This document shows positions 1 to 64,000 of a stretch of 64,000 nucleotides of DNA, piece after piece. This DNA comes from Astropecten irregularis (taxonomy: Eukaryota; Echinodermata; Asteroidea; Paxillosida; Astropectinidae): the NCBI GenBank assembly GCA_963971285.1, contig OZ020246.1, positions 24,278,494 to 24,342,493 of the forward strand. The letters run 5' to 3'. How positions within the stretch are numbered: position 1 is the stretch's first letter; every line of letters begins with the position of its first letter. A program made the position numbers and the translations under genes. The notes below the pieces were generated by a model. It made no database searches, was not told where the DNA came from, and saw only the letters and a program-made list of their open reading frames with translations.

Positions 1-230
1 GGCCTTTCTCAAAGCTCGGCTCCAGCTTCCTCTCTGTTTTCATACGTTGAAAATATAGATTGTGGTACGCCATTGAAGGTGAAGCTCTGTTGTCCTTTTC
101 GAACCAGAGAATCTACTTCCTAACTGCAGCCAAAAAGCCTCTATTTTCATACCTGTAATTTTGAAATGGATTCACAAAATGGAGGCGGAGCGGGAACCTG
201 AACCTGAGCCGAGCTTTGAGAAAGGCCCCT
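1..230. mobile_element. Foldback MITE-like element, family A copy 1
   Basis: The left end reads GGCCTTTCTCAAAGCTCGGC and the right end is its reverse complement (GCCGAGCTTTGAGAAAGGCC). The interior has a block shared by all copies (TTTGGCTGCGGTT, then GTAGATTCTCTGG, then AACCACAACCTATA in reverse sense). The element starts at base 1, so a few terminal bases may be cut off. It has no coding capacity. Confidence 0.75.
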
Positions 231-650
231 GGTTTAACAGAAAGTTGACAAGAGGGTACTGACTGCGTGGTTCAGGGCAACCGTTAGCCCCTCGTAACAA
301 TTAGTCATGATAACAATCAAAAACTGGGTCTTTATATTCATGTGGACATCTTGCATTCTGACAGGCAATTATTAGTCCCACTAGTGAGGGGTTTACACAT
401 AAATTGACTTCTACAGTAAAGGTAGTGACACACTTAAACAAACGTTGAGTAGTCGTTGCCTGCACAAATTATGCTTCAAATGATTAAGTGAGGTAATTTA
501 TCAGAAGGTCAAGTGTTTAAGGATAATAAATTTGGCAATAAATATAAAAATGGTTATCACATATACAGTGTGTATCTTCAACGCTTCCAACTGAATCCTG
601 TAAGTGGTGGTAAAACGCTGCTGGTTCAATTAATTTTAGCCTTCGATAAA

Positions 651-780
651 GATCCTGCTATAGGATCGAAACAACGTGTCAGGCACTCCTTAAACTCAAA
701 GCATTTCAATGATAAATTGCGGGTCATTATTTTGACTGATGAGCAGTTTGCAGCAGTTCATTACTTGTATAAACTACTTG
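651..780. repeat. Dispersed repeat fragment, GATCCTGCTAGGATC family
   Basis: It contains GATCCTGCTATAGGATCGAAA followed by GTCAGGCACTCCT and a tail (GTCATTATTTTGACTG, GAGCAGTTTGCAGCAGTT). The same tail is seen at 4515-4555 and 28524-28560. This is a copy of a short dispersed element, and the small open frame across it is not a gene. Confidence 0.55.
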
Positions 781-950
781 GATAAATGAATAAATAAATG
801 GATTTGAAAAAAGAAGGGTTATAAATAAATAAATGAAATAAATATTTATGAGATTAGTCACAAAAGGCAATGAAATATTCTTTTGATTCATTCAGGTCCA
901 TAGGGTATAAACATGTCTGAGTTTGTTTTTTCTAAATGATTCACCGTTCT

Positions 951-1256
951 GGGCCTAATTTCATCAGGAATCTGTCACAGACTATTTTTGTGCTTATGGG
1001 CACTGCTACGCATGAAATCTATTGCAAGGAATATGTAAGCAAGACTTTCGATGCTTAAGCAGTTAGCGAACAATTTCTAGGCTAGGTTAACCTTGATTTT
1101 TTCTTCTAACACGCTGTCATGCGCATTCTGCAGAAAGGTTTTGCTTAGCGTAGCGAGAAAGAAAACTCTTCCATGAAATATGCTAATTCCGTAATTACTA
1201 ACAAAAATCTGCTATCGTAAGCGAAGAATAAGTACTTGCTTACGGTATTGGATTCC
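951..1256. mobile_element. Foldback element, CCGTAAGCA family copy 1
   Basis: It begins GGGCCTAATTTCATCAGG and ends with CTTACGGTATTGGATTCC. The interior (AGCAAGACTTTCG, GGCTAGGTTAACCTTGA, CATTCTGCAGAAAG) matches 20317-20582 in the opposite orientation. Confidence 0.55.
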
Positions 1257-1855
1257 AGTGCTTGAAGTGTTTTCTAATTTGTCATTTAATTTCCCAAGTC
1301 TAGCCTGGACATTTCTTGACTCGGCCAAAACTTGACTACATGTATGTGCCATATAGCTTGATCATGAGTACACTCTTCAGACTTGGGCAGAGTCGCCATC
1401 AATCTCAAGTGTATTAAAAGCTAAAGGTGCCTTGGCCACAAAAATCAGGCATGGATTTGAAATAGTAGGGTTATAAAAATAACACTTTTACGTATGTATA
1501 TGGGCAACTTCAGTTTACTGTAAGCAGGCCTACCAGTCAAACATGTATGCAATTTCACCTGGCAAATTGTGGATCAAGTTTGCATTTTGGCTTCTTCTTT
1601 TTGTCTAGATTATAGTTGATGTGTGAAGAATCTTCAGCTAATTTTGGGTATGAGTAAAAACTAAAATTATAATATGACCTGGAAAACAGTGGAACTTCAT
1701 TTTGAAAACTGTAGAGAAATAATAGATACACACTGACAGGTCAAGATTTTGTGTAAATAAACTGACATATTAAAATGACAACTTGGAACTGTACAGCATT
1801 TGACATGTAGAATATATACCCTTGACATTAAAAGCAAGCCAAATATTGTTCTTAC

Positions 1856-3199
1856 CTTGACCATGAGTAGACCCTTGGAAACAGCACGATCCTCATTTTG
1901 ACTCTCATCAAAGCACTCAAATGAAGCATCCAGGATCGGATACCTGCTTGCAAACAGCAGACCACTGTTCAGGAAGTGTCTGTTAATTCTCCAAGAGTCC
2001 ATGCCCACATCGTAGAGAATATGACTGAACCACAGGTGGAGTATCTTGATGAGCTTGTCGGTAGCTCTGCGCTCGAACACCTCCTGGAAGCAGATAAAGT
2101 CCAGACCGGCGGGGAAGTTGATGTTGACGGTGTGTTCAGACGGGGAGGGAAGATTCCCTTCACCCTGATGAGGTTTTTGCTGCTGCTGCTGGCCCAGAGA
2201 GCTCCCAGTGAACGTATGAGCCTTCAGCTCGGGGCAGGTTGTCCTGGGAAATTCTAATTCTACGCCGCAGTCTAAGTTTGGAGTAATGGTTGTGGGTAGG
2301 GATTCAGGCGTTGCTGGAATGTCTGAGATATCCTTTGGTACAATATCAGGCACAGAGATGACGCTAGCACGCTGATTGTTTCTCTCCTCGGGTTCCTCTT
2401 CTTGGAGTTCTTGTAGCATGTCTCCATTCGCTGGTGTGTCCGGAGTGACGGGAGTGTCGCCATTGCACTGGTAAGTTTCTTCCTGGTCTTCGCAATTTTC
2501 CCTGATTTTATCGGCGCTCTGGGTGAAGAAGGACGTCTCTTCTGGTCGGATGTTGGTGTAAGTTACGCAGGACACATCCGTATCGCTGATGTCTAACTGG
2601 TTCCCCTCTGCCATATTGAAAAGGTTCATTGGATTGGTGGTAGAGGCCGGTGGGTTGATGCTATATGTTTTCAGTTCACTGTCCGAGGGCGACTGAACGA
2701 AAATCCGAGGACTCGGTCTGACCTGGGAGTTGATGATGCGGCGGCCGAGATTGACCGCCCGCGTCTGAACGTTCCGCAAATTATTCATGCGTGACATGCA
2801 CTCGGGCATAAGGCAGGTGTCGATGACGGCTATTTTGAAGAAGTGTTTGGACGAGAGGTCCATCCAGATGCATTCATTGACGTTGACACGGCTGGGCGTG
2901 TCTGCATAGGAGTACATATAAGGGGCGCGGTCGCCGGCCAGACACATTCTTGCGATGAACCCAAACAAGGCAAACGGTGAGAGAATCACGACGAGGGCTA
3001 GACACACAGGGAAGGAGAAGATGAGAATGACGCAGCGCTCGTAGCACGGCGCATCCTCCTCGTTGCGAGATTCGTCCGATGTCCGTATCACCATGGAGAG
3101 AAGCTGGTTGACGGACCAAATCCAAGGTAGCATGAAGCCGTACGCCACCGAATACATTCTTGCCTTGTGTTTGCTTCGAAAGGCAGTCTTGTGCAACAT
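1856..3199 (-). CDS. SMPD3: Neutral sphingomyelinase 2-like, 5' coding exon (partial gene)
   Basis: This is the N-terminal 448 codons of a neutral sphingomyelinase 2-type enzyme, which hydrolyses sphingomyelin to ceramide and phosphocholine on the inner face of Golgi and plasma membrane. I start at the ATG at 3199 (MLHKTAF); the open frame extends a little further only through non-ATG codons. The exon ends at a donor (AAG|GTAAGA) at 1856/1855 in phase 0. Two hydrophobic membrane-associating segments (about residues 15-40 and 57-90) are followed by RAPYMYS and NVQTRAVNLGRRI blocks like the vertebrate protein. A long variable linker follows, then the start of the catalytic domain: FICFQEVFE with the metal-binding Glu at 373, LNSGLLFASRYPI, and D437...SK442, equivalent to the regulatory D-K switch. 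Residue order matches human SMPD3 closely. The remaining active site (Asp/Asn and Asp-His motifs) lies left of the window. The first metal-site Asn appears to be Asp here (VIDTCLMP). Confidence 0.92.
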
Positions 3200-3383
3200 G
3201 ATTAATTCCACGCTACTCCTCGCTAGAAACTTAAGGCCGACTGTTCCTGGGGTACGCTACGTCAAAGACACACATCTATCGGGAAAAAACTAACTGCACT
3301 TGCAAAATTAGTGATTCTCAAATGTGTAAGGCATTTCCACAAGTCAGTCACAATTGGACTGGACATTCTCCTTTTAAGACAAG

Positions 3384-3400
3384 GAGAGAGAGAGAGAGAG
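3384..3400. repeat. (GA)n microsatellite
   Basis: A run of alternating G and A lies about 190 bp upstream of the SMPD3-like start codon, probably in its 5'UTR or proximal promoter. Confidence 0.8.
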
Positions 3401-4424
3401 TCGTTAAGAAAATTTACCGATCTTGAACTTTTGCCGATCTTGAGTTTTTAGTGCTTCCGCCTCAGGCGAAGTTCTGGTACCTTGGAAATTTAAAACAGCC
3501 AAGAAATAAAACCCAGCAAACATTTTGACTCAATTGGAGTGACTCTTCCTCTGTTTTTTTGGCTCAAATGAAGCAGTTGCTGAGCAACCAACTGACAAAT
3601 GCGACTGTTAAACTACTCTTCTGAGCACCATCCCACATCGTCAGAAGTGTTCTGTAAACAATCGCCGGCCGGCTTCCGCAAAACCAAATTGCAGCCGTGT
3701 TGTTTGCCGTCAAATCCATCTGCACACGCCGTTCCCCGTGCTCCGTGCGACCGGTCTACGTGACATCCCAGCATCCCACGGTATTGGGTGATTTTTCATC
3801 ATGCTTTTCAATCAGTCGCGGCCCTGTTTACTAGTTCATTATCTGGATATGGGTGAATCATCCCTCTATCATTTCGGCGTACCATATCCAAGGCCAAATC
3901 ACGGGCAGTTCTCAACCCATCCTTGAGGCCAATCAATATCTTTTAAGAGGCCATGTGGCCTTCTGGCGATCGGATAAGACCAGTGTCATCTGCAGGTGAT
4001 ACAATCAAGCAGAGGACTTGGAGCTATCCCTCACTGGATTCTCCGCTGGCTGCCGTGGTCGGTACACGCATCCAAATCTGTAAAAATTAATAAGACTCGT
4101 GTTTTATTACAGAAAGAGGATCCTTGCAATATTGCGGGCAGATCAATGCACAGAAACAAATCAATGGTGGATGTAAAACATCTAGAGCCTTGTGCTTCTG
4201 AGACGTCTGATCAATATTTCTTAATTATAAATTTACCATGCAAAACAAGACAAAGCTTTTTTTTGAGAGGTCTTGTCCTTGTTGTACTTAAACGATGAAT
4301 TAAGCAATTCACATTTTTTCAGAGCAGTTCAAAATCATTTGTATTTCTCCTCTTTCCCCTTACTATTTGTACACATGATATGATAAGAGTTTTAGTATTG
4401 GGTCTTACATTTGTATCCTAACAG

Positions 4425-4505
4425 GATCTTTCTCAAAGGCAACTTTTGATCCTTGTAGGATCCTGCTAGGATCCAAATGTCAGGCCCTTCTAAACTCTGA
4501 GCATT
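4425..4505. repeat. GATCCTGCTAGGATC-family repeat
   Basis: It contains AGGATCTTTCTCAAAGG, then a short loop, then GGATCCTGCTAGGATCC and GTCAGGCCCTTCTAA. This is the same motif order as at 30160, 31918 and 14741. Confidence 0.6.
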
Positions 4506-6946
4506 ATGAAACTGAGGTCATTATTTTGGTTGGAGGGCAGTTTGCAGCAGTTAATTACTTGTCTTTTGTACAATAATCAAATATTTCTGTAAAAAAAAGG
4601 CACAACTTCCCAAGCTGTCCTCTCACGACAAATTTCTATCACATTAAAGAAGATAACAGAAAATAAAATTCAGAATAATGTGCAAAGTATCAACAATACA
4701 ACTGACTTTACAGTGACAACCGTTCGTCCTCATCAACATATTCGAGTCTGAATCCCAAGGCAGAACGAAAAGCCAGTAATGTTGGCCGAAAAAAAAAAAA
4801 TGGCAGAAGTCCATTTTCCAGGAGTCCGTGAAATCACATCACAGGATATTCCATGGCAATTGAAGTGCCATACAAGGGCACTTGACCTGAATACAAAACA
4901 AAAACCTGGACAGGCAAAGGTACTTTACAGCCCTACCTACCCTAGCATCTTGAAGACGACATAAAAAGGGCAAGTGACTTTTCTTTATGTAATTCCACTC
5001 GATGCAAACTAGTAATGGCACTTGTAACCTCCCTCTCCCCAACCCCAAGACGATAAGAGACATCAGATATATTATCGAGGCCAAAAGGGATAAGGAAATA
5101 TAATTCATTCTGTGTATGAAGGCTTAACGAGTCTAGGATATGAGGAGTACAAGCTAATACACATCTTACGTACTTCATAATCTAATCGTCCCAAATTTCG
5201 GAATGCTTTGCGGGAAATGAGACCCAAAATTACGACTGAGAAAACAGAAGATGCATTCAGTAGTCTACATGAGTGGAGAAAAAGTCACATGAATGCTAAC
5301 GTCAGATATCACTCCCCACTGAAATCAGCTCAAAAAAGAGCTCTCTGAGGGTACATGATACGCTAGGTTCTGCCTTCCTCTTTGCCGGTGGAAACCTGAG
5401 ACAATTCAGGAGATTTTAAAGGTTAAAAGGCAGTCAAATGTTGCCTTTCAAGAAGCTGTCCTGCCCAATGAGCTACCCACAGTCTTGTACAGAGCCACGT
5501 TTGCTAAATAATCAACTGGATTTCCTCTTTTTTCTCCCCTACAACTGGCTCCGAATTCCCGACGGAAAGCAAGACTGAAGAGAGAGAGAGTCGGAAAGCT
5601 CTATCTTTCATTTCCTTGTCTTACAGAATCCATGACAGATTGTTTGCTGTCAGCGACAAGGACCTACGTCATGTACACAGTGTAGTTGTTCCTGAATTTA
5701 TTACAATGAGACACAGCAACTACATGTACGTTATTCTAAATGATCATCTTAGGGCCAAATGAAATGTAAGCATCAATTTTTGAGATCATGGGCTAGGCTG
5801 CCCACCTTCAGCTCTGCAGAAACAAAAATCAGTCTGCAGAATCTTAGAGCAAGCTATTTAAATTTGTTTTTCTGCAACAGATCTTTTTCAGAATCACATC
5901 TCTGAATTTTCATGAATTTACTGGTGAAATTTCACGACATAAATCAATATTTCCAATATATTGATATTTAATTCAAGTGCAAAATATCATTTTTTTAACA
6001 AGGGTGCAAATTTGATTACAAAAAGGAATACAAGTGGTCAAATTTGCTTGTATTTTTTTGCAATTTGTAGCACAACTTAACCTATCAAATTATTCCCCTT
6101 CCGTGTGAATATTTATGATTTTATTACTGATAAACATTCAAAATTCTATCTGAATTTTATCCAGGCGTCTCGAAATATCATTATCATTAAATTTTGACAG
6201 CAATCTGCTAGCCTGAGACCAGGGTCACATTAACAACACTGAAAATTTTCAAAAAATTGGTTGCATCTAGCTACGCCCGCTTTAACAAAAAGGGTCGAGT
6301 AGGCTGGATTTACACTGTTTATAGTATATCCAATTCCCAGGTATTTATGGTTAATTTTCAAATTTGATAAAAATTTGAATCGAATCTTTAACTTAATACG
6401 AATTTGAAGGATCCTTCCCATTTTTTATCCTGAAAGTTCAAGTATTGACAAGTCATCTTTCCACTATGAGCCTTAGGCTGTCTTTCACATTATCCTTCTT
6501 TTTTCCTCGAGTTGAGAGGAAGAGCGTTAGACAATTTATGATAAAAGGCGTCTGAGAGGCCATGAGGGGTTAACGCACATTGCTGGATAAAAGGGCCTTC
6601 CATGCAATCTTCATTGCAGTTTTTCACTTACTTTTGGCAAATAAATACAATATTTTACAATTAGGGGTTTTTCTTTTTGCTTATTCTTTTTTCTTCTTCT
6701 CTTAATATTCAATCTTGATTTTCTTGTATCCCTTTATTGTAATATTTGGTTATTTCCGACTAATGTACAGTTCATATAGAGATGGGAAGACAACATAACA
6801 TAATGGACCGGTTTAAAGTTAAGTGAGGCCCTCAGGCAGGCTGAAAAAAGAGAAGGGTGGAGAAAAGTGGCTGCCCGATCATCTTTGGTGCCCCAATGGT
6901 CATCTAGACCAAGGGATAACTGAAGAAGATATATTTCAACTATAGT

Positions 6947-6968
6947 GAATTCAATTCAATTCAATTAT
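6947..6968. repeat. (AATTC)n simple repeat
   Basis: Tandem AATTC pentamers at a site of AT-rich sequence. Confidence 0.75.
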
Positions 6969-7080
6969 TCCTTTATTATCCATGAAATAGCGAGGGAGAT
7001 TTTCCCTACATTTATAATTTTCCAAGATTTTCATTGGAATGAATTTGAATGAATACAATGGTGAATATTTATGTTGCTAG

Positions 7081-7122
7081 TCTGTTTGTTTGTTGGGGTG
7101 TTTGTTTGTTTGTTTGTTTATA
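7081..7122. repeat. (TTTG)n simple repeat
   Basis: TTTG tetramers interrupted once by GGGGTG. Confidence 0.8.
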
Positions 7123-7978
7123 AAGGTAGTGTCCACTCTATCTGTAGCATTTGACTACAACATTGATTTACACACATTTGGCTACTGGCTTCAATACATC
7201 GACTCATCATGTGTGACGGTATACAAGTCACACTGTGGGTAATTTGGACATGGCCTTATAGTTATAGTTCCCATGTTATCAAATATTTCTTTTATAGCTT
7301 CCGCATGGATTCTTATGACTAAACTAAAATTGGAAAATTGTATTAGACAAAAGTGTTTTTGCAGTCTCCGCAGGAATGACATGTGTATGTGTGTTTATGT
7401 GCATTTACCAATTGCAGGAGGAAATTCATGCCAATTTTCTCCATTTGTAAATGTCCTCAAAGCCGCCAACTTGTCTCAATGCGGACTGCATTCCATCTGC
7501 GGCTCTGTTCACACCTACTATGTGTGTGCCCCTATTTGCATGCAATGCAACAAGTCCCTAATGCGGGGGAGGGGGGGGGGGAAGAGGGGGCCCCCGACCG
7601 TCGATGACGACATAATTCCCCATATCATTCTAAACCTCTATCAGTTCAACCCAAGCACTCATGGCGGGACACTTCATTGCTTCGGCTTATCATACGTGGT
7701 TAGTCAGTCGTACAATAATTGCGTCATAAGGCGGACGCAAGAGAAACAGTATTGAGAGCAATTGTACGATAGAAGCCAAAGACTCGATATGACTGGAAGA
7801 ATGCATCAATGTAGACTTGTAGACCAGTGTCACATCACATTGGTTCTTCAGTCTGTGTTTAAAGGCTTCAGCAGTTCCAGCGGTTCTGAGTGCATGGAAT
7901 CTTGATTCCAAAATAGGAACTGGAACCGATTTTGAGTAGAACCAGGTACCCACCATCGCCACGATTCCAAACCCCAAT

Positions 7979-8192
7979 GCCCGATTCTGAGGTAGTGAAG
8001 CCCGACTCTGAGATAGTGAAACCCGATTCCGGGATAGTGAAGCCCGATTCCGGGATAGTGAAGCCCGATTCCGGGATAGTGAAGCCCGATTCCAGGATAG
8101 TGAAGCCCCATTCCGGGAGAGTGAAGCCCGATTCACGGATAGGGAAGCCAGTTTCCTAGTTAATGAAGCCCGGTTCAGAGCAAGTGAAGCCC
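7979..8192. repeat. 21-bp tandem array, about 10 copies
   Basis: The unit is approximately AGTGAAGCCCGATTCCGGGAT. The central copies are nearly identical and both ends decay, which indicates unequal expansion from the middle. Because 21 is a multiple of three, both strands stay open (for example VKPDSGI on plus, SLSRNRA on minus). These frames are by-products of the repeat, not genes. Confidence 0.85.
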
Positions 8193-9105
8193 ACTTCCGA
8201 CTTTCAAAGATAATGAGGCCTGAGTCACCATGCGCAGATACACATTCACTTAATCACTTACTATGGGTTTTACTGATGCAATCAAAGTGACAAAAAAAAT
8301 GAAATGCCCACCATTTAGGAAATGGTTCAAAATGTAAAATTACACATCGCATGAGCCGAAACAATCACAAATTTACAACATTTGTCCCAAACACATCACG
8401 CCATTTGCTCATCTCAACTAAAATGACAGGACTACATAACAAATGATTTTCATGGCACTTTTTTTTCTCATGGCAAAGATGTACGTTTTTCATTTATAAA
8501 AACCTTGAATTCATTTTATTATACAGACACACAAACTGACCTTTATTCAACCATGTTTAATGGGTGATGCAACAAGAACACAAAAGCATTAAAATTGTAA
8601 ATATTCTATGTAGGTCTTTATCACGGAATGCTTTTGTAGTTCTAATACACACATTTTACGGTTTACCTCGAAAGCTAATTCAATTTAAAAAGCATGTTTC
8701 CATTATCCAATTCACTTCATGTTTTTTCACCAGTGAGAAATATTTAACCCTGCATGACAAATTTCTCCTTGGCTGACCTCAATATTTTAAGATGACTTAA
8801 GCTGATCCGCTGTAAACTGCAAAGTCCAAAACAATTAATCATAAAAGGTTTTCAAACCTCTTAGCAGTAGACTTGAATTTGGTATAAAGAATCCATAGTA
8901 TCTAGTGATCTAATTTCCATCAGCCCTTAAAAGAATTAAGTGATGACTTAAAATAAATGAATTTATAAACAACTGAAAAACAAATTTAAATTATAAAAAG
9001 TCAAGAAATGATTAAAAAGATTTCAATGAATTAATTTATTTTATCAATGAAATATCTATTAATTAATTTATTCACTTATTTTTTTGGCTTATCTTTGCTG
9101 GATTA

Positions 9106-9335
9106 GGGGCCTTTCAAAAAGCTCGGCTCCGGCTCAGGCTCCAGCTCCGCCTCCATTTCGTGAATCCATTTCAAAATTACAGGTATCAAAATAGAGACTT
9201 TTGGCTGTGGTTCGGAAGTAGATTCTCTGGTTTGAAAAGGAAAACAGAGCTTCAGCTTCAATGGCAAACCACAACCTATATTTTCAGTGTATGAAAACAG
9301 AGATGAAGCCGGAGTCGAGCTTTGAGAAAGTCCCC
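9106..9335. mobile_element. Foldback MITE-like element, family A copy 2
   Basis: Ends GGGGCCTTTCAAAAAGCTCGG and CGAGCTTTGAGAAAGTCCCC are inverted. The interior shares the TTTTGGCTGTGGTT / GTAGATTCTCTGG / CCACAACCTATATTTTCAG blocks with the other copies. About 230 bp. Confidence 0.8.
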
Positions 9336-10670
9336 AGGTTAAGTTTCATAATCGATGGATAATTGTACTTGTATAATGACTGAGGACACTCCCGATAAAT
9401 TGTTCCCTGTGAATTTAAAGTATTTGAAAATTGATATCATGTAGCTTTGCACTAACTGATGAGTCAACAACACCTCAAGCAAACAAAAGTCATGATTATT
9501 CATAAAATATTAATCAAATAATGTTGATATTATTATGCAAAATTGCAATTTCAAAGTCATTATCGAATCAAGATTCTTATTAAAACCATGACTCAAACAT
9601 GGATGGGGACTGAAACAAGTGAACAATTCAAAGAGATGGCTAATGCTGACACACGATTAGCCTAGAGGCAAAAAACCAAAAATGCTCAAACTTAAAATCA
9701 AACCCATCAAGCACGCTAAGGGTGCTAAGCCCCAAGATTAGCATAATGAATCTAATCGTCACTCCAAGATTTTCCCGAACTAATTCATTACCCCCCCCCC
9801 TCCCCTCTCACTGAGTATCATCGTGCCCCCTGGGTTGTTTGCAGAGGAGCAAAAAACCGTGTCTAAATGGCATTGTAACATCACACAAGAATGCACAGTT
9901 GGCCAATCAAGTGGCTCTCTCCTTCAGATGCCACGGACTTGATTTATTTTTCCAACTCAGACATTCGGGTGCCGGGAACTCTTATCGAGGACTGATCGTC
10001 ACTAATCTTCATCATGTTTCCAAAATGAGGAACTGAGGTTCACCAACTCCCGTAATTACATTCAGAGCACTCTTGTATCCTTCACCCGAGAACGAGAGAC
10101 ACCCCCACCCCCCTTGCCCTTTCAGAAGACTGTGAACTTTGTGTCCGTTACTTCGTTATTAAAAAAAGAAAACAAATTGCTAATTCAGCCAAGCTAGGAT
10201 AAATCTCTGAAAATCAGGTAATTAAACTCTGTTTTCTGAAGCTCAGAGGACAACAACACAAAGGAATCAATCGGGATGCGTCTGGAATTATTCAAAATTT
10301 CGTCGCCCTCCTTTCCTCGGATGCATCAGCAGCAAGGCAGGTTGTCACCAGTCTGAGCCTACATTCACCATCAATTCATTCCTTCTTTATCCAGGAAAGC
10401 CGGGTCTATGAATACATCACAAGAGCCCGAGCCCCTGGGGACTAAGTAAAAAGTCTTGAGTCAAGTTTTAATTTTTTACACTCGCGAGAAAAAATGAATA
10501 ACAAAGCAAGATGGTTTGATTTCTCTTATATCCTCCACTTTCCACCCACGCATGAGACTTGAATTCAAAAATACTTTCCACTTAGGAGCAAACCAAACAA
10601 AAGACAAACAAAACCAAAGATGACATACATTTTTGTATGGTATGTGCTAGATACATATGTACGGTGACAT

Positions 10671-10818
10671 AGGTTGATTTCACCAAACTCTTCGTAACTT
10701 ACTATCAATCGTAGGAATTTTGATGCATTGAAGCCCTACGTGGGATATGCCCCCTACGATGGGTTATCCTTCGTAATTCGAGTTACGATCAATCACAGGG
10801 CTTCCTGAAATCGGCCCC
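10671..10818. mobile_element. Foldback element, family C copy 1 (ATCGTAAC type)
   Basis: TTGATTTCACCAAACTC with CGTAACTTACTATCAATCG on the left is inverted relative to AGTTACGATCAATC...GAAATCGGCCCC on the right. About 150 bp, able to fold over its full length. Confidence 0.65.
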
Positions 10819-10910
10819 AGGTTTTTGTAGCAAGTGTTGTTTGTCCATGTTTGTGCAGGTTAGATCTATACATGGGTTTGATTGGACCAAAGTTGGTTGG
10901 GCGTGGCCTT

Positions 10911-10932
10911 TCTGATTGATTGATTGATTGAC
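10911..10932. repeat. (GATT)n simple repeat
   Basis: Five or so GATT tetramers. Confidence 0.8.
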
Positions 10933-11214
10933 AGGTACTTGGTCTAGTAACATTCCTATTGTAGCTCACACTGCCAGCCAAATTGCAAGAATGTTATGAT
11001 ATTAAAAGCATTAAAAATTCAAGCAGATGCTACCAAATACATAATAAAACATACAAATTTAGCCCCAGCCATTGTTACAAAGTTAGATACAATTGCTAAA
11101 GAAATTATTTTACCAACAGAAATAAAATTGTATGATTTGGCAGTAAAAAGGAAAGATTAATCTTAGATATTGTTGGGAAGTCAAAAGAAGTTGAACCAAA
11201 AGATGTGAGATCAT

Positions 11215-11323
11215 GGGGCCAATTTCATAAAGCTCTGTGACGTGTCGCATCTATGCAGTGAGTCCACAGAGAAAGGATGCGTCTTAACTCTGCGACGCGT
11301 CGTACGTTTTATGAAATCGGCCC
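11215..11323. mobile_element. Short foldback element with GACGCGTCG interior
   Basis: GGGGCCAATTTCATAAA on the left is inverted against TTTATGAAATCGGCCC on the right. The interior carries GTGACGTGTCGCAT and its diverged partner ATGCGTC...GCGACGCGTCG. It sits just left of two further foldbacks of other families. Confidence 0.65.
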
Positions 11324-11362
11324 ATGGACTGGTAACTTGACAGAACCATTTTAGTTAGACCA

Positions 11363-11512
11363 GGGGCTGATTTCACTAATGCTTTGTGATCATCGCTAAA
11401 GCCCAAATCAATCACTAAACATAACATTGCTACACAAAGTAGCGATCGATTTTCCATTTAGCGATGGATTTGGGCTTTAGTGATGATCGCAAAGCGTTAG
11501 TGAAATCGGCCC
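11363..11512. mobile_element. Foldback element, family D copy 1 (AAGCCCAAATCNATCGCTAAAC type)
   Basis: GGGGCTGATTTCACTAATGC with GATCATCGCTAAAGCCCAAAT on the left is inverted to ATTTGGGCTTTAGTGATGATC...GTTAGTGAAATCGGCCC on the right. Nearly perfect stem with a small loop around 11435. Confidence 0.75.
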
Positions 11513-11514
11513 AA

Positions 11515-11664
11515 GGGGTCGATTTCACAAAGTCCTACGATCGATCGTAACTCGTGTTATGAAGAATAACCCATCGTATCCTTTGTGAGGCTGTAATGCA
11601 TCACAAGTCCTGCGATTGATTCAGGTGTATAGTAAGTTACGATGAGTTTGGTGAAATCGATCCC
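11515..11664. mobile_element. Foldback element, family C copy 2
   Basis: GGGGTCGATTTCACAAAGTCC with ACGATCGATCGTAACTCG on the left; TTACGATGAGTTTGGTGAAATCGATCCC on the right. It is separated by two bases from the family D element on its left. Confidence 0.7.
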
Positions 11665-12037
11665 TGGCTAAATACATTGTAGGCTCTCTGTTTTATCTTT
11701 ATATTATAATCAGCAAAGAAATTCACAAGTACTCGGTATAAAGCCTGCTGATGTAATGTGCAGTTTTCCAACACACAGGCCCTTAATTCAATAACAAGCT
11801 TGAGAGGTAGCTTGGCATCTCCATTACAATATCCTTACACCACCTTGCACATAAATCACACCCCAACAGGTCTCAGCTAGAATTAAAGATGTCATATGTG
11901 ACATATGAAGAGGAAGTAATACTATAGCTCCATCAGTTCAGTCTTAATATATCAAACTGAACAGGGGGAGCACAACAAATCCAAGTACAATCTATCAATC
12001 AATTAGACCTAATCTTCACAGTGAAGCACCTGGGCAT

Positions 12038-12350
12038 CAGGCGCATCAGGGGGGGGCCTTTTGTCAAGTCGCCCCAAAAAATGGAATTTTGAAAAAAAGA
12101 AGAAAGAAATTGGAAAATACTGTCCTCTTTTCAGCTATTAAGTGTCAATTACATAAAAAACGTGTTGTGTAGGCTATAGGTGCATGTTTTTCTACTCCAA
12201 ATAAAACATAGCAGAAGCGACCGTTAGAAAAGGGTCTAGCCCCCAAAATATTGGGTATTCTAGCCCCAGATATTGGGTATTCTAGCCCCCCAAAAATAAT
12301 GGCTTTTCTAGCCCCCCAAATATATTGGCTCTAGAACCGCATCTGCTGGG
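12038..12350. mobile_element. Repeat family H copy 1 (TCTAGCCCCCAAA-rich)
   Basis: Several iterations of TATTGGGTATTCTAGCCCC end at CTCTAGAACCGCATCTGCTGG. A second copy is at 60174-60376, where the ends (CAGGCGCGGTTCT / AGAACCGCGCCTG) are cleanly inverted. Confidence 0.6.
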
Positions 12351-14740
12351 CATATGAAAATGTCACTAATTCCATTGCTGGCCCTTATGAAAAAAAAATG
12401 CACAAAAAAAAAATCATATTTTAATAAGCTTCACAGTCTTATACCTGAAAAGATCATTTAATTTAATTAGCTGTCCAACTTACCCTTTTGGGTGGAAATC
12501 CTGCTGAACCCAAAAAATACATTAACAGGTATTAAGGTGTAGCATCGGCATCGGACATTTCATTCAGAAGCAAACAGCATCTCAAGTAACTTACATAATT
12601 CAGGCATACAATACAGAGACTATAAAGACAGTGTACTGCAGTGGCCTATACAGCATACGTACTGAGACCCAGCTGTCAAACCGCAGCGCATAGTATACGA
12701 CCTTGTCTCTCTCCGTCTCCGGAGTCCGGATCGACGGACGTGTCACACACCACGGAGCCTCACGCTCCACTCGTCTTAATTGCACACGGCAATCACCGAT
12801 GAGGCAAAGACAACAACAGAGCACACAATGCTATGATCATAATGCATCATTTATCCATCTGAGTGAGCGAGAATGAGAATGAGAGAGCCAAGTCGAATAG
12901 AATGCACGTTTTGTGGGGCTTCGCTGACTTTCACACATGCTGCCTACTCACCGTCACGGACAGTTGTGTGTGTGTGGCATGCGTTGTTCACATTGAGCAG
13001 TGGCATTATTACTGACTATTCACAGCTATGCTGACACTCACTACACGATCTCCCTATGCAGGCCCTCATCAGGCAGTTCACAGACGCCAAACTTAAATGT
13101 ACTTCACAAGATTCCGACTTAAATTTTCCAAAGCAGTACCGGGTACTTATCTCCAATTCTCCATAAGATGTAAAGTAAAAAAAACAAACTAGTTCTCAAA
13201 TTACACAGTAAAATATAACTTAGTAACCCAAAATACAATTTCTTTTGCTAATTTTGACTTTCATTTTGGCTAATTTTGCCCAGAATCCAATTATGCAAGC
13301 ATGCAAATTGAGCACTTGTATTCTTAAAGGCAATAACATGATGTGTACTTCAAATTTTTATAATATCAATTTTGGAAATAAATTGAATGAAATTCTTATA
13401 TAAATTTTGGAAATAAATTCAATGAAATACAATGAATCTACAATGCTCTTGAAATCCCGCTGTGTATGCCTAACTGTTTGATTTTAAAACTGAGTAGTAC
13501 TAGCTTTCGTGTAGAAAGACAAATAATTGTGTATAAATTAATTATTTGGTTGTTTTCAAAATGTTGAAATGAAGAAATACAAAGAACTCTAAGCAGATTT
13601 GCTATCAGTAAAGATTCTTGTAAAAAAAACACACATTATAAGCAAAGCAGGGCAAAAATTCAAAGTTTGCTCACCAAGGGTCAAAGAATCCTCTGTTACC
13701 CTAGCAACTGAAACAAGGACAGTTTTAGGCTATCGATCCCAAGATCATATATAGCATTCAGTGACTCTGCCCTCTGGCTAAGCGCACTGTCTGCCCCGTT
13801 CCATATTGTTGACAGTAAACGTATGCAGGCTTGCAGTGTGCAAGCAGGTCATGGCAGGTTCAATTTAGCACGGTTTTTAGAGTACAGAGGCCTATCCTAC
13901 CCAGACATATGGACTCGATATCTCTCATTCCCCCTCTTTCCCAATATCAAATAATAAGAGTACAAGGATACTGGCTTAGAGATGGAGTTTCTCATTTAAA
14001 GGTAGAATCATACCAGACGGCATTCAATTCCATTAACAAAATGCAAAAATCATTCAACAGATTCGTGGAAATTTCCTCAAAATCAAGTTTTCAATATCCA
14101 TAAGTAGGGCCTAACAATTTTCTTTTTTAAATGAATTTATTCAGGCTCCAATTGTGTTTATTTTGGGACAAAAATCAATTGGCAGGTGTTTTCAAAATGC
14201 AGGTTTTATTTTCCCTAATATGACAGCATTTCTTTCAGAAGCAAATATTTCATAGAAATTTGAGTTATTGTATGAAATGAATAAAGATTCAAAAATAAGT
14301 TTTCAGATCAAAATCGAGTAATTATGTTCAGCTATAGATCCTTTCAACTACATGTACCTTTAATTTGAGCACATTTTATGCCAGAAAGAAATATTTCTTT
14401 AACTGTGATAGACTAAACACTGCTCCACCCACCTACATATATAAGCAGCTGTACAGTACTAATGAAGGTTGCGGGAATTTTCCCCCTATGTAAACTCTCC
14501 CCTTTTTGACTACCGGTATGCTAATTTACTCAGTTGAAAATGCCAAGACTGAATTAAGGTACAAATGGGCGTTTAGCTTGAGGAATGGCAAGATGTGGTT
14601 GACATTTATCACTAGTTAATTGTGACAAACAAACCGACAGTGCAAACACGGGCTCCCCTCCACGTTTCATTGTTTACCATTGATGGCCTATTTTGAGTCT
14701 GTTTGTTATACTAAATTTTAATTTATAAAATGCAAGTTAT

Positions 14741-14800
14741 ATTCAGAAAGATCCTGCTATGATCGAAATGTCAGGCCCTCCTAACTCCACGAAGCATAAA
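14741..14800. repeat. GATCCTGCTAGGATC-family repeat fragment
   Basis: AGAAAGATCCTGCTATGATCGAAATGTCAGGCCCTCCTAACTCC: the right half of the family hairpin only. Confidence 0.6.
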
Positions 14801-14832
14801 ACTTCATTTAATTTTTGTTCAATAATACGACC

Positions 14833-14998
14833 AATAGGGCTCTGTGCTCGTGATGTCACATTCAGATGTTCGGACAAACACGTTGCCCCATTAACTTACA
14901 CGCAAAGGTTGTGATAAAACGGTCCAAACATCCGGTTAGCTATAGCTGTCCATATAAAGGGCGTATTCTATAAATAGCTCGAGCGTGGAGCCCTATTA
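14833..14998. mobile_element. Short inverted-repeat element with AATAGGGCTC ends
   Basis: Left end AATAGGGCTCTGTGCTCGTGA, right end CGAGCGTGGAGCCCTATT. The left 47 bases recur in inverted orientation at 17885-17931, where the motif is GTCACGAGCACGGAGCCCTATT. Probably a 165-bp MITE. Confidence 0.55.
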
Positions 14999-15147
14999 AC
15001 CTTTCTGAATCGTCAATGTTGACATTTTATGACAATGGGTTTATTGGTTTCATTTAATAGGATGCTTCATGCACAGTATGCTGCTACGTACATCCCCTAA
15101 TGAGATGACCTGTTTCTCGTGTATTTGAAGGCCTCATTATAAAACTC

Positions 15148-15348
15148 AGATTTGGATCCAGCTTTGGCTTCACTTTCGTCATCCAAAAGATAAAAAAGCA
15201 CTTGTCGTGATTTCTTAAGCTCTATTGTCTCGTTCAAAACAGAGTATCTACTTCCAAACTGTAGCCAAAATCTGTTTGATTTTTACCAGTTACTTTATAA
15301 TAATGTATATATACTGTATGGATCCAAAGCCAAAGCTGAAGCCAGTAC
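15148..15348. mobile_element. Diverged relative of foldback family A
   Basis: GGATCCAGCTTTGGCTTC on the left is inverted to TGGATCCAAAGCCAAAGCTGAAGCC on the right. The interior keeps the family A order (AGTATCTACTTCC, TGTAGCCAAAATCTG) but is much changed. Confidence 0.45.
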
Positions 15349-15360
15349 CACAGCCAATGT

Positions 15361-15391
15361 TTTATTATTATTATTATTATTATTATTTATT
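15361..15391. repeat. (TTA)n microsatellite
   Basis: Tandem TTA triplets directly after the diverged family A element. Confidence 0.85.
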
Positions 15392-15916
15392 CAAGCCAAA
15401 TCCATAACAATCACTATGGCGAGCAGGTCACTCCACATCAAAAACAGGAAACATTAAATAAACAGTCAAACACAAATAATATATGAATTACAGTATATAA
15501 ATTATAATAAATAAAAAGCCCAAGCCTTAAAATGCACTTTCAAATAAAGGGGTTAGTGTGCTATAGTCCACGTCCACAAGGATTATTTTCAGACATGGAT
15601 TCTACAGTAACTAACCTAAATAATTGACCAGTTGTGATGTCCTCTTAAATATTACCAAGGTTAAATTTGTGGGAAAAGGGCAGGGCTTTAAATTTTGTTT
15701 GATTTTTGAGGGAAATTATGGAGGTCTCAAAATAATCCTTGTGTCCTTGGACCGTGATGCAAACTAACCCCCAAATGAACAGTCAGCTTTTTGACAGTGA
15801 CGTTACAACTTACAACAATGGAATTGTTTGTGGTAGGCTTTTAATCAAAATCAAGTTGGAAATCACCAAGTGTTCAGTACACATAGGGAATAGTGTTGTG
15901 CGACGTACCAATCATG

Positions 15917-16770
15917 TACTTCTAGATTTAGAAGGCTACTCCGTGAGCCTTCTAGCACTCTTATTTTTCGGTGTGCCGTAACGCTATGGGTTTTGAAAAC
16001 AACAATTGATAGATGAAATTTTGGTGAAACATTGCAGCACCTACCGCCACTCCTAGATCGTGAATTCCCCTGAAATATTTTTTTTCCTGATCCTCATACA
16101 TCGGTTATGCTTGTGCAGTCTCATTTTTGTAATTGATCCACAACTTTTCGAGAAAAATTCGACTTTCTGTGTCACTCCGCTTGCCGAAATGTCCGATGTT
16201 AACCTGCTGCTTGAAGTGGTCTAGTCCGCATGCGCATTATTGGATCTACCATTTTCTGAAGGGGTGCAACTTGACTTCACTGGTTCCCCTGTTGCTGCAT
16301 GCATTGAAATTGGTCTGCATGTACGTGGATACCAGTTGTTGAAGCTTTATCTTTTTTATTGAGGCTGGCTCCCACTTACTGTGTGGTGTGCATGTGGCAT
16401 ACGTGATTTTCATGTCTCCTTCAATAAGCACACCCCTATACAATAATGCTTTTGCCCATACTATAAAATTTATGAATGAACTCGAAATTAGAAATCTTTC
16501 CTGAAGTGGAGTGGCACAGAAAGTCGAATTTTTTCTCGAAAAGTTGTGGATCAATAGCAAAAATGAGACTGCACAAGCATAACGGATGTATGAGGATCAA
16601 GAAAAAAAATAATTCAGGGGAATTCACGATCTAGGAGTGGCGGTAGGTGCTGCAATGTTTCACCAAAATTTCATCTATCAATTGTTGTTTTCAAAACCCA
16701 TAGCGTTACGGCACCCCGAAAAGTAAGAGTGCTAGAAGGCTCACGGAGTAGCCTTCTAAATCTAGAAGTA
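15917..16770. mobile_element. 854-bp long-TIR transposon with 9-bp target duplication (MULE-like)
   Basis: Two arms of about 262 bp (15917-16178 and 16508-16770) are close inverted copies, beginning TACTTCTAGATTTAGAAGG and ending CCTTCTAAATCTAGAAGTA. The element is flanked on both sides by the same nine bases CCAATCATG (15908-15916 and 16771-16779). Long terminal inverted repeats with a 9-bp duplication are typical of Mutator-like elements; hAT elements give 8 bp. The 329-bp centre has no transposase-like frame, so this is a non-autonomous copy. Frames across the arms are coincidental. The class is inference from TIR length and duplication size. Confidence 0.85.
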
Positions 16771-17436
16771 CCAATCATGGAGGTAGACCGATCATGTGAA
16801 AATCGTTAATAAGGAGTAATATAAAGATCCAGTTACTGGATCACAGTACATCAATGTTTACTTACAGTTTCGTTGAGCCTTGAGGCATTGTGAGGTGCAG
16901 TATACCGTATAGTGCAGAGTGTGTCAAGGTGAACGTAGATAGATCATTCGTGATAAAACTATGGCACATTGGCAGAATCTCGACGGTATTAACTGCAGCT
17001 GAACATTACCGAGCCAAGGCGATAAACACACGGCGATGGGGCTGATCCTAGCACTGGTAATGTGGTATCAAGCTAATGAAAGTACAGGTACACTAGTCAC
17101 TACTGTTAGACTGCCACATGATGATGAAGTACATTGTCAAAAATGTTGTTTACATAACACATGCACGTGCACCATTTCGTATTTCGTATTGTTATGGAAC
17201 GGGTGGTTCAATAAACTTGATCTAGTGTTTCATCAAAACAGCTTATAGACATAGATGTGGAACTGTAGAGCAGAACGCAGCGCACAACTGGCAATGTGTT
17301 CTCATCTCACGGAAATACTGGTAACGAGTTTATGTCCTCGGTACAGCATTGTCTTGCCTGTGACGTTGGTGGCGCTGTTTACAAAATATGTGACGATCGT
17401 GCGTTGCGTTTTTCAATATTTTGGTGCGACTGCGAG

Positions 17437-17512
17437 ATGGCGAATTTCAACGACAGACAAGCTACACAGTTGCGGCTGTCCAAATTACGGCTGGAAATTC
17501 AACAATTATCAG
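17437..17512 (+). CDS. ZC3H3: ZC3H3-like coding exon 1
   Basis: Begins MANFNDRQATQLRLSKL at an ATG with G at -3 and +4. Donor TCAG|GTAGAT leaves one base. The short Leu/Arg-rich helix resembles the start of human ZC3H3. The same frame is open upstream to an ATG at 17332, so a longer N-terminus is possible. Confidence 0.65.
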
Positions 17513-20500
17513 GTAGATTGGTTATTACACTCATGACCTACTTGATATTTAATTATCGCCCGATACGGGTACAATTGAAGCGATAGGGCATTACCAAAAT
17601 TTGTTGCCCAGTTTTCGGACAGATAGGGTCTGTCTGCTAACGAACGTTAGCCTAAAAATAAAACTAAAAAAAAAAAGTAAAGCACTAATGACGTCACAAA
17701 ATCCCCGGATGTCAGACAAACATTGTCTAACACACGTAATGTACATGCACGCGCACACCCACACACGTGTGCATGGTTGCAATGTTTGTCGGATCGGATG
17801 CTATTTTTAGTGTTAGTGCGGAGCGCTATTGCACAAAATTTACGTGTAAGTTGGGTCATGCCTCATGGGGGGCCCTGCGACCTGTTTGTCCGAACATCTG
17901 AATGTGACGTCACGAGCACGGAGCCCTATTGCACAACCTACATGTAAGGTCTGTCACCATATACTTCAAGGAGGCTTCTGTGTTAACGTAGCTAGTAATT
18001 ACTAAATCTGAATCCCCATATCATGTCATAAACCTTTCCCCTTGACCTTGTTGCCTCGAGTTTTTGTCTCACCGACACTGACATAGTCTAGACTTAGTTT
18101 CGATGAGAGTAACCCACTGACATGGGGACTGGGACCTGACATGACTGGCACGGCCACTGGTCATGCGTTTGTACAGTTATTTTAAATTTCTGTATGCAAT
18201 ATGTAATGTAATATCTTTTAGGAAAGATACCACTGTTGAGAATTTATAAACAATATTTTTTTTCTTTCTCAATATTAAATACAGCTCTGTCTTTAACATA
18301 TTCTTCCAGAATCTCTGAATCGACCTATTAAGTCAAGGCCAACATCGTCCAACTACAATGAGGAGTCCAAATCTCAGCCAGCTCCTAGTCCTAGATACAC
18401 CAGTGAGCTTGAGGCCAAGTATCTCGGGAAACGATTTGACAGCAGCCAGTACATGTCAACATCGGGGCAGCTCTCGAAGAGAAGTCCAAGTTGGACCAGC
18501 GATCGGGCCTCTGGAGTTCCAGAACAGTGTCCAGATGTGCCGCTTGATTCATCTGTACATTCAACAAGGACTGCTATCTCATATGAGCCTCATGCTAGTA
18601 CGTCCTTCTATCAAGGGATGGAGACCACGTCCACACTCTTGCCTGCAACTCAGCCATTTAGTCTTTCTGGGAAGCTTGCAATCCACAGGCCCAGAGAAAC
18701 AAGTCAGCATTCATCCTTTGAAGATACTCGTACCCTCACACAATATCAGGATGGATCTTTGATGAGTAGCGGTAGCCGGTTGAAGGAGATTGAAGACAAG
18801 TATCTGCACCATAATATTGGATCTGTGTTGACCAAGCAGAGGTCGGATACTGCCTCCAGCCCCTTTGGTGCTTCCACGTCGGGCAAGGGCTTGTCATCTC
18901 ACAGCCTGTCCTCTCTTCGACAAAGCAGAACCTGGACTTCGCCAAGACTCAAGGAAGAAGCTGCTGTCGTGAAGAAGGTTGAACCAACCTCACCAGTCAG
19001 GAGCAGCAGCAGCAGCAGCAGAAGCTACAGGTTGAATAATAAACACAGTAAATACTCCTGGAGGCAACCGAGTACTCATACAAGGTCAGATGACGACCGA
19101 AGGCCATCCTCAAGGTCTGAACCTTCTCGCACATTGTCGAGCAGCCACATTAGTTCAGGGTCAAGAGGCCGGGCCTCTCTCACTGAGAGAGAAGCACCTA
19201 GGCACAGGTCTTCAGAGACAGCCCGGACTCGGACTTCAGAGTCTCACAGCTCTCACCGGAAGCCTCACAGCAGTCATCCAGCGCATCAATCTAGCACATT
19301 GTCCAAAACCAAAACGTCCAGTAGCCAGAGTAGTTCCCACTACACATCCAGATCTAAGCCTAAGACCACCGCTTCCAGCAGTGAAACCAGTAGATCATCA
19401 AGTCATCAGTCCTCAACCCAAAGGAGAAGTCACGATGACTTCCGGAGTCGTTCAGGTTCGGGTTACATCAGCAGCAGAGCCCGTGGCACCACATACACAA
19501 GAGGCAGAGGGTTTTCAGGCTCAAGATCTCTTGGAAGAGACCAGGGGTTCTTGTCAAGCAGAGGTCATACCTTCCTGACACGAAGAGGTCGTGGGTATAC
19601 AACCTTCAGAGGGCGTGGATGGAGAGGCTACAGCTCACCGAGGGGCAGAGGTCGGGTATCAACCAGAAGCAGGGGTGGGTTTGTGAGAGGCCATTCCTCA
19701 CCAAGCACATCGAGACATTGGAGGGCATCAGACCGAGATAGCTATCACGGAAAAGAAAGAGGTATTTACAATCAACCACTCAACAGTATGTTATGTGCAG
19801 AATAATGCAAATCACAATACCATGATACTGAAATAATATTTCAACAGTATGCTTGTGGGATCTTTAATTTTTTAGAGCCTTAACTTGTTGAATTCAAATC
19901 AATGAATGTTTCATTGGCATTTGTCACTTTAAGTCAGTGTTGTAGTAGAGTACGAGTACGAGTACTTTGTCATGAGTTGGAGTATTAGTAGCTGGCGAGA
20001 ACAAGTGTTTTATTAGGAATTGACACAGTTCATTAACTTAAAACATGTACAGTGGGTGTAAGTAACGGTGAATCCTTTTATATTAAACTAGCAAATTTAT
20101 CTCTCTCTCATACAGTGACACCCTCATCTTCCAGGAAGTCCACACAGAGTAGTTTCCACTCCAGATACGCCCTGAGGACATCAGGTGGAAGGCATGCCCA
20201 GAAGAGACCGCTCTCATTCATGGAAAAGTAAAGCAAACATTGAAATAACATCGTCACTGTTCTGAAACCAGAAGAAAAAATTATAATCAACATGTGATCC
20301 ATACAATTAATAAACTGGGCCCAATTTCATGGAATTTGTTACCGTAAGCAAACATTCTTCGCTTACGATTGCATTTGTTTTTGCTTACGGTTAGTGTATT
20401 TCACAAAAGAATTGTCTTTCTGGCTTACGCTTAGCAAGTAGACTTTCTGCAGAATGCATATGACAGCTTTTTAGCAGAAAAAAAGTCAAGGTTAGCCTAG

Positions 20501-23500
20501 ACATTTTTCGCTAGCCGGTTAAGTGCCGAAAGTCTTGCTTACGGAGTCCAAAGATAGGCCTTAACTGATTAAAATTGGTCCCTGCTCATTGACCAAAATA
20601 ATTATCTGGGGCTGATTTCAATAATTAATGCTTTACGATCATCACTAAAGCCCAAATCCATCGCTAAACGGAAAATTGATCGCTAATTTGTGTAGCAATT
20701 TTCTGTTTAGCGATGGATTTGGGCTTGAGCGATGGTCACAATTAGCGTTAGTGAAATCTGCCCCTTAAATATATAAAATGCTTAGAGTTAGCCGGGCCCA
20801 ACGTTTCCATTGTAGCAGGATCTTCTGAACATGCAGCATAATCAACATATTGGGCATTGGAGTTAACTTTAGTTCATTTGTCTATTTTCTGCACAGGAGA
20901 AGGCAAACAGTACTCAGCAACACTCCTGTTCTCCTGAGGTCAAGGTACAACCTTGTCAAAGGTCACCGCAGCAGCGTCCACAAGCCTTCATCATCATCGA
21001 TGACCTCCTCTCTGATTCCAGCGAGAAAGACAGCCAGCGTCAAGAGGCTCATGACAGTCAAGAATACCAAGACGCGACTCATCAGAAGAGCAGAAGGTGG
21101 GTGTGGCCTAAGCAGATTCATCTCATATAGAACAAATATTGCTAAGCTGATTTTTCATGCTAAGCAGAATTCACAAGCAGTCATGTTTTATTTTGGTTGG
21201 TACCCTGTTTCATGTGCTTAGTAAATTTTAGCAATCTGGGCCTGTTCGCAAATGCGATCAGTGATCCTGTTGATCCGGATCCCATTTTTGCGTGTCCTGC
21301 ATGGGATGTGGATCTGCAAGATCACTGATCGCGTGCGTGAAACAAACAGGCCCCAAGTCAAGCAGCTTTATGAAAGAAGGCCCAGGATTCTGCTTGGCAT
21401 TAGCGTTCATAGTAGTGATAGGGGATTGGGGGCTTGGCAAGTGAAAATCTTGCAAGGATCTGTTGACGCCCTTGGAAATCACACAGCAGTGCTAACATAA
21501 ACTCGAGATATAATTAATCTTTTTCATGAGAGTAAACGCAGTGCAGTGAATTGGGCCAGTCTCCAGATATTAAGTACATTGGTCGAAATGTCCATTAGAC
21601 CGAGGACCGAGTCTAGTGATTTCAGTGTTGGTCTAGTAAAGTGTGTACTGCACTAGTCCAGCTGTCTAGTGATTTTGTTTTCCTTGCACAAATAAAATGG
21701 TTCCTAAACTGATAATTTTTGACACAATATTGCATACAATTACGATTTTCCTATGTACATGAAGGCCACAGGTCTAGTAAAAATAGTACAGGTCTAGTAA
21801 AATGCTTCAGTTACTAGACCTGCTGTCCAGTGCTTTTTTGCACAAAATTCGAGCCCTGAAGTGGAGTACACATCAGTCCAAACATTGAAAAGACTTGTGG
21901 GCCTGTTCGCGGAGAGGTCAGAAGTGTGGAGAGAAGGTATATGAGAACTAAGTTGTGGGACAGTTTGTGCTAAAGTTTAGCACACAAAACCCCATAGGCT
22001 GGCTATCTACGAAAGGGTCTACTTCAAACTTCTCCTAGCTTGTTTGATACTATATTAATATTTTTGGTTTGATTTCATTTTGTTCCCTTTCAATTTTAGG
22101 TGAAAAAAGGTCACCAGGTTCCCTAGTCACCCTGCAAGGCAGTAAATACAAGCTTCGTATAAATCGCTTCAGCAAGTCGTTGCATCGAATCCCAAGTAGT
22201 TCCCAAAGTACACACCGCCGAGATGATAGATCTTCATCAGACCCCAGCATGTCCAGGAAAGCCGTCCAGACTGCTAGTCGTGCCAGTCGCAGGCTGGTTG
22301 TGAAATCCACGATCACGTCAGTCACAAGGAAAGTCGCAAGGTATGTCGTGAGATTTTTAAACTTTAATAGCTTCATTTTTTCTGTGTATTAAATGTCTTG
22401 ACCCAACCAGTTTGAATAGCCCAGGGGCCTTTCTCAAAGCCAGGCTCCAGCTTCGGCTCCGGCTCCGGCACTGCCTCCATTTCGTGAATTCATTTCAAAA
22501 TTACAGGTATCAAAATAGAGGCTTTTGGCAACAGTTAGGAAGATTCTCTGGTTTGAAAAGGACAACAGAGCATCAGCTTCAATGGAAAACCACAACGTAT
22601 AATTTCATCGTATGAAAACAGAGATGGAGCCGGAGCCGAACTTTGAGTAAGGCCCATGGTAAAAACATTCTGGAGCAATACCCCACCTCCCCAAACACAC
22701 AACCATCTACCAAGCCAGTCTCTATTGATGTATGAGCATTATGTTTAACGTATACGTACCACCTCTGGGCCTATGTAAATTCACTACATAGAAACAAGTT
22801 GTTACAGTTTTGGGAAGATTTTTCACGGCTTTTCTAGATCAATTTCTTGGCTTGTGTACTTTTATATGCCATTGATCGAGCTAAAGTTGGCTCCAGCTAG
22901 AACACAAATAGCAAGTTCTCATGTTCTCTGCGTGAACAGTCACGTCCTACAGCGCAGCATCTACACGAGTCTGGCCGCCAAGCACCGCACCAAGCAGCAG
23001 GCCAGCACCAGGCAGTACTGCAAGTTCTACAACCTGTACGGCCGCTGCAAGAGGGGCGACGACTGCCCCTACATTCACGACCCAGAGAAAGTCGCTGTCT
23101 GCACAAGGTAAGAACTGTGATTGCTCTAGGATCATTCAACTCATGGTCAGTCTGGGAATTTAGTCCTTGAATGGAGAGAGTGAAGTCTTCTTCCAGAAGG
23201 AGCTCTTGCATTAGAAAACCAAGGAAGGGGAAAAACGGAAGCCATGGCCTTCTTGACATTCTTTCCTTGAGAGGTTCCTCCAGTCCATACTCCCTCAGAC
23301 GTAGGATTCACATTCACCAGATCACCCTCCCATGATGACCACGGCAAGCCAAGACTTCAGCTAGTGAGTCTGCCTACAGGAGGTCTCTGGTTCGAATCCT
23401 GTCTGAGTTAATAGCTTGTGATGACTGCAACATCAGGGGGGGGGCAAATCTTATTTGTCTTTATGAACCTGGGGTCGATTTCACCAAAATCATCGTAGCT

Positions 23501-26500
23501 TACTATCAATCGTAGGACTTGTGATGCATTGCAGCCCTTTGTAGGATACAATGGGTTACGATCAATCGCAAGACTTCGTGAAATCAACCCCAGGTCATCC
23601 TGCAGTGCCTCAGTGCATTCCATGCAGATAATACATCCAGTTCATCTAGTATCATCATAGATTCCTGCAAGCTTTTTTTTAGAGGGAATCCTTTTATGTA
23701 CCATAGTACAAGTACTTAATTTTCGCATCTTTATTCTTGATAGGTTTCTCAGAGGTACCTGCCCTAAAACTGATGGATCCTGTTTGTTCTCTCACAAAGT
23801 GTCAAAAGAGAAGGTAAGAGGTTTTTTATGAAGGTCATCTTTGACTGGGATAGAAAGGCAGAGGCAGCATGAGATGGAAAATGATTTACTGAAGCAAACC
23901 AGAATGTGGTGGCAACACTATTCCACTGTACAGACTAACAAACAAGCAGAGAAAATGAAGAATTCAATTGCAATGTCATGTCTCATCGCGGTGAGCAACC
24001 ACCTGACAGAACAGACAAACAAGCTGACAAAATGTAAAAGTTGGTCGCAATGTCATGCCTCACTGAGGTGAGCAACCACCTGACAGAACAGACAGACAAG
24101 TAGACAAAAAGTTCATTAAATTCCTTGGTATGCACTTCGTCTTGCGAATGTTACCTGGAATGTAGATAGCTAAAGCCCACCGCACATTATACGATCCGAC
24201 ATTCCGACTAGGACCCGACTGGTTTTTGGAAGGATCGCAAAGCATTCTGGGAGTCTTAACCGTGATTGTTCCCAGTCGCAGACCCACTCTGATGGCCAGT
24301 CGGCAAGATTCGACTGTCGAATCACGGTTAAGACTCCCAGAATGCTTTGCAATCCTTCCAAAAACCAGTCGGGTCGTAGTCGGATCGTATAGTGTGCGGT
24401 GGGCTTAAGGATACGTCAGACAGCTTTACAGTCATGATATCATGCTTCATGGGTTTAGATGGCGGTGTGTTCCTACTTCCTACGAGGTGTCTGCAACAGG
24501 GACGACTGTCCCTACTCTCACGTCAAGGTCAGCAGTACGGCCACCGTCTGCCCGGACTTTATCAAGGGTTATTGTCCACGAGGAGCTAAGGTACGCCAAC
24601 CTCTAAGGGGAATGGGGCTATTAAAGGGATATTGACTGGGGCCAGGTTCCAGCTCATTCAGGGAGAGCTAACATTTCCTTAGAGATTCTCTAAACTATTC
24701 CATGAAAGCTGACATTATAATCTGATATTGTTTTCTTAAAGTTATTGAGGGGGAAGCCTTGTATTTGCTCAAGAATCAGTTCATACAACAAATCTTTCAT
24801 AGAGCTGCTTAAGCACCAAATTTGCTTAAGCACCAAAAACCTTGGTGAACAGAATCAGTATGCCAGCCAAAACTCCTTGTGAATGTTATGCTTAGCAAAC
24901 AATTGCGAAATACAAGTCCAAAGCAGTAAACATCACATGAACATTTGGTTGGTAATCCTGATCAAGGAAGACTCTTCATGCTTAAGCAAATTTTTTTTTG
25001 CGTAAGCAGCTCTATGAAATTGGCCTCTGGTTTTGTTTTTAGATTATTAAGGGGAGCTAACATTTGCTCAAGGATCAGTGCATACAATATTAAAAAAATA
25101 TGATATTGTCTTTTCATCTTATGAAATCAAATAACTCAATTTATTTTCATTGAAAAGTGAACAAAGAAAAATTAACTGGAGTGGGATTTGAACCGGCGAC
25201 CTCCTGAATACCATACAGGCTCTCTACCAACTGAGCCATCCAGCCCTACGTTGGTGGTGTCCCTAAAAGTCAATTATCTTTGTTCATTTGGGATCAACGA
25301 ACAAAGGATCATTTCATCGATACACGCAGCAATGCTGCAACCTGGGAACGGTACATGGGGGATCACTCAAAGATGATACAGCTTTTTAATCAATGTAATC
25401 ATCAAATAACCACAAGGGAAACTGTTATTTTCATTATTTTGTCATTTCAAACAAAGACACAAATCATGGGGTTATTGATTAGGCTGAAAAAAAATTGATG
25501 TGTTGCCCTCAGCAACCGACCGTAAAATGCCAAAACTTTTGGTCGGGATTTTTATTTTTTATTTTTCTCCGAGTCGTAAAGTATAAAAACTTTTTTACAG
25601 AAAATGTCAGATTTAGCAGTAAAAAAGCGTGTCTCCTCAAAACGACCCAAGACCGTTGATTTATAAGCCCTGGTGACCATACATCCTGTATTTATTCTTA
25701 AATGTTTGAAAGTCGGCCAAAAAAAAAATTGTTTTTTAAATCGACCGACCGACCCAAAATTTGGATTTTTCCACTTGAGGGCAACACAACAATTATTTCT
25801 TTGGCCTTATGGAACATAGTCCAATTTTTGTTGCTCATCCAAAAATTACTTGATCAAATTTCCCCAATCTCTCTTCGTCTTTGTTCCATACGCTCTAAAA
25901 AGATATTTTCATGGTACCATTAATAATTTGGGAATTAATTGGATTAATCTATTGGATTTCTGTCATTTAATAGTGCAAGAAGAAACATGTACTGCACTGT
26001 GCAGAGTACACCAAGACTGGCAAGTGTAGGAACGGCAAGAAATGTCCACTGCTGCACAAAAGGGACTCTGTCACGACCAGTAAAGGCAAGACCAAGACCA
26101 AGACCAGACCTAGCAGAGGAGAGAGAACCGAGGCAGAGGGAACAGAAGAAAGGTCAGTGTGGAGACGGACTCTAGACTCGGGAGTGCGTTCCACTCCAGC
26201 TAACTACCATTTTCAAACCAGTCATTGAAAAGTGAACAAAGAAAAATTGACTGGAGCGGGATTCAAACCGGCGGCCACCTAAATATCCAGCCTATCCAGT
26301 TGGTGGTGTCCCCAATAGTAAATTATCTTTGTTCGTTTGGCAGTCAGAAGCCATGAAACCACGCACACACACCCATACTCCAGGGGTCATTTCATTGATA
26401 CACGCAGCAATGCTGCAACCTGAGAATGGTACATGGGGATCACTCAAAGAGGATACAGCTTTTTTAAGGCAATGACCAGGGGCACCAATGCAATGACCAT

Positions 26501-29500
26501 GTACACCATAGGTTGACTGACTGTCCTCTGTACAGTGGCAAGGAATGGACCGTTCCACAGTGTATGATAGAAAGCCTCTCTGTGCTGTATTAACCTGTAA
26601 GGTCAAGTCCACCGGAATTCCAGAAGGTCTCACGACCCTTTAGCTGCAAATGATGAGGTCACAGCTGGTCACATCGAATGGTTAGCACGGACCTTGAACC
26701 GGGCATTTAAACCTCCAAGGTTCACTACTTTGGTCCCTTTGTCCATTTGGTTTGCAAGTTAACGTTGACAGCCTGGTCCTGGTATGGCTCCCTTGGTGAT
26801 TTCCAATCAAATATTTATGGGTCCTCTGTCTCCGGCCTGATGACCCATTGACAGTTGTTGCATTGGCTCACATTGTTCAATATGCATATTTTGTGGTTCC
26901 AAGTACTATTTGACTTGTCCATTCTTGTCTTGTTATTCATTTGTTACGTTTACTGATGTGATTTCTCATTGGAAGTAATGAAAGTCTTGGAATATTAAAG
27001 TCCTTGCCATAAAAAGAATTTGCCCAAATCCATTTTCTTTTTAGTTTTTGAAGGTTTTGGTACGTATAGAGCCCAATCACTGAAACTTGATATGCATTTT
27101 CTGCACCAATTTTGTCCTAGTCCGAAGAATATGCCATAAGAAGAATATACTCGTAGTAGAGTTGTGCATTGGTTCTCTCCTATGCTACGAGGGTTTTCCT
27201 CCCTCCACAAAAATCAAACACTTTCGATCTCAGGCTCCGTAATCATAATGGATTGCCAGTGTGGCTGGCAGCCGAGGGTGCTAATGAATACCAGCAACCC
27301 GTTGTAGCCAGCGCTTTGTAACTGAAAAGAAAAGGCGCTTAATAAATTGATTAATTATAGGATTCTGTACAGTTTCAGATTTTGGCAGATTCAGGAAGGT
27401 TCTTCTAAAATAAATGGAAGTAGGAAAAGGGGTCTTATAAAGGATACAACTCGGTTTAGACTTGCTAATAAAAACCTATCTCCAATTTTTTTCTAAACAA
27501 AGAAATCCAGCAAAACAAAACACCGAAGCAATCAGGAACAGTGGAGAAATTTATACAGAATTATTGTTGTGATAATGTTGGTAAATATTTCAGGTTTTCT
27601 GTGTTTCATTAGTATTGTATCACCACTATAAATGCCTGTCTTTCCTCTTTTGCACTAAAGGAAAAAGAGACCCAGAGTGGAGGAGACAAGAACCAACACT
27701 CCGTCATTTATCAAACTTCCCTCGGACAGTGCATTAGATAGCACAGCGCCCTCATTGCCAGCCTCGGGAGAGGCAGGGAGCAGCGTGCCGTCTAGGGATG
27801 CTTCGTCGGCAGAAAATCTCCCGCCGACAACACGAACGAGTGACGATAGTCAGGGCAGTAGCATCATACCATCCTTCATCAGGTTGAGGTCCAGCGAGCG
27901 GATTAAGAAAACAGCGCCCTCTACTGCCGTCAAGCAGGAACCCGTCGGATCGCTCCGTGTCACCAGAGCTAGCGCCAGAAAGGCGGCATCCACCAGGCCC
28001 TCAATCCGTAGTCCTCATCGGAGTAAAGCGGCCCCTGGAGAGACTTCTGGCCAGTCTTCCTCCGCCAAACCTGACGGTAAGGATGGAACAGTGACGGCGA
28101 CCTCCTGCTCTTCGGAGGGAGATGTTAGCGGGAGCAGCATGCCGTCCTTCATCGAGCTGTTTGCTGACGGAACCCTCGACGATTCCATGGAAGATTCTTC
28201 AGATACTGGACAAGGTGAGTCTAGTGGTCGTTGGAAACTTCCCAGTTGAACAAAATGATATGGAGGCCTGCATTTGGCTGTCTACCACAGTTCCTCTTGC
28301 TGCACTTGCAGCTTCCCTTTGGGTTTTGTACTTCTCTTAAAAATGTGTTTATACAAACTTGTTTCATTGAAATGTTCCCTTCCATTTTCAACTTCAACTT
28401 GTTGAAAATGGAAGAATGTTGAATAGGCCATGCTCTATGTATTCCTGTCATTTCGCCTTAGAAAAAGGTCCTGCTGGGTCGAAACTTCAGGCCCTACTAA
28501 CCCTGAGGATTATATTTTTCAGGTCATTATTTTGATTGGTGAGCAGTTTGCAGCAGTTTATTAGTAGTAGTTTGTTATCTAGTTGTGTGTAGCATTTGTA
28601 AGTGGTGAAGTAAAGGTGCTGATCATTCTTCAGTTGATAACCTACCTTACAGTATACCTGTACCTCACACCCCTAGCCCATCGACACCCATACCCCTACC
28701 TTGCAGTCAACCTATACTTCACAACCCTAGCCCCCCGACACCCATACCCCTACCTTGCAGTCAACCTAGATACTTCACACCCCTAGCCCACCGACACCCA
28801 TACCCCTATTTTACAGTATACCTGTACCTCACACCCCTAGTCCACCGACACCCATACCCCTATTTTACAGTATACCTGTACCTCACACCCCTGGCCCACT
28901 GACACCCTTACCCCTACCTTGCAGTATACCTGTACCTCACACCCCTAGCCCACCGACACCCATACCCCTATCTTGCAGTCAGCCTACTTCACACCCCTAG
29001 CCCACCGACACCCATACCCCTACCTTACAGTATACCTGTACCTCACACCCCTAGCCCACCGACACCCATACCCCTACCTTGCAGTCAACCTACTTCACAC
29101 CCCTAGCCCACCGACACCCATACCCCTACCTTACAGTATACCTGTACCTCACACCCCTAGCCTACTGACACCCATACCCCTATCTTGCAGTATACATGTA
29201 ACTCACACCCCTAGCCCACGTACCCCTTACACCCAACATAATACATTTTCTCCTACATTGCCTACAAGCCAATTAATTTTAAGCAATCATTAAAACTGCA
29301 AGTCATCGACCTCTACACCAAGTTGCCTGCACACCATCTGGACATTATAGACATACATATGTAAAAACCACATGAATCCGATCAGCCTCTGAATTACCAG
29401 TGGACGGAAAACCACATGGCTAGAGTTTCATGCACATTACATGTAATGAGCTGCCATGGTTAGTTTAATGGCCATGTTTATCCCCTTTATTCAGTTAGTG

Positions 29501-32500
29501 GAAGTCAAGGATATCTTTGAGAGGTGAATCTAATCCTCCAGTACATGATCCAGACAAGACCCCATTGATTGAGACTTCAGTGGTTGTTGAAACAGCGGGA
29601 AACCCGCAAAGACATTTTCTAAGAACCCAAGAAACCCACGCAAAAGTAGGAATTCCACAACCTAATCTACAGTGTACTCACCCCCCTTCCTCCTCCTCCT
29701 ACAAGCCCAGGGTCACCCACCCATGTAATTCAATCATCTTTACCTCCAGAGCTTGTAGGTAATTTATTAAGACTGTATGTTCGCCAACCTTAGTAGCGAT
29801 CTTTGCCCTAGAAATCCACATAACAGTCTTTTACATTAATGTTTTGCCATTCCGTCCAGAATTGGAAACACGGAAGGCTGCCTGATCGGCATTTGGCCCC
29901 CACATGTACTCTACTTTGCACCCTTACATTCTCAGACCGTTCATTTGTCATTATCACCAGATCATACTTCACTCTCCAGTTACCTCTCCCGCTAGCAGAA
30001 ATGTCCCATTCTGACTTCTGAGTGATCATACACACTCTCAGACTTGTACCTCCCGCAGAATATATTTTAGGGTTATTCCACCCCAAGGTTTGGGCACAAT
30101 TTGTGCCGGCGTCGATGTTTAATCGTTTGTCACACTTGCAAATGATCTTTGCTTGGAGGGCATGACGTTTCGATCCTAGCAGGATCTTTCTCAAAGCCTT
30201 TGAGAAAGATCCTGCTAGGATCAAAACATCTGACCCTTGTTACTCTGAGCATGAAATTAATTGTCATATTAAAAACATCAATGCTATATTATAATGAGTC
30301 ATAGTGAAGCATAATAGATGTGCATTGTGTATGCTTACTGACATTACACTGATACAGTCACAAATAGTGCTTGAACCCAGTGGAATGACCCATAGAGAGC
30401 CAGGGGGTGCTGCCAATTAGCAAGTCACTTTTGACCCATTTTGCCCAGGTCCAGACTAGACCTTCAGCACAATAAAAACCATTCATCAATGCAACACTAT
30501 AGGTCCAATGATGCAGAGTCGCTATCCAAACCAATATCCCTGTGTGTTGTCTGAGTTGTTAACAACTCTGTATTTATAAACAAAATGTTTAGGTACAAGA
30601 AGTAAAACAATGACAAAGACCAGGCTGAGACCTGGGGCCAATTTCACGGCTCTGCTTAGCATAAACATCAATTGGTTAACCATGAAATTTCTGTCTTGAT
30701 AAAAATAGTATTAACCACATTTTTATGTGCTGTGTTTTACTTGTGAAATTGTTCTTTGGCTGATGTTTGCTGACCATGAATATCAAATGGAATTTTTAAT
30801 GGTGGATTGTTTTATTGAGCAAGACATTTTGTGCTGAGCAATCTTTTGTGCTTAACAGCTTCATGAAATTGGGCTGAGGCTGTTGGTGTCTCGTTAAGTT
30901 CAGTATGCACGTCACAATCACAGGTCTTCTCCAAATTAGAATCATATCAGCTTCATGTAATTTTAAGACAGTCACAGTATGTAACAATTAACAAGAGACT
31001 TTGTCACAGATTGTGCCTGTCTGGAAAAGAACAATTTCATTAGGATTGTAAAACTATTTAAAAAACATTTCAAAAATTTGTAAATTTATGGACTTTTTGA
31101 TCTCATGCAGTACATTGTGATTATTCTTACAAAAAATATCATATTGATCTTGCATATCTTAAGGTTTTTCCCTAAAAATTCTGCATGCTAAAAAACTGCA
31201 TTACCACCAATCAAACTCAATAAGCTTGAACTTTGAAGTCTCCCAAATTATCTACTTTAGTCTGGCCTTGGGAAAAAACACCCATACTTTGAAAAATAGT
31301 TCTGTTTCACTTCCAGTGATTACATATGTATTAACAACATATCATTTCTGAGCCGTTGTTTTTGCTCTTTTCCTCCAAATGTGTTCCCTCCAAAGCCAGG
31401 AGTGGACTACCGTACATTGACCACTGTATACATGTTTGTCTCAGAATGTTTTCTATTAAATGTTTATGTAACCTTGTTGCTAGCACCAACAGTTTGCAAA
31501 CAAGGACAGGTCAAATTAGGGGGACTGTTACTGACAAGAAGCAAGTGTGGGTCTGTGTCTGTGAGTGACCTCCCTGACAAGATCTGCTTGTTCCAGGAGG
31601 CGTCCAGGACTGGGCTGGTTTCTTAATGTTCAAGGCTAATGGATGGAGATTGCTGGTTTTTATTATCAACTTGATTTATATCAAGATATGCCAATGTTAA
31701 AACCTAAAGACAAACAAGCAATAACTTCAAACTGATAACTCCACATAACAATACAAACTGTAAAACAACCCAACAAAACTGCCAAATAGCTCAACAAACA
31801 TTCTAGTGTCTTTTTATAAAAATGAAAAGTAAATTGAAAATTAAATTAATACAAGTAATAAACTGCTTCAAACTGCTCATCAACCAAAATAATGACCTGG
31901 AATATATAGGAATACTTGGAGTTAGGAGGGCCAGACGTTCTGATCTTAGCAGGATCTTTATCGAAAGGTTAAAATAAAAATTTAAAGATCCTGCTAGGAT
32001 CAAAATGTCAGGCCCTCCTAACTCCAAGCTTTCAGAAATAAAACATAGAAAGAGAGAAATCCAAGAAAGCAAAACAACTAACACCCAATCAGTAAACAAA
32101 CATCATGATAATCACAAACAAACATGTTCATCTTACTCTACCTGCTTAAACCTTCTGTTAAATTGCTTCATTGATCATTGACTTAGCCAGGAAAATGGAA
32201 AAAAACCTGAGTAGGAATTGAGGTTTTGTTATAAAGAGAAACATTGTACTTAAGCATTTGCTACAGTCAGTTGAAATTCTGAATATCAACTCAAATGATT
32301 ACATATTATGAGCTTTGAATTCATTGACCAAATAAGATTTAATCATTACTACTTAATATTAGGCCTAATTCCTGAAATGTTCTACCATTCTCAAATGTCT
32401 TATAGGCCTACAGCATTTCATTTATCAATTTGCATACATGTAATTTGGGAAGTTGCATTTAATTTTGTTTAAGTCATTGAAAAGTGAACAAAGAAAAATT

Positions 32501-35500
32501 GACTGGAGCGGGATTTGAACCGGCGACCTCCTGAATACCATACAGGCGCTCTACCAACTGAGCCATCGAGCCCTACGTTGGTGGTGACCCCAATAGTCAA
32601 TTATCTTTGTTCGTTTGGCAGTCAGAACCCATGAAACCACACACTCACCGCCATACCCCAGGGATCGTTTCAATGATACACACAGCAATGCTGCAACCTG
32701 GGAACGGTACATGGGGGATCACTCAAAGAGGAGGATACGACTTTTAATTTTTTTAAGACATATTTCAAAAAGTTTGTAATTTATGCCAAAACTAACAAAC
32801 AGACAATTAAGTGGCAAGAATCCCAGAAAAGTGAAAAAGCTGGACATGGTATCTTTAAGTAAGCATTAGAGGGTGAACCCAGGCTGATTTATTGTCTGTC
32901 TAGCTGCCTGGCTGCTGGTGGTGGTAACTGTACTGTGGAGCATGGCCGGCTATGAAGGCAGAATTTATGAGCTGTGGCAGTTAATTAATAAGCTGGTCCA
33001 TATCCACCTGCTCAATCATACACAGGGCTAGGCCTGGCCCTATCCTTGCCTGTGACTGAAAAGCAAGGTGGCGTGATGAGGACTAGGGGCCTTTCTCAAA
33101 GCTCGGCTCCGGCTCCGGCTCTGGCTCCGGCTCTGGCTCCGGCTCCGGCTCCATTTCCATTTAGTGATTCCATTAAAAAATTACAGGTGTGGCAGTGGTT
33201 CAGAAGTAGATTCTCTGGTTTGAAAAAAGAAAACGGCTTCAGCTTCAATGAAAAACCACAACCTATATTTTCAGCCAGAAAATTACAAAGCCAGACCTTT
33301 TATGTCAGAGCCGAGCCCCACTCCCTGCCCCAGTATAGTTATCTTGTGGCTCTTGTTTCCGATGCACAGGCTGACAAAAACCTCGTCCAGGTTCCACTAT
33401 TCCACTATTCTTTGGCAGTAGTTGCTAATGGGTTATTAGTCCCTGCAGTGCTATTCTACTATCACAGCTATTGGTATTAAACCAGCATGTTCATACCTTG
33501 AAGGTCTAAATGTCATGTGCACTGTGGTTCACCCAGAGGCTTTATACCAACAATCACAAAGCCAACAGGTTATTCATCACAAAAATGGCTTTAACTCTAA
33601 GATGGTCTCTATTTGTCGCTGGTCCCCGCCATTCCCTACCACATTTCAGCACAAGAGGTTATAGGGAGCTGTTGATCACCAGCATGGTCCTGCCCTGTGG
33701 CCAATTTCATGGCCCTGCTTAGCTTAAAAAAATTTGTTAACCATGAAATTTCTGTCAATAATGAAAACAGGATTAACAACCAAATTTCAATGTGTTGTGC
33801 ATCACTTGTGATTGTTATTTGGCTGTTGTTCGCCGACCATGAATATCAAATTGAATTTTTAATGGTGGTTTGTTGTATTGAGCAAGACATTTTGTGCTAA
33901 GCAAGTTTTTTTGTGCTTAAAAGCGCCATGAAATCTGCCCCTGTAGGTTGGTTTGGGAGAGTTGACAAGATGTGGACAAGGTTTACCCAGAGGCAGTCTG
34001 AAAGCCAAGAGTTAATTCTGGCAACAAGGTGCTCTCTGGCTAACTGGTCCCAATGCTCATCACTGGCTCCCAGCCATTGCTTGCCATTAGGCTCTATTTG
34101 AGTGCAGAGGGTCGTGGCCTGTATGTTGTCATGTCAACCAGACTAATTAAACCTTCACAGGTCCAGACAGGGGGGAGTGACTTGACGACATGTGGGGAAG
34201 GGGGGGGGGGCAGTCTCTATCCACTGTTCCAGTAGAACTTTGAAGGGGTGGTAGGCTATGACCAAGGACACAAGGCAAATATCAGTGACAGGGGGGTTTA
34301 CTAAATGGAGGCTCAGGCTCATGTTCTGGCTCTCTCATCCATATGCTGAAAATATAGGTTGTTTTCCTTTTCAAACCAGAAAATCTACTTCAGAACCGCA
34401 GCCAAAAGCCTCTATTTTGATACCTGTAATTTTGAAATGGATTCACGAAATGGAGGCGGAGCCGGAGCCTCTGTTTTGTAAACCCCCTTGGCATCCCTTG
34501 ACCAGGGGCAACGAAACAAGAACCTGGCAACTAGATACCAGGAACTACCCACATTTCAGACCCCAGTTTATACCCTAGACGGAATCCACACATTTGTCTC
34601 TAAACCGCTGGCAAGGAGGAAGGAATTAAATTCTAACCCCATGCACACACTGTGTGTCTCCCTCCTCCATACACCACCAACAAACAGGCCACACATCATA
34701 TAAAAACAAGCGGCTGGAAACATTGACAGTTATGGACATGCTGTCATGCTCTTTGAAGGAAAGGAAGGATGCTTTTAATTTTCCTCGAAAAGTTTAAGAA
34801 AATTGTGGGTATTCGTGGCAGTCTATCGAAATGGTAAAGAAAATTAGGGTAGCACTTTGGAGAAATGCTACATAAGCTTTCGTAGTAACAACTACTTCAC
34901 CAGATGTAATCATTACATATGATGAAGTAGTTGTTACTACGAAAGCTTATGTACACATGTAGTTATTCTCTTAGTTAGTGCAACCCAAATTCGCTCGAAA
35001 AGTTGGCATTTTAAAATGACATTTAGGCATAATCACCATGTTCTCTTTGCTGTAAGTAGTGGAATAAGGCTTGAACTTTACAAATCGATCTCAATATTTT
35101 TATAGTGAGGTACCTTGTTGTGATTCTTGTTCCATTTTGCTGTGAATGAATTGTTGTTTTCAATGTGATAAATGATATTTGGGTGAATCCCACCCCATAA
35201 GGATATGGACATAACCTTAACCCTCTGCATCTACAACACAAGACAAGAGCTGCCTACCAAACATTACCACAGTTTCCACAAGGGAGCTGGATCATACTAA
35301 AGTAAACCACGTTTTACCATACAAACCACATTGTGGTTATTGTGGTATTCAGGATACCACACTTACCAGAGAAAAAGCCATGTGTAGTAAACTGTGGTAC
35401 TATGCAAACTTGTGGGTTAGGGTTAATTAATGTTCGGCTTCTTTTCCTTATCCAGTTGTAGGACCTCAGCTAGCTTCTTACATTCAAACAGCATTTTATA

Positions 35501-38500
35501 GCCCTGGCCAGTAGCAGGTGCCATACATGGTTGGGTGACCCCCCTGGGGGAATTATAGGGGCAAACTTAGCCAGGCCAATTGCCAACAGGGTCACTGGCA
35601 GCAGGTGGAATGGCTGTCACAGACCCCAAAACACAACAATCAAAGCCCTGATTTATATACCATGAAGAGAGGAAGAGGGGGGGGGGGAGGTAGTTGATGG
35701 GCTGTTTGGGGTGGTTTAAGGACAATCTGTTATTCAGACCCCTCTACTAATGTCTGATCCCAGTCCACTAGAGTGTCCTTCACCCCACCAAGTGTTATAT
35801 CTGAGGACAGGTCTGGCTGGCCTGCACAGTACATACATGAGGAGTTGTTGCCTGAGGGTACTTTGCTGGCTGATAATGTGAAGCTGTTGACTGGCAAGTC
35901 AATTTTGTCTCAGCTGAGAAAATACTGGTACAGGTGTACAACAGAGAAATGAATGGTTTTATAGCTCACTCTCTGCCTCTCCATACACTGGGCCACAAGA
36001 TTCTAAAATGATAATTGATTGTTTTCCATGGGCGTTTACGAAACGGAGGCTCAGGTCCAGGCTCCAGCTCTGATATCCATATGCTGAAAATATAGATTGT
36101 TGTATTCCATTAAAGCTGAAGCTCTGTTTTCCTTTTCAAACTAGAGACTCTACTTCAGAACCGCAGCCAAAAGCCTCTGTTTTGATACCCATTACTCCAA
36201 AATGGATTTACAAAATGATCCGGAGCCTGAGACAGAGCCTGAGACTCCATTTCATAAACGCCCCAAAACTTATGAGCTACATGTATGGGATAAAGTAAAT
36301 TACCGGATATATATTGCGAAATTTCTTATATTTGTTCGCTGGTAAACATCTGGTTTGTTTGTGCATCTCATGATTTTTTTGGAAAGCTGAACTTTGTGCA
36401 ATTCTTACCAATTATCACCTCATCGGCTCAAATCTACCCTGAAATGTGCCAAAATCATTTCGGCATAGATCTGTAATCTTAAAAAGAGTTCACTCTTAAG
36501 CCCACGCAGAACTTGTGTGGGGGTTGTGATGTGGCCACTTGTTAGTGGTTTGGCACAGGTACCAGCATCTTCGAGAGTATTTATGAAATGTGCCAAAATC
36601 ATTTCGACATAGATCTGTAATCTTAAAAAGAGTTCACTTGGAGATGTTGGAGTACGTGGACCTCTCTTTCGCCCACGTAGAACTTGTGTGGGGGTTGTGA
36701 TGTGGCCTCTTGTTAGTGGTTTGGCACAGGTACCTATGGAGGACATCTTATGAGAGTATGTCAGTCAATAGTGATTTCTGAGTACTCTTGGCCTTGGCTT
36801 GTGGTTTGTTGGAGGAGCAGAGCTATCAGTTGCAAGGATTAATCAAGTCCTTGCTGTGTCAAGTGGTGCTTGGTGGTCACTCACCTTGTGAAACATTCAA
36901 CTATACATGTAGGACATTTATTCCCCTAGCAGTACCAGGCCAGTACTCCTTGAAGTCATGATAGTGGTTCTAGTGAGTCTTGAGAACTGTTAGTGTTACA
37001 GATTAAATGTTTGGACCAGCGATGACTGTCCTCTTTCTTAGAGGTATAATTCATGATTGGCAAAGGTCACCGAACAGCACCCACACTTTGTCTGATCCAA
37101 CATGTATACGGAATAATAAGCCTGTGAAAATTCGAGCTTAATCAGACATCTGAGTCACAAGAAAATAGCGAAAGAGGGACTCAATTTTTTTATAAAACAA
37201 AAAGAATGGTTTTGATCTTACCCCGAGATAAAAACCATTTTCGGTCTTTGTTTTACTTATTTCTGGATAAATACAGCATTTCAGTCGGAAATAGTTTAAT
37301 GTTATGTTTCTACCAGTACCGTCTTCATACCCTGGAAGTTATACGTAAATCTGTGAACATTTCTGTTGGGGTATGTTACCAATCCTGTACTGTACCTTTA
37401 ATTGAAGCATGCTTCATATTCACATCCTAGTTCATGTGTGCTTAGTGGATAGCCATTTTTGGTCCAAATGAGTTTTTCGTAGCTAAGGCTCTTGTTAGCT
37501 GCGTCATCTCGTAGGCACAGATGGAAAACAGTTGGGATAATTTTGGAGGTTGAAATCAAAATGGCCGCTTATCATGTGTACAGTACAGTACATGGTGCAG
37601 TTGTGTTAAGCAGTTGTCCTTCTTCACTTGCAGACCTTGCATTAACTTTTCTTCCTGGCTAGCTCATCGGGCTTTTACTCACCCATTTAGATTTTTACGT
37701 GCCCGTTCATATGTTGATCCATAGTCCATACTTTAACTTGTAGGTTCTTTTTTTTTTTACTAGCCCACTGGGCAGCCAAGGAAGTGAATCAAGCTACATG
37801 TAGCCCAGAGTGGTTTTTGCTAGACATTGTGCGCCGAGCTAGTACTATTTCGGGCCCTGACCGGTGTATTAGTATTAGCCATTTTGGCTCAGTAAGAATC
37901 TTTATTTTCATATTCACTATCCACAGCAGCTCTGCTTGAACTTTAACTTTCTCTGCCTTCCATGAAAGTCATTTACCAATGCCTATGTCATCATACAGTA
38001 CTGCTGACAGTCAATCTGATCCACCACTGATTCATGTTCATAGGGTCGACATACTGCGGTCACATACAGGTCTCGTTGTAGACTCGTGCAAGCAACCGTT
38101 TCATTGGATCTCACCACAAAAAATAATATTAGGCGTGGGAGGAGGAGGAGAAAACATTCTGGTGGAATTTATTTTTGGGCGGAAAATTGGGTCAAATCAT
38201 TAAAGGTAGCATACGGAAACAGAAATCTTCACAGATTTACGTATAACTTACGTTGTATAAAGATGGTGATGGTAGAGACATAATGTTTGAAATGCTGTAT
38301 TTGTCCAGGAAAGAGTAAAACCAATGACCAAAAGCAATTTTGATCTTGGGAAGATCAAAAATAACTGTGAAAAGTTTTTTAAATATTGTGGCCGTTTTTC
38401 ACTGTTCTTTCAATAAGTGGCACCGTATGGGACTGGGAATTTCACAGATGACTGTTACTGTTTCTGTCTTGATACTTGATGCCCATGAATCTGCATTTCT

Positions 38501-38970
38501 TTGACAAAAACCAAAGTATGATATCACCTTTAAGCAATTGATCGCTTTCCCGAATTCTTTAGGTTATAGGGTTGAAGGAGGATTGTAAACATGGCACATG
38601 GTGTGTGGGCACCGTTTTTGTTGGTCTTTTAAGAGTGCCCAATGGTTAAAATCTACAAATTGACTGCCATAAAGACAACAAATCTGTCGACAGAATTAAT
38701 GGCATAAGAATTTGAGGTCAAGTTACAGTTCTCAACTTCAGTGACCTGGTGGATATTTTAGATAAACCAAGACAGGGTGGTATCGCAGTAATAGTTCAAG
38801 AGCGCGGAGAGTCAGTGTACATGTACATATATGAGAAATATTGTATTTATGATAGTTTGACAGAGTGTTTATTGATACTTTTGTTTTATTGATTGATTGA
38901 TTGATTTTTTTGGCATTTTCTTTCAGACCACAAGGAGGAACTGCAGATCCGGCCCAAGTTCCTCAGATGA
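17437..38970 (+). CDS. ZC3H3: ZC3H3-like five-CCCH zinc-finger protein (gene span, 11 coding exons)
   Basis: Reconstructed coding exons: 17437-17512, 18310-19761, 20116-20227, 20897-21096, 22100-22340, 22940-23107, 23744-23813, 24459-24590, 25974-26152, 27661-28214 and 38927-38970. All junctions are GT-AG and in phase, totalling 3228 nt (1075 aa plus stop; the human protein is 948 aa). Order: short basic/leucine N-terminus; long Ser/Arg-rich exon with an RG-rich tract; YKLRINRFSKS block; SHVLQRSI block; five CCCH fingers (about residues 721-845), including CPYIHDPEKVAVCTR, nearly identical to the vertebrate protein; three PSFIxL motifs; and a C-terminus LQIRPKFLR resembling human LHIKPRL. Family knowledge: ZC3H3 is nuclear, works with poly(A) RNA and poly(A)-binding protein in adenylation and mRNA export, and links the PAXT complex to the exosome. 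An in-frame upstream ATG at 17332 would add 35 residues. A small exon could be missed between exons 1 and 2. Confidence 0.9.
17820..17950. repeat. Element end inverted relative to 14833-14880
   Basis: GTTTGTCCGAACATCTGAATG through CACGGAGCCCTATT at 17885-17931 is the reverse complement of 14834-14880. The flanking GAGCNCTATTGCACAA is repeated directly at 17823 and 17920. It lies in the first intron of the ZC3H3-like gene. Confidence 0.55.
18310..19761 (+). CDS. ZC3H3: ZC3H3-like coding exon 2 (Ser/Arg-rich, RG tract)
   Basis: The acceptor TTCTTCCAG precedes 18310, and the first two bases complete a Glu codon with exon 1. It encodes about 484 residues of low-complexity Ser/Arg/His-rich sequence with a poly-Ser run (AGC repeats near 19006-19023). 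It ends in an RG-rich tract at about 19480-19690 (repeated RGRG, SRGG and RGGF-type motifs), suggesting RNA contact. Donor AGAG|GTATTT; without splicing the frame would stop at 19803. Assigned through exon phase and composition, since the family is poorly conserved here. Confidence 0.82.
20116..20227 (+). CDS. ZC3H3: ZC3H3-like coding exon 3
   Basis: Acceptor CTCTCATACAG with donor GAAAA|GTAAAG. Reads VTPSSSRKSTQSSFHSRY and continues basic/Ser-rich. Joins in phase on both sides (1+2 and 2+1). Placement rests on splice signals and phase rather than homology. Confidence 0.7.
20317..20582. mobile_element. Foldback element, CCGTAAGCA family copy 2
   Basis: GGGCCCAATTTCATGGAATTTG with TACCGTAAGCAAAC on the left; GTCTTGCTTACGG and AAAATTGGTCCC on the right. 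It sits in the intron between ZC3H3-like exons 3 and 4. Confidence 0.65.
20608..20764. mobile_element. Foldback element, family D copy 2
   Basis: GGGGCTGATTTCAATAAT, GATCATCACTAAAGCCCAAAT and the inverted ATTTGGGCTTGAGCGATGGTC...TTAGTGAAATCTGCCCC. Same family as 11363-11512. Confidence 0.72.
20897..21096 (+). CDS. ZC3H3: ZC3H3-like coding exon 4
   Basis: Acceptor TTTTCTGCACAG, donor GAAG|GTGGGT. Reads RRQTVLSNTPVLLRSRYNL then a Ser run and TKTRLIRRAE. The Arg/Lys pattern is like the basic middle part of vertebrate ZC3H3 (RTKIIRRR-type). Confidence 0.78.
21238..21354. mobile_element. Foldback element, family G copy 1 (GGGCCTGTT ends)
   Basis: GGGCCTGTTCGC...GATCAGTGATCCTG is inverted to AGATCACTGATCGCG...AAACAAACAGGCCCC, with GATCCGGATCCC near the centre. 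About 117 bp. Confidence 0.75.
22100..22340 (+). CDS. ZC3H3: ZC3H3-like coding exon 5
   Basis: Acceptor TTTCAATTTTAG, donor GCAAG|GTATGT. Contains GSKYKLRINRFSKSLHRI, matching the vertebrate VLYKVSANKLSKT block, followed by a basic region (SRRLVVKSTITSVTRKVA). Confidence 0.85.
22424..22655. mobile_element. Foldback MITE-like element, family A copy 3
   Basis: GGGGCCTTTCTCAAAGCCAGG and the inverted GAACTTTGAGTAAGGCCC bracket the shared interior. Intronic, between ZC3H3-like exons 5 and 6. Confidence 0.78.
22940..23107 (+). CDS. ZC3H3: ZC3H3-like coding exon 6 (first CCCH finger)
   Basis: Acceptor GCGTGAACAG, donor ACAAG|GTAAGA. Encodes SHVLQRSIYTS (human SRAVQRSLAII) and finger 1 with spacing C-x8-C-x5-C-x3-H (CKFYNLYGRC...CPYIH), then DPEKVAVCTR, the start of finger 2. 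Confidence 0.95.
23360..23410. repeat. Weak tRNA-like fragment
   Basis: GGTTCGAATCC at about 23390 is an exact B-box preceded by tRNA-like spacing, but no good A-box or acceptor stem is visible. Probably a SINE remnant. Confidence 0.3.
23471..23591. mobile_element. Foldback element, family C copy 3
   Basis: GGGGTCGATTTCACCAAAATC / TTACTATCAATCGTAGGACTT on the left; GTTACGATCAATCGCAAGACTT...GTGAAATCAACCCC on the right. Confidence 0.7.
23744..23813 (+). CDS. ZC3H3: ZC3H3-like coding exon 7 (second CCCH finger)
   Basis: Acceptor TTCTTGATAG, donor AGAAG|GTAAGA. Reads FLRGTCPKTDGSCLFSH then KVSKEK, completing finger 2 (C-x7-C-x6-C-x3-H). Near-identical to the vertebrate segment. Confidence 0.95.
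24174..24405. mobile_element. 232-bp foldback element with TAA duplication (Harbinger-like)
   Basis: Arms of roughly 100 bp: AGCCCACCGCACATTATACG at the left is inverted to CGTATAGTGTGCGGTGGGCT at the right. The inner part GGATCGCAAAGCATTCTGGG pairs with CCCAGAATGCTTTGCAATCC. It is flanked by TAA on both sides (24171-24173, 24406-24408). A 3-bp TAA duplication fits PIF/Harbinger-type MITEs. It ends about 50 bp before ZC3H3-like exon 8. Confidence 0.78.
24459..24590 (+). CDS. ZC3H3: ZC3H3-like coding exon 8 (third and part of fourth CCCH finger)
   Basis: Acceptor CATGGGTTTAG, donor GCTAAG|GTACGC, 44 whole codons. Finger 3 CSYFLRGVCNRDDCPYSH (C-x7-C-x4-C-x3-H) and the first two Cys of finger 4 (CPDFIKGYC). 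Confidence 0.95.
24790..25029. mobile_element. Foldback element, family B copy (CTTAAGCACCAAA type)
   Basis: CTTTCATAGAGCTGCTTAAGC on the left is inverted to GCGTAAGCAGCTCTATGAAA on the right. The interior GAATCAGTATGCCAGCCAAAA and CTCCTTGTGAATGTTATGCTTA is shared with 48206-48441. Confidence 0.7.
25148..25385 (-). mobile_element. tRNA-derived SINE copy 1
   Basis: Read on the minus strand, GGCTCAGTTGGTAGAG (A-box) and GGTTCAAATCC (B-box, 25184-25194) are spaced as in a tRNA. The tRNA-like core is bracketed by GAACAAAGAAAAATTAACT and the inverted AGTCAATTATCTTTGTTC. A body of shared sequence (GCAGCAATGCTGCAACCTGGG, GATCACTCAAAGA) follows. It lies between ZC3H3-like exons 8 and 9. Confidence 0.8.
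25974..26152 (+). CDS. ZC3H3: ZC3H3-like coding exon 9 (fourth/fifth CCCH finger)
   Basis: Acceptor TGTCATTTAATAG, donor GAAAG|GTCAGT. Opens with CKKKH, which completes finger 4, then finger 5 (CAEYTKTGKC...CPLLH, C-x8-C-x5-C-x3-H), then a Lys/Thr/Arg/Glu-rich tail. Confidence 0.93.
26221..26467 (-). mobile_element. tRNA-derived SINE copy 2 (tRNA 5' half deleted)
   Basis: Same ends and body as copy 1 (GTGAACAAAGAAAAATTGACT, GCAGCAATGCTGCAACCTG, ATCACTCAAAGAGGATACAG). The A-box half of the tRNA-like core is mostly lost. Confidence 0.75.
27661..28214 (+). CDS. ZC3H3: ZC3H3-like coding exon 10 (three PSFIxL motifs)
   Basis: Acceptor TTTTGCACTAAAG, donor CAAG|GTGAGT. Ser/Thr/acidic, probably disordered. 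Carries PSFIKL at 27701, PSFIRL at 27869 and PSFIEL at 28143. Human ZC3H3 has one such motif (LPSFISL) near its C-terminus. Without splicing the frame would end at 28249. Confidence 0.88.
28465..28560. repeat. GATCCTGCTAGGATC-family repeat with conserved tail
   Basis: GGTCCTGCTGGGTCGAAACTT and CAGGCCCTACTAACCCTGAGG, followed by GTCATTATTTTGATTGGTGA and GCAGTTTGCAGCAGTTTATT. The tail is the same as at 720-770 and 4515-4555. Confidence 0.6.
28641..29230. repeat. 54-bp minisatellite, about 10-11 copies
   Basis: The unit includes CCTGTACCTCACACCCCTAG, CCCACCGACACCCATACCCC and a linker of two alternating types (TTACAGTATA or TTGCAGTCAACC). The two types alternate irregularly. One strand is strongly C-rich. 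Confidence 0.9.
30160..30245. repeat. GATCCTGCTAGGATC hairpin
   Basis: GATCCTAGCAGGATCTTTCTC with AAAGCC is immediately followed by its reverse complement, GAGAAAGATCCTGCTAGGATC. This is a stem of about 27 bp with almost no loop and the most complete hairpin of this family in the window. Confidence 0.8.
30634..30875. mobile_element. Foldback element, family B (GCTTAGCACAAA type)
   Basis: GGGGCCAATTTCACGGCTCTG / CTTAGCATAAACATC on the left; TGTGCTTAACAGCTTCATGAA and ATTGGGCT on the right. The interior TTGTTCTTTGGCTGATG and ATGAATATCAAATGGAATTT recurs in the other B copies. Confidence 0.75.
31918..32032. mobile_element. GATCCTGCTAGGATC foldback with outer arms
   Basis: GGAGTTAGGAGGGCC...GATCTTAGCAGGATCTTTA on the left; TAAAGATCCTGCTAGGATC...GGCCCTCCTAACTCC on the right. 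The two-part stem suggests the smaller hairpins are truncated forms of this unit. Confidence 0.78.
32471..32746 (-). mobile_element. tRNA-derived SINE copy 3 (best preserved)
   Basis: The minus-strand tRNA-like core (32574 to 32502) has A-box TGGCTCAGTTGGTAGAG (about 32550-32565), B-box GGTTCAAATCC (32511-32521), a good D-arm and an anticodon arm CCTG...CAGG. The acceptor stem does not pair (GGGCTCG against CTCCAGT), so I read it as a SINE head and not a working tRNA gene. Flanking inverted arms are GAACAAAGAAAAATTGACT / AGTCAATTATCTTTGTTC. Confidence 0.85.
33086..33275. mobile_element. Family A foldback, copy 4 (right end lost)
   Basis: GGGGCCTTTCTCAAAGCTCGG is followed by an expanded GGCTCCGGCTCTGGCTCC run and the interior up to CCACAACCTATATTTTCAG. 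The right terminal arm is missing. A 144-codon open frame across it (Ala/Pro run) is a repeat product. Confidence 0.75.
33698..33942. mobile_element. Foldback element, family B copy
   Basis: TGGCCAATTTCATGGCCCTGC / TTAGC on the left; GTGCTTAAAAGCGCCATGAAA / TCTGCCCC on the right. Shares the ATGAATATCAAATTGAATTTT interior. Confidence 0.72.
34291..34487. mobile_element. Family A foldback, copy 5
   Basis: GGGGGGTTTACTAAATGGAGG is inverted to GAGCCTCTGTTTTGTAAACCC. The interior is the same as family A (GCAGCCAAAAGCCTC, TTTGAAATGGATTCACGAAA) but the ends are of the GTTTAC-AAACGGAGG subtype. Confidence 0.75.
34870..34952. repeat. Perfect 30-bp inverted repeat (hairpin)
   Basis: The left arm 34870-34899 (starting ACATAAGCTTTCGTAGTAAC) and right arm 34923-34952 are exact reverse complements over 30 bases. 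The 23-base loop contains a smaller ATGTAAT/ATTACAT stem. Confidence 0.92.
36030..36264. mobile_element. Family A foldback, copy 6
   Basis: GGGCGTTTACGAAACGGAGG / ATTTCATAAACGCCCC ends with the family A interior. Same end subtype as copies 5 and 7. Confidence 0.78.
36441..36734. repeat. Direct duplication of a ~125-150 bp block
   Basis: Copy 1 (36441-36563) and copy 2 (36585-36734) share GAAATGTGCCAAAATCATTTC at the start and GTGGTTTGGCACAGGTACC at the end. Copy 2 carries about 28 extra bases in the middle. Minus-strand frames reflect the duplication. Confidence 0.88.
37038..37401. mobile_element. TTAA-family MITE, subfamily 2, copy 1
   Basis: The right end TACTGTACCTTTAA and the interior (GGTTTTGATCTTACCCCGAG, ATAAATACAGCATTTCAG, TCTTCATACCCTGGAAGTTAT) match 45900-46271. 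Left end TTAGAGGTATAATTCATGA. Confidence 0.65.
38200..38533. mobile_element. TTAA-family MITE, subfamily 1, copy 1
   Basis: TTAAAGGTAGCATACG at the left; CCAAAGTATGATATCACCTTTAA at the right. The central palindrome is TTTTGATCTTGGGAAGATCAAAA. Interior AAATGCTGTATTTGTCCAGG and CCGTATGGGACTGG are shared by all members. It ends about 400 bp before the final ZC3H3-like exon. Confidence 0.8.
38927..38970 (+). CDS. ZC3H3: ZC3H3-like final coding exon (14 codons plus stop)
   Basis: Acceptor TTTTCTTTCAG after a T-rich tract. Two bases complete Asp with exon 10, then HKEELQIRPKFLR and TGA. Phase fits, and the ending resembles the human terminus (LHIKPRL). The exon lies 10.7 kb downstream of exon 10, so it is inferred from phase plus this short match. 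Confidence 0.72.
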
Positions 38971-39472
38971 TGCAGTCCTGTTGCCATGGATACCATATAT
39001 TGGACACGCCCGCTTCAGTAAATATATAACATTGGACAACCTCATGAATATTCATAAATGCCAAGAATGTACGGGGTTATTGTTATGTGATGCATTATTA
39101 TAAACTCAAGTGATTTTTTTCCTTCACCATCATTATTTTCTTAATATTTATTGAATATTGATCAAAATAAGGTTCCGCAGACATATACTTGAATATTGTG
39201 TTGCACAGAATTGGTAAATGATACTGTTGTGAAGCCCAACTTTAAATATACAATATTAAACTTCATTGAATTATATCATAAAGTGAAACTTAAGCAGTAA
39301 TTAATGAATGATCTATGTGCACAAAATGTAGTTGTTGGGTGTAAATGGTGCTTTGATGGTTGTAATTAATGTATAATTCTATTTATCTGTAAAATGGAAA
39401 AAGATGACATTCAGTTAGACCTGACCCTGCTGAGTTGTATAGCGTGGCACTTGCATCGTGAAAGCAGTGAAA

Positions 39473-40118
39473 GGTTGTTGCGGGTTGTTGCAAGTTGTCG
39501 CAGTTTGCTGCAGGTAGTTGCAAGTTACTGCAGGTTGCTGCGGGTTGCCGCAGGTTGCTGCAAGTTGCATGCACGTTGCCGCAGGCTGCTGCAAGTTACT
39601 GCAGGTTGCTGCACATTGTTGCAGTTTGCCACAGGTTGCTGCAGCTTGTTGTTGCAAGTTACTGCAGGTTGATGCAGGTTGTCGCAGGTTGCTGCAGGTT
39701 GTTGCAAGTTACTGCAGGTTGCTGCACATTGTTGCAGTTTGCCACAGGTTGCTGCAGGTTGTTGCAAATTACTGCAGGTTGCTGCGGGTTGCCGCAGGTT
39801 GCTGCAAGTTGCATGCACATTGCCGCAGGCTGCTGCAAGATACTGCAGGTTGCTGCACATTGTTGCAGTTTGCCACAGGTTGCTGCAGCTTGTTGTTGCA
39901 AGTTACTGCAGGTTGCTGCACATTGTTGCAGTTTGCCACAGGTTGCTGCAGGTTGTTGCAAGTTACTGCAGGTTGCAGCACATTGTTGCAGTTTGCCACA
40001 GGTTGCTGCAGCTTGTTGCAAGTTACTGCAGGTTGCTGCAATTTGCCACAGGTTGCTGCAGGTTGTCGCAGGCTGCTGCAAGTTGCTGCAGGCTGCTGCA
40101 AGTTGCTGCATGTTGCTT
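39473..40118. repeat. 10-bp-period tandem array with ~244-bp higher-order repeat
   Basis: About 65 imperfect copies of a GCAGGTTGCT-like decamer, with variants GCAAGTTACT, GCACATTGTT and GCAGTTTGCC occurring in a fixed order. A longer block starting GCCGCAGGTTGCTGCAAGTT recurs at 39547 and 39791 (244 bp apart). No stops occur in several frames of either strand, so frames of 110-213 codons overlap here. They give Cys/Leu/Gln repeats and are not convincing genes. Confidence 0.92.
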
Positions 40119-40821
40119 GTGTAGCATCAGGATCTGGTATGCCATTCAAGGATGCTTAAAATATTTACCTTGGCCACTGGGTCCAATTTATCCTTCCTGA
40201 AATCATCTCAACTACCTGGGGAGTATTCTGTCCTCCCCCTTTATTAAGCCCATGAAGGCTGTCTCTGCCCTCACAGGTGCCCATTTAACAACATATGACA
40301 AAGTGTCTTGCCCAAGGACACAAGTGTGCCCACCACCCAGTGTAACAGACTCCACCCCTAGCCCTGCGTTCTGTTGTATGTAGTAGGGTAGGAACTTGGT
40401 ACCAAGGTTGACATGTATTACATTGGTCACTCTGCACAGTGCAACAGACTCCACCCCATGTTCTGCAGCATTTAGCTTGGTACCAAGGTTGGCATGTACA
40501 GACTACAGAATTAGTTCACTGCACAGTGCAACAGACTCCACCCCTGCATTTGGTTGCGTTTAGCAGAGGTTTTGGAGAACACCTTATGTATTATGGGGCA
40601 ATAAATTAGTTTCATTTCAATCGAGATGTTTTTTTAATGAATGTTGTTTGTTTATTAAACATTTTGGTTTTCTTCAAATGTCTGACTAGTCTTGAGCATA
40701 TCTTCCAAATTGTTCTATACATGAATAGATCAGAATGGCTAATTGTCTTGCTTTTGCTCAGCTTTTTGTACAGAAGCTTCAAGTAGCCATTTCTAAGTCG
40801 AGGTTTCATGACAATTATCCA

Positions 40822-40951
40822 GGGGTCGATTTCAAAAAGCCCTACGATCGATCGTAACTAGTTACGATCGATCGTATCCTACGTAGGGCTGCAATGCATC
40901 ACAAGTCATGCGATTAATAGTAAGTTACGATGAGTTAGGTGAAATCAGCCC
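40822..40951. mobile_element. Foldback element, family C copy 4
   Basis: AGGGGTCGATTTCAAAAAGCC / CTACGATCGATCGTAACTAG, then TAGTAAGTTACGATGAGTT and GTGAAATCAGCCC at the right. Confidence 0.7.
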
Positions 40952-42187
40952 ATGGTTGGAAAATGTTGATAGCTTTGGCAGCTTTTAAATATGTGTATGC
41001 TATGAAGAGCGTTGGAGTTTTGTTTCCCACAAATAAGCATAATAGTATTTTGGAGTGTAATACACATGTACACCAAGGACATCTCTCTGAGTTAAGTTTT
41101 GTGAATGATTTTTTTTCTTCAGCATTCTGTAAAAGTTTATTATCTAATTTATATCTTGACTGCATTCTTATTTAATAGAATTTGTGGAAAGTAGTAAAAT
41201 GCACAGTTTAAGATTATAAATTATAAATGCCTATTTTTGGTTCAGCTGTTAAAATTGCATTAAAAAGCTAATTAGAAAGTTTCAGATTCATCGACTTGAT
41301 GATGTGAATTTATTTGTATAATGATTTTTGTTTGGTCATCTGAGCCTATTATATTCATTTTCCCTCAGTCTAGTCTTTCTTCAAGACTTGTTTTTTTTTT
41401 AACCCTTGATTGAGCATTGCACTGCACTTGAAAAAAAAACTATAGCTAAGCAGCATGATCGGCTGTAACACACGGTAGGCCTTATTCATGAGGCATCCAT
41501 TTTGTCACTTTGTATACCCTTTGGAAAAGATAACACCAATTCTAAAAACCAAACGGGTACCAGACTATTTTGAATCCAAGCCTCGGTTTGATTGCGCTGA
41601 TTCGAATGCAGGATGGATGCAAATGAATAAGGTCTAATGCATGGGTTAAAATGTTTCCATCAGTAATAAGGTCCTATTACTGTGCCATATGGGTTTTTCC
41701 TTTCCATTTAAAGGCAGCTATGTTACTCAAACAGGGGAAAAAAGAAACATGTTGGATCAATCGAATCTATAAATACCTGGATTTGATTGATGGGTCCATT
41801 CTAATCGCTGTCTGGCTTTCTCGTTTCCAATCTATTGGAGTTAACCAGCTTTAACTGGCTTTATTTGAATTCCAGAAATGATTTGGTTGTTCTAGTCAAA
41901 TCATGTTGCCAGCCCTGGCCTCGGTGAACTCGCGGTGTCATGGCCAAGTGCAATGGAACAGTGCACAACCTATTGGGGGCGCTATATTTTGACTCTGCTA
42001 AAGGCAGTAGATTGAGTGACTTGTGCCTGTGGGGGACCCGTATTAAAGGTTGCTCCAACCGTGCCCATTACATGTCTAATTAAGCATTAAGGAGCATAAG
42101 AAAGCTTATTTTGGGTAAGAGCGCCGAGTTGGGTGCCATCTTTGAGTACAAGTACCGTGAAACAAACCAACAAATGGGCAAATAAAC

Positions 42188-42318
42188 AATGAAAAGTTAA
42201 CAAAGAAACATTGTCTGGAGTGGGATTTGAACCAGCAACCAACAGTCAATTGTTCTCTGCTCACTTTTTAATGACTTAAAATTCAGTCAGTTTCCCTTGT
42301 GGTTATTTGATGATTAAG
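42188..42318 (-). mobile_element. tRNA-derived SINE copy 4 (deleted)
   Basis: AAAAGTTAACAAAGAAACATT then GGGATTTGAACCAGC, after which the tRNA half is missing and the inverted arm CAGTCAATTGTTCTC follows. The tail TTTCCCTTGTGGTTATTTGAT is also found near 25395-25425 (inverted) and 57375. Confidence 0.65.
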
Positions 42319-42738
42319 CAAATAAACCAACAGATAAACCAGGAATATGCTTATAGTGAAGTTATTATAAGTATTTGAATTGAAATATATTCAACTCCCA
42401 AGAATGAAAGTTAAATTTCATTTGCAAAGTTCCATGATGCTGTATGCTGGCACCCCAAAAAGTCAGTGAAACGCCATCATTAGTCCAACAATATTACATA
42501 ACTTAGTTCTGCACAAAGGTCATACAGTTAGCAGCCATCTTTGGTCCAATGTGTAGTTGCTGTATATAAATCTTGGATTTAAACAGCTCCAAAGGTTAAC
42601 AGTCCCCTAGCACTGAACAGAGTATAATATTGTAAGAAAATGTTGAGTTCCCATCAGACAAGAGATTTATTTGTTTTCCATCATACATTGTGAACTCCAA
42701 ACTCCCTGGCATTCACGAACACAGTCATGTTGCGACAA

Positions 42739-42972
42739 GGGGCCAATTTTATAGAGCTGCTTAGCACAAAAATTCGCTAAGCATGACATTTAACATTTCT
42801 GTCTTAGTAAAAACAGGATTAACAACCAAAATGTCCGTGTGTTGTGTATCACTTGCAATTGTACTTTGGCCGCTGACAATGATTATCAAATGGCATTTTC
42901 AATGGTGGTTTGTTTTATTGTTTTTCTGCTAAGCAATTTGTTTTGTGCTAAGCAGCTCTATGAAATTGGTCT
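42739..42972. mobile_element. Foldback element, family B copy
   Basis: GGGGCCAATTTTATAGAGCTG / CTTAGCACAAAAATT on the left; TTTTGTGCTAAGCAGCTCTA / TGAAATTGGTCT on the right. Confidence 0.75.
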
Positions 42973-43055
42973 AAGTTCACTGCTGCAAGTTGTGGGTATG
43001 ATCATGGAGGATTCCTTCCTCCATGGTATGATGCAGCTCAAGACGGATCCTGGGG

Positions 43056-43126
43056 ATTAATCCACTCTAGCTGGTTAGCTGGTACCCAGCTTCGGTCTGG
43101 GTACACGCTAACCAGAGTGGACTAAT
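43056..43126. repeat. Compact hairpin with TTCG loop
   Basis: ATTAATCCACTCTAGCTGG is inverted to CCAGAGTGGACTAAT. The inner GTACCCAG pairs with CTGGGTAC around CTTCGG, a C(UUCG)G-type tetraloop if transcribed. No second copy noticed. Confidence 0.7.
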
Positions 43127-43784
43127 CTCTAGGAATTCCCAGCTCAAAATTTCAGTCCGTGGGCTGATTTAGTAGAGACCGAAATTTGCACGAAATCACT
43201 TACCTGTCTTACCAAGCATAATTGACATGCAAACTGGATTCCAGATGATTTTGTAGCTAAATGTGTCCTGCTAAAAAGATCTGCTATAACCTGAAGCCGA
43301 CCCCAGATCGACATAATAGTAGGCCTACCCCGAACGGGACCAAGTTGCTAACCCTTCTAAGATAATGATGGTTACTCCATCAACGGAGATCATTGTCTGT
43401 AAGTTCAGACACATTAATGTTTACCCCACGGGATGCAACATCAGTCGTCGGGGTCTTATATCCCTCGTGAATTTCACAACCCTAGTTCTCACCCCGAGAC
43501 CGGAGTCGTCTAGAAAATGATTTTTTTTCTTCTACATTTTCTCTTTCAGCTGAACAATTTTACCACATTTTTTCTTTTTTTTCAAAAACAAACTTCATCC
43601 CCTAGTGAGTCTGCCATCAGTCAATGCAATCATGATTCACATCGAAAAGACTTCGTCCTATTTTTATCTTTCAATGGACCTTTAGTTATTTGGTCCTGTG
43701 AGGACGCTGTATAAACGGAGGCCATCTTTGGGTACAACTTCAAGCCAGAAGAAAAAAGTGATTCTAAAGAAGTAAACTGCCTTC

Positions 43785-44250
43785 TTAAAAGTAATATCAT
43801 ACTTTGGTTTTATCAAAGAAATGCAGATTCATGGGCAAAAATATCAAGACAGATACAGGAACAGTCATCTGTGAAAATTTCAGTCCCATACGATGCCCAC
43901 TTTTTGAGAAAACAGTGAAAAACGTCCACAGTATTTCTTAAGTCTTTTCTCGTTTATTTTTGATCCTAAGTTATACGTTTTGGTTTCTTACCAAAGTATG
44001 ATACTACTACAGGATTGGTAACATACCCAAACAGAAATGTTCACAGATTTACGTAGGCCTATAACTTTCAGGATATGAAGATGGTGCTGATAGAAACATA
44101 CCGTTACAATATTGCAGGTTCAAATGCTGTATTTATCCAGAAATTAGTAAAACAACGACCGATAACCGTTTCATCTCGGGGTGAGATAAAAACGTCTGTG
44201 AATAGATTTGAAAATACCGTGAGCGTTTTTCACTGTTTTGTACAGTTTCC
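43785..44250. mobile_element. TTAA-family MITEs, rearranged pair
   Basis: 43785-44010 is a shortened subfamily 1 copy (TTAAAAGTAATATCATACTTT to CCAAAGTATGATACTAC). It runs straight into a second partial copy starting at 44011 (ACCCAAACAGAAATGTTCAC, AAGATGGTGCTGATAGAAAC, TTTCATCTCGGGGTGAGAT). Likely one copy nested in or fused to another. Confidence 0.6.
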
Positions 44251-44480
44251 GGTGATGACATGAGCTGAACATTTTACAGATTTGTTTTTTATTCAATGAC
44301 AAATCAAATTATGAACAGTCTGCAGCTGTTCTGTCACCTTTACCAATCCTGCAGTATGTCTTTGATCTAAAATCTCTATTTAGTGGAACTATAATGTAGG
44401 CCTAACCTTTGGCAACAAACGGCGGAAATCACGACGCATGAAAAATTTCCATTCCATGCTAGGCGCCATGGCAGAGCCCT

Positions 44481-44740
44481 GGGGCCAATTTCACTGATGG
44501 CCCTGCTCAGCACAAACATTAATGCTAACCATGAAACCATTTACCAACCAAATTTCCATGTGTTTTGTATCATTTGTCATTGTTCTTTGGCTGTTGTCCG
44601 CTGACCATGAATATCAAATTGAATTTTTAATGGTGGTTTGTTTTATTAAGCAAGATATTTTGTGCTTAGCATTTTTTTATGTGCTTTTAAGAACAGAAAA
44701 AAATGCTAAGCACAAAAACAGCTCCATGAAAATGGCCCCT
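44481..44740. mobile_element. Foldback element, family B copy
   Basis: GGGGCCAATTTCACTGATGG / GCTCAGCACAAACATTAATG on the left; AGCACAAAAACAGCTCCATGA / AAATGGCCCCT on the right. The interior ATGAATATCAAATTGAATT is conserved. Confidence 0.72.
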
Positions 44741-45590
44741 GGGCCGACCCCCTTTTTCTTCACTTATGATTCCCAGGACAGCCCTTTAGGGACACGACGT
44801 TTGACCCAAGCAGGGAAAAAGAACCCAGTACACCAATACCAAACTTCCAGTTGTCCAAATGAATTCCCCCTCCCGAATTGATTAATTAAAAAACCTGCTG
44901 GCGTTTCCATGACAACATGATAAAAAGCACCATTTAGAAAACAAATGTGGTCGCCGTATTACGAGGTATATGGAAATCCTCGGAGAATTTGGGGAGAGCA
45001 ATTTCCTGTTGCTGTGATGGAAACGTCTGACTTTCATTTAGTTTTAATCTCGGAAGACATAAATTTCAACTTCAGACGAGGTCACGACGCTGACCTATAT
45101 TTGTTTGTACTATACAGGGGGTGGGTGGTGGACCAGCGAAGACCACCGGGTACCTGGCGTCTCAAAAAAGGGAGAGTGAAAACACCAGCTACACACATGG
45201 ATGTTTATGGCCCCTATGGGCCACGGTACCTCGAGGTTAAGATCGTGTTTTTGTGTTTGCAAGGCGCTCGGCAAGGAAAGATTTAAAGGGACCTTGTCAT
45301 TTTTTCTTTCTCTTACGAAGAATGGAATCCTGGTCATAATTGAGGCTCCATTGACCGACCTCCAAACGATCATGGCGTGCATGGTGCCCCCAGCTCAGAT
45401 TATTTAATTAAGGGGGTCGTTATAATTGTTTTAGAGGGATTTGGAATCAAGGATAATGAGGGGCGGGGTCGGATTAGAACACACGATGATAGGAATCGCG
45501 TTATTCCCAATACCCGCTCCTTGAAGCTGTCTTCATCACGAAGTTTCCACAATTCATGAGTCTTGCATGTGCTAACTTGGCTTTCGTTCT

Positions 45591-45692
45591 TGAAAAGTGA
45601 ACAGAGGAAAATTGGCTGGAGCGGGATTCGAACCAACGATCACCGGAACACCGCACCGGCGCGGCGCTCTTACCAACTGAGCTACCCAACCA
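45591..45692 (-). mobile_element. tRNA-like element, variant of the SINE head
   Basis: On the minus strand, GGTAGCTCAGTTGGTAAGAG (A-box) and GGTTCGAATCC (B-box) follow tRNA spacing and end in the shared arm GCTCCAGCCAATTTTCCTC. The anticodon region (CGCGCCGGTGCGG) differs from the other copies, so this is a separate subfamily. Confidence 0.65.
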
Positions 45693-45739
45693 TATTGGCT
45701 TTCGTTCTGTTACAGCCGAGGACTACAGCAGTAAACCTT

Positions 45740-45852
45740 GGCCTGTTTGTTTCGCCGTGGATGCATATCGCAGGCAGACTCGCTAAAATGTGATCCAGAG
45801 CAGCTTTTGCGCGCTGGATCACTGATCGCATGCCTGAAATAAAAAAGGCCCT
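45740..45852. mobile_element. Foldback element, family G copy 3
   Basis: GGCCTGTTTGTTTCGCCGTGG on the left; GGATCACTGATCGCATGCCTG and AAATAAAAAAGGCCC on the right. More diverged than the other two copies. Confidence 0.55.
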
Positions 45853-45899
45853 TACTTTGGGAAATAAACTAGCCCCTCTTGCCGTTTGTAAGCTCATTC

Positions 45900-46271
45900 T
45901 TAACGGTATAATACACAATTGGTAAAGGTCGCAGAGAACAGCACTCATACTTTGTTTGATCAAACATGTACATGAAATAATAAACCTGTGAAAATGTTCA
46001 GCTCAATCGGACATCTGAGTCACGAGAAAATAGCCAGAAACCCGTCTCAACATTTCTTATAAAACATAAAGAATGGTTTTGATCTTACCCCGAGATCAAA
46101 ACTGTTTTCGGTCTTTGTTTTACTAATTTCTGGATAAATACTCCATTTCAGGCAGAAATATTTCCACGGTATGTTTCTCCTACCACCATCTTCATACCCT
46201 GAAAGTTATACGTCAATCTGTGAACATTTCTGTTTGGATAATGTTACCAATGCTGATCCTGTACTGTACCA
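45900..46271. mobile_element. TTAA-family MITE, subfamily 2, copy 2
   Basis: TTAACGGTATAATACACAATT on the left; TGATCCTGTACTGTACC on the right. Interior GAATGGTTTTGATCTTACCC and TCTTCATACCCTGAAAGTTA as in 37038-37401. Confidence 0.65.
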
Positions 46272-46472
46272 ATCTCTTTATGTGCAGGTCATTGTCACTT
46301 TATTAACAGTGCAAAAAGCTACGTGTGATTTGTCAATACTGAGCTTCACGTATCAAGAAATGTTCGGATTTATGACAAGACGGGGGAAACCGAGGTTGCC
46401 TTGGAGGGTTGGGGGTAGGGAGACGATGTTCTCAAGGCGACGGTAATAACAGAGCACCACAGAGAGGCACTT

Positions 46473-46593
46473 GGGGCCTGTTTGTTTAATGCAAAGGATC
46501 ACGGATTCTGCTGATCCGGATCCCATTTGAGTGTACCCTGCATAGGACATGGATCCCTAAATCTGGGATCCTTTGCCTGAAACAAACAGGCCC
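46473..46593. mobile_element. Foldback element, family G copy 2
   Basis: GGGGCCTGTTTGTTTAATGC with AAAGGATCACGGAT is inverted to ATCTGGGATCCTTTGCCTG and AAACAAACAGGCCC. The centre GATCCGGATCCC is identical to copy 1. Confidence 0.78.
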
Positions 46594-47331
46594 TAGATGT
46601 CATGTGGACTGGAACTTGGAAGAGTACAAGGTAAAAGGCCGGATACGTTGCTTGGTTTTATAGGCCTACTTGTACGATGTGGCCATAAAACAACATTCAC
46701 ATTTTTCACACCACCAAACCAAAATTGTAAACACATTTTCTACCATCCCTCCCACCGCCCCTATTTCTACTCTTGACCCCGCCTCTTCTAGTTCTCCCTA
46801 AACATCTGATACTCCAACCGCAGCATTATTATTCCCAAGTTCTTGGAATAATGTCTATAATGGTAAATGATATGACAATGTGCAACCACAACCGCATCAG
46901 CTGGTTGCGCTTGGTACATTATACATCATACTTGTATAATATACCGCTTTGAGCTACAGCATGTATAGCCTCATACGCCTTATGCAACCCCCGTCCTCGG
47001 TAAAAATACAGATCGATAATGTGAATAAATTATGCAAATATTCATAATTATGTAGGCCCATGAGCTATAATACAGTTTTCCGGTTGTGCAATAATGACTG
47101 GAGCCAAGGCCATTCCAGCAGTAGGCCTATTTAATGTGGAATTAATAACCGGATCTGAATAACCCTTGTATAAGGTCAAATAATAATACCAGTTTCTCGT
47201 CCATTTTGCATGAAACATTACGGAATTCTGCCAGTAGTTCTCCTCTTGTTCGTGATTTTAAATAATATTATTAATGCTCCCTTTTGCAATCGCTATTGGG
47301 AAACAAAACCAGAGAAAGATGGCCGTTTTGG

Positions 47332-47698
47332 TTAAAGGTAGTATCATACTTGGGTGGCATACCGAAGCAGAAATCGTCATTGATTTACCTATAACTTACA
47401 GGGTATAAAGTTGGTGATGGTAGAAACATACTTTTAAAATATTTCTGTCTGAAATGTTGTATTTATCCAGGAAGGAGTTAAACTAGTAAGCAGTAACCAA
47501 AATTATTTTTGATCTTTTAAAGATCAAAAATAAAAGAGAAAAGACTTAATGTAGTGGCCATTTCCACTGTTTTCTCAAAAAGTGGGCACCGTATGGGACT
47601 GGAAATTTCACAGATGACTGTGACTGCATCTTCCTTGATATATTTGCCCATGAATCTATATTTCTTTGACAAAAAACCAAAGTATGATATTACCTTAA
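47332..47698. mobile_element. TTAA-family MITE, subfamily 1, copy
   Basis: TTAAAGGTAGTATCATACTTG ... CCAAAGTATGATATTACCTTAA. The central palindrome is TTTTTGATCTTTTAAAGATC. Full length. Confidence 0.8.
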
Positions 47699-48205
47699 AA
47701 AAAAGAAGGAGAAAGAATTTGCCGTTTTGAATTCACAATCTTGAAAAAAGTGCTGGAAATTTCAAAAAAGGTTCGACGAGAAACTATTATCTTTTTTTTA
47801 ATGCATGGGGGAGGATTCTACGGTCATTGGCAATACACAGTTGCTATACATGTACACAGTACAATGCATATTGCGGGTTCACTGCATATTTTGTGTCATC
47901 ATGGTATTGTATAAAAGTGGCACACACCCACTTAGTACACAGTGCTTATCATTGCACAACAACATGAAATTTAGTCTCCGTCGTTCCGCTAGTCGGTTAC
48001 ACAAGTTTGATAAACCGCTTAAGCACAAAATAATTGCTTAGCATGAAATGCCTTTCTTCATAGGAAATGAGGATTCCCTGCCAAATTTCCCTGCGATATT
48101 TTATTGATGTGGACTTGTTTTCTCCTGTTTGCTTAGCGTAAATTCACACAAGGTTTTAACTATAGCAATTTGATTTCATTAAGCAAGGTTTTTTGTGCTT
48201 AAGTA

Positions 48206-48441
48206 GGGGCCAATAGAGCTGTCTATGCACCGAAATTTGCTTAAGCACCAACAGATTTGGTAGATAAAATCAGTATGCCATCCAAAACTCCTTGTGAATG
48301 TTATGCTTAAGAAACAATGGCCGAATACAAGTCAAAAGCAGTAAACATCACATGAAATTTTGGTTGGTACTCCTTTGATCAAGGAAGACTTTTCATGCTT
48401 AAGCATTTTTTGTGCTTAAGCAGCTTTATGAAATTTGCCCC
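48206..48441. mobile_element. Foldback element, family B (CTTAAGCACCAA type)
   Basis: GGGGCCAATAGAGCTGTC / TTGCTTAAGCACC on the left; GCTTAAGCAGCTTTATGAAA / TTTGCCCC on the right. The interior is nearly the same as 24790-25029. A partial second copy (48014-48200) abuts on the left. Confidence 0.72.
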
Positions 48442-50458
48442 AGATCTCTTTAGCCGCTGTCCTTGGTTTGTCGAGAACGGATAAATGCCGGTCGTTATTG
48501 GCCCTTAATCATACATCAGTAAGCTTCATTAATTTTCAGTAACTGTAGACTTGAATACATCGTTATTGTTTCCTCTCAGTCAATAATGAGGAATTCCTTG
48601 CATGCTCGCACACAATTACAGTTCAGAAGTCGAGGAGGGTTGCTATAAAATGACTCAATTATTCTCTTCTCGGTGAGATTCCATAAAAAGTGCAATCTGA
48701 TAAATCACGGCGACTTGGTCTCTGGGACTCACAGTTTATGAGTTCGGGAAATTGTCTTTTCAAGTGGCCTGAGACGTCAGTGAATGATTTTCTCTCCTTT
48801 ACTTTCTGAATACTATTCTTCTTTTCCTCCCTTCAGTCGGAAACATCTTATGACTAAATTGAAAAGAACTCTGGTTTAGAACTACATACGCACGTGCTTA
48901 AAGTCCTCCAATTGTATCCATTCTAACATGACAATGAGACCAAAATCATGGATGAAGTGGCCGTGAAATCGGCAAATGATCCCCGGGTTAAATTGGTTCC
49001 AGAGCCGGCTCCTTCGTTCTCCGTGGCCCGGAGGTCCAGGGGATGTGAGCTTCGTGTTCGAGTACCCGTTTTTTTTGTAACGGAACAGTGATTGTGTGAA
49101 GTATAATACAGATGGAATGACCACTTAACCTATATTAAATGGGGCTGGGATATAGAATTGGTAATCGCCGAAAAGGGATTTTCAGTTTTTGATATAATGT
49201 AGGCTTTCACGGTTAATTATTTTTCTGCCAAATGCTATCATAGACTATATTGTGTAGGCTTACTGCATGTAGTTGTATAGGCCTATCGTATTTTGTTCAG
49301 AATTCTCTCTTTTTTTCTCCTAATATTATATTCTATACAGAAATTAATAATAATAAAATGCAATGATTTAGGCCTACATCAAGTTTATTGTTATTAGTTC
49401 ATTTTCAGTATAGGCCTTGTCAAACTTAACTCAAAATAATTTTGATGCAGTGCAGGCCACTCATCTCAACTTGACTCGGCCAAATTTGTGTCAAACTAAT
49501 TCAGATAATTATGCAGACTCAAATTGTCTGTGCAATAATAATAATATGAATTTTTTTCCCAATCTGTAACGGTTGCATAAGGCCTTTTCACACGCGAGTT
49601 TTTCTCATGCTTGAGAAATCTTACAAAAATGCCATCATGTGAAAGGACACCAATGCTTGAGAGTGACTTACGTTCCTGGTGAATCCTTGAGAAATTTCTC
49701 AAGCATAAGAAAATCTCGCAAACATTTTTTTTAGCAGCGTGTGAAAATTCAAACAATAAGATATAGAACGAAAGCTGAAATTTGGGCGGGACCAGTTGTA
49801 CCTCCAACTGAATTATTTAATAATAGAAGTTGTTATATGACGTTTTTACGAAACTCATTGATCGGTTACATATAGCCTAGGCCTACATTCCGAGTGCTGT
49901 TTCATGAAAACTAGCATCGCCTATTGTATAAGCCACTGTTAAATCCCAACTGAATTACTGAACAAACTAACCAGAGATTTAACTTGGCATGATCTGTATA
50001 TCCTAAATTCAATCATTATATCCCTGCCCAAACATTGATATTGATCAAAGGTTGTCGTTTGACAGTATTTGCACGATAGGCGTGCGTGTCCCTTTAAAAT
50101 CAATCCGCCTGGATAACGACAGTGAACGCGGTGAGTCAAACTTGTTGAATGGATTGCTAAAAGGGAATCACAAAAGGGTTTTATGCAAGTGTCGATTGCC
50201 TAACCTGTTGAAATAGGTGATATTTAAAGGGGCTCCCTCTGCTAGAATGAGTGCTGCATTCAGCTCTATGCAAGAACGGAGACATCTCGCCTTCACAATG
50301 ATAAAAACATGACAAATGACATTGTATGCAAATGAATGTGTTTTTTCTTAGACCTTTGATATTTTCAATTTTCTAGAAATTTCTTATCAATGTTTAACCT
50401 TCAGCATATTACGTCATGGGCAGGTCCAGTGTTTTATTTTTCTCGCATGGAGACCGAT

Positions 50459-50778
50459 TTAAAGGTACACGGTACATGTACTGTCATACTTTGGTAGGCC
50501 ATACAGTTGATAGAACAGCTGCGGTCTGTTCATAATTTAATTTGTCATGGAATAAAAACAAACCTGTGAAAAAGCACAATTGCTAGGTTTTGATCTCGGA
50601 TATCATAACTGCTTTCGGTATTTTGTTTTACTCATTTCTGAAAACAAACACAGCATTTCAAGCAAAACAATTTCCACGGTATGTTTGTACCAGGTCTATC
50701 TTTATACCCTGTAAAAAGTTATAGGTAAATCTGTGAACATGTTTGTTTTGGTTTCCTACCAAATTATGATACCTTTAA
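50459..50778. mobile_element. TTAA-family MITE copy upstream of Maf
   Basis: TTAAAGGTACACGGTACATG...CATACTTTGGTAGG on the left; CCTACCAAATTATGATACCTTTAA on the right. It ends about 330 bp before the Maf promoter elements. Confidence 0.72.
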
Positions 50779-51104
50779 ACTAGTACTTTATCGATATGAA
50801 TACAAATATTGCCAAATATTTATTTTTAGGGGTTTAGGCCGGGTCTGAAGTTCCCAATGTCAATGGTAATGCCTGTTTACTCCATACTTTCAGCTGACTA
50901 ACGAGTACAATGCACAAACTACAATATGTCTATTGTATTTATGCAAAGTCGTTACATGTATTTAAAAAAAAAACACTGCTCACCTTTGATCAATACAACA
51001 ACAGCGCGCACGTGGTTAACGAGTGATAAAATTTCGTATTTTGTATAACACAGTATGTAATATCATGCACGTGCGTGTCACTCGCTGAACGAAGGTCACC
51101 GATG

Positions 51105-51180
51105 ATTGGCTAAAAGTGATGTAATGATACCGATATGGAAGCTGGCCGTGACGTCACTGAATCGGTGACGGGGTATATAT
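51105..51180 (+). promoter_or_regulatory. Core promoter of the Maf gene (CCAAT, CRE, TATA)
   Basis: ATTGG (inverted CCAAT) at 51105-51109, a perfect CRE TGACGTCA at 51149-51156 and GTATATAT (TATA) at 51173-51180 lie in the expected order. They precede a GC-rich leader. Transcription would start near 51205-51210, giving about 450 nt of 5'UTR. Element spacing is classical; function is inferred. Confidence 0.72.
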
Positions 51181-51204
51181 CTGGAGTGCAGCGGTAGCGG
51201 CGGC

Positions 51205-51654
51205 TGTTGTTTGCCGTGAATTACAATCACGACTCCCCGGGATCCTCCACACCTCACGGCGGTTTGTCTGGTGAGCCGTCGCAAGGTCCTTTCCCTGGGG
51301 AATTGAGGTTGCCGTCTCAAATTTCTCTCCGGGGTTGTCCCAACTTCACCCTGGTGCGCTTTTCATCAACGCACGACCGACCAGACCGAGAAGAGCGCAT
51401 AAACAGACGGGGTGGAGTGAGGGATCGGAGAGAGAGGAGTGAGACTGGAGCGCAAACTAACCAAGTCATTTATTTGACAGACGAGACGGGGCAGCCGTCA
51501 TTTCGGCACAGCACGCTGACCTCGCTTGGGTCACGACGACTAGGCCCGCACTACCCCGGTACTAGCTCGGCGTGAGTTGGTTACACTGTGTGTGTGACGA
51601 CGGACCAGATCGGAAACCACCTGGCTCGCCCTCCCATCACACGGTGTCCAGGCG
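51205..51654 (+). other. Maf 5' leader without any ATG
   Basis: In about 450 nt between the predicted start site and the Maf ATG I find no upstream ATG. The segment is GC-rich and one non-Maf frame is open for some 120 codons (51207-51575), but only from non-ATG codons and in a different frame from Maf. Confidence 0.6.
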
Positions 51655-52668
51655 ATGGCAAGTGCCGCTCAGCCGCCCAGCTGTGACTTGAATACGGTGG
51701 CAGATCTAGCCATGGAATACATCCAAGATTTCGACCTGCTGCCGCTAGCTCTTGAACATGTCGAGGTGAAGCGCGAGGAACAGGCCAACTCGCTGGGAAC
51801 TTCCTGCCTGCTGCAGGGTCACGTCGCCGGTACCGCTACCCCAACCGGCGGCGGCGGTGGTACGACTACCGTGGCAAAGCGTCGATGCTCCCCGCCAACC
51901 AGCCTGCCCAACCTCGGCACGGGATCCCTGACTCCGCTAGTTGAGTCCCCGTGCGTTGACGTGCCCCATTCACCGGACGATCTGGCCCTCATACCCAGCC
52001 CGGTTGACATGGAGTACAAACCCAGCCTCGACGAGCTGTACTGGATGTCCAGCATCCAGTCCCTAACCACCATCAACAACTTGCAGTTGATGTCTCCAGT
52101 CTACAGCGACACGGGTGAGATGTCCACGACAATCTGCCCTTCCGACCTCGACTATGACAAATATTCGGACTGTTCTGGAACGCAGCCGCGCGATGAAGAG
52201 GATGATGATGATGATGACGAAGATGAAGATGAAGATGAAGATAGTGGCTCATCATCCGCGGCCGATTCAGACAGTACCGACCCAGGCGCACCCGCCGTGA
52301 CCAAGCCGACTAAAGACATATTTACCTTGTACCGCGACGAGGAGTTGGTTCGTCTGACCGTCAGAGAACTCAACCGCCAGCTTCGCGGCTACAAGAAGGA
52401 AGACGTAGTAAAACTCAAACAGAAGCGAAGAACACTCAAGAATCGTGGCTACGCCCAGTGCTGCCGCACTAAGCGTCTCAAACAGCGTCTAGACCTCGAA
52501 CACAGCCAGCTTTTTCTTCACACGGAGGTAAACCGTCTCAAGAAGGAGCTGGAGAGAGTTCAGCACGAACGAGATAAGTATCGCAAAGAACTCGAACTTA
52601 TCAAGAATGCTCGAATGAGAACAGGCAGCCTGCCGAGTAGCCCCGAGTCACCCGAGTACTACATGTAA
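51655..52668 (+). CDS. MAF-like: Large Maf bZIP transcription factor (intronless)
   Basis: 337 residues in one uninterrupted exon, as in vertebrate large Maf genes. The ATG has a strong context (GGCGATGG). The N-terminal activation domain has [11 protein letters not shown] (18-28), a VKREE sumoylation-type site (K39) and DELYWM (126-131), all hallmarks of MafA/MafB/c-Maf; small Mafs lack them. Ser/Thr-Pro sites lie between. A 17-residue all-acidic run (180-196) and a Ser/Asp stretch follow. The C-terminus has the extended homology region ([16 protein letters not shown]), the basic region [17 protein letters not shown] (258-274), a leucine zipper to about 310, and the large-Maf-like end [10 protein letters not shown]. 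It should bind MARE sites as a dimer and regulate transcription in the nucleus. Cys269 replaces the Ser/Ala/Asn usual in the basic region. I cannot say which vertebrate paralogue is closest, and a single pre-duplication gene is expected. Confidence 0.96.
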
Positions 52669-54556
52669 ACTTTTGACACCGCCACCTCTGCAGCTAAAAA
52701 TACAAAGCAGCTTTTTTTTTAAGTCTTGGCCAAGTTCCAGTCAAGTCCTCAGTACTAAAATGGAAACACGTGGGACTCTGCGAACTTTCCCGACCGGACT
52801 GAGAGTTCATCTGAAACCTGAGGTAAAATAGTTCACTCCATGTTTCAATTTACTGGTATAAATGATTTCTTTTCGTAAGAGCTCACTTTAAGACGTCAAC
52901 CTTAAACTAAGAGTAAGAGTCGCAATGATGGAATACTCACTAGTTCAGGGTTGTGTCAGTGTTTGAACAAGGATAGTCCAGGTTTTCTCAGATCTCAGTC
53001 CAATTTGTATTATATAAGCTGTTATTAACGTCAACAAGTTTGGTCAACATTGCGGACATATTATATATCTGCAAATGTTTGTGATACTTGCGTAAACAAC
53101 TATTACTATTTGTGTCGCTTGTAAAAAAAAAATACCACGGAAAAACACGAAACGATGTTTATATTCGCAAGTTTGGTTATTATCGCAAACTGCAGCGTAA
53201 TTTGTATGCAATGCTTGGCAAAATGTTTGCTTTTTATTAGCCTTTAAAAAAAAAAGATAAATCTTGCCGATTTTGTTATGTCGAAGAAAAAATTATATAT
53301 TTTTATATAGAATACCATGAGCCGAAACGCCCAGGTATTTTGCCAAGGTAACAGGAAAAAATGCCAATTATGTCAGTCGGAACAACGGGTAACTATGACA
53401 ACGAAACAAAAGTCGTATTTGTTTAACATCGCAATACGCTAAGAATAAGCAAGAGCAAAGAAGTTATACAGAAAACATAAAGCAAATAACAAAAAACAAC
53501 CAGAAAACTATATATTAAAAAAAAAACTTATACGCAGGTTAAATTCAACAAAAACGTTGTTATTTGATTTGTGTATAATGTGAAAAAAAAAGTGAAAAAT
53601 GATTTTAAAAAAAGACAAAAAAAAAAAACATCGGCCGGAGCATAGCTTGATGTTGAAATATTGTGGAGGTGTTTCAGCTCGGCAGGAGCTCCGGCTATCT
53701 ATGACGTCACATTTACGTCAGTGACAGACTACAAAACGGGTGGGCAAGAGTTTTGTGTAGCCCAGACCCGAAAGAAAGAAGTAAAGCAAAGAAATATTGT
53801 ACATTACACGTGCATGGTTTTCTATTCCTGAACGTATGTGGATGGACATTTTGCTAAAACAAAAATGTGTTGAGATTCAGACATTTTATGGGCGGGGCTC
53901 GAGTCAATCTTTTCTTTATATTAGAAGGAGGTAAATTGTTTGGTTGTTGTATTCACTATTGAAACACAACATGCTTTACGGTCTCAGTACTAATTAATAT
54001 AAGGTCGTATTGTAGTTAACAATATTGGCGGGAAAAGTTTTGTTTTAAATCTTCAAGATGGTCAGGGTATTTTGTGGCACACAAGCATCCCACATTCCTC
54101 ACTTGGTCGAGCCCCGCCCCTTTCAGAATCCGTCACTATAGTACTACCTACATTATCAGAACACAGCTTAGATTGACATAATATGTGTTATTGTAATGTA
54201 GCCGTGTGTTATGTGCCATATTTCAATGGAATCGGATATCAGACCAGGGACACTTGGGTCCATATGTTATTATGCCTGTCTTCTATAGTGTAAACATCAG
54301 TGTGTGATGTATGTACGTGTGTGTATACAGCTGAAAAGTTGCACCACACATGAGAAAGATTTCGGTTGATTTCAATGCGATGACTGTTGATTTTACTCTC
54401 CAAAATTGTCAAATAATGTAGTGTAAATAACAATGGCATATCGCATGTACACAACACGTCTGGAATGTCACTTGGAGATCAGGTACTTACTCTCCAAAGA
54501 AATATGATATTATACGATCCATGGAGACAATCTAATATGAATTTTCTTCACGCACT
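52669..54556 (+). other. Probable Maf 3'UTR and proximal downstream DNA
   Basis: AT-rich sequence with long A runs (for example 53130, 53240, 53517, 53585, 53615) and no MITE for 1.9 kb, unlike the surroundings. Long AU-rich 3'UTRs are usual in large Maf genes. A CRE-like TGACGTCA is at 53702-53709. I could not identify a convincing poly(A) signal. Confidence 0.45.
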
Positions 54557-54919
54557 TTAAAGGTAGTATCATACGTTGGTAAGAAACCAAAACAGAAATG
54601 TTCACAGATTTACGTTTAACTTACAGGGTATGAAGATGGTGATGGTAGAAACATACCGTTAACATTTTCCCACCTGAAATGGTGTATTTATCCAGAAATG
54701 AGCAAAATAACGACCAAAAATATTTTTGATCTTTTAAAAGATCAAAAATAAAAGAGAAAAGACTTAAGAAACACTGCGGCCGTTTTTACTGTTTTCTCAA
54801 AAAGCGGGCACCGTATGGGACTGAAATTTTCACAGATGACTGTGACTGTATCTGTCTTAATATTTTTCCAATGAATCTGTATTTCTTTGACAAAAACCAA
54901 AGTATGATACTACTTTTAA
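54557..54919. mobile_element. TTAA-family MITE copy downstream of Maf
   Basis: TTAAAGGTAGTATCATACGTT ... CCAAAGTATGATACTACTTTTAA. The central palindrome is TTTTTGATCTTTTAAAAGATC. Full length; together with 50459-50778 it brackets the Maf gene. Confidence 0.82.
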
Positions 54920-56845
54920 ATAGAAATGGAGTGCTATTCCAACTTAAAAAACAAAAAAATGACATTCCACTTTTCTTTAGAGCAGCGAATTGAAGGTCTA
55001 AGAAATATGTGTAGAATTTTTATTTAGAAGTAAAAAGAGATAAAGAGTGGGGAGTTATTATGGAGTGATGATAATTGTGTAATATACTTACAGCGCTGCA
55101 AGATCCTATGTCTTTGGTTTAGTTTGATTAGATTGCCAAAAAAAAATATAGAGGGCGTATGTTTGTACCTTGACTTGACTTACAATCAAACACGTTAAAG
55201 TTTGACAACTTTATTGTAAATATAAGGTTAAACAGACATCGCAAGGTATTGTCGAACACAGTTTTCATGGGATTCTTCTTCAAACTGTAAACTGTAGATT
55301 TTCTTGTGTGTAGCTGTTTCTTTCGCCAAGGTAATTTTTTTCCATCATTATGACAAATTGCTTTATTGCTAATTTTATTGAGGAATAATGAAAAAGCACT
55401 GTTTCTTTTACACATATTTGAATCCTTCCAAATCAGACTTAGACCATTTTTATTCCCAGTTGGTTTATAGATGAAAATTGATATTATCAGTGTTATTATT
55501 ATTTTTTTGCTTATATTTTTTTTATTATATTTTTTTTATTATAAGGTGTTATTTTTGTTACATAAAAAAAAGTATGCATCATATAAAATTTACGAAATAT
55601 TCTTTTCAATAATGTGCTCTATTTAGGACGATAAAGAAAATGTTAATTAGGCCTATCGTATGGCCATGTAAAAGGCGATTTATGTTTGTTTTGACGAATG
55701 TGAAATTCTCCCTACTAAATTGTTGGTACTTTCAATTATGTTTGTACGTGTATGATAAAGATGGAAATGTTACTTTTATTAGTTTTTGGCCGTGTGGTTA
55801 AAATCACACAGAATGGTACAAAACATATGGCCTTTATGAAACCAGGCTTGAGGCTAGGCTTGGGATTTATTATGTTATACCGCCACTTTGTGTCCTAAAT
55901 GAAATGAAGAGCTTGAGATAAATTGCCTTCGTCATGTGGCCCAATATCTTCGTTTAGTTTTGTGGGCCTCTAATTAGCTAATGGCGGTAGCGAAATAAGT
56001 ACCAAGCCTAGCCTCAAGCCAGGTTTCGTTAAGGCCCCTAAGCATATTATGACATGGTTTTTTCCTATGTAAAAGTCAGATTCTGTATCCAAGAGTAGTT
56101 TGTCTTCAAAGAACAAAACATATATTTTCAAAAGTTCCCCAACCCAACCACCCTCCTTTAAAGAAAAACATAGACTCGAGAAATGAGACGACCCGTGCAG
56201 ACCTTGCAGGGGAGTCAAAGTGTCATGACGTCATAGTCTGTACCTCATATTCTACGTGAACTCAAAACAAGTTTCTGTCTGGTTTCGGGCCACAAATTGG
56301 TGAACTTAATTGTGCTAACTATAGGGTGTATGTAGTGTGACCCATAGAGCTATATTAAAATTACTATGTATCTCTATGGGTGTGACTGACTTGTACATTT
56401 CCATCTTGGCTTAAAGCAATTCCATCATTATGATAGTGTGTAACGAAATTTTATTAGAGTAGCTATATAGTAGAAGTATATGTTATCTCCGTATAAAGTG
56501 AACGACTATAATTCATTTTACTTTGAAGTCTATTTCGTGTCGAAATTGTGTAAATTTAAGCATTTTTTTCAAAGAAAGGCCTTTGGAGCTTGTTATTGAG
56601 TCAGAAGTATGCTGCAAAGCTTGTTCTCTGCTTATAAAGCAATTTTATAGCTTCGGATTTTTGTGACGCAGATTTGTTGCATTGTTCTTGGAATCAGGAA
56701 AAAATAATAAACAATGTCTGCTGTTTTGTTTCGGGAGCATACAAATGTTCGTGGTGATGATGATGTTGATTTACTGTTATTGTTAAATTCTTGTTAAAAG
56801 GTATACCTTGATTACGAAATGATAAATCAGGTCCATTGCTCGCCA

Positions 56846-57089
56846 GGGGCCGATTTCATGGAGCTGTTATGCACACAAGAAAAATGCTTAGCACAAAATA
56901 TCTTGCTCAGTAACACAAACCACCATTACAAATTCCATTTGATTTTCATGGTAAGCGAACAACAGCCAAAAAACAATCACAAGCGATACACAACACATGG
57001 AAATTTGGTTGTTAATCCTGTTTTTATTAAGACAGACATTTCATGGTTAACAAATGTTTGTGCTTAGCAGGGCCGTGACATTGGTCCCA
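56846..57089. mobile_element. Foldback element, family B copy
   Basis: GGGGCCGATTTCATGGAGCTG / CTTAGCACAAAATATC on the left; TGTGCTTAGCAGGGCC / GTGACATTGGTCCC on the right. Confidence 0.75.
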
Positions 57090-57205
57090 GATGATCAACA
57101 AATTCGCTTGATAATTCCAATATTCCTTAGTTAAAATCCCTAGTCAGTAATTAATTCCGAATACACAAAGGGAATTTCACCAAACAAAAGCCATATATGC
57201 CATTG

Positions 57206-57405
57206 GAAAGTGAACAAAGAAAAATTGACTGGAGCAGGATTCGAACCGGCGACCTCCTGAATACCAAAACGGTATTCAGGAGGTCGCCGGTTCGAATACG
57301 GTCACCCGACCGGTTCGACTCCCGCACCAGTCAATTTTTCTTTGTTCACTTTTCAATGACTTAAAATTCATTCAGTTTCCCTTGTGGTTATTTGATGATT
57401 AAAAG
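57206..57405. mobile_element. Palindromic tRNA-like SINE (head-to-head halves)
   Basis: GTGAACAAAGAAAAATTGACT, then GATTCGAACCGGCGACCTCC and TGAATACC. After ~3 bases the reverse complement follows (GGTATTCAGGAGGTCGCCGG, TTCGAAT), continuing to AGTCAATTTTTCTTTGTTCAC. The 3' half of the tRNA-like head is thus present twice in inverted orientation and the A-box half is gone. The tail TTTCCCTTGTGGTTATTTGAT is as in the other copies. Confidence 0.82.
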
Positions 57406-58339
57406 CTATATACGGTTAGAAACAAGAACAATTTCACTGTCTGACGTCAGTGATAACTCCTTTGACGTCCGCAGTGTTTGCACAAAAAGAGAAAGACAAA
57501 AGAAAAAGAAAAACAAAGTAACAAATAAGCACAAACAACAAACACAACACCACACGCGATAATTCATGCTTGTTAGATGCTCAATAATCTTGGACGTGTT
57601 ACCGTCTTGTTGTTTCAAAGTTACCTCTCAAAAAAATGGTGGCGCCCTCGGAGCAAAAATAATTGTGGGCGTAACTGGCTGTTATGATGTGACGATTAAT
57701 TACATTTTGTGGGGAGTGTGACCCCTTTTGAACATTAAGTGTTTAGGATTACTTTCATGCATTTAAACTGTCTTCAAAGTCTCATGTGGAACCCCAAATG
57801 TTCCTAATTTATCTGTTCACTTGAGGCGTTAACAGGATTTGAGGTTTCGATTTAACCTTTGAATCCTTTTCATATTGAAAGTATTATCAGAACTGATATG
57901 CATGAAGATGTTACACAAATTATGTTATGCCACCCTTCCCTAATACTATACACAATGCTCACTGTATAAAGGCACAATATAGTCCCATACCCTGAATCTA
58001 GTCACAATCGAGCACACCTGGGCCTTGAGTTATAAATACATTTGATGTGTTTTTCGCTCGTGTTTTTCTGCCTCGTAATTTTAAGTCGTTTGCAAGATGC
58101 TGGACGGGCGAATTATTCCCTGAAGACTGCCAAAGAGATTCACAAGGCATACCCATATTCCCAGGTCCGTGGAACTAGGTCACTTCGTAATGACTTTTGA
58201 TTGGCAGTGACCCCTTCCTTTGACTATATCCCCCCCCCCCACCCTCCCCATACCCTACCCTCTAACTATCACCCCTCCAAATAAACTGAACCTGATATAA
58301 TAGCTTAAGCATATGTAGATATGCATGATGCTATTTACA

Positions 58340-58592
58340 GGGGCCAATTTCATAAAACTGTTAAGCACTAAAATTTGCTTAGCACAAAAATGTCTCGCCC
58401 AATATTTAACAAACCACCATTGATAATATTATTCCATTTGATATTCATGGTCAGCGAACAACAGCCAAAGAACAATCACAAGTGATACACAACATGTGGA
58501 CATTTGGTTGTTAAACCTGCTTTTATTAAGACAGAAATATCATGCTTAGCATTTTTTTGTATGTGCTTAATAGTTTTATGAAATTGGCCCCT
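58340..58592. mobile_element. Foldback element, family B copy (cleanest ends)
   Basis: GGGGCCAATTTCATAAAACTG / TTAAGCACTAAAATTTGC on the left is inverted to GTGCTTAATAGTTTTATGAAA / TTGGCCCC on the right. Interior ATTTGATATTCATGGTCAGC and GAACAACAGCCAAAGAACAA. Confidence 0.8.
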
Positions 58593-58937
58593 GGTAGCAT
58601 TCAAACATTCTAACATACCCCTAATGCCATCCTACTGATCGCAAAACCTTCTGTAATATCGGAAGATGTAAATTATCGCAATGCGCTGGCCGATCTTACC
58701 AGATTATGATCGGAAGACTTTGAATGTCACCTCAGATTATAAGGGCATAGGAGTATTTTGATCATTTTATTCAATTCACTGCATGGCTATCATTCGTGCA
58801 GTAACAAACCGGTGGTTTTCCCTTTAACGATGGCCGCCTCCATCTGGACCAGACGCCTAAAAGCCTTGCAAATGGTATTATGGCCTATGTAGTGCGAATG
58901 TGCGATGGTCCGATGCTATGGTATTCTCCGTATGGAC

Positions 58938-59007
58938 CAGCAGCCGATTTCAAAAAGCTTGGCGTAACTTGTGCCATGACGTGAAGTTTCGTGAAATCAG
59001 CTGCTGC
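58938..59007. repeat. Short foldback with GATTTCA ends
   Basis: GCAGCCGATTTCAAAAAGC...CGTAACTTGTGCC is inverted to TGACGTGAAG...GTGAAATCAGCTGCTGC. A minimal, about 70-bp member of the group with GATTTCA termini. Confidence 0.5.
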
Positions 59008-59149
59008 ATAATTATATCAATGCAATGGACCCACCAATGGCAGCCTCCATCTGGACCAAGTTAAAGGCCCAATAATGAAGAAAAAAGGTTTAATCAACAA
59101 AGGTTGGCCGCATAGATTGACAAGCACTAGTCCCAAGTTATTGCTGCCT

Positions 59150-59482
59150 CTTAATTGAATTTGCAGAGTTTGGGACGCAAGAAAAAAATGTCTTTGAGGT
59201 CGACGGGGCCAAAGATCGGCCGAAGTTGGGCACCACTCTCCCCATGCAGTCGCCCAACTGGGTCATTAGGCGAGGAAACGAAATACAAGGCCAAGGGCCA
59301 GTCACCAAACCTGGCTAAGTTCATCGGGATCCAGAGCCATGGAGGAGGATATTTGCAGGCTAAATCTGGCCGGCCGATCGGCGGGCCTCACTGGGGAGGT
59401 GACTGGTGCATTCAGGGGTCAGGATTCAGGAACAAGACACCCCACCAGTGGGTTACACCACTAAACAGCTGGGGCAGATGTA
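59150..59482 (+). other. Unidentified possible coding segment
   Basis: A GC-richer block lies between AT-rich DNA and a TTAA MITE. After a plausible acceptor (TTAATTGAATTTGCAG at 59165) two plus frames are open. One runs about 100 codons to the MITE (SLGRKKKMSLRSTGPKIG ..., later GGPHWGGDWCIQGSGF). The other runs about 50 codons to a stop at 59320 (KNVFEVDGAKDRPKLGTTL). I recognise neither. It could be an exon of an unknown gene or old unique sequence. No donor or partner exon was found. Confidence 0.2.
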
Positions 59483-59804
59483 TTAAAGGTATCATTTCAT
59501 ACTTTGGTTTTTGTCAAAGAAATGCAGATTCATGAGCAGAAATATCAAGAAAGATGTGCCCACTTTTTGAGAAAACGGTGGAAATGCTCACGGTATTTAA
59601 ACAAAAGGAGTTTTGATCTTCCGAAGATCAATTGTTTTTGGACAATATTGGTTTTTACTCTTTTCTGGATGAATACAGCATATCAGGCAGAAACATTTTA
59701 ACGGTATGTTTCTACCATCGCCATCTTCATACCCTGTAAGATGATAGATAAATCTGTGGAGATTTCTGTGTCGATATGCTACCAAAGTATGATACTACCT
59801 TTAA
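59483..59804. mobile_element. TTAA-family MITE, subfamily 1, copy
   Basis: TTAAAGGTATCATTTCATACTT ... CCAAAGTATGATACTACCTTTAA. Central GATCTTCCGAAGATC palindrome. In opposite orientation to 38200-38533. Confidence 0.78.
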
Positions 59805-60173
59805 CATCAGGCCAGGCACGGGCACGGCGTTCAGGATACACGGACTGGTTTTAGGGGTATAGGCATAATATCCTTGTTATAAATCATTTCAGATATGAAG
59901 CGGTGAAATGGAGGGCCCGAAAGGACTGAACTCCACAATGATCGGAACATCAAGTCTCTGCAACAGCTCAGATATTGTTTATATCCTTCGAATGGACCAG
60001 ACCTACACTTGTGAAGGGAAACAGTGAGGGTGATAAATATACAGACATAGCATGGACTGTTTTATGTTCATTCAATGTCAGCGAGGTAGTAAAATAGTCC
60101 AAAAAGAGAGACACTATATATTTAACCATAATGATCTAAGGACAAAGAGCAATATGCAATTGTCACTTCAATC

Positions 60174-60376
60174 CAGGCGCGGTTCTACGGGAGGCTGGGG
60201 GACAATTTTGTCTATCCCCTAAAAATAATGCAATTGGAAAAAATGGAAAATAAGCGAGTGTTAGAAGAAGGGTCTAGCCCCCAATTGGGTCTTCTAGCCC
60301 CCACCCCCCCCCAAAAAAAAAATTGGCTCTTCCAAGTTCTAGCCACCCAAAGTATTGGCTCAAGAACCGCGCCTGC
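60174..60376. mobile_element. Repeat family H copy 2
   Basis: CCAGGCGCGGTTCTACGGG at the left is inverted to CAAGAACCGCGCCTG at the right, with GGGTCTAGCCCCCAATTGGG and TCTTCTAGCCCCC inside. Same family as 12038-12350. Confidence 0.7.
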
Positions 60377-60606
60377 TTCAACCCTTGCAGTACCTAGCTT
60401 CCACACCAACTCAAGTCCATGAGTTTGGGTGTCAGTGAATTTGTAAACTGCACATTGAAGATCCTGCCTATCTTTGCCAAATTGCTAGTGGGAGCACTGG
60501 GGCCTATGATGATTTAGGGGGTGGGGCTTACGGTTCCCTCGACCAAACCCTCGCTATGCTTTCTGTCAGCCATTTCTAAAAGTAACACATTTCAAAATAC
60601 ATGTAG

Positions 60607-60665
60607 AGTATTTTGGCTGCGGTTTGGAAGTTAATGTACTTTTTAAAAGAAGACGGAGCCTCAAG
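60607..60665. repeat. Family A fragment
   Basis: GTATTTTGGCTGCGGTTTGGA AGTTAATG then AGACGGAGCC: one internal piece of the family A element without ends. Confidence 0.45.
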
Positions 60666-61169
60666 GAGACGAATACGGAACACCGAGCCCAAGCCAAAAG
60701 CAGGAGTAGGGAAGGCCGTGGGCATGGTTATAAGCCAACACCCCTCATGGTCTTTTACGTAGTTGACCTACATAATCATATTTTCTCTCTCTTTTTTAAA
60801 TTTTCAAACTCGGTCACTCGGTGAACTCAAACAGAATCTCGGAATAGCAAGTTAGAAACTTGCTCAGTCATTCAACAGTCAGACACCACTGTGAGCTAAA
60901 ATGGGGGATGTTTCGGGATTTTATTCGGTTCATTTAGTGACCTATATTTTAAAATAATTTTTCTTCAATCCACACGTGGCCTAAACACGTTTTCCATCAT
61001 CGCTTCGATTACCCTCTATAGCCTCCAACTAAGGATTTCCACTGGGATTCGATATACAACGGCCACATTGAATGCGTACCATTCACGTGGATGCGCCTTG
61101 AAATAAGTCTCGTAGTTACTTTAAGGACATGACGTCACTATATTGGGGAAGGGCGCCCGCAGCAATTAA

Positions 61170-61410
61170 GGGCGTTTTCGAAACGGAGGCTCAGGCTCCG
61201 TTTCAGGCTCCGGCTCCATTTCGTGAATCCATTCCAAAACAACGGGCATCAAAATAGAGACTTTTGGCTGCGGTTCTGAAGTAGATTCTTTGGTTTGAAA
61301 AGGAAAACAGAGTTTGAGCTTCAATGAAAAGCCACAACCTATATTTTCAGCATATGGATGTCAGAGCTGGAGCCTGAGCCTGAGCCTAAGCCTCCGTTTC
61401 GAAAACGCCC
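61170..61410. mobile_element. Family A foldback, copy 7 (TAA flanks)
   Basis: GGGCGTTTTCGAAACGGAGG is inverted to CCTCCGTTTCGAAAACGCCC, flanked by TAA on both sides. The interior includes TTTTGGCTGCGGTTCTGAAG and CCACAACCTATATTTTCAG. Best evidence in the window that this family may duplicate TAA. Confidence 0.82.
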
Positions 61411-61426
61411 TAAGAGGTTAGAAGCT

Positions 61427-61523
61427 AGTCTGGTTCCCTGCCCAAAGATTCCCTGACGACTCTTATCAAAAATCCTAGAACTGACTGAGAATAGTCGGAG
61501 ATTCTTGGTCTGGGAACCAGACT
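61427..61523. repeat. Imperfect hairpin, AGTCTGGTTCCC ends
   Basis: AGTCTGGTTCCCTGCCCAAAG is inverted to CTTGGTCTGGGAACCAGACT. Arms of about 28 bases and about 40 bases between. Adjacent to family A copy 7. Confidence 0.65.
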
Positions 61524-61945
61524 ATAGTTGAAAGCTGGCATCCCTGATTGGTCTATCCAGTGCGACTGCGTGTACTGCTTTAAAGATGGCGGCCTGGTGA
61601 CGTCAATTCTTGATATCTATATGTTTGAGCAAAAGTTTTGGCAGATGACTCTCAATTAACAACCCTCATATAAACAAATTTACACAGCAAATTTGTCCAC
61701 TGATATTGTTAAGTATAATACCCCATTCCAAATAATGTGATTTTAAGCAACATCGAAGATAAAATGGCGCCACCAAGACAGACAAACAGACGTGATTCTA
61801 CGATTCTACACTATCCTTGTAGTTATGCATCAGAGGTCAAAATTAGTTGAACACTGGACCCAACTTGTACCCCTCCTGGGAATAGGTCTATTTTGTTGTT
61901 AATCCCCCTCAAATGCAAACTTCTGCGTCTTGGAACATTGACAAA

Positions 61946-62294
61946 AATGTGTCACCTGAAGCATGTAATAGGCCTGCATGTTAACATGTGTCTGAAGCAC
62001 GTTATAGGCCTACATGTTAATTTGTGTCACCTGAAGCATGTTACATGGTAAAATGTGTCACCTTAAGCATAATATGTTTATGTGTAACCTGAAGCATGTT
62101 ATACATGTTTATGTGTAACCTGAAGCATGTTATACATGTTTATGTGTCACCTGAAGCATATGTTATACATGTTTATGTGTCACCTGAAGCATGTTATACA
62201 TGTTTATGTGTCACCTGAAGCATGTTATACATGTTTATGTGTCACCTGAAGCATGTTACAAGTCATGTTAAAATGTGTCACCTGAAGCATGTTA
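61946..62294. repeat. 31-bp tandem array, about 11 copies
   Basis: The unit is approximately GTGTCACCTGAAGCATGTTA plus TACATGTTTAT. Central copies are nearly identical, outer copies degraded or shortened. Confidence 0.9.
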
Positions 62295-62973
62295 CCTCAG
62301 AAATTTCACTTATAACGAATCCTTTTACAACTTATACAGTGACGCAGTTTCCAACCTAAATTGAAGAACATGCTTTACGAATCTCTGTACGTGCTTTGCG
62401 TAGGTCATACGGTGATGAAAAGGCCGCACCGCCAAACGGTGAACCCCTCATACATTTACACACTTTACGCCACATTTTCTACCCTGATATAATAATACAT
62501 GGGCAGCTGCCATGATTTGAGTCTAGCGTCTGCATGTGTTTCACACGTGCTGTAACTGTACCGTCAAATCACATTCAGGTTTGCAACACACCAATACCAC
62601 CCAAGTCTACACACGGCATATAATTTATGTTATACATAAATCTTTATGAAAATGAATTTCAATACAAAACGAAATGCCACACAAGTTACCAATTACCTAA
62701 AAACAAACACTTCATTGGTACAACCGGGTAAGCTTTGCTTGCCTCAAAGAGTCACTTCAAGTCGAAGGAATTGTTAATGTTATCATGTGGTCGCGAACCA
62801 TTTTTTAATAGTTTCATGTTCGGAATATGATATCTTGCTCGAATTATTTCCTAGATCACAAAGAATGCGATATTCTGTGCCATATAATGGAATGCCGACC
62901 AAAATCGCACAACAAAAGAAGAAAATATAGTTTCTTGTCAAAATATGTATTATTACAACAACAATCATAATAT

Positions 62974-63284
62974 TGAAGGTAATATCATACTTTGGTTCTT
63001 GTCAAAGAAATGCAGATTCATGGGCAACAAAAAATCAAGACAGATACAGTAACAGTCATCTGTGAAAATGTCAGTCCCATACGTTGCCCACTTTTTGAGA
63101 AAACAGTGAAAAACAGCCACAGTATTAAAAAAAATCCTTTGTTCACCGTTGTTTTTTATCTTTAAAAGATCGAAATTGCTTTTTGGTCATTGGATTTACT
63201 CTTTACTGGATAAATACAGCATTTCAGGCAGAAGATCAGGCAGGTAAATCTGTGAAGATTTCTGTTTCGGTATGTTACCAATGA
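62974..63284. mobile_element. TTAA-family MITE, degraded ends
   Basis: TTGAAGGTAATATCATACTTT, CAGTCCCATACGTTGCCC, TTTATCTTTAAAAGATCGAAA and TTCTGTTTCGGTATGTTACC follow the family order; the right end is decayed. Confidence 0.68.
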
Positions 63285-63789
63285 TAATAAAAGATACATT
63301 GCATTTTGTGCAAAAAGGTCATCCCCAGAAAAATAATTACTGAGTCGACAAAAATTATACAAGAAAAAAATTCGAAGGTTTATAGCACTATACATAATGG
63401 CATGATTCACACCTAAAAATGTCCAGTGAAAATTACAAAATAACTGTGCTTGTTTACAGCTTGTGTAATTATGCAAATGAGCCAAGCACGAGTTGAATTC
63501 GTGATGTTTTCTTTCACAGTCGCACCAGCTGTTACCAACCATTTTGTTCCAGGCAAAACGGATGTCAATATTTGCATCAACGTGCTTGCACACACATGCT
63601 AAAAAAGGGGTTTTCCGAGTTAACTGCAATTTTTGTATGAATTTGTATGTGCATTATACAGAGTAGGCCTACATGCGAATTTATACAATATTACAAATAT
63701 GGGATGGGAAATTACAGTTATTTATTAGTAATCATCAAATTCCTAACTTGCAATGTGAAGGAAAGATCTGTATGTCCACCAACATCTGG

Positions 63790-64000
63790 GAATAGTCAGG
63801 TTGAGGTAGCGGTTCTTTCCTCGCCTTTCACCTCTGTGGACCGGGTTCAAGTCCGGCTCGGTACACAAGTGGATTGGGTTTTCAGTCCCTACCTGATTCT
63901 CTGGGTTTTACCCAGAATATTACTCTGGGGTTTTCCTACCACCTTCAAAACTTCTTCGAATCCCACCTGAGCTAGCATGTGATTTTTTTCTCACGTGCTC
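63790..64000 (+). mobile_element. Second tRNA-derived SINE family (runs off the window)
   Basis: GTTGAGGTAGCGGTTC (weak A-box) and GGTTCAAGTCC (B-box, 63844-63854) have tRNA spacing. They are followed by a body with GTGGATTGGGTTTTCAGTCCC, TCTCTGGGTTTTACCC and CTCTGGGGTTTTCCTACCAC. The CTGGGTTTT...GGGGTTTTCCTNCCAC order resembles, from memory, the conserved central domain of some widespread metazoan SINEs (Nin-type). That assignment is tentative. Confidence 0.6.

Follow-up and report, generated by a model that had tools for sequence, protein, structure and literature searches.

The 64,000-nucleotide stretch of Astropecten irregularis DNA analysed here (the window) sits on a 28.8-Mb contig (C9) within a 476-Mb genome, the mitochondrial DNA of which reads as that of a sea-star-like echinoderm, and carries a ZC3H3-type gene followed by a large Maf gene, both on the plus strand, as the original prediction had read it (gene models 17437-38970 and 51655-52668, respectively). 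The ZC3H3-type gene comprises 11 exons with GT/AG borders that join into one open spliced frame with a single stop: coding exons 1 to 4 lie at 17437-17512, 18310-19761, 20116-20227 and 20897-21096, exons 5 to 8 at 22100-22340, 22940-23107, 23744-23813 and 24459-24590, and exons 9 to 11 at 25974-26152, 27661-28214 and 38927-38970. A ten-exon model was discarded because its frame was broken, a defect mended by the extra exon starting at 20116. Ends at 20137 and 20227 both keep the frame of this exon open, and 20227 was taken; exon 20116-20227 is the least certain part of the gene model. In its C-terminal part, the spliced translation carries a tandem array of five CCCH zinc fingers (zf-CCCH, 5.6e-22 in Pfam, three stretches counted), which is coded by the exons within 22940-26152 on the plus strand. 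The closest solved structures are those of CPSF4/YTH1, and the CPSF4-like gene of this genome is a separate locus on contig C11, distinct from the ZC3H3-type gene. A genome search for the latter returned seven matches, four of which correspond to the window gene and the rest to C11, C19 and C27; one ZC3H3-type locus was found among the matches in the window and those on C11 and C19, which were read. We take the CCCH gene of the window to be a probable ZC3H3 by its likeness to the human sequence.

The large Maf gene is a single coding exon on the plus strand, an open frame of 337 amino acids counted from the ATG at 51655, with a stop ending at 52668. Its product matches bZIP_Maf in Pfam (1.7e-24, 86.6 bits), and its best solved relatives are MafA (4eot, 1.7e-24), MafB and then MafG, with phmmer scores of 89.7, 88.6 and 78.2 bits, respectively. 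Over the extended homology region, basic region and zipper, 50 of 89 residues are identical to human MafA and 47 of 89 to MafB. Identity separates large from small Mafs poorly, given that the window Maf shares 39 of 82 residues with the small Maf of its own genome, and human MafA shares 43 of 82 with that same protein. Counted from the ATG, about 226 residues precede the bZIP; such a long N-terminal region is a feature that small Mafs lack, and here it scores 13 bits against Pfam Maf_N, for which the curated cut-off is 27. The small Maf of the same genome has a 168-aa frame of its own on C11, and the window gene is the sole large Maf among five bZIP_Maf matches in the genome. Vertebrates possess the large Mafs MAFA, MAFB, MAF and NRL, whereas one large Maf was found in the sea star.

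Between the two genes lies a gap of 12,684 bp (38971-51654), 31.8% of which is covered by repeats. No other protein gene was recognised there by Pfam searches of open reading frames (ORFs) combined with a codon-usage scan, which bears out the earlier statement that 12.7 kb separate the pair with no other gene recognised. Pfam was run on 20 ORFs of the window. The interval from 28.2 to 51.6 kb accounts for 14 of these, including seven in the gap, which have at least 90 aa and lie outside the overlapping repeat-array ORFs at 39.4-40.2 kb and the ORF at 45110-45394. With an E value of 0.012 the best match was at chance level, and no match passed a curated cut-off, so that a hidden gene between ZC3H3 and Maf was rejected for the 14 ORFs from 28.2 to 51.6 kb. 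A tRNA-His-like match on the minus strand (45612-45692) was also dismissed as a gene, its flanks being common to dispersed copies. The codon-usage scan marked three stretches in the gap, at 45615 (score 15), 48950 (score 18) and 51228-51572 (score 43). The last of these, situated in GC-rich DNA directly 5′ of Maf and without a Pfam match, is likely 5′ UTR or an effect of composition. In sliding windows, GC content climbs from 0.33 at 50500 to 0.62 at 51500, and the segment of rising GC towards the Maf coding region (50750-51654, plus strand), which contains an open frame at 51198-51575, is likely the Maf promoter and 5′ UTR. Close upstream of Maf, the longest repeat-free stretch of the gap (48453-50477), which is also the longest repeat-free tract from the last long ZC3H3 exon to Maf, is inferred to be candidate regulatory DNA. 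The longest such tract of the whole window measures 3.4 kb and is located upstream of ZC3H3.

The arrangement of both genes on one strand with ZC3H3 first would suit a tandem retained for co-expression by way of read-through or a shared domain. Such transcriptional coupling is nevertheless extremely unlikely in view of the 12.7-kb gap and of the GC-rich, promoter-like stretch that precedes Maf. ZC3H3 is a general RNA-processing gene and Maf a cell-type regulator, and a common expression need would be unlikely for genes with these roles.

The original prediction had also named ZC3H3 and MAFA as neighbours on human 8q24.3, and a published gene list agrees: a report on a duplication of 8q24.22-q24.3 gives the order TOP1MT, RHPN1, MAFA, ZC3H3, GSDMD, with a single gene separating TOP1MT from MAFA (PMC5485587). 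The same two genes are thus adjacent in that list and in the window, placing immediate adjacency of ZC3H3 and Maf in two distant lineages. Human MAFA and ZC3H3 are both on the minus strand, hence with ZC3H3 first, and the human pair accordingly shares its order and direction with the sea star pair; the human gap is about 7 kb, compared with 12.7 kb in the sea star. On pig chromosome 4, association signals close to MAFA and ZC3H3 are separated by 82 kb (PMC5873431). Since the same pair is adjacent in human and sea star, the two genes are probably long-standing neighbours. That the linkage was inherited from the deuterostome ancestor is the simplest reading of the pair in the two lineages compared, and most likely the correct one.

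Two independent meetings of ZC3H3 and Maf would be less improbable if both genes had shared one ancestral chromosome than if they had come from different ones. This account still requires immediate adjacency, with the same orientation, to have arisen twice, and it is very unlikely. Chromosome content beyond the pair is partly conserved: three of four further families taken from the human 8q24.3 list (TOP1, CYC1 and BOP1) share contig C9 with the pair, and the fourth, VPS28, is on C22 instead. This partial conservation favours simple inertia, that is, a pair inherited from the deuterostome ancestor that has persisted only because rearrangement is slow, the two genes being free of regulatory ties. 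The appearance of the last ZC3H3 intron, which seems unconstrained in both repeats and motifs, points the same way, and PMC8851819 leaves this alternative open in general. On the other hand, TOP1 lies 2.7 Mb from Maf on C9, whereas TOP1MT is one gene away from MAFA in human; local order has therefore moved, yet ZC3H3 and Maf are adjacent in both. Inertia is a possible explanation to which we give somewhat less than an even chance.

We give about an even chance to the fuller proposal that the two genes are orthologues in an inherited deuterostome linkage held together, at least in part, by distal Maf control DNA. Under this proposal the genes would be ordinary orthologues, ZC3H3 and the single large Maf of an echinoderm, and the distal control DNA of Maf would occupy the interval that runs from the 3′ part of ZC3H3 to the Maf promoter, such that a break there would sever Maf from its controls. 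Following the concept of genomic regulatory blocks, Maf would be the target and ZC3H3 the bystander. In ancient microsyntenic pairs and in genomic regulatory blocks, too, a developmental regulator has an unrelated gene as its neighbour, the two being adjacent in distant phyla. The bystander/target idea is set out in PMC8851819, which cites Irimia 2012, and the ZC3H3-Maf pair may already be among the microsyntenic pairs of Irimia 2012. None of the titles listed by the broader literature searches concerns the pair, and the main texts of two papers on animal gene order, PMC8851819 being one, name neither ZC3H3 nor MAF. The sea star pair would be an ancient microsyntenic pair, and perhaps a regulatory block.

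The last ZC3H3 intron had been put forward as a natural place for such control DNA. Its size was correctly given as 10.7 kb (28215-38926, plus strand, 10,712 bp), and a mis-call was rejected, the short last exon having a standard acceptor, keeping the frame and reaching the stop. The intron is rich in interspersed repeats, which cover 35.4% of it, the highest share among six regions compared (the DNA upstream of ZC3H3 has 16.5%, and that following Maf 22.1%). It contains no repeat-free stretch longer than 1 kb with the broader repeat set, and one of 1,073 bp with the narrower set. Bystander introns of genomic regulatory blocks are often, although not always, poor in mobile elements, and the 35.4% coverage departs from this pattern; enhancers are proposed in the bystander of such blocks, whereas the intron proposed here is repeat-rich. 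Motif scanning comprised 36 motif-region tests with 100 shuffles each. None of nine motifs was in excess in the last intron, and full Maf sites with up to three mismatches were at chance window-wide (14 vs. 14.15, and 2 vs. 1.74); the idea of an intron marked by Maf sites or by motifs for islet factors was consequently rejected. Only one of the 36 tests beat all 100 shuffles, that for FOXA-like sites upstream of ZC3H3 (31 vs. 18.4). These sites were also somewhat high in the gap (26 vs. 17.0, 4 of 100 shuffles) and high after Maf (24 vs. 17.1), and since the upstream, gap and post-Maf regions are all affected, the excess is read as composition.

The ancient linkage first proposed is supported by the gene identities, the echinoderm character of the genome, human adjacency, one locus found for each gene and three of four families on the contig; the last intron as the seat of Maf regulatory DNA is not supported. 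The location of VPS28 on C22, a repeat-rich last intron without motif excess and Maf sites at chance level count against the proposal of an inherited linkage retained by distal Maf control DNA, the regulatory part of which we nonetheless regard as plausible. Most of the last intron would be a less likely site for the control DNA than the repeat-free 48.5-50.5 kb or the long region that follows Maf.

In mammals, Maf control DNA is documented on the upstream side: MafA control regions R1-R5 span -9389 to -6031, while R6 is located at the promoter (PMC9033020). If regulation holds the pair, ZC3H3-side DNA could drive echinoderm Maf, like the upstream regions in mammalian islets. The mammalian upstream regions are on the ZC3H3 side, and by distance R1-R3 would be inside mammalian ZC3H3. 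MAFA/ZC3H3 is the annotation of one among the longest methylation differences between alpha and beta cells (PMC13121032), methylation at ZC3H3 serves to mark beta cells (PMC8137853, PMC10588141), and PMC10040775, PMC13359618 and PMC10108528 contributed nothing further on ZC3H3. It is conceivable, albeit rather unlikely, that the mammalian beta-cell MAFA control regions represent today's version of a control domain of Maf that in the deuterostome ancestor already straddled the 3′ end of ZC3H3, a domain that the sea star would keep with its single pre-duplication Maf. A pair kept by regulation would offer a pre-duplication view of large Maf gene control; if inertia alone is at work, the pair still marks chromosome content conserved between echinoderms and human 8q24.3.

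An NCOA5 exon was found beyond Maf. At the left end of the window, a minus-strand ORF with a large exon (1697-3256) belongs to a neutral sphingomyelinase gene of the SMPD3 type, as indicated by phmmer (1.5e-34 to 5uvg, sphingomyelin phosphodiesterase 3). No Pfam family reaches its cut-off on this ORF, and the leftmost 1.7 kb of the window did not yield the rest of the gene. The SMPD3-type gene is oriented head-to-head with ZC3H3, 14 kb away.

The DNA studied here carries a ZC3H3-type gene (17437-38970, plus strand) followed on the same strand by a single-exon large Maf gene (ATG at 51655, stop ending at 52668), so that the order and shared direction proposed in the original prediction are borne out by the gene models, and the observed arrangement is correct. 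A ten-exon model of the ZC3H3-type gene had its frame broken between exons 2 and 3; an extra exon from 20116 mends it, with alternative ends at 20137 and 20227 that both keep the frame open, of which 20227 is used here. The resulting model of 11 coding exons can be spliced into one open frame with no stop but the final one, and it bears out the proposed start codon and last exon as well as the last intron of 10.7 kb. Its translation has five directly readable CCCH fingers (Pfam zf-CCCH, 5.6e-22), and its closest relatives of solved structure are CPSF4 and yeast YTH1. Human ZC3H3 was not found among the solved structures matching the protein, and the name ZC3H3 therefore rests on likeness to the human sequence. 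In a ZC3H3 search of the genome, four of the seven matches were the ZC3H3-type gene itself and one lies on C27; the two others, on reading, were a separate CPSF4-like locus on contig C11 and another CCCH protein on C19.

The Maf product contains a bZIP_Maf domain (86.6 bits, Pfam) and its relatives of solved structure rank in the order MafA, MafB, MafG, with 50/89 identical bZIP residues in human MafA and 47/89 in MafB. Identity alone is a poor separator of large from small Maf proteins, since this protein shares 39/82 residues with the small Maf of the same genome and human MafA shares 43/82 with that same small Maf. The protein is marked as a large Maf by its N-terminal region, some 226 residues long; Maf_N scores 13 bits, below the cut-off of 27 and a hint only. 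The five bZIP_Maf places among the best-scoring candidates in the genome were read as the large Maf, a small Maf (C11) and genes that we take, from their features, to be CNC-type (C14), Jun (C17) and XBP1-like (C10); one large-Maf locus was thus found among these candidates. The basic region reads YAQCCRTKR here and YAQSCR(F/Y)KR in human MafA and MafB.

The gap between the two genes measures 12,684 bp, and the claim that it holds no further recognised gene is upheld by the absence of any Pfam match above cut-off for 14 ORFs at 28.2-51.6 kb, seven of them in the gap (a set that excluded ORFs in repeat arrays, the ORF at 45110-45394 and shorter ORFs). What remains is one fair stretch in the codon-usage scan directly before Maf (51228-51572, score 43), lying in a GC-rich region with a plus-strand open frame of 125 aa (51198-51575) that has coding-like codon use, no Pfam match and a frame other than that of Maf; 5' UTR or composition are its likely sources. 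The three tRNA matches in the window, one of them in the gap, each fall within a copy of a dispersed SINE-like family (25147-25376, 26222-26464, 32474-32732, 45590-45694 and 57201-57266), three copies of which have tRNA-like heads that tRNA finders call as genes. Repeat arrays lie near the start of the last intron (28641-29219; 54-bp unit, 10.8 copies) and 0.5 kb past the ZC3H3 stop (39472-40117; 10-bp unit, about 64 copies).

On its other side, the ZC3H3-type gene stands head-to-head, 14 kb apart, with a minus-strand exon of an SMPD3-type neutral sphingomyelinase (1697-3256); a 268-bp inverted repeat, 96% identical, at 15916-16182 and 16504-16771 precedes the start of ZC3H3 by 0.7 kb. Immediately to the left of the window is an LTR retrotransposon with a long open frame, Gypsy-like by eye (contig positions 24269541-24274485). 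An NCOA5 exon (24389834-24390109, minus strand; 1v95, 9.4e-15) lies 59 kb beyond Maf, and the adjoining minus-strand frames at 24385522-24393170 seem by eye to belong to the same gene. Between Maf and NCOA5 no gene was recognised by eye from the codon-usage scan, which gave scattered low-scoring pieces (with simple repeats set aside, the highest score is 38, at 24351024).

The human pair had been proposed to share this order and direction on 8q24.3; adjacency holds, and the two human genes run in a common direction. In a published human gene list for 8q24.22-q24.3, TOP1MT, RHPN1, MAFA, ZC3H3 and GSDMD are consecutive (PMC5485587), and on pig chromosome 4 association signals close to MAFA and others close to ZC3H3 are 82 kb apart (PMC5873431). 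Four further families of the human list were located here: the Maf contig carries TOP1 (to whose family TOP1MT belongs), CYC1 and BOP1, and VPS28 is on C22. As the Maf contig (C9, 28.8 Mb, with the window at 24278494-24342493) makes up about 6% of the assembly (475.7 Mb, 168 contigs), three of four would fall there by chance about once in a thousand, by a hand binomial for families that we chose ourselves, with no control set drawn from other human regions. The distances from Maf to TOP1, CYC1 and BOP1 are 2.7, 2.9 and 3.3 Mb, so genes have changed their local order; ZC3H3 and Maf are nonetheless adjacent here and in human. The linkage is probably ancient, a good case of a phenomenon already known and not of a new kind. 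In human, NCOA5 and TOP1 are presumably on 20q with MAFB, SMPD3 on 16q with MAF, and SMPD5 on 8q24.3. If these positions hold, NCOA5, TOP1 and SMPD3 come from a single ancestral neighbourhood whose parts went to different vertebrate copies, and the SMPD3 and SMPD5 positions suggest that the SMPD3-type exon belongs to that neighbourhood.

Regulation may be the cause of the kept pair, which is a testable proposition. We take human MAFA to start at about 143.430 Mb. In favour of regulation, published work places mammalian MafA control regions R1-R5 at -9389 to -6031 (PMC9033020) and starts a 34-gene interval from ZC3H3 to DGAT1 at 143437655 on chromosome 8 (PMC9741223), the latter paper elsewhere including MAFA in those 34 genes, inconsistently with that interval. 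With the assumed MAFA start, some 7 kb would separate the human genes, and the 3' end of ZC3H3 would contain R1-R3. In methylation data, one of the longest alpha/beta-cell differences is annotated MAFA/ZC3H3 (PMC13121032) and ZC3H3 is a beta-cell marker (PMC8137853, PMC10588141).

The last intron (28215-38926), originally proposed as the natural seat of Maf elements, has lost ground. Its repeat cover is the highest at 35.4%, followed by the gap (31.8%), the downstream part (22.1%), the rest of ZC3H3 (21.8%) and the region upstream of ZC3H3 (16.5%), with none in the Maf coding region; these shares, from a 264-kb repeat source, are lower bounds, and a window-only set keeps the same top order (32.2% and 29.3%). 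The intron has no repeat-free tract above 1 kb with the 264-kb source and one of 1,073 bp with the window-only set; a 2.0-kb tract of this kind occurs in the gap (48453-50477), and the region upstream of ZC3H3 holds longer examples (3.4 kb at 4571-7978, 2.4 kb at 12348-14744). Of nine motifs, none shows enrichment within the intron, and full Maf sites occur in the window at chance level. Enhancers are short and can sit among repeats, so these results weaken the choice of the last intron and leave the mechanism itself standing. FOXA-like sites number 31 at 3257-17436 against 18.4 expected (0/100 shuffles as high), an excess probably due to composition.

In the mitochondrial COX1 stretch, COX1, ND4L and COX2 are consecutive and ND1 lies upstream on the opposite strand (ND genes named by eye). 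COX1 reads as an open frame whether table 5, 9 or 13 is used, which does not discriminate; under table 9 (AAA as asparagine) it resembles animal COX1 at places where the other tables give lysine, and by eye we take the code to be echinoderm and the order sea-star-like. The species would then be a deuterostome, in line with the original assumption. A COX1 without TGA at C131:32162-33484 possibly marks a bacterial contig within the assembly, and a copy at C25:9951047-9952018, with seven in-frame TGA, is likely a nuclear mitochondrial insert.
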